Shown in pieces: positions 1 to 64,000 of a stretch of DNA of 64,000 nucleotides. The stretch comes from Hericium rajendrae. Taxonomy: Eukaryota > Basidiomycota > Agaricomycetes > Russulales > Hericiaceae. The notes beneath the pieces are model-generated. The model saw only the letters and a program-made list of their open reading frames with translations. It had not been told where the DNA came from and searched no databases. Position 1 is the stretch's first letter, and each line of letters begins with the position of its first letter. A program made the translations under genes and the position numbers. The stretch lies in contig CM065887.1 of NCBI GenBank assembly GCA_033439255.1, positions 2,046,001-2,110,000 of the forward strand. The letters run 5' to 3'.

Positions 1-1420
1 TTGTGCAGATAGGTTGTTCAAATTAGTCCTAGCATCATTCACCTGATGCGCTTCTCTTTCTCTTGCACCGTTCAACCAGTGTGCGTATCGTGTCTTCATC
101 ACCGTGTAGCCCTGTTTAGTACTCCCCTTCTCCCATAGTGATAGAATGCTGTAACAAATGTAGTTTGAGTGACCAAATATTATCAGGGACTCAGAGTGAC
201 TTACGCGATCAAGAGAGGTTGTCAACCATATCGGCGGCTCAGATGTGCGGTCTATCATGCATGCAAGCTGGCAACGGATAGCAGATACTGGGACGATGAT
301 GGGAGGAAGGCCCGGTGCATTCACGGTATGGAACTCATTCAACGTCCAGCACTCGAATTCGAGCTCTGGACTACAGAGCATGATGGGCCATGAGAACTCG
401 CAAATTCAAGATGATTAATATAAACGCACAATTCTTTCCACGGGTCACCTTCGACCGGCGTGACCATCTCACGCTTCATCCATCGCATCTCGGCAAACAG
501 GATGGGGCTTTCAGGAATTCCCTTCTGCTGGTGATGGAAGAAGCTGATAACTTCTCCAGCGAAGAGCTTCCCGTCAATTAAAACTTTTACCACTGATGAT
601 GCAGCAAAACGTTCCTTTGTCTCCTTGACAGGTATCACACGACGACCGTCGATGAGAACATGCTTGAGGCATTGCGCATTGGCGTTGAGCATCGGGGCTT
701 GCTGTGGTCTCCGCCTCTCTGTCGGATAATAGATGCGTTTGCTGACAGCATTATAATATTTGTACAATGCCGCGCGCACGCTATCCTGCAGTTTCTCTGG
801 AGTGCGTGCAGTGGGGCCTAAGGCGATGGGCAAAACCATCTCCGAGAGCGCTGAGTAAGAGCATCATTAAGACGTGTGATTACCATGGAGGCACCACGCA
901 CCATCATCAGACACGTTTGGCTCATGCGCTGACAGTTCTACTGTCCCTCGAGGCGGAGCAGACTCTGCTAGCATGCGTCTCGTAATTGTCTGAGAAGCAG
1001 AGTCTTCAGACTGAGTGCTGAGATACAAGATCTACAGAAAATTGCATTGGTGTATGCATCAGTAAAAATGTAGCATTACGTGGCTCACAAGGTCATGCAG
1101 GTGGACATCCCGCCCGAATCCACGCATCATCGTGATTTCGAGCTGGCCACCATGCTGGTTATTCAGGTTGATGCCCTTGAGGACTTTGTTCAGGCGCTCC
1201 CCGAGAAATGCCCAAAAACCAGGAACGGGTCCATAGTCCCGAATTTGAGGAACCGTGTGAGTCGCAAAATGAAAATTTGGTTTCATGGCAGCAACGCCAT
1301 AGACCTAGCGAATCACATCAAGACTTGTCAAACCCCAAAAATAGAACTCACCTTCTTGTAAAGCGCAAGGTACTCCAGCAACAGCTTCTCGCCCCGCTGC
1401 AGAGACTGCTCATCGACCGA

Positions 1421-1592
1421 TGGAGTGGGCCCAGGGGACTCTAGCTATGCCCCGAAGGAATGCAGATGAATGCTGTGATGAGGCTAGCTACAGGAACATG
1501 CTACAGACATGGGCTATGCTGACTAAGCCCTCGGCTAAACACCACTGCTGACCCAACCTCTGGAGGGTGGGAGACCTAGTCTCCCCACTCCA
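1421..1592 (-). mobile_element. Solo LTR of the pol-less LTR family found whole at 31983-35063
   Basis: Exactly 172 bp, starting TGGAGTGGG and ending CACTCCA on the plus strand. It is the reverse complement of the LTRs at 31983-32154 and 34892-35063, with about 95% identity by eye. The 4-base flanks read CCGA and CCAA, a near-perfect duplication. It lies in coding sequence of the Tnp2 gene. A solo LTR is what LTR-LTR recombination leaves. It is older than the intact element, whose LTRs are identical. Confidence 0.85.
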
Positions 1593-3669
1593 CCAAGGAT
1601 CCTAAAAGTATTTTCAGTGATGTTGCAAGCAGAAGCGCTAGGCGTGGATCTTCTTCGTGGATCCGTGGACTTGGCGAAGCATCAGCGTTTGACTCAGATG
1701 TAGGCACATTAGCTTTCGATTTATCGAATTTTCTCTGAGCTTTCTTGTAGTCTTCATTCGCCCCGGGAAGAGCGATGTCAAAGACAATAGGAAGCTATGA
1801 GATGTGTCTTCAGGTGAGAGAAAGAACGAGCAGATATACATCTACTCACCATCATCGCACCAGAAGTGATGATAAGGGACTTATACTCATCTGCGGACAA
1901 TGAGCCGCCTGCCGGCTCGCCAACACGTTTTGGTAATCTTCCAATCCACCCAGGGGCTTCCAGCTATCGCTATGGGTAAGTGTTTACATCATCATAAGAT
2001 CGCGATGACTTACTGAATCTAAAAAGCGATGAACAGAAGCCAGTTCGCGCTCGGTACCGGCACCAGTCGTCGCACGTAGGGCGCCCGACAGAATCCAGCG
2101 ATTATACCACTGGGTCTTGACAACTCCAAGTAAAAGGTTGTGCATGGGGTCGACTACGGTCATTCGAACTAAGTCGAAATAGGGTAAGCGAGCAAATTCG
2201 GACCAGCGCACGCCATGTTCAGTAAAGAACTCAGCGCGATCTGTTTTGTCTTCCGTATTTTTCCACTCGGTAGCACGTCGCTTGTGCTCATCTCCACTGC
2301 GTAATTCATGATCTGGTCTATTATCAGCAACATGGCCGGTTGATGAAAAGCGAGGCTTGTACCACCGGTCATAAACTCATCGTCATACATGTTTTCCGTT
2401 GTCGCATGACACTTGGTGCACGGCGCTGCGTTGTGCGACTTGTCTGCAAAACCGCACATCTTGCACATGGCAGGGTGGTCACACACGATACCTAAGAGTG
2501 CAACGCGCACCAAACGCCCTACACGCTTGTTAAGCATGTGCCTGTGATTGAAAATTGAAATCACCTACCTTCAGGATGTTGTGGAGTCGGGATCAAGATC
2601 CCGCGTTCAAATAGCTGGATAAGATCGTCCACCAGAAGCGCATTAAAACGCTGAAGCTGCTCGCCAGTCGGTTCTGCCGGCCCTGGTGTCATCATGGAAA
2701 GCAACAGGTTTTTCGGTCGGTAACTAGGTGCACATATTACTCAATATAGCATACAGTTGCATACAACCTTACTTACCGAAGAGCGGGAGGCAGGTTTGAA
2801 ACGCAGAATGAAAACACCCCGCTTGCATGAGAGGCCGCGTAAGGGCCACGCGCACATGAGAACCTGTATCCGAGTTCCTAGTTAACGACTAGCAAAGTGC
2901 GAGATAACAAGAGCACGACGTACCAGTCAAGCCCGAGCGTGACACCAATTCGAAGCTCGGATTCATCCTGTTGGTCAAAGAAAAGCTTCTTGTCGGCACC
3001 CTTGATCGTCTTCCAGATCGCGCCGTCCATGATCTCCTTATACTCGCCATCTTCGCGACCTCGGGAACGCCATGCATCGACTTCTTCTTCCACGCCTGGG
3101 CGCGCCAGCATATCCGTAAGAAGTGAGCTGAGCGGCTGAAAAGGCACTGATAACTTAGGCTTCGGTGCGGGCGGTGCCTTGTGAGTGATGCTGCGAAATA
3201 AATTTGAAACAGTGTTCGATTTTGGTGCATCGAACAAAGGGATCTCGCAAGCCGTGCACTTGGCGGTTGAGGGTGTCGTTGGCTCATACATCCGAAAGCA
3301 AGATGGGCAGGCGACGAGGATGTGGAAGCGGTCCTCAAGCTCAAGATGCTTGAACGTGGTCTTCAACGTCTCGGGCATGGTGTCGTGAGGCGCGATGAGA
3401 CCCAAGGTTACGAAGATATGGCGTAACGCAAATAATATAAGTGCGCACGCTCTGAATGTTACGTGGAATTTTGTGTTGAGGAAGGCGACAAGAATGAGCA
3501 CAACTCGCACAAACCAGAGGTCGTGCGAGCTGGCAAGCACCTCGTCAGGAGGGCGAAGAGCTGAAGGTAGACTCCGTGGGCGCGTCGAGACCGTCAGCAT
3601 TGGCGCCGCCTGGGCGAGCAGACCTGATTGCATTCCGCAGAATGTGGCCGCGGTCTAAGGTCTCATCAG

Positions 3670-4030
3670 TCGCATCAGAAGCCTCGTCGATGTCCCGCGG
3701 CTCTTCGACGTCCCGGTGCTCGTCGATGTCCCGGCGCTCGTCGATGTCCCGGCGCTCGTCGATGTCCCGGCGCTCGTCGACGTCCCGGTGCTCGTCGACG
3801 TCCCGGTGCTCGTCCAGGTCCCGGTGCTCGTCCAGGTCCCGGTGCTCGTCGATGTCCCGGCGCTCGTCCATGTCCCGGCGCTCGTCCATGTCCCGGCGCT
3901 CGTCCATGTCCCGGCGCTCGTCCATGCCCGCCGGCTCGTCGATGTCCCGCGGCTCGGTGTCCCGCGGCTCGGTGTCCCGCAGCTCGATGTCCCGCAGCTC
4001 GATGTCCCGCAGCTCCTCGATGTTGCGCAT
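3670..4030. repeat. 21-bp minisatellite coding acidic/basic heptads
   Basis: About 17 head-to-tail copies of a 21-bp unit with core GTCCCGGCGCTCGTCGAT. On the minus strand they encode heptads of the type D-E-R-R-D-M/I/V-D inside the Tnp2 transposase N-terminus. Long frames on the opposite strand here are shadows of the repeat. Confidence 0.9.
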
Positions 4031-4606
4031 AGGTTCGTCAGCGCCCAGATGAGGTTCCTCGACTTGTGGGTGAGGTCCTTCAGCCTCCAATAGGGCTTGG
4101 AGGAGGTCGTCGTCCGGGTCGTCTGGATCCTCATACAGGCCCAGTAAGGCATCAGGCGCGGCAGAGAGGAGAGGTGCAGCAGGTGGGTCCAGGTACTCGA
4201 GCTCGAGCTCGTCGTCATCCTGCGTCAATCGTGCGCGCCTGAACGACCCTTCGCCTCGTGCCTCGCCATCATCGTCTGTCAGTCGTGTGCGCTTGGACGG
4301 CCCTGCCCCTCGCGCTTCGCGATCATCGTCCTGAGCGGGACGTGGAAGAGCGCGAGCGCTGCCTGATGCGCGCTGAGATGGCATCATGCCGACGTGAGGC
4401 TTACCGCGCTGGTACATGGGCATGGCGCGAAGTTCGTCGTCGAGACGGTGCTTTTCAACCTCCCATCTGGCGATGTAGCAGCCCTCGTCGCCAGGAAGAG
4501 CGTCCGCCTTGCACTTCGAGCATTTGCATAGCTCGATAACGTTGCGTCCTCGGTGCTTGCTGTGCTTGTCTTGAAAGCGAAGGGGTGCACCGCGTCGGGA
4601 GGACAT

Positions 4607-5656
4607 GGTGGGGGGGAGCAAGTAGACACAGCGGGCGGGCGAAGGTGGGAAGGGGCGAAAGACGATGACTTGCGAGAAAATCGTCGAAGTCGATGGATTC
4701 TCGACAGGCCCTTGACCAGCTCCCACCCACCTTCACCTCGACTAGCGCATCTGGTCGAGAGCCTATACAGGCCCGTGTGTTACATGGCGGAGTGGCCTCG
4801 AGTGGCTTTGAATGGCCAGCTACTCCAAGTTCTTGAATGGCTGATCTACTTACCTTTCGAGTGAATCGTCTTGACTTAGTTACTTCGACGACACGCAGTC
4901 TGTGTACTCAAGTTTGTTGACTAGCTTATCTAATCTTAACTCCTCGACCAAATACTAGCAGTAGCCGGAACACAGTGAGTGATTGCCTGGAACCCGGTGA
5001 AGGTCACCTGGGTGACCGGACCGCAGCGTCGACTGTGGTAACCGTCCCGGACGGTTACTCACGGTGCAGTGCACATGCACAGTGCACGTTGGGTTGGGGT
5101 TTGGCGATCTACACAATGGCGACCGTCGTGGACGGTTGTTCCATGCACCATGCGATCATCAAGCTCCCAGTAAAAAAGTTCATTGAGTGAGATTAAACGA
5201 GATCGAGTGAGATCAGATGATTAGAACGTGTTCAGGTCTCACTCGGTAAATGGCATAATCTCGCTCACGTCTGAATCAGAATGAATCAACACGAATGGTG
5301 CTCAGAAAATTATTGTGTGCCATACTTCCAATTTGATTTCTGGGTATTATTCCATCGAAGGACATCGAACAGGTACAGAGCATACACGGCCGGATGCGGA
5401 TCGTATATTTTCTTAACGAAGGATCTTTTATAGATATCGTATGAATTAGCTACGAATATAAACGTTCCTACGCTATGCAAAATTTTGAGTTGTGATTGGC
5501 TTTATAAATCTTAAAGGCCGAGTCTTTACAACATTTGCAAAGGCGACCGTCAGGTCCGAATGCTTCGGGAAGCTGTACACGAACTCTGGGCTTGCTGTTG
5601 CTCATCCTCTCCTTGCTCGAGCTCAAAACAATGGTAAGTAGATTGCATAGACATTA
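4607..5656. other. Intergenic, no gene seen
   Basis: I see no convincing coding sequence. The region holds a 17-bp near-palindrome (AACCGTCC/GGACGGTT) at about 5039-5055, a related copy near 5120, and short GTGCAC palindromes between them. This is probably the 5' flank of the Tnp2 transposon, but no terminal repeat could be placed. Confidence 0.4.
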
Positions 5657-6481
5657 CAGTGCTTTGCATATGAAACTGCAGTCGACGCGTCGAGAAATCT
5701 GTTTGCAGTCGCCAAATAGTCACACTATGTCACACGTCAATTGACGGACTGCTCTGACCCTTGCCCCTGCGTCTTGTAGCATCCTGCCGTCTTTAATGAT
5801 GGACGTCGACTCTCGGTACGTTTCTAACTGAATTGATGAAAGTATGTAGCTAAAAAAAGGGTCCTCGCTGGGCCATAGATCCATGCGCAACCTCAAAGCT
5901 CGCACCAAGGCGCACCACAGGTTTCAGCCGGCACGGTAGCGTGGCGGCCATAACTCTCTCATATGTGCTTCCGACGTTGAGGAGAGCGAAGAGCTCGCGC
6001 CGGTTATGGCATGCGAACGTTCTGGACACGCCGACGTGTTCTCTTTTAAAGTCTAAAAGTCTGCGTGCCTCAGACACCGCGACTTGTACTCAAGCGAGAT
6101 ATCTATGTAGGTAGGATAAGTACAATCTCCACAAGTCGTGCCCACACCGCTATAGCGATGTTGGAATATGTTGCTGTAAGTGAGTGTCTTCGGTACCTCT
6201 GGGTGCAATATTTGGTGTCTCGGTGGCTGGCACTGGGGCGGCAGGCACGGCGTGCGGGTTACAGTTGGGTCGTAGCTGCTCAAACTTCAATGTCTGTACA
6301 TGAACCTTGTTTGTAGGATATTTATCTGCTTATCTAGAGGAACCTTGAGTGCTGTAAGGCATGCGAAGGTGTGTGCTGTACTAAACTCGCAAATGGAATT
6401 TAGAGCGCCAAACTGTCACGCTTTGGTCCGAACAAACAAAGATCTCAGCGCGTCGACTGCAGTTTCATATGCAAAGCACTG
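5657..6481. mobile_element. Tc1/mariner-type non-autonomous element, 825 bp
   Basis: Terminal inverted repeats of about 33 bp begin CAGTGCTTTGCATATGAAAC at the left and are mirrored at the right (end GCACTG at 6481). TA dinucleotides flank both ends (5655-5656 and 6482-6483), as in Tc1/mariner insertions, and CAGT-type termini are common there. The interior is too short for a transposase. It holds scraps of open frame on the minus strand that I cannot assign. It is either a deletion derivative or a MITE-like passenger. Confidence 0.75.
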
Positions 6482-6943
6482 TAGGAGATAACAAGCCATA
6501 TAGCTAATGTAGAATGCTAACGAACTTCTCCAAACATGAGACACGGTGATTCGAATCAATCCATCGGACGACGAGATACGCCATTCGACTCGGACGCGGC
6601 AGACGATCCACTCGCTGCTGGCGGCAGACCTCCAGAACGAGCCTAAATTTCAGGACAGGATAATGGAGGGAAAGTTGAATTTTTAGGGGGCGATTGTCCT
6701 TAGACCAGTAATTGAATTTGTTCACGTCATATCGCTGACTATGAAGCACATGACTTCGACGCGTCGAATTTCTCTAAGTCGCGACTCCCCGACTTCACTA
6801 GTTAGACCTCCTCCTCTCTTCCTCCTCCCCTCCTCCTCCCCTCCTCCGTATTTGAGGCAACTATATGCTACCCTTTTCGCTCTCCACAAGGTCCGTAGCA
6901 TACTTGTGTAGTTAACTAACGATCCCGCTTTTCTACAGTACCC
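6482..6943. promoter_or_regulatory. Intergenic; CT-rich tract upstream of the next gene
   Basis: No coding sequence seen. A pyrimidine tract at about 6807-6848 (repeated CCTCCTCC/CTCCTCCCC) precedes the gene starting near 6944. Such CT tracts are common in fungal core promoters. The assignment is by position only. Confidence 0.35.
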
Positions 6944-8412
6944 ATGAGCTCGAGTGCACTACAATACTGCCTTTGCATGGTTTGCTCGATCTATGACCCT
7001 CCTCTGTCAATGGCCCAAATACCGCGGACAATCTACGACCATCTCGCACGAGATCGCAGGAATGCCGAACTCGCACAATTACGGGCATCAACGGCTCCCA
7101 TACCGAAGCAGAAGGCCAGGACAAAGCTGGGCAATAGGACCAATCCTTCGGACGATAATTTCAATTGCTCACTGTCCCCCGAGGAAGAACCTCCAGCGAA
7201 ACGTCGCCGTACATGTACGATTCTGTTACTATAAAACTATTTACCTTTCTGACTACTCTATCATTACAGCCGTCGCCGGGTGTCGAATGCCCGATTCACC
7301 GAAAGTCGCGATGACGCCACGAGAATTCTTGCCGCGGCGCGACCTGTCATCCTTTCTGCAAACGGCTGTAAAGCAATGCATGTAGAAGACAAGGGAGAAC
7401 GATATTTCTTGCTAAATCATGATGGTGCGGACGACGCCGGTGAGTCTATCCCTTTAGCAAACCAGTCGCATCGTTCCCATTCTCTCGCGAATGGGTTGTG
7501 TGGAGGGGTTTTTAGACGCCGATCATGTGCCGCTAAATCACGTGCATGTTGAACTTCCCACCCCGTGCATCAGCGAACAGAACCCCGATAGTACGATGTT
7601 TATTCGCCGCATTGCATCTTTCTCCTTCTCTGCTGCCTCTCTGGCTTTTTATCCTCATCATTGTGATTGTATCTTACTCACGTATTCTCTGCGTGTCATG
7701 GTGATCACTATATCTTCATATGTTCTTTGCACATTTCTCAATTTCTTATTTATAATTTCAGGATACTACGGTCTCAGCCAATCGTGTTCTTCAAGTGCCA
7801 TTGAACACGATTTTTGGCTATCTACTTCCTACTATTGTGAAATACCTTCTAGAACAACACCAGGAAGACTTCACCATTATCATAGATAAAATTGCATCAT
7901 CAGAGGGGCTTGCTTTATTGCGTTCTTTTGAACTTCCGTCACGACTGAGGCCCATGTTCCCAGTCGAGTCGATGATGGTCAGTCATTGATGTTTTATCAT
8001 GCATCATTATCAACTAATTTATGGTTATACAAAGGATTTTCCAGATGATTTTGAGGTGAAATGTGGATGGTTGCTCTATGTACTAGATCATTCAGATATT
8101 CTTAATTCAAATGCTAACTACCTTCAATCCTAGGACTTTTCAGAACAAGCTCAAAAAAATCATACAGCAGTCGAAATACAGTGCTGGCCTACTATACCAA
8201 GCAATGTTGTTGATACTTTGAAGCTCCTTCTTGATCCCTCATATTGCTTTGCATTTGCATATACTGTCAAGCTATTCTGTTCACCTTATGGTTTGCGAAG
8301 GATTCAGCGAGGAAGATTGGTGGACATGGTGTATAAAGCTGTTCATAATCTTGTGAACAAAGGTGATCACTATGATGCAGTATATGTATATATGTACGGA
8401 GAGGATTATTGA
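6944..8412 (+). CDS. Spliced hypothetical protein with NLS-like basic patch
   Basis: Unrecognised protein. The start is 6944 or, more likely, the ATG at 7010 (MAQIPRTIYDHLARDRR). The first exon ends in a basic PPAKRRRT patch resembling a nuclear localisation signal. Later coding segments: about 7270-7439 (RRVSNARFTESRDDATRIL), about 7516-7590 (DADHVPLNHVHVELPTP), about 7762-7979 (VPLNTIFGYLLPTIVKYLL), about 8035-8080 (DFPDDFEVKCGW) and 8135-8412 (DFSEQAQKNHTAVEIQ to VYMYGEDY, stop TGA). The exon 2/3 junction preserves phase at GT-AG borders. The 3/4 junction is unsettled, so the exact model is provisional. A branch-point-like GCTAAC precedes the last exon. I see no domain I know. It sits between two DNA transposons, so it could be a host gene or an old transposon partner. 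Confidence 0.55.
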
Positions 8413-8650
8413 ATGAGATAAACTGTTATTGAGATGTTGAAATTGTTGTAGTTAAGAGTCAACAACACACAATGCACCGTAATCATGTGATGACCTCGGA
8501 CTGCATAGTTACCTTACAAAAAACTTTTTCCCTTCCCCTTTCCTCAGTACTCTATCTGAGATACTGAGAATACACTCATTATTTCCTTGCAGTCCCTGGC
8601 AGTCGCTAATCGCTCTGCTCATTGCCCTACAATAGATTATGAGTCCCAAC
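8413..8650. other. Intergenic, nothing seen
   Basis: Short spacer between the stop of the hypothetical gene and the hAT target-site duplication (8643-8650). I see no gene or clear repeat. Confidence 0.5.
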
Positions 8651-11600
8651 TAGTATTTTGCAGGCTCGGGCTGGGCCTGAAGCCCGGGGCTCGGGCCTGG
8701 CTTTGATGGGCTTGGGCTCAGCAAAATTGTAGCCCGAGCCTGCTCATCAGGCTTGGGCCAAGCTTGGGCTTGGCTTGGGCTTAAGCCTGGGCTTTTTTTT
8801 TGTTCGAAATTTGTCAGGATAGTTTGTTACTATACTACTTGTGTATACATTGTTAATGGCTGCAATTCTATCTACTCATCATCCTCGGCATCACTGTCTA
8901 ACTCAAGCTCTAAGATGACAGAGCTGTCATCAATCTTCATTGTCATTACTGTTGCAGATACTGTCAGGGTATCTTCCACTTCCACTTCCGCTTCAAGTTG
9001 TTCTTCGAGGACTGATGACGGGCTAGTCTCATAGAAAAGCAAGTTTCTCTTGAGAGCACATTTGAGGCCTTGAAGTGCCTCGACAGCATCAGCCTTCAGT
9101 TGATTGCGCTGCTTCGTAATTGTGATGCCTGTGCTTGAGAAAGCTCGCTCGCTTGACACTGAAGATGCCATGATTGCGAGATAGTCACGGGCCAATGAGG
9201 CCCAGACCGGATAGCGATGTGCATTCATCTACGAAATGTATTAGCTGCAAGATGACATGAGGGGATATAAATAGAACGTACGCCCCACCAAGTGATGAGC
9301 GACATGTCCAAGGGCATGTCATCAAGCTCAGAGTTGATGTATCTGTTGAATTCTCACTCCCATGCAGGTGTATTGATGGTGGGCAAGTCCGAGGCAGCTA
9401 CCAAATGTACTGATGCCACCCCCGATTCATCGTCCGAGAGATCAACGAGATGGCAAATTTTCTTCGAGCGACGACCTGCACACTGCTGCGGTGCTGCCTC
9501 GGCATTGCTATATATCTGGATGTAGCACTCACGGAACTAAGCCGCACATAGCGTAGGGACTATCAGTAGTTGCTTTTCAACAACATCGAGGCAGCTTACA
9601 ATGTCCTTCATCTGATCAAGCACAGATTTTTGTGAATCCATTGCCCAGTTCTTCTGGAAATGATGCATTTTCTCACTGGGATCCAGCACTAGCCACAACG
9701 TGAGCAGGATCACAATCTCAATAACTTAAAGACAAATCACATACCCATTGAAACCAAGTACACATCACAATCTGATATAAGCTCGTAGTAGTTCTTGATA
9801 GTGTTGAATGCAGCAGCAAGAGCGGGACGAAAGGCCACATACTTTTCGTTATCATGGCACTTACTCCACTCGCGGTGAAGGCCTTCAAGCATGGGAATTG
9901 CGAGCACGAGCAACAGATATTGATCTGAAGAGAATTCTTGCTGTGTGCTATCAGCGAACTAAGCAGCAAGCCATTAGTTGAATACATAGAAATGATGAAA
10001 TAGAAATAACATACAGAGAGGAGGGAGGTGAAAAGCTTGATATGCTTCCACTCTTCGGGTGAAAGCCGTAGTTGCTCCAGTTTTGCCTTTGCCGGGGAGT
10101 TCTTCTCTGCCCAAAACATCTTTAAAACAAACTTGTCGACGTACTAACGAGGTTTGGACAGTTATCAGAATCAAAAACATGACATGAAGATAGCATTCTC
10201 ACATTACAGAGCTTATAAGCACGAACAAGCATTGTATACATTGAGGACCATCAAACGGGCATGTCGAGCAATAAGCCGAGTGGACTTTGGGCATCTGGCT
10301 TGCCTGCATTCGAGTCAGACTGGATCTTCGCAAAGAGATCTTTGCACTTGGCCAAAGAGCGCTCCTGGTCATAGGATGATTTGTAGATTATGTACTTGCC
10401 GCCGTTGTATATGAGCACCACATACCTTCACGCAGGTAGCATGCACCAGCCCGATCACATCACGATCATCTGCAGACGGTATATGGTCTTCAGGGTTGTA
10501 GAGATCATAGTGCTGTGATGTGCTATGTGTTCGAATGAGTGCTTGAGTAGCAAGATTGATTACATGCACGAGGCATCTACGTGCATGATCAGGCTACAAT
10601 TGAGCTGTAGATATCACTGTATAACTCACTGTATGCGTCAATTCTTTGCATCAAAAGGTGCACCAGTCTCCTTTTGGATGAGCCGTGCAAATTTGGCCAT
10701 CATGGTACTGTTGTTGCTCGCATTATTGCACGAAACGTGCCTGATCTGGACAACAGTTGTAAGGACGAGGATGAAATAGCACATCTGAATTGAGCCCTAC
10801 CTTATGAGCAATACCAATGTGAGAGACAATCTTGAAAAGTGCTTGACCAAGACGTAGCCCTGAGTGAGCGCTGTTAAGCCGTGTGAACCCGATAAGACCA
10901 GATTGAAGCTGCCAGGTGCCGTTGGTGCCTTCCTCGATCCAGTGCACGGTGACCGCAAAATAGGCATCAACATTACTGGCTTGCCACCCATCGCACATTA
11001 ACGAAACGTGACCCTTCACTGCATCACTCTATCAAACAAAATCAGCTATCTATGTGCAACTGATTTGACAGCAAATGAACTCGCATTGAGCTGCTTCTTG
11101 AGGTCTTGAAGGTGAGCATACCACAACTTAATGATCTCTGCCTGCGTCACCTTCCTGCTCGGTATGTTGACATCATTTCTGATGCATGAGGTCATCTCAA
11201 TCATTTCTGGCATGCGAGGCCATCTCAATCATTTCTTTGAACTTCTCATGTTCAAAGACATTCAACGGCTTCAAGATTGGTACCATCAGCATCATTGTCG
11301 AGAGTCTCAACGAGGTCTGATAACAACATACCTGATCTGTGGCTACTAACCACTCAATTGCCGTGCATGCAAAGTCCACATCAGAGTAGGGCAGCGGATG
11401 CTCTATGAGCTTTGCATGATCATCAAGAGATGATTGAACCTTTGTACTACTTTTAGCCTGGGTTTTCTGACGTTGCTGGGAGTCTTTGGGAAGCATTGAG
11501 GTAAAGCCATTAGTTTTTGCCCATGCACGATAAAGTCTCTATAAGGAATATTTATATGGTGAGTTGAGCAGAACTTCATTGCATTGTTATTTCTGAATGC

Positions 11601-12735
11601 TCACCTTATGTTCGCTCTGCAGATGCCAATGAGAAGTTGTCAAATCAATGATATACTCGTATTTTCCTTTCCTCTGCTCTCTGCCAGCAAAATGCAGTCA
11701 GTACGGCCCTTCGCCAGTAATTATCTAGACTCACTTGCAAATTCTGCAATCATGTACCTTTTGTGACTTTTCCTCACCATCCCGCCGATCATGAGTATTG
11801 TTGAAGAACTGGCAGACATCTGTGCTCGCTGATAGCTTCTTCAGCTTCTCTGCCTCACTGTTGCTACTGAGCTCAACAATCTACTGAGCTCGACAATGTG
11901 CAAGAGGTCTTTCAAGATGCCGTTGATGTTACATTCATCGGTATTAAGAGTCGCTGATGAAGGTACATCATCTGCCTTTTTCTTCCATCCATGGCCTGAA
12001 GCTTAATTCAGTCTCAATTATGCACAACGGTAATGAATTTGGAACTCACCTTTTGTTGCTGGCTTACTCTTGGCAGCCTTTTTGAGCTTCCTCTGTAGTT
12101 TCCGTGACTCCTTTCAGTTGATCTTTGCCTTCAAAGACTCGGTGGTGGTGTTGGCCATTTCAAAATTAGTGGTGGCGGCGTCAGAGTCAGCATCACTGCG
12201 AGTCTTGGTGTTACTTTTGGTGCGACTTTGATATTTCGGCTACCGAAAATACCATTCACGCCATGGTGAGTCTCTCCATCCTTGATATTTTGTATCAGCT
12301 TCTTAGATGCAACAATAGCTCATTTACTGGGAAGCGTGGCTTCAGCACTATTAGAGTTGGTGGCAGTGACATCTTCTGATGATTTAGAAGCCATGATGTC
12401 AACGATGGTGAGCTACAAGGGGAAATAGTGTGCCAGAATGTATGACTCAAGCCTTGCTATTATCCAGACAATTGCGGTGCCCTGTTTCGGCTGTCACCAC
12501 ACAACTGTACAGTATCTACAAACTAATAACTCCAACATTGACCACATCATGACCTCATAACCAAAATATTTCTGAGCTTCAAAGCCTGGGCTTGCAGGTT
12601 GGGCTTGGGCTTTCAAAGGATGAAGCCTGAGCCTCAAGCCCAGGCTTTACATTTTGGTGGGCCGGGCTGGGCTGGGCTAAATCAGGCCTGGCTTGGACAG
12701 GCTTGGGCTTTTGAGCTCAGGCCAGCAAAACGCTA
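8651..12735. mobile_element. hAT transposon, complete, 4,085 bp
   Basis: The left end TAGTATTTTGCAGGC and right end GCCAGCAAAACGCTA form imperfect inverted repeats. The flanks are 8-bp duplications GTCCCAAC (8643-8650) and GCCCCAAC (12736-12743), differing by one transition; 8 bp is the hAT hallmark. Both subterminal regions (about 8665-8800 and 12585-12715) are packed with GGGCTTGGGC/GCCTGGGC motifs, the usual layout of transposase-binding repeats. The element encodes its transposase on the minus strand. Both ends and the duplication are still recognisable. Confidence 0.9.
8872..12394 (-). CDS. hAT-family transposase with BED zinc finger; catalytic motif altered
   Basis: Cut-and-paste transposase. 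Likely start at 12394 (MASKSSEDVTATNSNS). A BED-type zinc-finger segment lies near 11730-11840 (QFFNNTHDRRDGEEKSQKVH). The core follows with SLMCDGWQASNVDAYFAVTV at 10990-10930 and WQLQSGLIGFTRLNSAHSG. The C-terminal hAT dimerisation domain lies at 9228-8990 (YPVWASLARDYLAIMASSVS, then SERAFSSTGI), ending in an acidic tail at 8872. Several introns are needed. The usual CDNASNN block reads CNNASNN near 10710, so the conserved aspartate is asparagine. A single G-to-A type transition would explain it, and it probably means the copy is inactive. Exon borders were not all resolved. Confidence 0.8.
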
Positions 12736-12771
12736 GCCCCAACACAGTTTAATCAATGTACCTTCAATCAA

Positions 12772-13394
12772 TTGACCATGAGTAGCACCACCGCAAAAAC
12801 CTCCTCTCTGATGCTGTCCACAGATGTACCATCACTCACTACCTCTCGACTGTCAAACCATCTCTATGACATACCGTTCCTTGCAGATGATGACAGCAAC
12901 TATATGTCTTGGAAGTTCAGGACCAAGATGGTCCTCAAAGTCTGCAGACTATAGGTGATAGTGGAGAGAACCGAGAAGGAACCAGCAACCAGCATGACCA
13001 AAAAGAAAAAGGAAGCCTGGTGCACCAAAAATTATGATGTGCAAGCACAGATTTGTCTCATGCTCAACCAGGAACCTTTAAACACTGTGCTGGACATAAC
13101 AACTGTAGAAGCAGCATGAAAGAAGTTGAGCGAGTGGTATGAAGACAAAGGCAAGCAGAAAATTGCTTCTCTTATTGGTGAGCTCTTCCAGAGCATGTTC
13201 ACAGATGATGCACCTATCGAGCTGCAAATTAATGACATACACCGTACTGGACACATGCTCACTGCACTTGGCAGCAAGCTCAACAACAAGCTTATTGCTG
13301 TCACTATCATCATGTCCCTTCTCTCCTCCTATGACACACTGAAAACAATCCTTATGCATTGCTTGACATTGACAACATTGCAACACAGGTCCTA
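12772..13394 (+). pseudogene. Ty1/copia gag fragment (fossil)
   Basis: Gag-like coding remnant of a Ty1/copia LTR retrotransposon: an N-terminal segment with NYMSWKFRTKMVLK and a downstream segment with KLSEWYEDKGKQKIASLIGE and ALGSKLNNKLIAVTIIMSLL. Only gag is visible; no protease, integrase or reverse transcriptase follows. It looks broken, with at least two breaks and a 3' truncation where element X begins. It is an old fossil. Confidence 0.75.
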
Positions 13395-13492
13395 CCATCT
13401 GAAAAATATAACAGTGGTATATAACACTATATAGCTTATATAGCTCTGATAGGGCCATAGCATTCTCCTTTTCTATATAGCTCCTCATAGTA

Positions 13493-13682
13493 CATCAGCA
13501 AACCTTTCCACTTACTTGTTGACCTTGTTTGCCTTTTTTTCATCTGGTTTATCTGGTTTGTGTCTGATTTGTCTAGTTATTGTTTGGAATCTGCAAAATC
13601 AGACAAACCAGATGCAAACCAGATAAACCAGATAAAAAAAAGGCAAACAAGGTCAACAAGTAGATGGAAAGGTTTGCTGATG
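13493..13682. mobile_element. 190-bp foldback MITE with TA flanks
   Basis: Nearly perfect inverted repeat with termini CATCAGCAAACCTTTCC and its complement, arms of about 80 bp around a short loop. TA dinucleotides lie at 13491-13492 and 13683-13684, typical of Tc1/mariner-mobilised MITEs. It is inserted in the TATAGCT repeat of element X copy 1. Confidence 0.85.
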
Positions 13683-14576
13683 TAGTCTTCTTTTCTACAT
13701 AGCTTCTCATAGCAGCAAGACAATCTATATAAAGCTATCATAGCTCTCATAGCTATCATAGACATCTATAATAGAACAATAGCTATTATAATTACCATAG
13801 CATATAGTAGTTATTGTAGCTATATTAGCTATGTGGCATATCTTTGATATCATATTATATCCAGCTAGTAAGACTGCTATCTACTCTATATCATCTCTAT
13901 CAACAATGTTACTCAAAGGATGCTATATACTCATCAATAAAATAAAATAACTATAGCACATATGAAACATTCAAAACATCAAAAATTTACAAGCATTATA
14001 TTTTGGATAATATTGAATTACAACACATCTAATACAATCACTACAAACAATACTACAGATTCATGATGCACTACAAAAATAAGATAAGATATAAGATAAA
14101 CAAAAGATAAGATATAAGATAAACAAAAGATAAGATAAGATAAGAAAATAAAAAGACATAAGGCTTACCTAAGGTAAAAAAAGCGAAATTGAAAAGCCTA
14201 CAAAGAATAATAGGGTTGATAAACAAGGAAACAACATAACAACTTACCAAACATAAGAAAGTTAAAGCACAAGAAGAAAGAATGACGAAAGATGAGAGAT
14301 TGTAGTGGTAGAGAGAAGAGAGAGAAAGCATGTTGTGCATGCCTTATATAGATGTGACGAGCGGAGCACCAAATACAGGTAATGTGACTCGGCCTGGGCA
14401 CTGCCGGATGCTGCATCAGAGACTAAGGCAGCAGACATCTTTAACTTTGTGTTGCTACCTGGTAGCTTGTAATATAGTGGTCAGCTACTTAGCTCATTCA
14501 ATCATATTGTATTGATGAAAATTAATTACTATTTCCTACATTTTAACCTATTTTATTTGATTTACTAACCTCAAGA

Positions 14577-14636
14577 CATTCGAACTTATGCACATTTGAT
14601 GGCTGAGCCATCAAAATGCACATCGAAGTTCGAATG
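14577..14636. repeat. 60-bp palindrome in element X
   Basis: CATTCGAACTT... pairs with ...AAGTTCGAATG, and an inner pair of TTTGATGGCT and AGCCATCAAA surrounds a 1-base centre. As RNA it would form a long hairpin. A weaker counterpart is present in copy 2 near 44415-44480. Confidence 0.7.
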
Positions 14637-15067
14637 TTCAACTCGTCTCCCACCACCACTCCCCTGCCTCTCCTCCCCTCCCTCCTTCTGTTCTCTCCCA
14701 TCAATTGGAACACTGAAGGAGGGTATTCAGGTGATGATGGCCACTAAGGTGAGTAAAAAAAAATCTCATTCTGTTTATTTGTGCTAATGTAGAGAGTACC
14801 GCTCGTTCAAGTGATACTCTCGACCTGCTGTCTCCTGCACCTCTTTCTGCCTCCTCTTGCTGTCACCTCACCATCACTCCTGCTGTCATCTCCCATCACC
14901 TCTCATTGTTCAGCATTGTTGTCACACTCATAGTGGCTGGCATGCTGTCTCCCAATGCCCACATCCACGTGTGCCAGTGCACGCACCTTGCTGAACAATG
15001 CCACATCCCATTGCATCTCAGATGGACTGTATTTCTCATGTACAGTCTTACGATCCCATACACGGTG

Positions 15068-15490
15068 TGTCAAGACTCGGTCGTAGACAGCAGAGAACCA
15101 CCCAAGTCACCAGTGATGATGAGAGCGAGAGAGCAGAGAGCGACTAGCAGCGCAGTGACCTGTATTGGAAGTACAGTACGGTACAGACAAAATGGACAAT
15201 CTAGGGAAATAGACGAGTGACAGGGAGCCTATAAGTACTGGGACGACAATGGGAAAAGAACAATGGACACCATAACGGGTCGAACAATAGAGTGAGAACA
15301 ATGGTGGCCAAAAGGAGAACAATGGGAGGGAGAACAATAGGATGTCCCAAAGGGGAACAAGGGCATGGGTGAAGGATAGCCCCAGGTCATGTGAGGAAGT
15401 GAACATGTGATGGGGCTGCTGGAGCACATGACCGACGCGATGCCTTGATGGCAGAGAAGAAGGCGGAGAGAAATGGAGCGATCCGTGACA
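15068..15490 (-). repeat. 3' LTR of gypsy element 1
   Basis: 423 bp, matching the LTRs at 22133-22555, 28797-29219 and 52661-53083. Contains a run of spaced ACAATGG-type motifs. Confidence 0.95.
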
Positions 15491-18400
15491 TCACCCCCTC
15501 TCTAAGACGCACTTTCACCTGGAGTGCGTGATGAGCATGGACAGGGTCGAGGTAGATGAGTCCACGAAGATTGAGAGCCTTGAGTGCATGCGGATGGCAG
15601 GTGTAGAAGTCGGTGATTGCACCATGGGCATTGGAAAGGGAGGTACGTGAAAGCCACTGATTTTCTGAATCAGGGTAGCCTGCCCATTTGACGAGATATT
15701 CAATGCCGCGTTTGTTCCGGGTGAGACGAGCATCGAGGACAGACTCAACTTTGTACTCTTCCTCGCCCTCCACAAGGTCAGGTGGTGGTGCAGGGAAGTT
15801 GGGACCATGAGCATCGGTTTCCTTGTAAGGGGACAACAGGGACGTGTGGAACACCGGGTGGATACGCCAGGTGGGCAGTAGCTTCAGTCAATAAGAGACG
15901 GGGCCCAGGACGTCAGTGATTTCAAAAGGTCCCAGGCGTCGATCAGCAAGCTTAGCTTTGGGTCGCGTGGTTTTGATGTTCTTGCCATCGAGCCAGACCT
16001 TGTCACCAACCTGAAAGTGGATGGTGTCATGCATATGGTCCTGGTTGTTGCGCTTCATGAGATCAGCAGCTGTTTGAAGGCTAGCCTGGACCTCAGTGCG
16101 AAGTTATTCGAGGTGACGGAAACGATCCTCAACGGCGGGTGTAGACGATGTGGGGTTGACAGTGGGGATGGCAGTGGGAATATAGCCGAGGAGCATTTCA
16201 AATGGAGCTCGGTTAGTGGCGCTGTGGATACGGTGGTTGTGCAAGAACTCAGCATAAGGGAGCCATTGGACCCAATCATCCTGACAGTAGTTGCAGAAGG
16301 TACAAAGGAACTGCTCGAGTTCTTGATTGACACGTTCTGACTCGCCATCGGTCTGTGGATGATAGGCGGTGCTGAGGGAGGACTTGATACCAAGTTTGTC
16401 AAAGACACCACGCATGACTTTGCCTGCATACTGTGGGCCATGATCAGAGATGAGGCGTTCCCAGAGGCCGTAGTTCCGATAAATCCTGTCAAAAAGGATG
16501 TCGACTGTGCCATCACTGGTAATGGTCTCTTTACAAGGAGTGAAGGAGACGTGCTTTGTAAAATGGTCAACGACCACATTGATGGAGTCATAGCCTTGGC
16601 ATTCTGGGAGTTTGACAATGAAGTCCGAGGTAATGTCTTGGAAGGGACGGGTAGGGATGGCATTGGGAATTGTTTCAACATGAGGGCGGTGATTTTGAAC
16701 CTTGGTGGCCTGGCAGGTAGCACAGCCATCAACATAATCACGAACGAAGACAGACATACCGGGCCACCAGTAGTTGCGACTGAGGAGCTCATAGGTCTTG
16801 TAGCGTCCTGGGTGACCAGCCATGGGGGTGTCATGATGCAGCTTGACGATGTCCCGATGAAGGTCCTTGTCAGCAGGGATGTAGACTTTGCCACGAAAGA
16901 GGATGAGGCCATCCTCGTAGTTCCATTCTTGGAGGTTCTTGACGAGGGAGCGAGGACCATTGTTCAGGATCACATCAAGGGCTTGAACAACCTCAATGTC
17001 CTTGGTCTTGGCATTGCGAATGCGTTGGCGAAGATCAGCATTGCCAATGGACTTGACAGCAGCTGGACATGTAGCACGGATCTGGAAGTACTTGGGGTCG
17101 AGGAGGACATGATCAGAGTTGTCGTCGTCCACCCCCTCTCTATGGTCAGGTCGTCTCGACATGGCATCTGGCCGGTGATGAATACCGGGTTTGTGGATCA
17201 GGGTGAAGTCGAAACAAGTGAGGAAGAGAGCCCAGCGAGCTTGACGACGACTCAGCTTTTGGGCAGACTTGAAGTATTCCAGGTTCTTATGGTCGGTCCA
17301 GATCTCCACAGTATGGGGAGAACCTTCCAGGTAGTGGCGCCAGGCTTCGAGGGCACGGATGATGGCCAGGAGTTCCTTGTCATAGATGTCGTAGTTGCGT
17401 TCAGGGGCAGTGAAGGCCTTGGAGATGTAAGCAACAGGGTGCCATTGCTCGTCCTCCCCGCACTGGGATAGGATACCTCCTGTAGCATAGTCTGAGGCAT
17501 CGACCTCAACCAGGTAGGGTTTGGACGGGTCAGGCATGATAAGGACTGGGGACGAGGTGAACGCAGCTTTAAGGGCCTCAAAGGCATGTTGACATTCAGC
17601 AGACCAGGCCCAAGGATGGTCTTTCTTGGTAAGGTCAAACATGGGACGAGCGACTTTGGAGAAGTCCTGGATAAAGCGTCGATAGAAGTTGCCAAAGCCA
17701 ACAAAGGACTGGATGTCCTTGACGTTACGAGGGGCAGGCCATTCAGCAATGCCTGCAACCTTGACGGGGTCCATGGCGAGCGTGTTATGGGAGATGATGA
17801 GACCGAGGAACTCAACTGAGGGCTGCTCGAACGAGCACTTCTCTGGTTTGAGGAAGAGGTCATTGTCCTGGAGGCGTTGGAGGACCTTGCGCACAAGGTC
17901 GCGATGTTCTTCGAGGGTTTCGGTGAAAATGAGGATATCGTCCATGTAGATGACGACTTTGCCCGTATCGATGAGATCCTTGAAAAGTTCATTCATCATT
18001 CCTTGGAACGTGGCAGGGGAGTTGGTAAGACCAAAAAACATCACCAGGGGTTCAAAGAGACCACGGTTGGTTTTGAAGGCGGCTTTCCATTTGTCGCCCT
18101 CCTTGATGCGAACGTTGTTGTAACCCCAATGAACGTCCATCTTGGAGAAGACTTTGGCACCCTTGAGCTTGTCAACGAGTTCAGAGATGAGGGGCAGGGG
18201 ATATTCATTCTTGATGGTGCCTTTGTTGAGGTTGCGATAGTCCTGGACGGGGCGTAGTTTTCCATCTTTTTTCTTGATAAAGAAGAAGGGACTCGCCATA
18301 GGGGATTTGGAAGGATGGATGTAGCCTTTCTTGACCTGGTCATCAAGGAATGAATCGAGGTCCTCCTGCTCGGTAGGAGCCATGGGATAGACCTTGCAGG

Positions 18401-18900
18401 AACGGGGTTCAAAACCATCTTTCAGGTCAATGGCGTGATCCCAAGGGCGACGTTCGGGGAGGCGATAGGAGGATTCCTCGTCGAAGACAGGTTGGAAATC
18501 CTGATACTGAGGGGGAACCATCTCAGCAAAGGACTTCTCTGCAACACGAGTGGCCACACGCTCCGCCAGTTTCTGAGCATTGGTGAAAGAGCGACAGATA
18601 CGGATGGTGTGTTGATAGTCAGGGTCGTCGTCTGGTGGGGGTGGTGTGTCCCAGTCAGGGAGAACACCAGCTAGACGAAGGCCCTCTTCAACCCAGTCAT
18701 CATCGACATTAGGTCGGGGGTCATCGTCCTCGGTGAATAGACATGCAGGGACTTTGGACAGGTGGATGCGGCGAAGGCGGACACCTTGGACTCGGCGAGC
18801 GGGGATCACGTATTTGGGAAGTGGAGCAGCGACAAATGGTGGGGGCAGTGGGAGCAATGGAGGGGGGCACGATGGGGGGAGCAGTACTGCAGCAGCGCTG
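15491..18900 (-). pseudogene. Gypsy element 1: pol part from post-protease linker to chromodomain (fossil)
   Basis: Pol segment of the split chromovirus. In element order it shows reverse transcriptase, RNase H, integrase (zinc finger and core) and a C-terminal chromodomain. It is truncated at its 5' side by the 30.9-kb insertion, so protease and gag lie at 49821-52660. The domains match gypsy element 2 closely. Confidence 0.9.
18892..18900. other. Left target-site duplication of the giant element
   Basis: GCAGCGCTG; partner at 49821-49829 (GCAGTGCTG). The uninterrupted gypsy copy has this 9-mer once (complement within 25392-25404). Confidence 0.85.
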
Positions 18901-19850
18901 AGCCGTGGTTGCTACTGTAGTAGAATAGTTACTACTATAGCAGTACAAAAGGCATACTTTTAACCACTGTTATCAATTCTACTAGAAGTAATTACTACCA
19001 CTGCTAATACGGCTGTAGAATGGCTAGCTCTGCTTTGGTAGTAGTATTCACTAGCTCTGTCCCTCTACAAACTGTAGTATTTACTAGCACGGCTCGTTTA
19101 CTGGGCATTTTTTACTAGGCTCCAGTATTAGTATTTACTAGGCTGGCTGATTTCTTGACTGTAATTACTACAATTCCAGCTCCAGTAACATTAGTATTTA
19201 CTAGCGCGGCTTATTTACCGCTCGTCTAGTATTTACTAGTGCCACTTTGCTAACCATATTTACTAGTACTGATTTGCTAACCGTATTTACTAGTACCACT
19301 TGACTAACCGTACTTATTACTATACTTAGCTCCGGTGGCCCCACCCGTAGTATTTACTAGTGTGGCTTGTTTACTGGGCATTTTTTACTACTAGGCTCCA
19401 GTATTAGTATCTACTAAGCTAGCTCATTTCCTGACCATAATTACTACAATTCCGGCTCTAGTAACATTAGTATTTACTAGTGCGGCTTATTTATCACTCA
19501 TCTAGTATTTACTAGTACCGCTTTGCTAACCGTATTTACTAGTACCACTTGACTAACCGTACTTATTACTATAGCTCCAGTGGCCCCACCCATAGTATTT
19601 ACCAGCACGGCTCATTTACTAATCGTACTTACTAGTCGCGCTCTGGCTACAGTAACATTAGTACTTACTAGCGCACTTGTTCACTGCTCCCGTAGTATTT
19701 ACTAGTCCAGCTCATTTACTAATTGTACTTACTATGGCTCCGGTTGTAGCAGTATTAGTACTTATTAGCATGCTTGTATTAGTACAATTTACTAGTGCGG
19801 CTCGTTAACCGCTCTCGTAGTGTTTACTTAGTCCAATTCGTTGTGTTGCC
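18901..19850. repeat. Left terminal and subterminal repeats of the giant element
   Basis: The first 100 bp pair with 49725-49820 as inverted repeats. Beyond this come some twenty copies of GTAGTATTTACTAG-like motifs. They are partly arranged in tandem units of about 280 bp (units starting near 19073 and 19353, a third partial near 19590). The motif is a near-palindrome and is the expected layout for transposase-binding sites. Confidence 0.85.
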
Positions 19851-20296
19851 TCATACCAAATGTAATTGCTAAGTTACAATCCTGCTTGTATGTGACTTCG
19901 GATCTCTGTCGGGATCACACATAAGCATGATGTGTCAGCTTTCGCTAATACCGTTGCCAGAAGCAAAGTCTGCAAAGTAGTATCTACGAACTTGCGGATA
20001 CAAGTACGATGTCTTTGTCAATAAACAAAGACACACGCGCTTCGAATAACCTTAGCTCTTAATAGTAGGCACTGGAAATCAGCCATTATTATTACCATCA
20101 GAGTGATGTAACCTAAATGAAGAAGGTAGTGAAGTATAGAAGGTCACGAAATATAGTTAAACTCGAAAAGATAAACAAATGTTGCCTCCCGACGAGGATC
20201 TGGAGACACGATCAGTTGTAAGCGAGGACCTGATCACAGTACTGAAAGCTTCGCGCTGCAAATGTGCAAACAAACAACACAAAGTATGTCAACAAG
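19851..20296. other. Spacer, nothing recognised
   Basis: Between the left subterminal repeats and the stop codon of gene A. No supported gene; presumably holds the 3' end of the gene A transcript. Confidence 0.5.
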
Positions 20297-22132
20297 TTAG
20301 AAAATGTCATCACAATGCACAACAACGACGCACCATTTTGACGACCCCTCGACAGCATCCTCGTCGTCCTCCAAGCCATGCTTCAGAGTCCGGCTTGCTG
20401 CCCGCGCCAAGTTCTGGACCATCTGCTTGAGCACCCAGTCCACATCCTCGACCACGGATTCCCACTCATTCCTGTCCTTATCTGACGTTGCGATGTCGTT
20501 CCACCATGCCAGGCACACCAAAACAAGCTCTATCCCATTCCTACCTCCTTTCGCCCTCGCCAACCAAGTCTCGCCATCTGGCACTGCTCGACTAAGGGGC
20601 CATTCATCGCCCCTCCATTCAGGCTGCAAGTCTATCCACCAGTCACGCACACTGCTACCGAACTCAGCCGGCTTTCCAAGGTCGGGCGGCTTAGCAAAAC
20701 CACGCCCACGACCCTGCCATACCTTGATCTGAGATGGACGGCTCGTGGTTGACAGCACAAACCGTTTGCCCTAGTAGATTGGGTCAGTGTCGATCGGTGA
20801 TTAGGTACGTTTTCGCAGCTTACCTTTCCAACTGGGAAACCTAATGCCTTGTCAAATTCAGCCCAGGATCCCATCACACCTTGCCACGTCTCGGTTTCGC
20901 TACTAGCTTTCAAGGAGGCGTAGTCCTCCTGGAACCAGCTAAGCCATGCGGTGTCAATCTCCTTGTCGCCACCATCACTCTCTCTTATCTCGAAGTCTCC
21001 AGCTTCCGGGCCTGTGCTCGCCACTCGGCCGTCGCTCGCAGGGCTCTGTCCTTGTGGCTCGGGAGCCTTGGCTCCTATCGTGGCAGTTCCACCCTCCAAG
21101 TGCGATCCTTTTGCCAACGGGGTAGTAGTGTGTACAGCAGTAGACGTCGTAACTGCCATGGGAGTTTGGGGCATCGGGGGAGTCATTTGTTGGACAGTAT
21201 CTATGGTATGTTCCTTTAAAGTATTTGTCTCGCTCATGTTCATATCAGTAGCGACAAACAAAAACGCTGGTCCCGCATTGCCGTTGGGTTGCCCAGCGGC
21301 AGGGGGTGCACCCGAAGCAGTTTCTTGGGTAGGCCCGTCTGTCTGCGATGGAGTGCTACTAGGAGCTGGGGGCGTGGGACCACCGTTGCTCTGTACTGGG
21401 CCTATGTTTTTGGTAGGCAGAGTGATATGGGATGCAGTGGGAGCTAGAGTCGGGGCGGTAGCAGAGGTAGTCGCAGCAGCAGCAGCAGCAGCAGCAGAAG
21501 TAGCCGCAGTGGCAGCAGAGGTAGCCGCAGCGGCAGCAGAGGTAGCCGCAGTGGCAGTCATGGTGGCGCCGCTGGTCTGCATAGGCTCACCTGTGCCAGT
21601 CTCTCCGCCAATCGACTCATGCTGTGACGAAGCAGCGCTGGGCTTTGGATCAAGGCTGTCGCTGGTACTGGTGATGATGCCCGACGTCTGAGCACTGGAT
21701 GGGATAGAACGGTCATTAGCAAGGAATGTCCGTTTTTCAGATCATTTATTGCCCGTGCACTCACATTTCTTGTGTTTTCTTCAAGCGGGAAGACTCGCGC
21801 TCTGGTGGTTTGGATCCTTTCAGTACGCGTGGCTTCCGGTTCCTCTTCTTCTTCCCCTTGGCAAGTGCCTTCTCCTCTTCTGTGAATTCGGGCTTGTCAA
21901 GTCCGGCGACTGACAGCAGACATTGTATATTCGCAATGCGCTCCTCACGCTCCCTCAAGTAGAGCGTGTTCTCATCTTCCTCCTCCTCCTCCTCCTCCTT
22001 CTCGCTCTCCTCACCCTCTTCGCTATCTTTACCGTCGTCTTTGCTGCCATCCACGGTGGATTCTGCCTGCTCTTCCGTGCTTTTGTCGGCGGGGGCAGCA
22101 CTCAATGTATCTCTGCTCGTGGACGCCTCGGG

Positions 22133-22555
22133 TGTCACGGATCGCTCCATTTCTCTCCGCCTTCTTCTCTGCCATCAAGGCATCGCGTCGGTCATGTGCT
22201 CCAGCAGCCTTATCACATGTTCACTTCCTCACATGACCTGGGGCTATCCTTCACCCATGCCCTTGTTCCCCTTTGGGACATCCTATTGTTCTCCCTCCCA
22301 TTGTTCTCCTTTTGGCCACCATTGTTCTCACTCTATTGTTCGACCCGTTATGGTGTCCATTGTTCTTTTCCCATTGTCGTCCCAGTACTTATAGGCTCTC
22401 TGTCGCTTGCCTATTTCCCTAGATTGTCCATTTCGTCTGTACCGTACTGTACCTCCAATACAGGTCACTGCGCTGCTAGTCGCTCTCTGCTCTCTCGCTC
22501 TCATCACCACTGGTGACTTGGGTGGTTCTCTGCTGTCTACGACCGAGTCTTGACA
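22133..22555 (+). repeat. 5' LTR of gypsy element 2
   Basis: 423 bp, TG...CA ends. Confidence 0.95.
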
Positions 22556-23780
22556 CCTGGACAATCTCTCATACACCCGCCTCACCTCCCTACTATCGCC
22601 CATCATACCTCTCTTCTTTGAACCCTTCACCGCCGACATTTTCACCGTATCTCGACATCCATTCCATCAACCTCATCTCTCCTTCCCCATCGCCAACACC
22701 ATCGAGGGCAGTGCACTCATTCCTCTCCTCCGCTATTGTGCTGTGAAGCGTTGGGAAGCCGAAGGAGTTTGGTTTTGATTGAGATCGTGGAAACCACGCG
22801 CAGGTGCTATCTCCATTGCCTTATACGTTCGAATTCGAGTTGCTTTTGATGTCGACTTGCAAGAATTCACGTTTGGTGCCTCGGACATCACCTACCACTG
22901 TCGCCAACCCAACCGAGGATCCCCTGTGAGCATCCTGCCATCGACCTCGTTCCTCTTTTGCACACTAGGTTTCTTCACCCCAGAACCCTCGCCTGAGCCT
23001 GTGTGGGCCAGAGAACGTCTCGGCCACCAATTCCTCAGAACCTCGTACTCCACCACCTTGTACCCTCGTGCCCTTGGACGTCGTCCAGTTGCGGCAGACT
23101 TCCTGTAGGTTGTCACCATTGATTCCACCGACCCCCGCTTCCAGACCACTGCACCCTTCCCACTCGGAATCTTCGAGTCCCTTGGGGACTACCACGTTTA
23201 CACCCTTGCTGGCATCGCCCGGATCCACTTTTCTCACCAAGACCCTGCCACCCGCCAGTGGTACTTCGCTGAGTGCGAAGACTTCCCCTACCTCGAACTC
23301 GTTGACTTCGACGTTGCCAGAGAAGAACACCACTGCCTACACCCAGCCACTCCACCGCTCCCCACCGTTGCTCCTCCTAGTATCGACTCCCCTCCTGCAC
23401 GCACCGAACCCCTCTTTGTACCAACAGGTATCATCTTCAACGCCGTTACCAGGAAGTACTACGCATACCGTTCCAACTCTCGACGCCTAGTCGTTGGCTG
23501 GAGACCAAACCTAGTAGAAGGAAGAGATCAGTGGTTTTGGCAGGCCAGTAGCGTTTTCATCACTGAACCTGAACTCGCTCTCTCTCACCAAGTCCTAGAA
23601 GCCCGCAAGCAAGAGCGAGTTTCCCGGCTCGCAGTCCTCCGCTCACCACTACCCCCTCGCATCCCAACCCCGATACCAATCCCCTCACCCACTCCACCTG
23701 TTACCACTGTTACATCCACATCCACCGTCAACGTCAAACCGATCATTGCCCCAGCTCCCCCTGTTCAGCTGCCTGACGAC

Positions 23781-24770
23781 ATGTCCAACCCCGAGATCGG
23801 CATCAAACCTGCTCCCTTTGAGGGAGATCATTCCAAGTCCAAGGAGTTCCAGTTGCGTATTCGCTTATTCCTTCGCGCCAACTCTACCTGGTATAAAGAT
23901 GATACCGCCCAGATCTCCCTCTTCCTCGACCTCTGCCAGGGCCCTATTGCCGGCCAGTGGGCCACCCAGCGTGTCGAGGAGATCCTTGAGGATGACAATC
24001 TTGTGGCTGCAAACACATCTCCAGCCCATGTCCCTCGCTACGCCAACCTCGCTGCCCTTCGAACTCGCTTCAATTTGGACTTCTCCCCCCTTGACGACTC
24101 CAAGGACGCCTCCCATGCCATCCAGACCCTCCAGATGGGTACACGCCCAGTAGTCGACTACATCACCGAGTTCGAGTCCTTCGCTCCTCGCACTGGCTAC
24201 AACGATGTGGCCCTGATCGATTGGTTCCTGCATGGCCTCAACAGCACCTTGCGGGATGATTGCCAGTGCAGCTACCCCACGCCCACCACCCTGGATGAGT
24301 GGAAGGCGAGGGCCCATGACAGGAATGCTGCCTACCTCATGCGCACCCGGTTCCAGAGTCCCCACCCTACAACTGGGCGCACCCCGGTGAGCACTCGCTC
24401 GCCTCAGTCCACATCTACTGGCCGATCCCGCACAGTTGCTGCTACAGGTGCCCCACTGCCCAAACTCTCAGAGCCTGACCGTGAGCATCTCAGGTGTGAG
24501 GGTGGTTGCTTCTGCTGCCGCCAGAAGGGCCATGGCTTCCGCGACTGCCCCCTCAATACCGACTCCAACCCCCGTGCCCCAATCCCTCGTGTCCGAGCGC
24601 TAGAAACTGGCTCTGCCCCGGGAGTAGCTCCAGAAGATGCAGCCGCCACCCTCGCTGTCCCCACCATCAACAGGTCCATCGCCGACTTATCGTCGCAGTT
24701 GAAGGACTTGAGCAAGGAAGAGAGGGAAGAGGCAAAAGCTGCATTAAAGGATATGGTTGAGGGTTTTTAA
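23781..24770 (+). CDS. Gag of gypsy element 2 (fossil)
   Basis: 329 codons from MSNPEIGIKPAPFEGD. Retrotransposon gag domain (WYKDDTAQISLFLDLCQGPI, then the LNSTLRDDCQ region), then a CX2CX4HX4C zinc knuckle (CFCCRQKGHGFRDC). A further open stretch upstream (about 22779 onward) is preserved in both gypsy copies and may belong to gag. Confidence 0.9.
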   Translation: MSNPEIGIKPAPFEGDHSKSKEFQLRIRLFLRANSTWYKDDTAQISLFLDLCQGPIAGQWATQRVEEILEDDNLVAANTSPAHVPRYANLAALRTRFNLDFSPLDDSKDASHAIQTLQMGTRPVVDYITEFESFAPRTGYNDVALIDWFLHGLNSTLRDDCQCSYPTPTTLDEWKARAHDRNAAYLMRTRFQSPHPTTGRTPVSTRSPQSTSTGRSRTVAATGAPLPKLSEPDREHLRCEGGCFCCRQKGHGFRDCPLNTDSNPRAPIPRVRALETGSAPGVAPEDAAATLAVPTINRSIADLSSQLKDLSKEEREEAKAALKDMVEGF

Positions 24771-24793
24771 AGCGTCCCCTGGTCACGTCGTCT

Positions 24794-27700
24794 GTGGGTG
24801 GCAAGAAACATTTCTTTGATCCGTCGAATCGCTTCTCTGTACTATCCGACCCCTGTGAGCAATCGTATCCATTGACTTTGCACATGTCCGCTATCACGCC
24901 CAACCATCAGACACCGTCCATTACGCTCCAGGCCAAGATTATCACTACTCCGATCAAGAAACAAATCGACGCTGAGGCACTTCTCGATAGTGGTGCAGAA
25001 GGCATCATTATGCACCCCGAGTTTGCCAAGAAACACCAGTTCCCCCTCAAGAAACTCCCTAAACCCTTTCCCGTTCGCAATGTGGACAACTCCGAAAACA
25101 TCATGGGCTGGGTCCGCTATTCAGTCAACCAGAACATCCGCATTTATGCCAAGGACTCGACGTCCTTCTATGAGGAGACAGCTGAGTTCTATCTCGTTGA
25201 CATTGGTGACTACGACATTATCCTTGGGACCGATTGGTTACAGGAACACAACCCTGAAATTGATTGGGTCTCTCGTCGTGTGGACATGACTCGCTGCCCT
25301 CCCTCTTGCACTCTGAATAAACCCCCGGTCAAGAACCTGTCCACTCGCACTGAACGCCGCCACTCAGCCCCTCGTCCACCAGTCCTCAGCGCTGCTGCAG
25401 TACTGCTCCCCCCACCTTGCCCCCCTCCATTGCTCCCACTGCCCCCACCATTTGTCGCTGCTCCACTTCCCAAATACGTGATCCCCGCTCGCCGAGTCCA
25501 AGGTGTCCGCCTTCGCCGCATCCACCTGTCCAAAGTCCCTGCATGTCTATTCACCGAGGACGATGACCCCCGACCTAATGTCGATGATGACTGGGTTGAA
25601 GAGGGCCTTCGTCTAGCTGGTGTTCTCCCTGACTGGGACACACCACCCCCACCAGACGACGACCCTGACTATCAACACACCATCCGTATCTGTCGCTCTT
25701 TCACCAATGCTCAGAAACTGGCGGAGCGTGTGGCCACTCGTGTTGCAGAGAAGTCCTTTGCTGAGATGGTTCCCCCTCAGTATCAGGATTTCCAACCTGT
25801 CTTCGACGAGGAATCCTCCTATCGCCTCCCCGAACGTCGCCCTTGGGATCACGCCATTGACCTGAAAGATGGTTTTGAACCCCGTTCCTGCAAGGTCTAT
25901 CCCATGGCTCCTACCGAGCAGGAGGACCTCGATTCATTCCTTGATGACCAGGTCAAGAAAGGCTACATCCATCCTTCCAAATCCCCTATGGCGAGTCCCT
26001 TCTTCTTTATCAAGAAAAAAGATGGAAAACTACGCCCCGTCCAGGACTATCGCAACCTCAACAAAGGCACCATCAAGAATGAATATCCCCTGCCCCTCAT
26101 CTCTGAACTCGTTGACAAGCTCAAGGGTGCCAAAGTCTTCTCCAAGATGGACGTTCATTGGGGTTACAACAACGTTCGCATCAAGGAGGGCGACAAATGG
26201 AAAGCCGCCTTCAAAACCAACCGTGGTCTCTTTGAACCCCTGGTGATGTTTTTTGGTCTTACCAACTCCCCTGCCACGTTCCAAGGAATGATGAATGAAC
26301 TTTTCAAGGATCTCATCGATACGGGCAAAGTCGTCATCTACATGGACGATATCCTCATTTTCACCGAAACCCTCGAAGAACATCGCGACCTTGTGCGCAA
26401 GGTCCTCCAACGCCTCCAGGACAATGACCTCTTCCTCAAACCAGAGAAGTGCTCGTTCGAGCAGCCCTCAGTTGAGTTCCTCGGTCTCATCATCTCCCAT
26501 AACACGCTCGCCATGGACCCCGTCAAGGTTGCAGGCATTGCTGAATGGCCTGCCCCTCGTAACGTCAAGGACATCCAGTCCTTTGTTGGCTTTGGCAACT
26601 TCTATCGACGCTTTATCCAGGACTTCTCCAAAGTCGCTCGTCCCATGTTTGACCTTACCAAGAAAGACCATCCTTGGGCCTGGTCTGCTGAATGTCAACA
26701 TGCCTTTGAGGCCCTTAAAGCTGCGTTCACCTCGTCCCCAGTCCTTATCATGCCTGACCCGTCCAAACCCTACCTGGTTGAGGTCGATGCCTCAGACTAT
26801 GCTACAGGAGGTATCCTATCCCAGTGCGGGGAGGACGAGCAATGGCACCCTGTTGCTTACATCTCCAAGGCCTTCACTGCCCCTGAACGCAACTACGACA
26901 TCTATGACAAGGAACTCCTGGCCATCATCCGTGCCCTCGAAGCCTGGCGCCACTACCTGGAAGGTTCTCCCCATACTGTGGAGATCTGGACCGACCATAA
27001 GAACCTGGAATACTTCAAGTCTGCCCAAAAGCTGAGTCGTCGTCAAGCTCGCTGGGCTCTCTTCCTCACTTGTTTCGACTTCACCCTGATCCACAAACCC
27101 GGTATTCATCACCGGCCAGATGCCATGTCGAGACGACCTGACCATAGAGAGGGGGTGGACGACGACAACTCTGATCATGTCCTCCTCGACCCCAAGTACT
27201 TCCAGATCCGTGCTACATGTCCAGCTGCTGTCAAGTCCATTGGCAATGCTGATCTTCGCCAACGCATTCGCAATGCCAAGACCAAGGACATTGAGGTTGT
27301 TCAAGCCCTTGATGTGATCCTGAACAATGGTCCTCGCTCCCTCGTCAAGAACCTCCAAGAATGGAACTACGAGGATGGCCTCATCCTCTTTCGTGGCAAA
27401 GTCTACATCCCTGCTGACAAGGACCTTCATCGGGACATCGTCAAGCTGCATCATGACACCCCCATGGCTGGTCACCCAGGACGCTACAAGACCTATGAGC
27501 TCCTCAGTCGCAACTACTGGTGGCCCGGTATGTCTGTCTTCGTTCGTGATTATGTTGATGGCTGTGCTACCTGCCAGGCCACCAAGGTTCAAAATCACCG
27601 CCCTCATGTTGAAACAATTCCCAATGCCATCCCTACCCGTCCCTTCCAAGACATTACCTCGGACTTCATTGTCAAACTCCCAGAATGCCAAGGCTATGAC

Positions 27701-28900
27701 TCCATCAATGTGGTCGTTGACCATTTTACAAAGCACGTCTCCTTCACTCCTTGTAAAGAGACCATTACCAGTGATGGCACAGTCGACATCCTTTTTGACA
27801 GGATTTATCGGAACTACGGCCTCTGGGAACGCCTCATCTCTGATCATGGCCCACAGTATGCAGGCAAAGTCATGCGTGGTGTCTTTGACAAACTTGGTAT
27901 CAAGTCCTCCCTCAGCACCGCCTATCATCCACAGACCGATGGCGAGTCAGAACGTGTCAATCAAGAACTCGAGCAGTTCCTTTGTACCTTCTGCAACTAC
28001 CATCAGGATGATTGGGTCCAATGGCTCCCTTATGCTGAGTTCTTGCACAACCACCGTATCCACAGCGCCACTAACCGAGCTCCATTTGAAATGCTCCTCG
28101 GCTATATTCCCACTGCCATCCCCACTGTCAACCCCACATCGTCTACACCCACCGTCGAGGATCGTTTCTGTCACCTCGAACAACTTCGCACTGAGGTCCA
28201 GGCCAGCCTTCAAACAGCTGCTGATCTCATGAAGCGCAACAACCAGGACCATATGCATGACACCATCCACTTCCAGGTTGGTGACAAGGTCTGGCTCGAT
28301 GGCAAGAACATCAAAACCATGCGACCCAAAGCTAAGCTTGCTGATCGACGCCTGGGACCTTTTGAAATCACTGACGTCCTGGGCCCCGTCTCTTATCGAC
28401 TGAAGCTACCGCCCACCTGGCGTATCCACCCGGTGTTCCACACGTCCCTGTTGTCCCCTTACAAGGAAACTGATGCTCATGGTCCCAACTTCCCTGCACC
28501 ACCACCTGACCTTGTGGAGGGCGAGGAAGAGTACGAAGTTGAGTCTGTCCTCGATGCTCGTCTCACCCGGAACAAACGCAGCATTGAATATCTCGTCAAA
28601 TGGGCAGGCTACCCTGATTCAGAAAATCAGTGGCTTTCACGTACCTCCCTTTCCAATGCCCATGGTGCAATCACCGACTTCTACACCCGCCATCCGCATG
28701 CACTCAAGGCTCCCAATCTTCGTGGACTCATCTACCTCGACCCCGTCCATGCTCATCACGCACTCCAGGCAAAAGTGCGTCTTAGAGAGGGGGTGATGTC
28801 ACAGATCGCTCCATTTCTCTCCGCCTTCTTCTCTGCCATCAAGGCATCGCGTCGGTCATGTGCTCCAGCAGCCCCATCACATGTTCACTTCCTCACATGA
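24794..28900 (+). CDS. Pol of gypsy element 2: protease, RT, RNase H, integrase, chromodomain (fossil)
   Basis: 1,368 codons. Order: aspartic protease with DSG near residue 65; reverse transcriptase with YMDD near residue 516; RNase H near residue 660; integrase zinc finger and DDE core; and a C-terminal chromodomain (VESVLDARL...EYLVKWAGY) just before the 3' LTR. That domain order defines a Ty3/gypsy chromovirus. Frames on the opposite strand up to 370 codons are shadows. Confidence 0.95.
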   Translation: MGGKKHFFDPSNRFSVLSDPCEQSYPLTLHMSAITPNHQTPSITLQAKIITTPIKKQIDAEALLDSGAEGIIMHPEFAKKHQFPLKKLPKPFPVRNVDNSENIMGWVRYSVNQNIRIYAKDSTSFYEETAEFYLVDIGDYDIILGTDWLQEHNPEIDWVSRRVDMTRCPPSCTLNKPPVKNLSTRTERRHSAPRPPVLSAAAVLLPPPCPPPLLPLPPPFVAAPLPKYVIPARRVQGVRLRRIHLSKVPACLFTEDDDPRPNVDDDWVEEGLRLAGVLPDWDTPPPPDDDPDYQHTIRICRSFTNAQKLAERVATRVAEKSFAEMVPPQYQDFQPVFDEESSYRLPERRPWDHAIDLKDGFEPRSCKVYPMAPTEQEDLDSFLDDQVKKGYIHPSKSPMASPFFFIKKKDGKLRPVQDYRNLNKGTIKNEYPLPLISELVDKLKGAKVFSKMDVHWGYNNVRIKEGDKWKAAFKTNRGLFEPLVMFFGLTNSPATFQGMMNELFKDLIDTGKVVIYMDDILIFTETLEEHRDLVRKVLQRLQDNDLFLKPEKCSFEQPSVEFLGLIISHNTLAMDPVKVAGIAEWPAPRNVKDIQSFVGFGNFYRRFIQDFSKVARPMFDLTKKDHPWAWSAECQHAFEALKAAFTSSPVLIMPDPSKPYLVEVDASDYATGGILSQCGEDEQWHPVAYISKAFTAPERNYDIYDKELLAIIRALEAWRHYLEGSPHTVEIWTDHKNLEYFKSAQKLSRRQARWALFLTCFDFTLIHKPGIHHRPDAMSRRPDHREGVDDDNSDHVLLDPKYFQIRATCPAAVKSIGNADLRQRIRNAKTKDIEVVQALDVILNNGPRSLVKNLQEWNYEDGLILFRGKVYIPADKDLHRDIVKLHHDTPMAGHPGRYKTYELLSRNYWWPGMSVFVRDYVDGCATCQATKVQNHRPHVETIPNAIPTRPFQDITSDFIVKLPECQGYDSINVVVDHFTKHVSFTPCKETITSDGTVDILFDRIYRNYGLWERLISDHGPQYAGKVMRGVFDKLGIKSSLSTAYHPQTDGESERVNQELEQFLCTFCNYHQDDWVQWLPYAEFLHNHRIHSATNRAPFEMLLGYIPTAIPTVNPTSSTPTVEDRFCHLEQLRTEVQASLQTAADLMKRNNQDHMHDTIHFQVGDKVWLDGKNIKTMRPKAKLADRRLGPFEITDVLGPVSYRLKLPPTWRIHPVFHTSLLSPYKETDAHGPNFPAPPPDLVEGEEEYEVESVLDARLTRNKRSIEYLVKWAGYPDSENQWLSRTSLSNAHGAITDFYTRHPHALKAPNLRGLIYLDPVHAHHALQAKVRLREGVMSQIAPFLSAFFSAIKASRRSCAPAAPSHVHFLT

Positions 28901-29219
28901 CCTGGGGCTATCCTTCACCCATGCCCTTGTTCCCCTTTGGGACATCCTATTGTTCTCCCTCCCATTGTTCTCCTTTTGGCCACCATTGTTCTCACTCTAT
29001 TGTTCGACCCGTTATGGTGTCCATTGTTCTTTTCCCATTGTCGTCCCAGTACTTATAGGCTCCCTGTCGCTCGCCTATTTCCCTAGATTGTCCATTTCGT
29101 CTGTACCGTACTGTACCTCCAATACAGGTTACTGCACTGCTAGTCGCTCTCTGCTCTCTCGCTCTCATCACCGCTGGTGACTTGGGTGGTTCTCTGCTGT
29201 CTACGACCAAGTCTTGACA
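28797..29219 (+). repeat. 3' LTR of gypsy element 2
   Basis: 423 bp, overlapped by the 3' end of the pol frame (pol stop at 28900). Confidence 0.95.
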
Positions 29220-29284
29220 TCGGGCAAGCTTGCTGCGCAAGAGGAGCGGCAATAGGAGTCGCCTGTTGAGTGATGGTGGCACTA

Positions 29285-29432
29285 CTGTACTATTACGGTT
29301 GTAGGCTCATCGATTTTGGGTGTGACCAGATTTTTAAATCCGAAAATTCTGAAAGAATATTCTGAGCACATAAAAAATAGGCTCACAGGTCCTTGTGACC
29401 TGTGACCTGAGCCTACGACCGTAATAGTACAG
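29285..29432. mobile_element. 148-bp MITE with TA flanks in gene A
   Basis: Inverted termini CTGTACTATTACGGTTGTAG and the complement at the right end, with TA at 29283-29284 and 29433-29434. Tc1/mariner-type. An inner hairpin around CACAGGTC/GACCTGTG lies near its right end. Confidence 0.85.
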
Positions 29433-30542
29433 TAATTGTGTCCAGAAGAGCTCGCTCCTGGCACATCTTAGGTGCTGATAGCATAGTGAGTTACGCCGTT
29501 GATTCATACGATCAACTACTCACGAAATACCATGTTCAAATCTTTTCGAAAGGCCACCTCAACAATTTGCTCATAGTTTTCACAAGTGTGGTGGAAAGCG
29601 CGTCCGTTCTCAAGTGAGGTATTGAAACTGGATTATGGAGTAAGCTCCGATTTAATAGATGGTTTGACCTACTCACCTGTAAGGCTTGATCAGGCCTCCA
29701 GCAGCCAGCTCTGGGCCTCCTACGAGCATGAAGACCTCCCATCCCGTTGCTTCCTTGATTTCTTGTATGAGCTTTGTCAACGTCTTGGGTAGCAAGTCGA
29801 TCGCGCTGGAATAGTACGGTAAGTTACGATAATCTTCAGCGTAGTTGAAGATGCTCACTTTTGATATTTGTGTGCCCTTGCTTGGCGCGCGAGTTCTTCG
29901 CGTGCTACACCCCCCTCTGCAGCGTCCTCTTCAAAGTCGTCGTCGTCATCCTGGCCTTGCCAGACTTTCTCAACACGAGCCTTCACGTCGTCGGGCTCAG
30001 TTTCGAAAATCTTCCCGCATCTCTCATTCCGCCAAACAACCGCCTTCTTCTGGAGCTCCGGCGGCATCATCTTCACGTACTCCGCCCACTCAGCTTCAAC
30101 TGGGGCCTTCAGCCTTTCCCAATACAGACTCTGGAAGATCTGTGCTCAGCTTGGCTTACAAGTCTTTCCAAACTTCAAGACAGAAGGCTTCTTGGGTGCG
30201 GGCGTATTTCCTTTCGCCTTCGCGGCCTTCTTGTGTGTGCCCTTTGATCCCCCTTCACTGAGGCGGCCGTGGTTCTGGAACCACTGCATAAGTTGCTACG
30301 TGCACGCGAAGATAAGTTTTTCTAAGTCGTAGATTCAAAAAACCAACAGCACTCACAGTTCAAATAGGCGGCTGTCCGAACACCTTTTCGGCAGGCTCAG
30401 GGACATCCGTCTCAGGAAACCGAGTGAACCATTTGCTGTAGAGCACTGGCCACCAGTCCGCCGTTGCCTTCTGTGCCTTCTTCTCCTTGTATGTGGGGAG
30501 TTGCTCGCAGAGGAAGGCGTGCTGTTCTGACGTCGCCCACAT

Positions 30543-30835
30543 TTTCGAGACGACAGTGGTACGTGGCTAACGTGCTGCCATCCAATAGGGTGTCGTATTA
30601 ACCATGCCATTCCAACAGAGTTGGCCACTGCTCATTCCGCCAAATGGGGCAGCTCGCCAACACTTGAGATGTCTCGATTGGCGAGGCCCTCATCGCCAGT
30701 CTCTCACGATGCCAGCACCTTCTGACACACTTCGTTTCGGTGCCCGAAATCGTGCAATCTGACATCCAACTCAAAGGATAAAGTTCATTCTGCATTGTAT
30801 CTCAACCCCCCCCCCTTTCTCAATTGACCACGAAC
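30543..30835. promoter_or_regulatory. Divergent promoter between gene A and the viroplasmin-like gene
   Basis: 293 bp separate the start of gene A (minus, 30542) from the start of the double-viroplasmin gene (plus, 30836). A poly-C/CT run at about 30807-30821 lies just upstream of the plus-strand start. The head-to-head layout suggests shared control; inferred from position only. Confidence 0.5.
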
Positions 30836-31744
30836 ATGCATATCCCTGGTGTGTCAACATGCTCACACCCATACCCAACCTGTCTTGCTCACGTTAACCG
30901 CAGAGACTCAGCCGCTCCGCTTGCCAAGCTACACCGAGTCGCCGGTATCGGGCGTAACCAAGTACTACGCCGTGACAAATACAATCTTCCGCGGGATCTA
31001 TACCAACTGGTACGTTCCGCCCCCATCCATACCTTTCACTACTGATTTGTTATGCTGTGCGCAGGGGCGCCGTTGGGCCTATCATATCCGTAAAGCCCGG
31101 CGTCGTCTACAAAGGTTACGAGACTTTTCGCCAGGCTCAGAACGCTCTCGATGAAGCAGCGCGCACCGAGTCCATTTCTCGATTGATGGAGGAAATGAGC
31201 CTCAATGGCCCTGGAAACACCGGTGCTTCTGGCACCCCATCTATGCCCTGTCGATCCCCAACTGCTCCTCTATCCGAGGACGCATGCCGGGGGACTTCAC
31301 ATGCTCGTTCGGATGCCCGTCCCAACCCAGAGAGCACGCAGGAAAGCCCGACCAGTGGAGGGTCCAGGCCAGGCGCCCGCGCTGCCGGTGAGTCTAGTGC
31401 TCGCGCTCGTGCAGAAGGCGGCTTCCGTGCGTCGGCCTTCGCGGACAATTCTGGTACCAGCGCCTTTGACTCCCCTAACGTGCCCACCACTCCAAGGGGG
31501 AGCCGCCCGAGGGGTGGATGGCCGATCTACGCCGTCGCTGTTGGTGCGAAGATAGGTATCTTCAACAACAGGTAAATATTTCTCGATGACAACGATTTCC
31601 TGGCTGATGCTATGCAGGTCCTACACCCAGTATGTTGTTGGATATCCTGGCGCTTCGTACCAGGGGTTCCGTACTGCCCAACAGGCAGCAGAATGGCTCG
31701 AAGGACAAGGGATAAACAAGGAGGATTGGGATGAAGTCATGTAA
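30836..31744 (+). CDS. Double viroplasmin / RNase H1 N-domain-like protein
   Basis: Spliced gene starting MHIPETQPLRLPS. The first intron (GT at about 30849) keeps phase into ETQPLRLP, which is why I chose this start. Domain 1: KYYAVTNTIFRGIYTNW joined across an intron (about 31012-31065) to GAVGPIISVKPGVVYKGYE then TFRQAQNAL. A Ser/Pro/Ala-rich linker of about 110 residues follows. Domain 2: IYAVAVGAKIGIFNNR joined across an intron to SYTQYVVGYPGASYQGF then RTAQQAAEWL. Stop at 31742-31744. Both match the small RNase H1 N-terminal (caulimovirus viroplasmin-like) fold, which in RNase H1 binds RNA:DNA hybrids and dsRNA. No catalytic RNase H domain follows. The protein may bind hybrids or dsRNA without cutting; its role in the transposon is unknown. 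It is carried inside the giant element. Confidence 0.75.
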
Positions 31745-31982
31745 AGAGCTGTTCCAGCAGTTGAATAGTACCGATCTCTGAGGCATAGATAGCCATTTTG
31801 TCTATCAATCATGTATACAATCATATCTCTTGCATTTCGAACCAGCCTGTGCCCTTAAGCAAAAATCTATAACAGAATCATTCATTGGACATGACATTCG
31901 AATCAATGAGTTGGAATTTGTGAGAAAAAATATAACGGCTGTTTCATCATGCCCCAAGACTCTGGTGTAGGTTTTGTATCGG

Positions 31983-32154
31983 TGGAGTGGGGAGACTAGG
32001 TCTCCCACCCTCCAGAGGTTGGGTCAGCAGCGGTGTGTAGCCGAGGGCTTAGTCAGCATAGCCCATGTCTGTAGCATGTCACAGTAGCCAGCATCATTAC
32101 AGCATTCATCTGCATTCCTTCGGGGCATAGCTAGAGTCCCCTGGGCCCATTCCA
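31983..32154 (+). repeat. 5' LTR of the pol-less element
   Basis: 172 bp. Carries a hairpin GGGAGAC-TAG-GTCTCCC near its start. Confidence 0.9.
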
Positions 32155-32447
32155 CCTGGTGATGAGAGTGTGAGTTCGACATACGCAGCTCTGCCCTCAT
32201 TGTTCTGTCTTTTTGTCATCTTTTTTTCGAGCTTTCGTCGTCTCTTGTCGCTCTCGCACGCTCGTGTCGTGTCATACACTCGTCGCTCTCAGCTCCAAGG
32301 TCCTCAGTGCTCTCTCGGTGATTTTTTTGTTGCTCTCAGGTGCTCTCCAGTGCTCTTTGGTGTCCTCCTGCGCTCTTATTTTGTGCCCATCAACGACAAC
32401 TCCAACTCGTTCGAACTTCGAGTCGACCCCCCCGCGAATTACCCGAT

Positions 32448-34949
32448 ATGGGCAAGAAGCGTACCGCCACTCGCCGAGCAGCAGCAGCAGCAACTACCGC
32501 GAGCGCCGTGCCCCCACCACCAATCCGAGCAGCATCTGATGACGACACTGTCGTATCAGAGCACCCAGAGCTACGCACTGCGCTAACGCAGCGCCCGCAC
32601 GACGCCCATGCAGCAAACATGTGCCCCGTGCCCCGCGTTTCGTCTCTCGCCCCCCCGACCTCATCTCTCGTATCACACGCGACCACCGAGACCACCCAGG
32701 GCATCTGCGCAGCCCCAGCCGATGCTGCACGTCCGCACGCAGTCGCGACCGAGCCCAAACAAAGCCCAGCCACCACCATAATGGACCGGCGTGAACCGCG
32801 CAGTCAAACTGCGTACCACACACCACGCAACACGTCTCCCGTCTCGCACACGCACATAGCGAGTCCGAACGACGTACTAGCGCCGACGTGCACATTGGCA
32901 GACGGAAACGAGATGGAGCACGAGGTTGGGGCCCGCAGAGAGGGCTTGGATGGCGCGCACGGTGAGTACACGCCCCGCGCACTCCGCGGCACCAGCTCGG
33001 TGCAGTGCACACACCCCACGGCCCCTACCGCCTCTCCCGCACCGCCCATCCGAACGGCAACCCCGCACGATGTGCTCGCGCATCCCAGCAGCACCGCGCA
33101 TCCCTACACCACCGAGAACGAGTCAGGACGGCTGGTTGGAGCCCGCGAGGAAGACCCGCACGACTCGTCCGCACGCCCCACATACCTCGCGCATCACGCA
33201 CCCCCCGCCGCCTCTAACGATGTCCCCGTACCTGCGCGTAGCGTCACAAGACCGCCGACGCCCGGATTCGAACCGGGAGAGCCCCACATGGCCGCCGCGA
33301 ACGAACCGTGCGAAGAGCCCGCACCCCCGCACGCCGAGCAAGACCTCGTCGATCGCGCATATCACGACGACATGGTGGCAATCACGATCCGGAAGGGCTT
33401 CGAGGCGGGGGTAAAGGAAGGGCGGAATACGGGTTTTCGCGAAGGATTGGAGGCAGGCGCTAGGCCAAGACAGGGTCGCGAGGAGGGCAGGGAGGAGAAG
33501 ACCGCGAGGAATGGCGTCGAGGTGAGCACCCCTGACGGCGTTCACGTGGTCGACACTCCCCCACACCCCACGATCCCGACCGACTCACCGAGAACCGTGA
33601 CGTGCGACGCGCAACGTGCGAGCAACCCCGCACCACTTGCCACGTCGATTGCGGAAATCGACACCGATCTCCTTGCGTGCGTACACAAAGAGGCGGAATA
33701 TGGGATCTGGGAGGAAGGTCTTGAAGCGGGGATGACAATGGGGAGGAAAGAAGGCCGCGAAGCTGGATATAGCGAGGGGTTAGAGGCGGGGAGGAAGATG
33801 GGCGTAATGGAGGGCCGAGACCACGGATTCGCTGAAGGGAAGGCCGCAGGGATACAGGCAGGGTGCGTGCTCGAACGCGTCGAGGTATGTCACATCGTGC
33901 GGCCCTCTGTTCATGTCCAGACCGACAACCGGCCCACCCGCACGTACGTCAATGCCGCTGTCCGGACCTCTGAGTCCCTACCGACCCCACGCATCGAGGC
34001 TGCCATACAGACATTACCACTCTACGTGGCTGCCATGCCGCTCATCGAGGATCCCGACCCCGCCTTGCTCGATCCCACGCACCTGAAAGAGATTGTGGTG
34101 ACGGCGCTGTCTGATGGCCATGCCGCGGGCTTGAAGGAAGGCTGGCATGTGGGTCTGCAAGAAGGGACTGCCACAGGGAGGAAAATGGGCATGATCGAAG
34201 GCCGCGAGCGCGGATTTGACGAGGGGAAGTCCGCGGGCGTGAAGATCGGGCGCGACCTCGAATGCGCAGCGGTACGTCGCATCGTGTGCTGCTCCGTCCA
34301 CATCCAGACCGACACACTACTCGGTAATGTCCGTACTCTTGCCGACTCCGCAACTCGACTGGGCGAACGGCGCCACCCTATCTGTATCGACTCACCCGCA
34401 CAAACCAAGCCATCCATCCACATTGAGTCCGCCGCACAGAAGGTACCCAAGACGGACCCCATCCCCACTGTGCTCTCACCCGCCCCGTTCTCCTGGGCAG
34501 ATGATGCGGACTCTCTTCCACTTATTCCAGTCCTGCCCCTATATTCTACGCCAGCCCGTGACTTCTCTGATTTGCGGTCCAGCTTGGTGTCCCAGCCATT
34601 CGGATCTATACAACGGCGAGTTCGACGTTCTCAACGACACACCAATCAAGCACTGCAGTTCCGTCGATACCGGTCACCACCATCTGCATCTTCATCTTGG
34701 CGCTCATCAATCCAACCTGCACATCCCATCCATCCAGTGCAGTGTCGTGCTTCTGACCTCGAGTGGGCAACAGACCCTCGTCTTTCGGAGCTGTCTCGTG
34801 TCCTGCAGGGCCTTGGCTGGGTTCACTCCTCATTTTCATCGGGTCAGGTTTTGGAGGCAACGCGGACGTTGCCATGTCGGAGGGGGGCACATGGAGTGGG
34901 GAGACTAGGTCTCCCACCCTCCAGAGGTTGGGTCAGCAGCGGTGTGTAG
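32448..34949 (+). CDS. 834-aa protein with glycine-spaced (GX3) repeats, in the pol-less LTR element
   Basis: Start at MGKKRTATRRAAA (32448), the first ATG with a convincing protein-like context after the leader; the frame ends inside the 3' LTR at 34949. The N-terminal half is Pro/Thr/His-rich and low in complexity. From about 33370 there are three blocks of the type EGLEAGxxxGRxEGRExG (33370-33500, 33690-33860, 34080-34255). Blocks 2 and 3 are each followed by an IV-x-x-SVH-x-QTD motif, so they look like an internal duplication of about 370 bp. The G-x-x-x-G spacing recalls the deca-GX3 motif of Yae1-type proteins; I have no other match. It might act as a gag-like or RNA-binding protein, but that is a guess. 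Base composition is GC-rich compared with its surroundings. Confidence 0.75.
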   Translation: MGKKRTATRRAAAAATTASAVPPPPIRAASDDDTVVSEHPELRTALTQRPHDAHAANMCPVPRVSSLAPPTSSLVSHATTETTQGICAAPADAARPHAVATEPKQSPATTIMDRREPRSQTAYHTPRNTSPVSHTHIASPNDVLAPTCTLADGNEMEHEVGARREGLDGAHGEYTPRALRGTSSVQCTHPTAPTASPAPPIRTATPHDVLAHPSSTAHPYTTENESGRLVGAREEDPHDSSARPTYLAHHAPPAASNDVPVPARSVTRPPTPGFEPGEPHMAAANEPCEEPAPPHAEQDLVDRAYHDDMVAITIRKGFEAGVKEGRNTGFREGLEAGARPRQGREEGREEKTARNGVEVSTPDGVHVVDTPPHPTIPTDSPRTVTCDAQRASNPAPLATSIAEIDTDLLACVHKEAEYGIWEEGLEAGMTMGRKEGREAGYSEGLEAGRKMGVMEGRDHGFAEGKAAGIQAGCVLERVEVCHIVRPSVHVQTDNRPTRTYVNAAVRTSESLPTPRIEAAIQTLPLYVAAMPLIEDPDPALLDPTHLKEIVVTALSDGHAAGLKEGWHVGLQEGTATGRKMGMIEGRERGFDEGKSAGVKIGRDLECAAVRRIVCCSVHIQTDTLLGNVRTLADSATRLGERRHPICIDSPAQTKPSIHIESAAQKVPKTDPIPTVLSPAPFSWADDADSLPLIPVLPLYSTPARDFSDLRSSLVSQPFGSIQRRVRRSQRHTNQALQFRRYRSPPSASSSWRSSIQPAHPIHPVQCRASDLEWATDPRLSELSRVLQGLGWVHSSFSSGQVLEATRTLPCRRGAHGVGRLGLPPSRGWVSSGV

Positions 34950-35063
34950 CCGAGGGCTTAGTCAGCATAGCCCATGTCTGTAGCATGTCACAGTAGCCAG
35001 CATCATTACAGCATTCATCTGCATTCCTTCGGGGCATAGCTAGAGTCCCCTGGGCCCATTCCA
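34892..35063 (+). repeat. 3' LTR of the pol-less element
   Basis: 172 bp, identical to the 5' copy as far as I can read. Confidence 0.9.
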
Positions 35064-35264
35064 TCGGACAGAGGGATAAATGGATAGCAAATACCATTGT
35101 TTCTACCCTGCCACTAGGAAGTCGTGGTGTTCTGAGAATAAGCGGTGGTGCCGCTGTGACTTGACACCAGACTAGCGCCTAGAGCCTGAGTTTCCTTTGC
35201 TTCCACTTCATCGTCCTTGCGCGATAGGGGTGTGCTTCCGTTTCCTTGTTTCTCTTCTACTCAA

Positions 35265-35692
35265 ATGTCGAAGATTATTTCCACTACTTCTAGGTATGTT
35301 CAATTCATGCTAGGTTCCCATTCTTTGAGCTCACCGTCTCCGGGCAGGTGCCAGCACCCTCACAAACAGCTAAGATTAGACTATCAGAAAGAGTACGACT
35401 TTGTACACAACATAGGTCGGCGCAAGGTTAGCAAGATGAAGAAAGAGGCTGTTGTATTGAGACGAAAGGCCGTCTGGTCAAACCCCGAGAGGTATCTGTT
35501 GGTCGTACCCATTCCAGAGCAACACTAATGTGTTTATGATTAAGTGCGTACCTCACTGAGATTGTCTACAAGACTGCCATTCGCGACCCTCGCCGCACGG
35601 AGGCCCTTGCAGCCGAAGAGGGTGATTACGATTCCTTAGAATCGTTTACTCTATACCGCCTTTTCATAGTGAAAACGACACCAAAACGATGA
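35265..35692 (+). CDS. Small spliced basic/acidic protein of the giant element (about 105 aa)
   Basis: Unrecognised. Three exons: 35265-35293 (MSKIISTTS), after an intron CQHPHKQLRLDYQKEYDF then VHNIGRRKVSKMKKEAVVLR to SNPE, then AYLTEIVYKTAIRDPRRTEA to FIVKTTPKR with TGA at 35690-35692. Reading phase is kept at both GT-AG junctions, which is the main support. The middle is strongly basic (RRKVSKMKKE, LRRKAVW), the end acidic (LAAEEGDYD), and a short basic tail follows. A CT-rich leader (CGTTTCCTTGTTTCTCTTCT) precedes the ATG. No known domain. It lies 200 bp downstream of the pol-less LTR element. Confidence 0.6.
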
Positions 35693-35754
35693 CTATGCCC
35701 ATTAGGCAGTTGGCTTATATAATCACATATCTTCAATCTAATGAGTTTGCAGGT

Positions 35755-36310
35755 TCAACTCCAGCTCTAGCCAAACTTTGTTGATTTAATGTAACTTGAT
35801 CAGTTCTCAACCAATTCACCTGTTCTCAAATGCATCTGGATCTGCTCATTTATTGCTTTCTGACAGTATTTTTTGCATCCTGATCTGTGCAGAACTCATA
35901 GAATGCAATGAATTTCTACATTTTCCCTTTATGACACTTGAACTTGAGCTAACTCAGTCCATTCTTCACCGATTTACTCATTCTCAAATGTGTCTAAATC
36001 TACTCACTTATAGCTTTGCTACCATACTTCATGCATCCAAATCGGTTAAGAACTCACAGAATGCAAAGTGTTTCTTTTTTTCCTCTTCTAAAATGCTTGA
36101 ACCCTAGCTAACTAGGCCAATTCTCAACCAATTTACTCATTCTAAAATGCATCAGAATCTACTTATTGATAGCTTTCTGACGGTACCTTAGGCATTAGGA
36201 TCGGTGCAAAAGTCGCAGAATGCGAATTGTTTCTGCATTTTCCCCCTAGAATGCTTGAACTCCAGCTAACTTAATCAGTACTCAACCGATTCACTTGTTC
36301 TCAATTGCAT
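35755..36310. repeat. Tandem repeat of about 155-180 bp, 3+ diverged units
   Basis: Units begin near 35755, 35938, 36093 and 36253 with CTTGAACTCCAGCTAACT-like sequence, followed by TCTCAACCAATTCAC and TTGCATCCTGATCGGTGCA-like segments. AT-rich, no coding sense. Confidence 0.8.
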
Positions 36311-37575
36311 CCAAATATACCAGAAAGCTGGTCTCTAACATAATTTACTGCTTATAGAAAGATACAGCCACTAAAATGATACACAGCAAACAAATGTACA
36401 TACTGTTTATTGATAAAATGAGCAAAAAATGCAATTTATCGGTAGCAGTGGGTCCTGAGACTCGGTCATGTGATCTTACAAGACCTTGTGCGGCCGAACA
36501 AGGTCTTAGCGCCTGCTTACATAAGCATAAGTCGGTTAGAGAGCCAATACACTGTATACAGTGATTGCTTTATAGCTCTGCAACAAAGCAATCAATCGAC
36601 AAACGGTAAATTGTGTTCATATATCTTGATTACATCTTTCCAACCCAATTTAGAATACGAAAATCGGATCACTGTAAGCAGAGATATTCTTCGATTTATA
36701 TGCTATATTAGCAAAACAGTATTGTCTCCTATCTCAACAACCAATGGTGCTATGATGTTGTACACTGTATTGTTAGAAAGCTATTGTAAATCTGAGTTCA
36801 ACAAGCCCTCATACATCATGATTGATGCAGTATCAGCAGAGCTATAAAGCAAACAGTCTGCCACATCATCATAGACATATAGTCCAATTTTGTTGTTTGT
36901 GGCACTATTCTAGAGCTATTGTAAATCTGATTCTAACAAGCTTTAACTCATTCTGATTGATGTGGTATTGAGAGCTCTATGGCCTGATCTCTATGCCACA
37001 TCATCAGCAGAAAGTTGGTGATGGCCCCACACCATCATTGGACACCTCAGCCACAACTCGCTGCAGATGGGGACTGGGCGTGTCCAAGCCTTGTAGTTAG
37101 TGTGCACTACTGGTAGTGTCACACTGACTTCAAAGCTATCTGAAGAAAAGAAGAGAGAGCAGAGAGCGCAACATCAACTACTGCTGACATAAGCTAAGCA
37201 CAGCCACCAGACCTTGTGCGGCCGAACAAGGTCTGCTATTGATCATGTGATTGGCCATTAGCTTTGTTCAACAATACAATGTTTGACATTGATCATATAT
37301 TCAATCTTGAATCTTGTTTGATTAGACATACAACTAGACTACTATTATAATTGTAGATATTACAAGTATTTATAATATAAGCATATATAATAGTGTATAT
37401 CATATATCGAGCTGAGTATAATAAGATATGACAAGTGTGTACTGTATTACATACCAGATTATATATATAATAAGGTACTAAGATATATAACATAGCAAAA
37501 AATATAGAGTTATCAGAGGTAGGAGCTGAACTACTCATGATTAGATTAGATTAAATAGTGTTTTTTTATATGCTT
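36311..37575. other. AT-rich spacer with a twice-repeated hairpin
   Basis: No gene seen. A 26-bp hairpin sequence (arms AGACCTTGT and ACAAGGTCT around GCGGCCGA) occurs in identical form at 36481-36506 and 37209-37234. Repeated AGAAAGCTATTGTAAATCTGA-like segments lie at about 36775 and 36913. The rest is AT-rich. Confidence 0.55.
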
Positions 37576-39122
37576 TAGGGTTCGACACAAGTCAGAGTCA
37601 CCTGTAGGTCAACACGGGTATACCCATAAAATTGACCTGCAGGTATCTAACTTGTAGATCTAGATCACCTGGTGGCTGAGACCTGTACAAATCCAGATCA
37701 AGGTTGTGCTCAAACCCATTGATCTGTGAGTGACCTGTGGGTAACCTGCTATCCAAACTTTATTTTGGTTAACATATTATATTGCAAAGTTCAAATCTAT
37801 ATGTCATGATCCCTAACTAACTACATACTATATGTCATCTGCCAACACTAACTTATAGCTCCAATCACATATGCACATTATCACTATATCTTGTCATACC
37901 CATGAAGTGTATAAAGTCTACAAGCAAGGCATGGATTCAAAAGGCTGCATGTGACATACTTGTAGTATCGACATGGGCATGTGCATGTCGGTGGGGCAGC
38001 TTTAAGTATGTGTGTGCACATGGGCTGGCACATGTGCAAGGGGAGCATATGTGGGTGCTGGTGTACTGGCATAGCTGTGGGCATGCACACACAAATGACA
38101 TCACCAGCTTGGATGGAAATTGGGAATGAGACCGGGGAGGGTGCATTTTGATTGTTGAATAGCACTAATGGCATATAAAACTTGCCTCACATTGGGCTTC
38201 TGTCAGACGAATGATATGACAGCATGCATGGTGGCATGTGTGATGTCTATGGGCATGAATGCACACATGTAGTTTGAGCAATGGACTATGAGATGGTGGA
38301 GGCATGTAGTCAAAAATGTGTATGCTGGCAGGGCATGTATTGGTAGATGCACACTGTCTCAGACATGCAAGGATATGCAAAGCTGTTTGTAGACAACTGC
38401 GCATTGTTGAGGCATGCTAGGCACTGCTCGGATGATCAGCAAAAAAATGTCAAGCCTTGCTGTTGTAGCAACAATGCTGTAGCAACAAGACCTGACAGGC
38501 ATTGTGGGCCTTGCAGTTGCAGCGCTAGACTGGCACTGTGCATGCTCTTACTGTTGTGAGTGGGAATTAAATCTCTGGTACACATGAGTACTGGTTGTCG
38601 AAGATGGGTAAGGGCCGGTTGGCTGGTTGACCTGTTGATGAGGACGATGGAAGAAGCACAGATGGTACACGAAATATGGTGGATGATGTCAAAAAATGGT
38701 GGGATGTCATGAAACCCATCAAACATCATGAAACCTGTGGAAGAACAGTGAAAAATGAGAGCCTTGCCTGTTATCGAGTGAGACTCCTGAGATCAGTACA
38801 GTACAATGAAATAAAAGGCTTTTGAACTCACTTAGAAGCCTCTCGAATCTCCATAACACCCATCCTGCCATTGAATTGAGGAGATATGGTAAAAAGAGGA
38901 GGATTAAGATGAAGAAACAAAGAGAAGGGCATCATAAAAGTGAGACACAACTTTCAGACCAACTGACTTGCAAGTGACCTGTGATGTCACAGATACCTGA
39001 CCTGCAGCTCCAGATCACCCAGTGGTGCAAATCTGCATGGATCCAGGTCAGCACCTTGGACAGATAGAATACCTGCGAGTTCAAATCTAGGTCACCCACG
39101 AGTGCACTTGTGTTGAACCCTA
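37576..39122. mobile_element. Non-autonomous hAT-type element W, 1,547 bp
   Basis: Termini TAGGGTTCGACACAAGT (left) and ACTTGTGTTGAACCCTA (right). The 8-bp flanks are ATATGCTT (37568-37575) and ATATACTT (39123-39130), a duplication with one transition. Subterminal regions are rich in GACCTG(C/T)AGGT motifs in opposite orientations. The middle is a TGCATG/GTGCA-rich tract (about 37930-38400) without a credible protein. No transposase. Confidence 0.85.
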
Positions 39123-39410
39123 ATATACTTAAAGTGATGTTTGCACAATTGATGCTCTCAGGCATTTGTATAAGTTTTTTGTTACTCTAAACCTTCATGC
39201 TAATCGACAGGCAATTTTACCAGAAAGTAGTTGCCATATTTGGTCACTAATTTCTGCCAGTATACAAAATATGGTTTGAAGGTAAGAATTCAATTTTTAT
39301 AGTATTTTATGCATGTAAAATAGAAAAATACTGACTAGATTATACATTGAAGAGATATAAGCTCTATTAAAAAAAAAAACTGGTATGATTTATGTTATTT
39401 TTTGTAAAAC
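39123..39410. other. AT-rich spacer, nothing recognised
   Basis: Between elements W and V. No gene or clear repeat. Confidence 0.5.
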
Positions 39411-39988
39411 ATCAGGAAGGTTGACAACTTTCTGATTGACCTGACAATTTCTAACCCTACTGATAGCTCCTGATTGACCTGATCTACCTGAAAGCAATCT
39501 TAACAGGCAAATATCTGATCAAACTTTTACATTTAAGTAAAGACATTCATTGTCAGATATATAAGTTTGTAATCTCTAACTAATAGATATAACAAAATCT
39601 CTGATATCTGAAATTTTCTAAATCTGAGAGTGTCTGATCTGAGATTTTTTTTCAAATCTGGAGGTCAAATATCTGAAAATTATCTGCAACTGTCTGAGAG
39701 CATCTGATGGTATCTGACACTGTCTGATCCATCTGACTGATATTTGACCTCCAGATTTGAAATCAGACACTCTCAGATTTTCAAAAATTTCAGATATCAA
39801 AGATTTTGATATATCTATTAGTTAGAGATTAAAAACTTATATATCTGACAATAAATGTCTTTTCTTGAATGTAAAAGTCTGATCAGATATTTGCTTCTCA
39901 AGAACTTTCAGGTGGATCAGGTCAATCAGAAGCTGTCAGTAGGGTTAGAAATTGTCAGGTCAATCAGAAAGTTGTCAACCTTCCTGAT
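39411..39988. mobile_element. Foldback element V, 578 bp
   Basis: Almost entirely an inverted repeat. The left arm from ATCAGGAAGGTTGACAACTT pairs with the right arm ending AAGTTGTCAACCTTCCTGAT, each arm about 280 bp and meeting in a short TCTGA-rich centre near 39700. No target duplication that I could settle. Confidence 0.8.
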
Positions 39989-40222
39989 GAAGTCAGAAAA
40001 AAATTCAAATATAGAAATTAAATTCTGTCTTTGGTGCTAGCAGCAATGTATACAAATCAATAGAAGGTGCACAGGCTAACAGAAAATGTATGAGGTAGTA
40101 GAAGCATACATAAGTTTGTTGTGATGCTCATAGGTTGATACATGTGTAAGCTAATCAACAAAAGTATGCATAAGTCAAAAAATGTGAGCCAAGAGTGCAT
40201 ATATGAGTTGGTGTAGTGTGTA

Positions 40223-41385
40223 TCATCTGAAAAATTGAAATTTCATATAGCCCAGTATTGATTTATATGTTTTATCATAGCACTATAAGGTCTATCACTA
40301 TTTATGCCACCACAGTTCTCAACTATGTAAGACTATGAGGCCTATCATAGCTATCATAACAGTAGTTGGACACTATATAGTGCTACATGTTTCTGAAAGA
40401 TAGCTGTAGTTGTTGTACAAATCATATAAATTCAAAGGCTTGCTCTGATCTATATGATCCCTACTATGATCCTTGCTATTAGTACTATCTCAGATCAATC
40501 AGATACAAGAGATATAAAGCCAAAATCAATTATATTTCATACAGCTACTAGTACAATCAAGTATATTACAAGTTCAAACAGTGCACACATGCACAATGGT
40601 ACACATCATGTACAGGTAGAGCTATGTGCAGGCATGTGTGCACTGGTAAGGCACAACAAAAGTACATATGTGCATAAGGCACTAGGTTCATGCACAAGGC
40701 ATGATAAGTGTTATAGCTGTGCAGGAGGTCCAGTGGCCATGCTCACCAATGTTAAACTGTAGTGGGCCTATATATAAGATGCAATGCGCAGTGAGGATGT
40801 GTGAGATATTGAGAGCCATGCATGAGGCATAGAGGGTGAGCATAAGGCATACAGGCCCATATGTAAGGCTGCTACTAGCTTGTACAGGAGATCAACAGGG
40901 TGTGGTGGCCATGCACAGGGTGCTGCAAGCATGTGCAGAGTGTCAAGATGCTGTGGGCCTGTACATGAAGTACAGTAAGCATCTATAGGATGGTGGCTTG
41001 TATGCAAGATGTAGTGTAGCATAATAAGCATGCATAAGGCACTAAGCCTATGCATGGCTTGGTATGTCTGTGTATGAGGCATGAGGCACAAGATACAGGC
41101 AGGTGACACACCTGCACATAGCAACACACAATGCATGTATATAGTTGTGCTGGCTGACATGCTCACATTCAGCTGTAGTCATCTCTAAGCTGTCACTGGC
41201 CCATCCACAAGGTACATCGAGATGTGGTAGACCAGCATAGGGTGTGACCAGTGAACATGAGGCATAGTGAGCTGGCATGAGGTGTAGCAGGCATGCATGA
41301 GGCACTGGCCCCAGCACAATGCTACATGCCAAGTATAAGACATGAGGTACAGGCCTGCATGTAAGATGTCAGTATACCTGTACAT
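40223..41385 (+). mobile_element. Element X, copy 3, partial
   Basis: The end TCATCTGAAAAAT at 40223, the following TATAGCCCAG...CTATCATAGC repeat, the ATTACAAGTTCAAACAGTGCA junction and the TGCA/CATGC-rich tract match copy 1 at 53084-54289 in inverse orientation. The promoter-like half of X is absent, so it is truncated near 41385. Confidence 0.65.
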
Positions 41386-41447
41386 GACCATACATGACGG
41401 TAATTTATATACCTTCATTGATGATAAAAAAAAGGAATCGTTTTGCC

Positions 41448-41883
41448 ATGCACAGCATTGGCCCTCTTCCACCAAGTTTATGGAAGGAGCTGACCACTCA
41501 TCGTTGGGAGTTGAAGCAGTCGGATCCTAAAGACTGGCAGGCTCTCTATACCAACGACATCCGCTCTCGAATCGACACCCTACATGCAGAGGCCATGCAA
41601 ATCTTCGCACACAGTGATATGTCCGAGGACGACCAACAGAAAATCCATTGCTACCATTGCCTCATTGCTGGTTGCCACCAAGAGATTGAATTTATGCGGC
41701 AGAGTGAGCATGCTTATCAGGCAGCCTCGGAAGATCATGCTCTTGTGTTCACTGGTCATCGGTAAGTCCCAACCTGTTCTGAATGATGTGCATGGTGCTT
41801 AGCTCCCCCGTAAGTGTCAATCTCGTGGCCTTCAAGTGGCTTTACGGCTTTTAAGAGAGTCAATCGGAGGAGGACTGCCTTGA
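41448..41883 (+). CDS. Small hypothetical protein upstream of the KDZ transposase
   Basis: Unrecognised. From MHSIGPLPPSLWKELTTHRW the frame runs as coding-like sequence (KDWQALYTNDIRSRIDTLHA, HCYHCLIAGCHQEIEFMRQS) to about 41761, where GTAAGT offers a splice donor. A short second exon would end between 41853 and 41883 depending on the acceptor. The HxxC-x-x-x-x-x-C-H spacing is not a zinc motif I can name. It lies 220 bp before the KDZ transposase on the same strand, inside the giant element. Confidence 0.5.
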
Positions 41884-44685
41884 CTTGCACATGGCATTCA
41901 AAAGAGAGGACATATTATTTTTGAATGCTATACTATACATCTGTATTATCGAGAACGTGCAGTGGGATTTCTTGTGTGATGAACTTGACTTGGCAAAATT
42001 ATATTATACTGCAGAATGGTCATATGATCTGAGCAAAGCCGCGACTTCAGTACTCCGTGCTTAGCGCTTAGCACTAGCTCCCGACACTTGCTCTGCACGA
42101 TGGGAAGAAAACGCAAGCGGCAAGCCATTCAAGTGAGGACCATTGGTGGTAGTTCTACTACCCCGACACCCCCCCCAGCTGCTTCAGTCTTCCAAGTCAA
42201 CATTGGTGTTCGTCAATGCGGCCAAGGAAAATCAAGCCTGACAATGGCCCCAATTCAAGCTATGCCTGTTCTACAAGATGAAGGCGATATACAAACACCC
42301 GCGGCGGACTCTGATACCCATGGGTTCTCGGACCATGAAGTCCCCAGCACAGAGATGATGCCGGAGTCTGAGACTATCATTTGCCCACCACCTCCGAAAC
42401 GGAGGCGAAGGCGACGCCGGAAGGTAAGCATAATCTCCATGCACACCTCCTATAACATGTTTAACAAGCTCTTTCGAACTCGTAGCGCCAACCTCTTGTT
42501 AGCTGGCTACCGTTCCGCAATACGTTTCTTGACGAAATGCTCCGCCACAAGGGCCTCAAATCTGAGGAGGCCGACCGTCCGTGTACGTGTGGCCTTGGAG
42601 AAGTTGCGAGATACCGGTGCGCTCAGTGTCTGGAGAGTCACTTGTTATGCAAGAAATGCTGCGTCGCTCGGCATGCATCACTTCCACTCCACCGCATACA
42701 GGTAAGGATTCGAGCTATCTCTTCTCATATACTTCATCTCATATGCAGCAGCAATGGAACGGTCGGTTCTTCAAGCCAGCATCTCAAAAATGTGAAATCT
42801 ACATAGCTACCAGCCAACGCTATGCTTGCTTTTATAGTGCTATGGCTGCTATGTAGTTGGGCCACACAGCTATACAGGACTATGGTAGCTATGGTAGCTA
42901 CCATAGTCATGAGTGATGGGTATATAGCATTACATAGTAATAGGATACCACTATGTCTGCTATGTAACTTATGTATTTGTAGTGTCCCTCTATGTATGCT
43001 ATAGATACTATGTTCAATATAGAGCCTCATAAGGTTGCTATGGACTTTCAGGCTGCTATAATATTTGTAGTTGCTATAGAGTCTATAAATTCCAGCATTT
43101 TAATATATTACAACAATAATATTATTACATGAGATTGAACTACTACAATATATTACATGAAAAGTGGCCCATGTGCAAGGCACATGGCCATACATGAGAT
43201 GGTGGTGAAGCCACGCACGATGCGTTCGGGCAATAAACAGGATGTGCGGTTTGTGCGCCACACGCGCAGACCGTGCGCAGAGCTTGGGGACTGGGTACGA
43301 AGCTTGCGAGTCGTACGCATGCGCACGGGCCATGTTCTTGACACCTGAGCCACGGACAACGCATGGGAGGGTGTGCGCAGAGGGCTGGGGCCATCGAGGT
43401 GACGAGAGGGCGGCGCCGTGCGCGAGAGGGCGGCGACGTGCGCGAGCGGGCGGCGAGATGCATGAGTGGGCAGCGAGACGCGCGGCGAGACGCACGAGAT
43501 GGGCGCGAGGGGTGAGGCAGGCGGCGACGTGCCGAGGGGCGGCTTTGTGCCGAGGGGGTGGCTTCGTGCGCGAGGGAGCGGCGAGACGCGCGAGACGGGC
43601 GCGAGGGGGCGGTGACGTGCGCGAGGGGTGCGATGGGTGAGCGAGGGGTGCGATGGGTGAGCGAGGGGTGCGATGGGTGAGCGAGGGGTGCGAGGGATGC
43701 GAGACGGGCGCGAGACGTGCGCGAGGGGAGCAGGTCGGCAGGCTGCTTGGCTCGTGCACGAGCTGCGACCGTGCATGGTCCATTGGGTGCGTGCAGGGCA
43801 GGGTGGACTCTGCGCAACGTGCGCGTCGTGTCCGCGCGCTGACACTGCCATGCGAGGATGCATGTGGGGAGCTTGGACGGTGTTGACGGGGCCCGTGCAC
43901 ACGGGTTCGTGCGCTGGCGCAGGCGTGCGTGGCCGTGTGCTGGCACAGACATGCGCGGCCGTATGCTGGCGCTGTCGTGCGGACCGTGTTCGCGGGCAGG
44001 CGGAGGCAGGTGGAGCCATGCGCGGGCGTGCGTTCGTGCGTGCGCTGGCCCAGCCGTGACGACTGTGCGCACTGGCACGGGCAGACGAGGGCGTCGGAGG
44101 CGGTGGTCGGCATGCGAATGAATGCGGGGAAGTGGGCGCGGACAGTGCGCGGGAGAAGGGCGGCGGAGTGATGGAGGGATGGGATGTGGGGCGGGGTCGA
44201 GAACAAACGGAAAAAGCAAGAGTACCACTCGTCGAGGAGTGGTACTCTCGAGATTAGTACTTTACACGCGAAATAGAGATTTTTTTTTTACTTACCTCGT
44301 GTCCCTGAATCCCCACAAGACATCCGCATCCTTCAAGTTGACGGGAGAAGACGAAACGCGAAGATGGGGGGAAGAGATCGTAACGGGACGGAGTAGCTAG
44401 GGTGAGTGAGCTAGAGTCGACAACGCGACTTCGATGCTTCAGCCACCGAACGAGCGAAGCAGCGTTCCTCGAACCACTACAAATCAAGAAAAATCATATA
44501 AATTTAGAGAAAAAGAATAGTACTATAAATTGTAAATACAATTCGAACGAATGAGCACAGTAAGTATCTACTACATACGAAGCTCACAGCGAGCCAAGGC
44601 CATTTACTAAAGTCTGGCCCCAGTCTCTGATGCGATGCTCGGCAAGCGCCCGGCAGCCACGAATCCCGGCTTCGCCCGGGATTCG

Positions 44686-44693
44686 TATATAAG
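44686..44693 (+). promoter_or_regulatory. TATA box in element X copy 2
   Basis: TATATAAG directly after a hairpin (GAATCCCGG...CCGGGATTC, 44661-44685). The equivalent TATATAAG is conserved in copy 1 on the other strand (14343-14350), which supports a real promoter. Confidence 0.55.
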
Positions 44694-44762
44694 ACTCGCG
44701 CGATGCACATTGCTTCTTGCTCTTAACCTCCACTCTCTCCTGCCACATCGACATCTTCGTCA

Positions 44763-44935
44763 TTGTCTTTTCCTCGCTTGTCGTCGTCATTTCCTCGCTC
44801 GTCGTCATCATTTCCTCGCTCATCGTCGTCATCATTTCCTCGCTCGTCGTCATCATTTCCTCGCTCGTTGTCATTATCTGCTCGCTCGTCGTTGTTTTAT
44901 ACTTGCTCATCATTGTTTCTTGTTCGTTGTTGTTG
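44763..44935. repeat. 21-bp minisatellite downstream of the TATA box
   Basis: About eight copies of TTTCCTCGCTCGTCGTCATCA with small variation. Confidence 0.85.
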
Positions 44936-47900
44936 TCTTCTAAGGTAATCTTCAACTGTTAGTCTCTTATTGCTCATATTAATACTAATGTCTTTCGAGC
45001 TAGTTTTTTAAATTTCGCTTTTTGTTACTTTGGTAAGTTTTCATGTGTTATCTTTATCTTTTAAGACTAATGTTTTCTTATCTTTTACTACTTATCTTAT
45101 ACTTATCTTATCATTCACTGCTTATCTTATCTTATACTTATCTAATATTATCTTATCTTATCATTATTTTTACTTATATTTTTACTTTTTAGTTAGTAGT
45201 AGTGTATATGATATTAATATAATTTTGATGCTTTGAAATGGTTTATACTTGTGTGATCATATGTTACTAATTCTGATATGGCTGTAGAGATTTATAGTTT
45301 CAATAGATTTTATTGCTTTAATATATATATTAGGTCTACATATAAAATATAAAATATATGAGACACATATTGAACATAGAATATGTAAGAGACATATTGA
45401 ATATAGAATATGTAAGACATATAAGCCTTATAGCTTCAATAGACACTTATAGCTTTCATAGCTAGTTTGACTATCATATCTACATAGTTAGCTACCATAG
45501 CTATCATAGCACTCCATAGCATTACTCTCTAGCTCCATAGCACTATATAGCATTTCCCTTTAGCTATGCTGGCTATAGAGAAAAGGGCAGTGCTATGGAA
45601 CTATGAAATCTATATAGACTTTATAGAGCTATGTATCATTTACACATTTTTCTGATGAGAAACTCTCAGCAACTTAGGTCTGCATATTCAGCTAGGTCAC
45701 GACGGTGCTGCGTGCCCTCATCCTTTTTCCCATGTCAACCACATTGTTGTCATCAACGTCACCGGCATCCACACAGTGACCATCAAGTATTGTGGTTGCG
45801 GCATCTCCAGATCTTCGCGTCCTATTGTGCAGCTTCTCCGCGCGGCTTGGTGGCCAGTCACCGTCGATCGTCCGCAAACGGTCGTAACCTTTGATGCCCT
45901 CAAGGCATTCCATGCGCTGACTTTGCAAAGCAAAGTCAATGCATATGATTTTTACTCTTCTCTAGTAAAATTGACCGATAACACTGGTACGCGCTCTACA
46001 CCGGTGAGTCTCCCCCGTTAACCCTTCAATAAATGCATGTACTAATATCATGGATTGCCAGTATCGCTACAAGGAATTTCTTTGGGCGGCCCGTGAGTTT
46101 TGGCATCTCTGCACAGCCAAATGAAGTGCTCGGGAGCATGATCCGAAAGGGATTGAGGCCACCAAGCAAGGGGAGCTCGTCATTTTGTGCCCGCTGTGTC
46201 CTTTTCCTGGGCGAAATCTTCCTGCTGATTGGCACCTGACCCTGCCAGATAAAAGGTAACATCTTATGTCTTATTAGATTGTCATTCGCATATTTACCTG
46301 GTTGAAGATGGCGTTATGCCCTATTTCTAGCCATGGATGCCAATTTCAAGCTCAAGCGCAAGAATCGAGATGTCACAGATGTTGAGCTCGGCCCAGGTTG
46401 GGGATATTTTGTCAATGAAGCTGAATATCAGGCGCATATGGCGGATTACATTGATGAACCTGAGGTACGTTAGCTCATTGACCGTGACTCCAATTTCATT
46501 ACTCAATTCCAGCCATACATCAGCAAAAGCACTGCAATTCCAATCACTCGGCGATTGATCAAGCAAATACCCCCGCCCAGCGTCGCTTTGTTGTCAACGG
46601 TGTTGGCGCCGTGATATGTGCCCATCATTGCTTCTACCGCACCAATGCGATCTGCGACTTGCACCGGGGCGAGAAGTATGTTCTCTTTCGGTCTTGACTA
46701 TATCCACTGTTTAAATCTATCCGTTTGTTTTAGGTATGCAAGCATGGATTTCATCTTGCTGTCAACTCTCTACTGTTCTATCCTCCTGATCACTCTACTC
46801 TACATATCGTACGACATTGCCTGCTCATTTTTGGTCAACTTCTTCCACCGTATGCCGAAACAGCCGGATATATTACAAATAGAAGAAGGCACTGTCGACA
46901 TCAAATGGGTCGTACCCAAATTTCATCTCCTAGCTCACGGAGCATCTTGTCAATCTTCTTTCTCTCTGAACTACACTTACGGCGCAGGCAGGACTCACGG
47001 TGAAGGTATAGAGACAGGATGGGCAGATACCAACCACGCTGCACTGAGCACTCGTGAAATGGGTCCGGGCTCGAGGCATGAAACCCTCAATGACGTATTC
47101 GGGGCCATCAATTGGTGTAAGCTGATCAATATCGATAAGTAATCATATGCTTCAGACGGTCATGGACTAATAGTAAGACAAAATCGTGGTCTGCTTAGGT
47201 CCAGCCCTTGCAAAGGACCTCGACAAGGCGATTGCGGCGCGTGAGAAGCAGCGCTGTATCATCGCAGAAATGACCTCCACCCTCCCTAGTGCCATCACGA
47301 CTGAGTGGAGGCAGATGATGGATGCCTACAACAATGACAAGAGTCAGTCCAATCCATATGAGGAGCCTGTTGCTTGTAAGCTCCGTTTATCGATTCGTCT
47401 TAGCTATATCTCATCGAGTGATTAGCGACGACCCTTAACGATGTCAAGCAAGAAATCCAGCTTGAGGAGGCAGAGGAGATCGCTCGTGGGACCCTTTCAC
47501 CCCACGAGACAACCGCCAGCATTTTTCTCGCCATGGGCATGGAGTTAGAAGAGCAGCAGTATGTTCTCACTCAGATGTCATAGGGCTCGGGGGCTAACAT
47601 CTTGCTGCAGGCATGTCCTAATTCAGAAAGTCGGCCGTGGCAAGATGGCGGATGGCATCCAGGAAAAGCGCAATGTGCTTTGTCATCGCATCGAGACCTG
47701 GTGCAAGATACAATTGATCTATATGCCGGGTGTCACCCGGCTTCTATCACCACCCTCAGACGGCAGCGAAATGGGCAAAAATGCAGCCGAGGATGGCCCC
47801 CAGGTCAAGCCTGAGCATGTGCCTCTTTATCTACCATCACATCTCGCTCCGGACGTGCGCGCATCAATCTGCGGGAACGACCTTATCCTGAAGGAGACGA

Positions 47901-48715
47901 GGCTACGACGCGGTCAAATCGACGATGCCCTTCATCAAGTGCAATGCTCCCTCCGGATACAGCTAGGCATCCGCCACTATCGCCATATACACGTCAATGG
48001 CTCCGGCCAGAAGATCAATACTAGGGCTCAGACTCTCGCCCTACGGCTTAAGGACAAGCTGCTTCGGCACATCAAGCGATACTGCATGGCATACAAGGCC
48101 CTTCAGCAACTTGACAAGGACAGAGAATGGTCACAGACCTTCAAGAAGCTGGCAGAGGAAGATGTGCGCCCTCCTCGTAAGGACGATGGCATACTTGGCG
48201 AGGGTCAGTTCGAGCTAAGCTGGATCTGGCGTACCCTCCAGCCGGATTCGCGAGATATCCCTCAAGGTGATGATTCAACAACGCAAGAGGAAGTACATGC
48301 TGGTAAGCACTGCTTTAAGTGGTAATGGTAAACATTTGATCTTGTTTCTTAGGTGTCCGCATTGACTGGGTAACAACGAGAGCTCGTGCCGACCGCTGGG
48401 AGGAGGAGACTGGCCATCTGCAGGAGGAGATGCCACGTTGTGTTCGGAATTTCGAATGGCGAGCTGATGCGTGGTTGGTGCGCATCAGCCGCAGAGCAGA
48501 TGCACCTGCAGACCTACAGTCTGGTCTCGATGCATACTGCCATCGGCAGGCAGCAATGTACCACGCTCTTGCTCTGTGCTTCGTCAACTTGTGGCGGCCG
48601 GTTTTAATGTGGCATGAGCTGGATATTCCTTCTTCCTTCGACACATATCCTGTCCTGCCAGCAAAAGCCTCGTGCGCGAAGGCCCGCCGTGATTCCTCAA
48701 GCTTGGATGAAAGCA

Positions 48716-48754
48716 GCTCGAGCTCGAGCTCGAGTTCGAGTTCGAGTTCGAGAT
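48716..48754. repeat. GAGCTC/GAGTTC hexamer run coding poly-Ser
   Basis: Runs of AGCTCG and AGTTCG encode the serine stretch at the end of the KDZ transposase. Confidence 0.85.
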
Positions 48755-48954
48755 GTCCGAGCGACGAAGACAGCGAAGGCAGTGACAGGGAGCAATACGA
48801 ACTTTCAGACTTTGAGGAGACGTAGTTATAGCATATCCACACATCAAAGAGTCGTCAGGTAGTCTTTTTTGTCTGAACAATGTAGTAGCTTGTGCAGACT
48901 CTATGGGAGAACCACCTAAGTGTCGACTTAAGACGAAATACTATGGCCTACCGG

Positions 48955-49820
48955 CACTTTCCGTGTAAGTCGGACATGGTGTCCTTCAAATATACAGTGC
49001 TAGTAAATACTATGTAGACAATTTTCGTCTAAGTCAACACTTCTTGCAAGAGTGGTAAATACTTGAGGCAGTTATCCAGAGGACCACTGTAAATACAAAA
49101 GCTGTTCGAGTACTAATAGTAAATACTACGCTTACCAGGTACAACTGCCATAGTAAAAACGTCGGTAGCAGATCAGCAATCCATCCTTACAAATAATGGC
49201 CCTGGTACATGGCCCTGGTAAATACTATGCTTACTAAGTACAACCGCCATAGTAAAAACGTCGGTACTAGTAGGTATTGGTCCATTGGCTACCGATGCCT
49301 AGTAAATACTGCGCTTAATAAGTACAGCCATTGCTAGTAAAAATGTCGTAGTAGATCGGTATCCGGCAGCCACCTAACAAATAACGGGCCTAGTAAGTGG
49401 CCCTGGTAAATACTATGCTTACTAAGTACAACCGCCATAGAAAAAATGTCGGTACTAGTAGGTATTGGTCCATTGGCTACCGATCCCTACAATAGCAAGC
49501 CTAGTAAACACGCCTAGTAAATACTATGCTTACTACTAGTACAGCCATCACTAGTAAAAACATCGTAGTAGAGCAGTAACTATCAGCCACCCATTCCTAC
49601 TATAGCAGGCCTAGTAAATGTGCCTAGTAGTAAATACTTTTTCACCCAGTATAGCAGACCTAGTAAAAATGATGTTAAGTCGGAGCTACATTACTAGCCA
49701 TCTCTCCTTACAATAGCCAGCCTAGTAATTACTTTCAGTAGAATTGATAGCAGTGGTTAAAAGTATCATTTTAGTACTGATATAGTAGTATCAGTAACTA
49801 CATCAGTGCTCACCACAGTT
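48955..49820. repeat. Right terminal and subterminal repeats of the giant element
   Basis: A dozen or more TAGTAAATACTA-like motifs, partly in tandem units of about 210 bp that share CTTACTAAGTACAACCGCCA. The units differ from those on the left, but the core motif is the same in inverted orientation. The terminal 100 bp pair with the left end. Confidence 0.85.
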
Positions 49821-49829
49821 GCAGTGCTG
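49821..49829. other. Right target-site duplication of the giant element
   Basis: GCAGTGCTG, differing from the left copy by one C/T transition. Confidence 0.85.
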
Positions 49830-52660
49830 AGAACTGGTGGATGAGGGGCTGAGTGGCGGCGTTCAGTGCGAGTGAACAGGTTCTTGACTGGGGGTTTATT
49901 CAGAGTGCAAGAGGGAGGGCAGTGAGTCATGTTGACACGATGAGAGACCCAATCAATTTCAGGGTTGTGTTCCTGTAACCAATCGGTCCCGAGGATAATG
50001 TCGTAGTCGCCAATGTCAATGAGATAGAACTCAGCTGTCTCCTCATGGAAGGACGTCGAGTCCTTGGCATAAATGCGGATGTTCTGGTTGACTGAATAGC
50101 GGACCCAGCCCATGATGTTTTCGGAGTTGTCCATATTGCGAACGGAAAAGGGTTTAGGGAGTTTCTTGAGGGGGAACTGGTGTTTCTTGGCAAACTCGGG
50201 GTGCATAATGATGCCTTCTGCACCACTATCGAGAAGTGCCTCAGCGTCGATTTGTTTCTTGATCGGGGTAGTGATAATCTTGGCCTGGAGCGTAATGGAC
50301 GGTGTCTGATGGTTGGGCGTGATAGCGGACATGCGCAAAGACGATGGATACGATTGCTCACAGGGGTCAGATAGTACAGAGAAGCAATTTGATGGATCAA
50401 AGAAATGTTTCTTGCCACCCACGGATGACGTGACCAGGGGGCGCTTTAAAAACCCTCAACCATATCCTTTAATGCAGCTTTTGCCTCTTCCCTCTCTTCC
50501 TCGCTCAAGTCCTTCAACTGCGACGATAAGTCGGCGATGGACCTGTTGATAGCGGGGACAGCGAGGGCGGCGGCTGCATCTTCTGGAGCTACTCCTGGGG
50601 CAGAGCCGGTTTCTAGCGCTCAGACACGAGGGATTGGGGCACGGGGGTTGGAGTCGGCATTGAGGGGGCAGTCGTGGAAGCCATGGCCCTTCTGGTGGCA
50701 GTGGAAGCAACCACCCTCACGCCTGAGATGCTCACGGTCAGGCTCTGAGAGTTTGGGCAGTGGGGCACCTGTAGCAGCAACTGTGCGGGATCGGCCAGTA
50801 GATGTGGACTGAGGGGAGCGAGTGCTCACCGGAGTGCGCCCAGTTGTAGGGCGGGGACTCTGGAACCGGGTGCGCATGAGGTAGGCAGCATTCCTGTCAC
50901 GGGCCCTCACCTTCCACTCATCCAGGGTGGTGGGCATGGGGTAGCTGCGCTGGCAATCATCCCGCAAGGTGCTGTTGAGGCCATGCAGGAACCAATCGAT
51001 CAGGGCCACATCGTTGTAGCTGGTGCGAGGAGCGAAGGACTCGAACTCGGTGATGTAGTCGACTACTGGGCGTGTACCCATCTGGAGGGTCTGGATGGCA
51101 TGGGAGGCATCCTTGGAGTCATCAAGGGGGGAGAAGTCCAAATTGAAGCGAGTTCGAAGGGCAGCGAGGTTGGCGTAGCGAGGGACATGGGCTGGAGATG
51201 TGTTTGCAGCCACAAGATTGTCATCCTCAAGGATCTCCTCGACATGCTGGGTGGCCCACTGGCCGGCAATAGGGCCCTGGCAGAGGTCGAGGAAGAGGGA
51301 GATCTGGGCGGTATCATCTTTATACCAGGTAGAGTTGGCGCGAAGGAATAAGCGAATACGCAACTGGAACTCCTTGGACTTGGAACGATCTCCCTCAAAG
51401 GGAGCAGGTTTGATGCCGATCTCGGGGTTGGACATGTCATCGGGCAGCTGAACAGGGGGAGCTGGGGCAATGATCGGTTTGACGTTGACGGTGGATATGG
51501 ATGTAACAGTGGTAACAGGTGGAGCAGGTGAGGGGATTGGTATCGGGGTTGGGATGCGAGGGGGTAGTGGTGAGCGGAGGACTGCGAGCCGGGCAACTCG
51601 CTCTTGCTCGTGGGCTTCTAGGATTTGGTGAGAGAGAGCGAGTTCAGGTTCAGTGATGAAAACGCTACTGGCCTGCCAAAACCACTGATCTCTTCCTTCT
51701 ACTAGGTTTGGTCTCCAGCCAACGACTAGGCATCGAGAGTTGGAACGGTATGCATAGTACTTCCTGGTAATGACGTTGAAGATGATACCTGTTGGTACAA
51801 AGAGGGGTTCGGTGCATGCAGGAGGGGAGTCGATACTAGGAGGGGCAATGGTGGGGAGTGGTGGAGTGGCTGGGTGTAGGCGGTGGTGTTCTTCTCTGGC
51901 AACGTCGAAGTCGACGAGTTCGAGGTAGGGGAAGTCTTCGTGCTCGGCGAAGTACCACTGGCGGGTGGCAGGGTCTTGGTGAGAAAAGTGGATCCGGGCG
52001 ATGCCAGCAAGGGTGTAAACGTGGTAGTCCCCAAGGGACTCGAAGATCCCGAGTGAGAAGGGTGAAGTGGTCTGGAAGTGGGGGTCGGTGGAATCAATGG
52101 TGACAACCTACAGGAAGTCTGCCGCAACTGGACGACGTCCAAGGGCACGAGGGTACAAGGTGGTGGAGTACGGGGTTCTAAGGAATCGGTGGCCGAGGCG
52201 TTCTCTGGCCCACACAGGCTCAGGCGAGGGTTCTGGGGTGAAGAAACCTAGTGTGCAAAAGGGAAATGAGGTCGATGGCAGGATGCTCACAGGGGATCCT
52301 CGGTTGGGTTGGCGACAGTGGTAGGCGATGTCCGAGGCACCAAATGTGAATTCTTGCAAGTCGACATCAAAAGCAACTCGAATTCGAATGTATAAGGCAA
52401 TGGAGATAGCACCTGCACGTGGTTTCCACGATCTCAATCGAAACCAAACTCCTTCAGCTTCCCAATGCTTTACAGCACAATAGCGGAGGAGGGGAATGAG
52501 TGCACTGCCCTCGATGGTGTTGGCGATGGGGAAGGAGAGATGAGGTTGATGGAATGGATGTCGAGATACGGTGAAAATGTCGGCGGTGAAGGGTTCAAAG
52601 AAGAGAGGTATGATGGGCGATAGTAGGGAGGTGAGGTGGGTGTATGAGAGATTGTCCAGG
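49821..52660 (-). pseudogene. Gypsy element 1: gag and protease part (fossil)
   Basis: Gag (about 51435-50620, matching MSNPEIGIKPAPFEGD of element 2, with zinc knuckle) and the protease region (50422-49830), cut off at its 3' side by the giant element. The remaining pol lies at 15491-18900. Broken, chiefly by that insertion. Confidence 0.9.
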
Positions 52661-53083
52661 TGTCAAGACTCGGTCGTAGACAGCAGAGAACCACCCAAGT
52701 CACCAGCGATGATGAGAGCGAGAGAGCAGAGAGCGACTAGCAGTGCAGTGACCTGTATTGGAGGTACAGTACGGTACAGACGAAATGGACAATCTAGGGA
52801 AATAGGCAAGCGACAGGGAGCCTATAAGTACTGGGACGACAATGGGAAAAGAACAATGGACACCATAACGGGTCGAACAATAGAGTGAGAACAATGGTGG
52901 CCAAAAGGAGAACAATGGGAGGGAGAACAATAGGATGTCCCAAAGGGGAACAAGGGCATGGGTGAAGGATAGCCCCAGGTCATGTGAGGAAGTGAACATG
53001 TGATGGGGCTGCTGGAGCACATGACCGACGTGATGCCTTGATGGCAGAGAAGAAGGCAGAGAGAAATGGAGCAATCTGTGACA
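52661..53083 (-). repeat. 5' LTR of gypsy element 1
   Basis: 423 bp, pairs with 15068-15490. Confidence 0.95.
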
Positions 53084-54289
53084 CAGTGCTGCTGCATGGT
53101 GCAACCAGCAGACAGCCACAGCCTCATGTAGGCATGCCAGCCAGCACGTGCATGCATACACATTGTGCATGGCTATGTGCAGGCCTGCTGCCTCACTGTA
53201 TCCTGTTGCTCTCCACTGCACTTGCACATGAGCCAGCACCCCACTTGCACCCATCACACCTCGTGCATGCCCGTCATGTCCTGCATGTGCCTGCCATGTC
53301 TCGTGCCTGCTTGCCACATCTCATGCATGGCAGCCACATCCCACACACAGCAGCCACACCCTATGGTGCCCCACTTCACCACACCGCCCATCACTGTACC
53401 TCATGCACGAACCAGTGGCCACCTCATTCCCCATGCATGCCTACTGCACCTTGTGCCTGCTCCCTACATCCCACTGCATGTCATGCATGGACCAGTAGCA
53501 GCAGTGCCTCATGCACAAGCTCGCATGCCTCATGGGCACGGGGTACCTTGTGCTTGCCTGCTGTGCCTTGCATACAGTCCTCAGTACCTCATGTACTGCC
53601 ATGTGCTGTGTCTTTAGTGCACACCCCACATTTCACATATGGGCATGCTGCAGCTCGATGCCAGTGCACATGGCCATGACACCTTCCATGTCTCATGCAC
53701 AATCCAGTGCCTTGGGCACAATCCAGTGCCTTGCACATGGGCCCAGCACTTCGGCATGAGGCTGCTGTGCCTCATATGCAGCTGTTGTGCTGCATGCACG
53801 ACTCTTGCACCATGCACATCCACTGCACTTTGTACGCATGCACACTCTTGTCGTGCCCTGCCAGCATGCACATGCCTGCGTACAGCTCTACCTGTGCATG
53901 CTGCACGCCACTGTGCACACATGCACTGTTTTGTTTTGTAGTGTACTTGATTGTTGTAGACACCATTGAATATAATGATTTTGACTTTATATTTTTTGTA
54001 CCTGATTGACTTGAGATAATGATATTAGTATTTATACCTTGCTTACTGTAGGGGTCATAGGGACCATAGGGATCATAGAAAGCCAGTGAATTTATATAGC
54101 AGCTATAGCTGCTCCTTAGAAATATATAGCACTGTATAGTGTCTAACTACTGCTATATCAGCTATGATAGGTCTCATAGCCTTATATAGTTGAGAAAGGT
54201 AGCTACATAGATGGTGATAGACCTTATAACACTATGATAGGACATATAAATCAACACTAGGCTATATGAAATTGTGATTTTTCAGATGA
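53084..54289 (+). mobile_element. Element X, copy 1, right part
   Basis: Continues the left part at 13395-15067 across gypsy element 1. A TGCA/CATGC-rich tract (53090-53930), a short TTGTAGACACC junction, then TATAGCT-type repeats to the end ATTTTTCAGATGA. It aligns with copy 3 (40223-41385) in reverse. Reading frames here are products of the repetitive composition. Confidence 0.7.
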
Positions 54290-54334
54290 CAGGAAGAGCA
54301 GCTGCTGCAAATCTGCAGCGACCTCAAGTATGTT

Positions 54335-57300
54335 CAGTCACTTAGTGCATTGAGGGAATGCCAGGTGAGCTTGACAAAGTGCCATTGTTGATTGGCCATC
54401 CTGCGCTAGCCCGTCACAATGTAGCAGTCATCCAATGACAGGCCTGCCCTTCCTATGTACCAATGGGTCATTGTCCAGCCTCTAGTCATTTAATCTGTAG
54501 TGTCCATTTATCATTGACCGGCCTGCTTCACTATGTACCAATGAGTCATTGTCTGGCCCACTGGATGCCGTGGGATGTCATTGGCTGGCCCGTACTCATG
54601 AAGTGTCTACTATCCATTTTTCATTGATGGGCCTGTCCTCTTACAATATCACTGTATTCATCATTGATGGGCCTGTCCTCTGACATTCATTGGATCATTG
54701 GCTGACCCACTTGATCCCACAGGATATGAGTTGCTTGGCCCGTCCTCTACTGTCCATTGGGTCATTGGCTGGCCCATCTCCTTATAATGTCTACTGGTCA
54801 TTCATCATTGACGGGCCCATCCTCTGATGTCCAATGGGTCATTGGCTGGCCCTCTCGATCCTGCAGAATGTCAATTGCTCGACCGGTTCTCTACCATCCA
54901 TTGGGTCATCGATGGGCCTGTCCTCTTATAATGTCTACTGGTCATTCATCATTGACGGGCCCATCCTCTGATGTCCCATGGATCATTGGCTGGCCTGCTC
55001 GATCTCGCAAGTTGTCAATTGCTCGGCCAATCCTCTACCATTCATTGGATCATTGACAGGCCTGTCCTCTTACAATTTCTACTGGTCATTGGGTCATTGG
55101 CTGGCCCATCCTCTTACAATACCACTGCATATTCATCATTGACTGGCCCGTCCTCTGACATCCAATGGGTCATTGGCTGGCCTATCCTTTAACAATGTCT
55201 ACTGTACATTCATCATTGATGGGCCCGTTCTCCACTGTTTAATGGGTCATTGGCTGGTCCACTTGATCCTACAAGTTGTCAATTGCTTGGCCCATCCTGT
55301 ACTGTCCAATGGGATGTTATTGGATCTCATGGAATCTTGCCAGACTCTGTTTTAGACATTTTCAGATCCCATATGATCCCACGGGATTCTGTTTTAGACA
55401 TTTTTAGATCCCATGAGATCCTGTAGGATTCTATCTTAGACATTTTTGAATCCCATGAAATTCTACAGGATTCTGTTTTAGACATTTTTGGGAATCTCGT
55501 GGGATTCTCTTTTGGACATTTTTGGATCCCATGGGATCCCATGGGATTTTGTTTTAGACATTTTCAGGGATCCCATGGGATTCTGTCTTAGACATTTTCT
55601 GACTGCATGAAATCTCGCAGGATTTAGTTTTAGACATTTTTGGAGATCCCGCAGGATTCTGTCTTAGTAGACATTTTCTAACCACATGAAATCCCACAGG
55701 ATTCTGTTTTAGACATTTTCAAACTACATAAAATCTTGCAAGATTATGTTTTAGATGTTTTCAGATTTATAGGATCTTGTAGGACTCTATGTTAGATATT
55801 TTTTGTATTTTATAAAATCTTGTCTTAGATGCTTTTGGATTTCATGAGATCAAGTCTTGTAGGATTTTGTCTTAGATACTTTTGAAATTTATAAGGTTTC
55901 ACCTGAGTTACCATGATATTTTGTAAAATGCTGATTTAGTGTCATCTCATGAGATCCAATAGTAATTTATCAATTTGGCAATTATCCAAGAATCTCAAGC
56001 TATGCTCAGATCTGACATTCAAATTGTTCTATAAGCAATTATGCCAAGTTTGATACTTAACTATACAATATATCTATATACATTTGCTTCATTTTGTGAG
56101 CTGAATTCAAATGTAACACTTTTTTACTTATATTAACTGCCAAATATGAAAATATGTGCTTAAACAACTATATGCACTCTTTGATAGATGATTTCTTAAA
56201 ATCAATTTGAATATAACATGCATTAAATTATATAAGGACTGGTTGAGGTCATGATACAAATATTATACTTAAAATTTGTACAAATCAGTATATTGCAGTT
56301 TTTTATGGTTCAATTGGAGAATATGTTTAGCAATATATTGGATTAGATGCAGGTTTTTCAGGACCTTTCATATAGTAACATTTTTATATCAATTGGATCA
56401 GAACTAACTGAGATATTTACAAATTTTTATTTTATACAAAGCATTTTATCCAGTATTTTGCAGTTTGCAAGTGAGCCAGGACAGCTATGACAGTCAGACT
56501 ACTTGTTTACCACTCAGATGACATTGTACTACACTTCAAGATACATATCACTATTTTTACATATCACTTGTTACTTTGCTATTCTGGTATCTCAGATTGA
56601 ATTTCTAGATAAATATATCTGAGATAGACAAAGATGACCATTTTTCTGACTCACTGACAATGGTCTGATTTGCATAAGTCAGACTACTTTCAGATGAGTC
56701 AGACCACTGTCAATGAGTCAGAAAAATGACCATGTTTGCTAATGCGAGAAGCAAAAGTCTATAGAATAGAATTCTACAGAATTTCATAAGATCCAAAAGT
56801 GTCTAAGATGAGATTTCACAAGATTATCCAAAACAGAATCCTGTAATATCCCATGATAGGATCTGAAAGTGTCTAAAACAACATCTCATATAATTTGATC
56901 CTATGAAATTTAAAAGCATCTAAGACAAGATTTTATGGGATCCAAAAATGTCTAAGACAGAGTCTGTGAGATTTCATGTAATCTGAAAATATCTAAGACA
57001 GAATCTCATGAGATCTAAAAATGTCTAAAACAGAATCTCGCAAGATCCTATGGGATCTGAAAACATCTAAAACAGAATTCTGCAGAATTTCATGTAGTCG
57101 AAAAATGTCTAAGATAGAATCCTACGGGATACCTAAAAATGTCTAAGACAGAATTCTGTAGGATTTCATGTGGTTAGAAAATGTCTACTAAGACAGAATC
57201 TCGTGGGATCTCCAAAAATATCTAAAACCGAATCTCGTGAGATTTCATACAGTCAAAAAATGTTTAAGACAGAATTCAGTGGGATCCCTAAAAATGTCTA

Positions 57301-58427
57301 AAACAAAATTCCATGGGATTGCATGTGGTTAAAAAATGTCTACTAAGACAGAATCCCACGAGATCTTCGAAAATGTCTAAAACTGAATCCTGCAGGATTT
57401 CATGCAGTCAAAAAATGTCTAAGACAGAATCCCATGGGATCCCTGAAAATGTCTAAAACAAAATCCCATGGGATTCCATGGGATCCAAAAATGTCCAAAA
57501 GAGAATCCTGCGGGATTCCCAAAAATGTCTAAAACAGAATTCTGCAAGATTTCATGAGATCCAAAAATGTCTAAAACAGAATCCTGTAGAATTTCATGGG
57601 ATTCAAAAATGTCTAAGATAGAATCCTACAGGATCTCATGGGATCTAAAAATGTCTAAAACAGAATCCCGTGGGATCATATGGGATCTGAAAATGTCTAA
57701 AACAGAGTCTGGCAAGATTCCATGAGATCCAATAACATCCCATTGGACAGTACAGGATGGGCCAAGCAATTGACAACTTGTAGGATCAAGTGGACCAGCC
57801 AATGACCCATTAAACAGTGGAGAACGGGCCCATCAATGATGAATGTACAGTAGACATTGTTAAAGGATAGGCCAGCCAATGACCCATTGGATGTCAGAGG
57901 ACGGGCCAGTCAATGATGAATATGCAGTGGTATTGTAAGAGGATGGGCCAGCCAATGACCCAATGACCAGTAGAAATTGTAAGAGGACAGGCCTGTCAAT
58001 GATCCAATGAATGGTAGAGGATTGGCCGAGCAATTGACAACTTGCGAGATCGAGCAGGCCAGCCAATGATCCATGGGACATCAGAGGATGGGCCCGTCAA
58101 TGATGAATGACCAGTAGACATTATAAGAGGACAGGCCCGTCGATGACCCAATGGATGGTAGAGAACCGGCCGAGAAATTGACATTCCACGAGTTCAAGAG
58201 GGCCAGCCAATGACCCATTGGACATCAGAGGACAGGCCGGTCAATGATGAATGGACACTACAGATTAAATGACTAGAGGCCGAACAATGACCCATTGGTA
58301 CATAGGAAGGGCAGGCCTGTCATTGGATGACTGCTACATTGTGATGGACGGGCCAGCACAGGATGGTCAATCAACAATGGCACTTTGTCAGATTCACCTG
58401 GCATTACCTCAATGCACTAAGTGACTG
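54335..58427. mobile_element. Giant foldback element Y, 4,093 bp
   Basis: Left terminus CAGTCACTTAGTGCATTGAG is mirrored at the right end (58427). Arms of about 1.6 kb (54335-55900 and 56760-58427) are inverted copies. The inner part of the arms is so similar that a 60-codon and a 73-codon chance frame are identical in both. The outer part of each arm repeats CATTGGCTGGCCC/TCATTGACGGGCCC units; the inner part repeats a unit of about 45 bp around TCTGTTTTAGACATTTT. The AT-rich centre (55900-56750) has no gene. The class is unknown; it has no transposase. Confidence 0.85.
56639..56728. mobile_element. 90-bp palindromic MITE inside Y
   Basis: CATTTTTCTGACTCA at the left pairs with TGAGTCAGAAAAATG at the right, with a second inner pair around GGTCTGA/TCAGACC. 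It lies near the inner end of the right arm, in one arm only. Confidence 0.75.
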
Positions 58428-58974
58428 TTTCATGTGCCGTGACCCTGATGGTCCCATCCATCTGTTTGCCAGAGCCTGCAACAGTACAAGGCCCACGCAA
58501 GTCCCAGTGATCGAAGTAGTCGAAGAGACGGGCCCAACTCACCGTGCGCAAGACTCAGTAGGGCAAGACATGCTGGACTGCGTGTTCATGCATGCCATGT
58601 CACTCCTTATCGAGATCACCCAGGGCAAGCTCTGGTCCTTGGTGCCTGCACTATGCACGAAATACAAGGAGGCAGTCTCATGGCATCACACGCGTCCAGT
58701 GGCAGGACAAAACCTGTTGGAAGTCCTTAACGAGGCTGACCTGCTCTCCAAGCTGCTAGGCAAAGATGCAGTCAAGGAGCTGGCCTTGCCAGCATGTCAA
58801 GTAGAGCTCGCTGCAGGTATCCAGTTTGCAAGCGAGCCTGTCGAAGGTGACCTGGCACAGCACCCGGTCTCTCCCCCTCATCCACGTGTATCTATCCTTT
58901 TGCACCAGTGCGCTGAGCTGCCGGAAGGTGCTGTCGTCCTCCCGAATCCCTACGAGCACAGGTGTAAGTGTAGC

Positions 58975-59115
58975 CATTTAGCTAAATGCATTGGTAGGGG
59001 CCACCTGTCACAATGAAAAATCATTGGCAACCTACCATTGGTGACTTGCCACACATTTAGCTAAATGTACATATGTACATATAGCTATATGTCAAAAGTG
59101 CCATTTAGCTAAATG
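58975..59115. repeat. Three copies of the 14-bp perfect palindrome CATTTAGCTAAATG
   Basis: Copies at 58975-58988, 59054-59067 and 59102-59115, with further palindromes between (ACATATGT, ATAGCTAT) and CATTGGTAGG/CCTACCATTGG pairs. A compact foldback cluster, perhaps a small MITE. Confidence 0.8.
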
Positions 59116-60678
59116 TATTGATGATATTACAGTGCCATTCAAACACTAGATGTCAGCATCACAAGAGTGTTCATACACTCATTAGATTATATTTTTACAT
59201 GACAACATTACAGTTAGAAACTATATGACTGAACTACTACACTACTTATCATGCAGAATATTTTCCACAGATCGCACTCCCTGCACCACCACCATCCTGC
59301 CGTGCTTCTGCAGAGCTGCCGACGCCACCCTCCCACATCGCTTCCAGCCACTCAGCATGTGCATGTGTCATGTATGCGGTGGGCCACCATATCAGTGTAC
59401 ACCACTTGTCATGTGCCTGAGGCACAGGCACCATCCATAATTGCAGTGTGCCCAGTAGTATTGGCTGCCTGCCGTATCACTGAGCCCCTCCCACATGGCC
59501 GACACAGCACACCTGGTACTGGTACACCCCCATGCCACATGACCCAGCATGCCACCTATGGTGGGCCCCTGCAAGTGCAGTTACTGCTGCATGAGAGGTG
59601 AACTCCCTAGTAGGAGTGCATGAGGTGGAAACATCCCGCCCAGCATCCCGCTGCTCTCTGCTAGCACAATGCTTTGGTGCATGGAGGCAACGGTGCTGGT
59701 TGGGGCAACATGCTAGCCTCCATAGGTGAGGGATGGCAGCAATGGTGATACACCAATGTGCTGGCATGGCTAGGGGAGAGCATGCAGTGTTGAGGCGCCG
59801 ATGCTGCTGAGTCAGCATACATGCAGCAGGGGATCGCATACCATGCTGGTGCAATTTGGCAACACACTGGAATGCTGGCATTGGCAGTAGCAAGCTGACG
59901 TGACCGGGCAGGGGATGACAGGTGGGGACATGTGACAGTTTGGGCTGCGTGGTACATAACTGAAGACAAAATATAGTTAGTGAGAGAAAAGATGCCACAT
60001 ACCTGCCCCAGCACTACTGTCACCTCTTGTACCTCTACTTCCCATGGTGCTCCAAGGTTGACATTGACATGGTGCTGGCAAGCATTAAGAAGTGGCAGTG
60101 AGGAGCGTGGCAGTCCCATGAAGGCTCTCAGCATCGAGCAGGCAGCATGAGAGGTATCTTCAGATTGGCAGCATTGATGAATGAGATGCAGGGCTTTGTC
60201 GAACCTAGACTGCCCCTACAGTAGTCAGTGCACATTACAACAAAAAAAAAGGGCAGCACCCCCGCATCCACGGTCAACCAGCTGCTGGGCCTTGGCGAGA
60301 CCCAACTGGAATGTTTTGCATAGCTATGGGAGGAGTGGGACTGTAGTAACACTCACCACCTGTGATGCACTAGCACGCAGCGTTGAGGCACAGAGGTGCA
60401 GTAGCTGCTGAGGTGGCGTGCATGCTGGCCCGTGCAGCATGCTAGCGCAAAGATTTGGCGACTGGAGGTGCTGCGATCCACTGGGGCAGCATGCTGGTGG
60501 GAGCAGATGGGAGATGCAGGCAGACGGCGATGGCGACAGGTCGGGCGGCATCACACTCCTGTGAGGATAAGCTACAGTCAGTAAGAGAAAAGGGTGCTAC
60601 GCACCTGCTTTACTACTGCAGTTCCTTCCCACTGCCCCCCTTTCCCACACTGCTCTGGTGTCAGTGTTGAAGGGAGAC
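59116..60678. other. GC/TG-rich diverged duplication, no gene supported
   Basis: Many GCATGCTGG/CAGCATGCT motifs. Two similar blocks about 600 bp apart share GTTGAGGC...GCTGCTGAG, then GTAAGAGAAAAG...ACCTGC (at about 59790-60010 and 60380-60605), as in an old tandem duplication. Frames in both strands look composition-driven. Confidence 0.45.
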
Positions 60679-60874
60679 CAAACTCAAGCCAAGTTAGGCC
60701 GTAAAGGGAAGGCGGGATGATGTAATCCCCGCGTCTATGGCCGCGTCGTACAAGTCGGTGTTGCGCGTCGCAGTCGGCGTGTAGCCTCGTGTAGTGCGTA
60801 CCGTCGATAGTATTGTACGTAGACACGTTGCAATCTTAGTTTTTTTTTCGTGGAATGTTTGCGGCGTCGGCCAC

Positions 60875-60950
60875 GGCGACCAGGGGGTCCCCCCCTGGAC
60901 CCCCGTTGGGGCGTTCCCCCCCAAACCCCCCCGCGCTGCGCACAGCCTTT
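60875..60950. repeat. G/C-run hairpin at the MULE 3' side
   Basis: CCAGGGGG, TCCCCCCCTGG, ACCCCCGTTGGGG and CCCCCCAAACCCCCC in 60 bp, able to form hairpins or a G-quadruplex on the coding strand of the transposase, just downstream of its stop. It may act in transcript ending. Confidence 0.5.
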
Positions 60951-61045
60951 GTGGCGCTGTGCGTGGCGTTCTTCGAATTGAACAAAGGAAAAAAAACGTA
61001 TTGTATTCTGTGATGTACGAGTTTACTCTACTGTGCGCTGCGCGC

Positions 61046-63859
61046 TTACCGAACGCCGTACGACTGAATGCGCTTACTCTTTGTTTGACGCTCGAAGGTG
61101 CCAAGCACTCGGGTTTTCCCTACCGACGGCCCTGGTTCCTGCTCGTCTTGCAACAGAAGTGGCGGCGACATCGAAGATCGTATTGTCTTGTCTTCAGCTG
61201 CAAAACCGAGTGGAGCCGGTTGTCTATCATCCTGGTCTCGCAGGCTCTGGCTCCTGTAGTACTCCGCATTGAAACCCGACCAACCCGCCGACTGACACAT
61301 TTTAATGGCATCACGTAGCGCGTCCTCGGCTTTCTGCATCATGGAACAGCCCGTCGCAAAAATAGTCTGTTGCCGTGAGGTAAGGCCCCGGGCATCACAT
61401 TCCTGGGCGCTTGGCGAAACGATGCCGAGCAACGGGCCGATGTTTGATTCTTCAGATTCACTTGCTGCCTCGGCATCTCGGGAGAGGTCCCGTAATATTT
61501 CTGTCGACTCTTGGGCATAGTCAAAGGCAAAATCGTCATCGACATTCTCCAGGGAGGAGTGCTCTGGGTCTGAAGGGACGGGCAGGGGCATGCCATAACC
61601 ATCGAGAAGCATCGTCTCAGGGTCCTCATCTCGGCAAAAGATCGCATTAGAGTCCTCATTGTACGCCCGGATTGTGATGCTGAGCCACTCTTCTGGGTCA
61701 TCCGATACGTCGAATTCGGGTGCTTCTGCGAACTAAAATTAGTCAAATCAAATGATGCCGGAATTTCAAATTACCTTCGTTGCTAGGACCACTTGGTCTC
61801 AGTATGCGCGCACTCTGTCGCAAGTCATCGAGTTGTAGTCTCTGTCATTTGTTTAGAAAGAATCGTGGCAAAACCTCGGTGAGTAAAGTGAGAACCCATA
61901 TGTCGAGCCGAGGGCGCCGGCCTCCTTTCTCAAAGACAGAAAAAAGCGGCCCTTTGAGAAGGTGATTAAAGTACTCCACATGATTTGTCGTCCGTGCCAC
62001 CTTCTCGAGGGGAATGCCGAGCTTCTCGGCTGCCTCGGCCGCCCCTGCTGGAGACCAAGCTTTCCAGAACGGGAGATCCTTGAGATATCCTCGAAAGTAC
62101 ACCAGATAGGCTAGTCCTGCGCGTGCCTGCTTCCCCGAGATCTCATCGGGTTCCTGCTCAAGCTGTTGGTAACGGGCGAGGATCTCATTGTATGCTGCGA
62201 TAGCCTCCGGGTAGGTTTTGATATCCTTCATCAGCCGCATCGAGAATTGGGCGAGATCTGATCTTGTGGCTATACGAGCATCCCCCACTGGAATTGTCTG
62301 CAGACAAGTTCGAAGTTTGTTGCGCCAGGCCTGCCAGATGTGGAACATACAGAGTAGGAGATGCACCGAGTCCCAGGTCGTCGTAAGCGCAGCACGTTCC
62401 CGAGCATCATTGTCCGTATTGGCGACACAGACAGTGAAGTCAATGTTTAGCCGATCGCACAGCCACGTTTTGAATAGGCCGAGTAGCCGGGTCAGGAGCA
62501 CTGTATTGTAGCCGGCATGGGCAGCCTTGGCAGTAGAGCGGGCGGTAAAGATGATGTGGCCAATCGGGATGCCAGAATTATCCCGATGATCGATAGCAAC
62601 AATGTTCAGCAAATTTGCACGCGCGCTCGAGAAGCTGAAAGTGAGGTCAAAATCTACTTGGCCATTGTGTGCGACACTGCGGGCGAATTCTTGCTGCTTG
62701 GGGTGGCTCAGAATAAGCACAAATCGATCAGATTTGCCTTCAACGCAAGGCTCGTAGTACAAGAGAGAGTCCTGGAGAATTGGGTCCGGTGGAGACGGCG
62801 ACTCGGCTCGGAACCATAAATCAAGATTCGTCTCGGCAGCGGAACGTGCTGGTACCCCTGTTCGAGCCACGATTGTGCGATAGATGCTTGTCCGATCGTG
62901 CGGGGCGAGCAGGTACCTATGAGATTTGTCACCAGATGGGTAGTTCTTTCCCCATTTGTTTTCAGCCCACTCATGGCATCGCTTCACCAGTTGCTGTGGT
63001 GACATGTTATCATTTGCGATGCAAGCAGTGGCAAACACACGGAGTTCGGGATGGAGGGGGATTCTCGGCATGCCCGGCATCTCTTCCAGGTCCTCACAGG
63101 ATGCACAGTGGTCGAAAATCCCTGTAATCTCATTGATGTATTCAATGGTTCGTCCTATTATCAAATTAATAAAAAAAGCCTCTCATATTTCTGAAACCCT
63201 GACCTTCGTCCGCAAGATGTGTCGTTTCAAGAAGGACACAAAAACAGCACCCGAGATATGGAAGTGGACGCTGGCGCTTCTTCGGTTTGCCGCGTTTTGA
63301 TGGCGCTGCTTCTCCGTTGCTTGATGGTGCCGCTTCTCCGTTGCTTGATGACGTCGCTTCTCCGTCGTTTGATGATCCTTCTGTTGTCAAAGTATTGGTG
63401 GAGTTTGACTCTGCGGCGTCCTCGATGCTGCTCATGCACTGAAAGATTCGTGTCCAGCGCTTGTACGTATAAGGTTTCTTGCCGAGGCCAGTAGATCCGC
63501 TCTTGACAATACTGAGCTTGGAGCTTGCCGACCGATGAATCTCGCCCGGCATATAGAGGTCTAATTGGCCGAAAAGCGATTTCGCATGAACTAATTCCGA
63601 GGATTTGGTCATTAGGTAACTGCATACAGTCTGATTGCTACTCACCTTGCGATGGCTTGGCCTGGACGAATGAATGTGTTTCATAGCCGACAAGATCCAG
63701 GTGACGCTGGATTGCTTCTTTGGAGGCCGGTGTGACCTTGAGTCCTGCGAATGGCTTATTCAAGGCTTGAGCAGTATTGGAATTCGGTGCTCTTCGTGCA
63801 GGAACAGGAGGCTTAGCCCGTGCTTTAGACGGTTGAAAGAAATCTTCAATTGTAGTCAT
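61046..63859 (-). pseudogene. MULE transposase, spliced, one in-frame TGA
   Basis: Start MTTIEDFFQPSKARA (63859). Exon 1 runs to about 63645; exon 2 (HAKSLFGQLDLYMPGEIHRS) ends in a basic KRGKPKKRQRPLPYLGCCF patch. Reading phase is kept across both GT-AG introns into GRTIEYINEITGIFDHCASC. The core at 63164-61848 has VDFDLTFSFSSARANLLNIV (first D), ANTDNDARERAAL (second D), the LCMFHIWQAW C-x-x-H element, and EYFNHLLKG (E), which is the MULE DDE arrangement. After an in-frame TGA (61845-61847, where CGA is likely) the frame continues QRLQLDDLRQSARIL. An intron then leads to an acidic C-terminal exon ending at 61046 (KRIQSYGVR). Otherwise intact. The N-terminal TTIEDFF resembles a PCNA-binding box. 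Confidence 0.82.
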
Positions 63860-64000
63860 ACTGCCGTACTAAGATATACAGGAGGAGGAGGGTGTAGGGT
63901 AAAGGGTAACGATGAGGAGGAGCGCGTCGCGCGGTGACGCGACCCCATCACGTGACCCCGCTGGACCGGCTGCTGACGTGATAACTTGGCTTGAGTTTGA

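Follow-up and report, generated by a model that had tools for sequence, protein, structure and literature searches.

A 30.9-kb putative Kyakuja-Dileera-Zisupton transposon inserted in a gypsy retrotransposon of Hericium rajendrae

The locus and the split retrotransposon

The stretch of DNA analysed (64,000 nucleotides, here called the window) holds two copies of a gypsy retrotransposon, one of them (gy1) in two pieces of 3,833 and 3,263 bp and the other (gy2) intact and on the opposite strand within the DNA that separates those pieces (Table 1). gy2 is a Ty3/gypsy chromovirus with gag, protease, reverse transcriptase (RT), RNase H, an integrase with chromodomain, LTRs and a 5-bp duplication; its LTRs are 423 bp long and its Pfam matches comprise RVT_1 (3.9e-36), rve (3.5e-8), Chromo (7.5e-11), RVP_2 (9.1e-7) and gag (8.8e-8). 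On DNA identity gy1 is assigned to the same family. The 931-aa frame of its left piece matches RT, RNase H and integrase without a chromodomain, and stops earlier than that of gy2.

Table 1. Features of the locus, with positions in the window.
Feature	Position	Strand	Details
Left target duplication of gy1, CGGTG	15063-15067		
gy1 left piece: 3' LTR and pol (RT, RNase H, integrase)	15068-18900	-	Pfam RVT_1 2e-36, rve 2.1e-8
Left 9-bp target duplication of KDZ insertion, GCAGCGCTG	18892-18900		
Inserted putative KDZ-type DNA transposon with nested insertions	18901-49820	+	30,920 bp
Left terminus, AGCCGTGGT	18901-18909	+	
Left copy of subterminal inverted block	18930-18997	+	68 nt; 88% to 49723-49790, E 1.5e-17
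Left subterminal array	19080-19795	+	TTTACTAG x13, all + strand
Coding fragments left of gy2, possibly one interrupted accessory gene	20300-22132	-	up to 369 aa
gy2, nested intact gypsy, chromodomain type	22133-29219	+	ORFs 553 and 1,379 aa; duplication TCGGG/TCGGG
Coding fragments right of gy2, possibly other part of interrupted gene	29220-30700	-	
Accessory gene, RNase H1 N-terminal (Cauli_VI, PF01693) half-domains on separate frames	30828-31741	+	E 6.8e-5, 8.5e-4
Nested LTR element with long EG-rich ORF	31983-35063	+	3,081 bp; LTRs 172 bp, identical (172/172); duplication TCGG/TCGG
Foldback or MITE-like palindrome	39410-39989		580 bp
Repeat remnant	40223-40663	-	second copy at 53844-54289, outside transposon (74%)
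Putative KDZ transposase gene, spliced (frames and splice sites as read here)	42100-48825	+	2.9-kb insertion; in-frame stop 46122-46124
Nested insertion inside transposase gene	42786-45651		~2.9 kb; imperfect inverted termini (AAAAATGTG...)
CxC2 cysteine-cluster exon of transposase	45659-46018	+	PF18803, E 2e-40, profile 1-107 of 107
KDZ catalytic-domain exons	46306-47139 (46306-46470, 46488-46694, 46615-47139)	+	PF18758
Right subterminal array	49000-49667	-	TTTACTAG x8, all - strand
Right copy of subterminal inverted block	49723-49790	-	partner of 18930-18997
Right terminus, ACCACAGTT	49812-49820	-	
Right 9-bp target duplication of KDZ insertion, GCAGTGCTG	49821-49829		
gy1 right piece: 5' LTR, gag, protease region	49821-53083	-	Retrotrans_gag 8.3e-8; protease region via match to gy2
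Right target duplication of gy1, CAGTG	53084-53088		

Both pieces of gy1 align to gy2 without gaps, with 31 differences in 3,833 positions on the left and 105 in 3,263 on the right, and when tiled on it they overlap by exactly 9 nt. The preliminary description of a gypsy element in two pieces ~31 kb apart was confirmed by this gapless tiling, and its arithmetic was reproduced, the summed lengths less 9 giving the 7,087 bp of the uninterrupted copy. The two inner junctions carry the 9-bp duplication that had been proposed, differing at a single base, with gy2 reading GCAGCGCTG at that site; when 200,000 pairs of positions were drawn at random from the window, a fraction of 0.00016 agreed at eight or more of nine bases. 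Its identification of the outer flanks as the target duplication of gy1 was likewise upheld (4/5 bases equal). The single mismatches in the inner and outer duplications are both of the CpG to TpG/CpA type, which accounts for more of the differences between the gypsy copies than any other class (81/136). An empty site rebuilt from the 60-base flanks minus one duplication matches gy2 at 114/120 positions. Since the gypsy continues beyond the duplication with the same two bases that open the element, an 11-bp duplication was considered, but rejected because the two termini would become unequal. Recombination between the two oppositely oriented gypsy copies, causing an inversion, was also discarded, each copy retaining its own flanking duplication.

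Ends of the insert

The outermost termini match in inverted orientation at 7 of 9 bases, a short and imperfect terminal repeat, and with the alignment of the 68-nt block between the two ends they bear out the earlier statement that the insert starts and ends with inverted repeats. Internal to the block are the two mirrored arrays of TTTACTAG, which hold 21 of the 22 sites in the window, in opposite orientations at the two ends; 0.97 sites are expected in the whole window and none of 100 shuffles reached 22. The two 1-kb ends have 138 inverted 8-mers in common; across 2,282 pairs of tiles taken elsewhere in the window, with both gypsy copies, a repeat at 54.4-58.4 kb and the 3.1-kb LTR element removed, no pair shared more than 95. 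Inverted ends, in the form of the block and the arrays, are present around a transposase gene. A search of viral contigs with a 14-base array motif matched at least 120 stretches; the 80 listed have one match each, which is chance level, and were set aside.

The transposase gene and class assignment

The gene ends ~1 kb from the right terminus, adjoining the right-end array. In order, its three KDZ exons match PF18758 with E 2.2e-8, 1.6e-9 and 4e-34, covering positions 1-45, 47-100 and 92-217 of the 217 in the profile. The CxC2 and KDZ domains of a transposase gene near the right end are the grounds on which we assign the insert to the Kyakuja-Dileera-Zisupton (KDZ) DNA transposons. Apart from these, no transposase or recombinase family reached E<=0.01 among the ORFs of at least 55 aa, of which 149 out of 180 were scanned (the remaining 31 belong to the nested LTR element), and none reached E<=0.1 in a further 90 ORFs of 36-54 aa drawn from three stretches. 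Neither a MULE transposase domain nor a tyrosine-recombinase captain (DUF3435) appeared among the Pfam matches of these ORF sets, and Tet_JBP was not matched in them at the same thresholds, a divergent PE type being one that may escape Pfam.

This copy of the gene looks broken, being interrupted and carrying an in-frame stop, and any mobility that the element retains would therefore probably depend on transposase supplied in trans. In a PDB sequence search a KDZ exon hit a Mediator subunit weakly (E 0.0037) and nothing else, and single-sequence AlphaFold gave it a low mean pLDDT of 45.1. Among viral and prokaryote contigs, neither of which would be expected to harbour a fungal element, the exon had 1 and 12 pattern matches respectively, none of them confirmed as a relative.

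Accessory coding content

Besides the transposase, Pfam ORF scans found just a gene with an RNase H1 N-terminal domain, a third stretch of which matches PF01693 at E only 0.057, and coding fragments left unassigned. With no recognisable host cargo gene, the description of the element as cargo-carrying was overstated. The minus-strand fragments on either side of gy2 gave no credible Pfam match; one of them had no match in a PDB sequence search and a low mean pLDDT of 49.7 in single-sequence AlphaFold. Weak Pfam matches to Tad3, DUF5626, DNA_pol_phi, DUF6764, Mfa1, SR-25, DUF5775, NPHP3_hel and Proton_antipo_N were not believed, nor was Yae1_N on the EG-rich ORF of the 3.1-kb LTR element, a match above the cut-off that is repeat-driven. 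Rfam gave no match anywhere in the window at gathering scores, and 6 of the 14 flank ORFs of at least 170 aa were scanned with no Pfam match at E<=0.001.

Nested insertions and size

Most of the 31-kb size is explained by other mobile elements lying within the KDZ element. Subtraction of the recognisable nested insertions leaves ~17-18 kb, the gene with RNase H1 N-terminal domains among it; a core of about 14 kb, as put forward earlier, was not reproduced. At least gy2 and the 3.1-kb LTR element are separate insertions into the transposon, made before or after its jump, because each has a duplication of its own. The 3.1-kb element is young, as its LTRs are identical; LTR divergence is 9/423 in gy2 and 11/423 in gy1.

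Origin of the insert

The best explanation, which rests on a single copy of the element, is that a KDZ cut-and-paste transposon inserted in the gypsy with a 9-bp duplication and was inflated by nested insertions (probability about 0.9). A KDZ-superfamily transposon, ~17-18 kb without its recognisable nested insertions, entered the gypsy within pol, at a point separating protease from reverse transcriptase, and duplicated 9 bp, a step that can be seen at the locus. Its transposase, with CxC2 zinc cluster and KDZ catalytic domain, may bind the subterminal TTTACTAG arrays, pair both ends, cut at the ARCYGTGGT termini and insert with a 9-bp stagger. Before or after the jump two LTR elements, the 2.9-kb inverted-repeat element and probably the foldback would have been added, giving 30.9 kb.

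The preliminary description was right that a large DNA transposon sits in a gypsy copy, but joint movement of everything in the insert was not demonstrated, gy2 and the 3.1-kb element having their own duplications. That the whole 30.9 kb moved as one unit, with the LTR elements already aboard at the donor site, would fit the similar LTR divergences of gy1 and gy2 and the giant transposon families of Ectocarpus, KDZ included, which as described in PMC12477816 mostly have nested insertions, as a rule fixed across copies. It is nevertheless unlikely: the 3.1-kb element is too recent an arrival to favour it, the gag and pol frames of gy2 are still long and open, and no feature of the window calls for joint movement. 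An assembly artefact, in which gypsy copies were misjoined around unrelated DNA, is suggested by the presence of two near-identical copies, one split, within 38 kb and by a suspicious absence of differences between gy1-left and gy2 over 2,583 bp (16287-18869; ~3% elsewhere), which could reflect a consensus error there. However, a misjoin of repeats would not yield a 9-bp duplication with matching termini and mirrored subterminal arrays, and with gy1, gy2 and the 3.1-kb element each retaining flanking duplications we consider an artefact very unlikely indeed.

A 9-bp duplication is typical of MULEs and lies outside reported KDZ values, as would be expected had another enzyme moved the insert with the KDZ gene as passenger. 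This is very unlikely given that the KDZ gene adjoins the right-end array, that neither MULE nor hAT nor any further type of transposase domain reached E<=0.01 in the 149 ORFs of at least 55 aa that were scanned, and that no second set of KDZ ends was noticed in passing inside the insert. The size and cargo-like appearance also recall Starships, which are likewise large multi-gene mobile elements of fungi and have been called in the basidiomycete Tremella fuciformis, according to the account in PMC13066641. Starships have a tyrosine-recombinase captain, whereas the element has none among its Pfam matches and possesses a KDZ gene and a 9-bp duplication with inverted subterminal arrays; the chance of a Starship-like origin is minimal.

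It is conceivable, though distinctly improbable, that the element represents a fungal KDZ lineage that inserts with a 9-bp stagger, has an octamer bound by its transposase in long mirrored arrays, and keeps a fixed set of accessory genes (for a large minus-strand protein and the RNase-H1-N-terminal-domain protein) which aid the movement of a very large transposase-driven transposon. If true, this would be a fungal vehicle near the scale of small Starships, able to haul other transposons.

Comparison with known KDZ elements

By the account in PMC12730594, only Zisupton was well characterised for ends and duplications within the superfamily before 2025. Here the pairing of a cut retrotransposon with an uncut neighbouring copy allows a very large KDZ element to be delimited at either end, and its duplication to be defined, at one locus, a task usually difficult where copies are few; the superfamily also gains the sequences of these ends and a candidate array for transposase binding. 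Giant KDZ elements with nested insertions were already known from algae; what is unusual is the 9-bp duplication together with a size above that of Cryptococcus KDZ elements. As described in PMC12477816, those of Ectocarpus reach 30.3 kb and that of Chlamydomonas 31.7 kb; they contain nested insertions, and both additional genes and broken transposases are frequent among the giant families; the superfamily and size class are the same, but the hosts are brown and green algae rather than a fungus. A mushroom TE library also lists elements up to ~42 kb, of class unstated in the account in PMC9674265, and the phrase "far larger than ordinary", used earlier of this insert, was thus too strong.

Target duplications of Kyakuja, Zisupton and Dileera are reported as 7-8 bp, and the 9 bp found here lie outside the reported KDZ range (4-8 bp overall), a range that reflects other families and is not a strict definition of the superfamily. 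Kyakuja-1_LB and -2_LB of Laccaria, also Agaricomycetes, have in common with the element a KDZ transposase, a fungal setting and genes beside the transposase. In the families described in PMC12730594 Kyakuja has 7-bp duplications, CA..TG termini without terminal inverted repeats and a TET/JBP gene, whereas the element has 9 bp, ARCYGTGGT termini, a subterminal inverted block and no TET/JBP match in the ORFs scanned. Cryptococcus KDZ1-3 (9.2-11 kb, 4-8-bp duplications, CxC1, 139-241-bp inverted repeats; PMC12810828) resemble it in the KDZ domain with a cysteine cluster, inverted ends and cut-and-paste insertion with duplications, but it carries CxC2 rather than CxC1, is larger than their 9-11 kb and made a 9-bp duplication.

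Split gypsy element and target duplication

The insert at 18901-49820 is a giant transposon of the Kyakuja-Dileera-Zisupton (KDZ) superfamily, lying within a gypsy retrotransposon. Both gypsy pieces, the intact gypsy copy and every junction were found at the positions of the preliminary description. In ungapped comparison the left and right pieces correspond to positions 1-3833 and 3825-7087 of the intact copy, which lies within the insert on the opposite strand; their overlap is exactly 9 nt and their combined length 7,087 bp, as had been claimed from the piece lengths (3,833 + 3,263 - 9). In the left piece the overlap is GCAGCGCTG, as in the intact copy, and in the right piece it is GCAGTGCTG; for 200,000 pairs of positions drawn at random from the window, the chance of 8 or 9 of 9 bases matching was 0.00016. 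When the 60-base flanks were fused minus one duplication, 114/120 positions equalled the intact copy. The point of insertion falls in the gypsy pol frame between the protease and reverse-transcriptase domains, near residue 209 of the 1,379 in the intact copy, whose frame carries RVP_2 at residues 67-178 and RVT_1 at 417-578 (Pfam). The splitting of the gypsy element is fully confirmed.

Comparison of the two gypsy copies over 7,096 positions (with the 9-nt duplication entering twice) gave 136 differences. Transitions account for 130 of the differences and 81 of these are within CpG, to which only 18% of C and G positions in the intact copy belong; the differences look like the decay of methylated CpG. 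The 9-bp duplication has one mismatch (CG to TG), as does the outer duplication of the split gypsy, CGGTG/CAGTG (CG to CA), and because both are in the CpG transition class they are no argument against the duplications. The near-all-transition pattern across 15068-53083 suggests methylated, deaminating repeats in this organism. A 7-kb stretch, 35064-42100, has a CpG observed/expected ratio of 0.35 compared with 0.68-1.0 in nine other measured stretches, with no gene family in the frames scanned there (Pfam), and is either ancient sequence under heavy methylation or the remains of additional insertions.

Features of the KDZ element and its surroundings
Feature	Position	Length	Details
Split gypsy, left piece	15068-18900	3,833 bp
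KDZ element	18901-49820	30,920 bp
Left TTTACTAG array	19080-19795		13 sites, all +
Minus-strand coding fragments	20300-22132 and 29220-30700		either side of intact gypsy copy
Intact gypsy copy	22133-29219	7,087 bp	duplication TCGGG/TCGGG; open frames 553 and 1,379 aa
3.1-kb LTR element	31983-35063	3,081 bp	172-bp identical LTRs; duplication TCGG/TCGG
Foldback	39410-39989	580 bp
Repeat pair	40223-40663 (in KDZ element) and 53844-54289 (directly outside split gypsy)		opposite orientation, 74% identical
CxC2	45659-46018		Pfam E 2e-40
KDZ fragment	46306-46470		E 2.2e-8; profile positions 1-45 of 217
KDZ fragment	46488-46694		E 1.6e-9; profile positions 47-100 of 217
KDZ fragment	46615-47139		E 4e-34; profile positions 92-217 of 217
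Right TTTACTAG array	49000-49667		8 sites, all -
Split gypsy, right piece	49821-53083	3,263 bp

Ends of the element

The inverted repeats reported earlier at the ends of the insert were recovered. The termini, AGCCGTGGT and, reversed, AACTGTGGT, match at 7/9 bases, and ~30 bp inside them lies an inverted block of 68 nt (18930-18997 with 49723-49790; 88% identical, E 1.5e-17). Outside the two subterminal arrays TTTACTAG has one more site, at 45962; 0.97 sites were expected in the whole window and 22 were reached by 0/100 shuffles. The two 1-kb ends have 138 8-mers in common in inverted and 34 in direct orientation, the inverted background being at most 95 (mean 18) in 2,282 other tile pairs. 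This background excluded any tile that overlapped a gypsy copy, the repeat at 54.4-58.4 kb, the 3.1-kb LTR element or the ends. The inverted sharing of 8-mers and the mirrored arrays therefore indicate that the ends belong together, without need of the gypsy argument.

Transposase and other genes

Pfam was searched at E<=0.01 with 149 of the 180 stop-free frames of at least 55 aa (31 frames of the nested 3.1-kb LTR element were omitted and one of its frames was kept). Among transposase families, matches were confined to KDZ and its cysteine clusters; TET/JBP, tyrosine recombinase and MULE families were absent from the matches of the scanned insert frames. No credible match at E<=0.1 came from another 90 frames, 36-54 aa long, in three stretches (20100-22132, 29220-31982 and 35064-42786). 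Exons predicted from frames and splice sites place the transposase gene from ~42100 to ~48825, its end ~1 kb from the right terminus. In this predicted model an insertion of ~2.9 kb with imperfect inverted termini (~42786-45651) lies inside the gene in an apparent exon, and an in-frame stop (46122-46124) separates two stretches of the same transposase frame. On that model the copy looks broken, although the insertion may be spliced around. The insertion has a GC-rich core of tandem repeats, and no clear target duplication was found for it.

The minus-strand fragments may be one gene split by the intact gypsy copy, and they may resemble proteins common in Agaricomycete genomes. Such a resemblance, with the pairing of CxC2 and KDZ, would suggest a basidiomycete as host. 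They had no credible Pfam match, and the description of the element as cargo-carrying was not upheld, no host cargo gene being demonstrated. Between 30828 and 31741, separate frames carry half-domains of the RNase H1 N-terminal family (PF01693; E 6.8e-5 and 8.5e-4, with a third stretch at 0.057), an arrangement consistent with a spliced gene. This domain was also reported from a gene that a Pleurotus Helitron had captured (PMC4289320).

Comparison with known KDZ elements

The size class, the nested insertions and a broken transposase are already known from published KDZ elements. KDZ elements of Ectocarpus reach 30.3 kb, most of its giant families have nested insertions, generally fixed among copies, and their transposases are frequently broken (PMC12477816, which also cites a moving 31.7-kb KDZ element in Chlamydomonas). 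For the mushroom Marasmius oreades, a repeat library includes elements of up to ~42 kb, given without their class (PMC9674265). No fungal KDZ element of such size was met in the limited open-licence literature surveyed. Two Laccaria Kyakuja families have 7-bp duplications and CA..TG termini with no inverted repeats, Zisupton and one Dileera element have 8-bp duplications (Kojima 2025, PMC12730594), and Cryptococcus KDZ1-3 (9.2-11 kb) have 139-241-bp inverted repeats and 4-8-bp duplications (PMC12810828). The 9-bp duplication is outside this reported range of 4-8 bp and is unusual, a length seen in one copy.

Nested insertions and order of events

The intact gypsy copy (gag, protease, reverse transcriptase, RNase H, integrase and chromodomain) and the 3,081-bp LTR element each inserted separately into the KDZ element; the foldback and the repeat at 40223-40663 are probably further insertions. 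Once the two retroelements, the foldback and the 2.9-kb insertion are subtracted, ~17-18 kb remains.

The nesting gives the order: the split gypsy, then the KDZ element into it, and the intact gypsy copy into the KDZ element. The intact copy could already have been in the KDZ element before the latter reached the split gypsy, and LTR divergence (11/423 in the split and 9/423 in the intact copy) does not settle the timing. The earlier claim that all 31 kb moved in together is possible but unproven, the intact copy and the 3.1-kb element having duplications of their own. Between the left piece and the intact copy (25387-29219) there are 0 differences over gypsy positions 1220-3802 (2,583 bp), where the rate in the outer stretches (3%) would predict 77. 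The preceding positions have 29/1,219 differences, two more are at 3803 and 3805, and the right piece has 105/3,263. The natural reading would be that the inverted copies underwent gene conversion once the intact one had arrived; the alternative is an assembly consensus error.

The 3.1-kb LTR element is young, with an 875-aa frame of EG-rich repeats that had no reverse transcriptase match and whose Yae1_N Pfam match is probably repeat-driven; a lone LTR-like copy (93%) lies on the opposite strand at 1409-1594. An AT-rich element of ~4 kb (about 54352-58410, outer limits approximate) is found shortly beyond the split gypsy; no clear duplication was found for it, and its inverted repeats are very long (738 nt at 96% and more) and made of internal tandem repeats.
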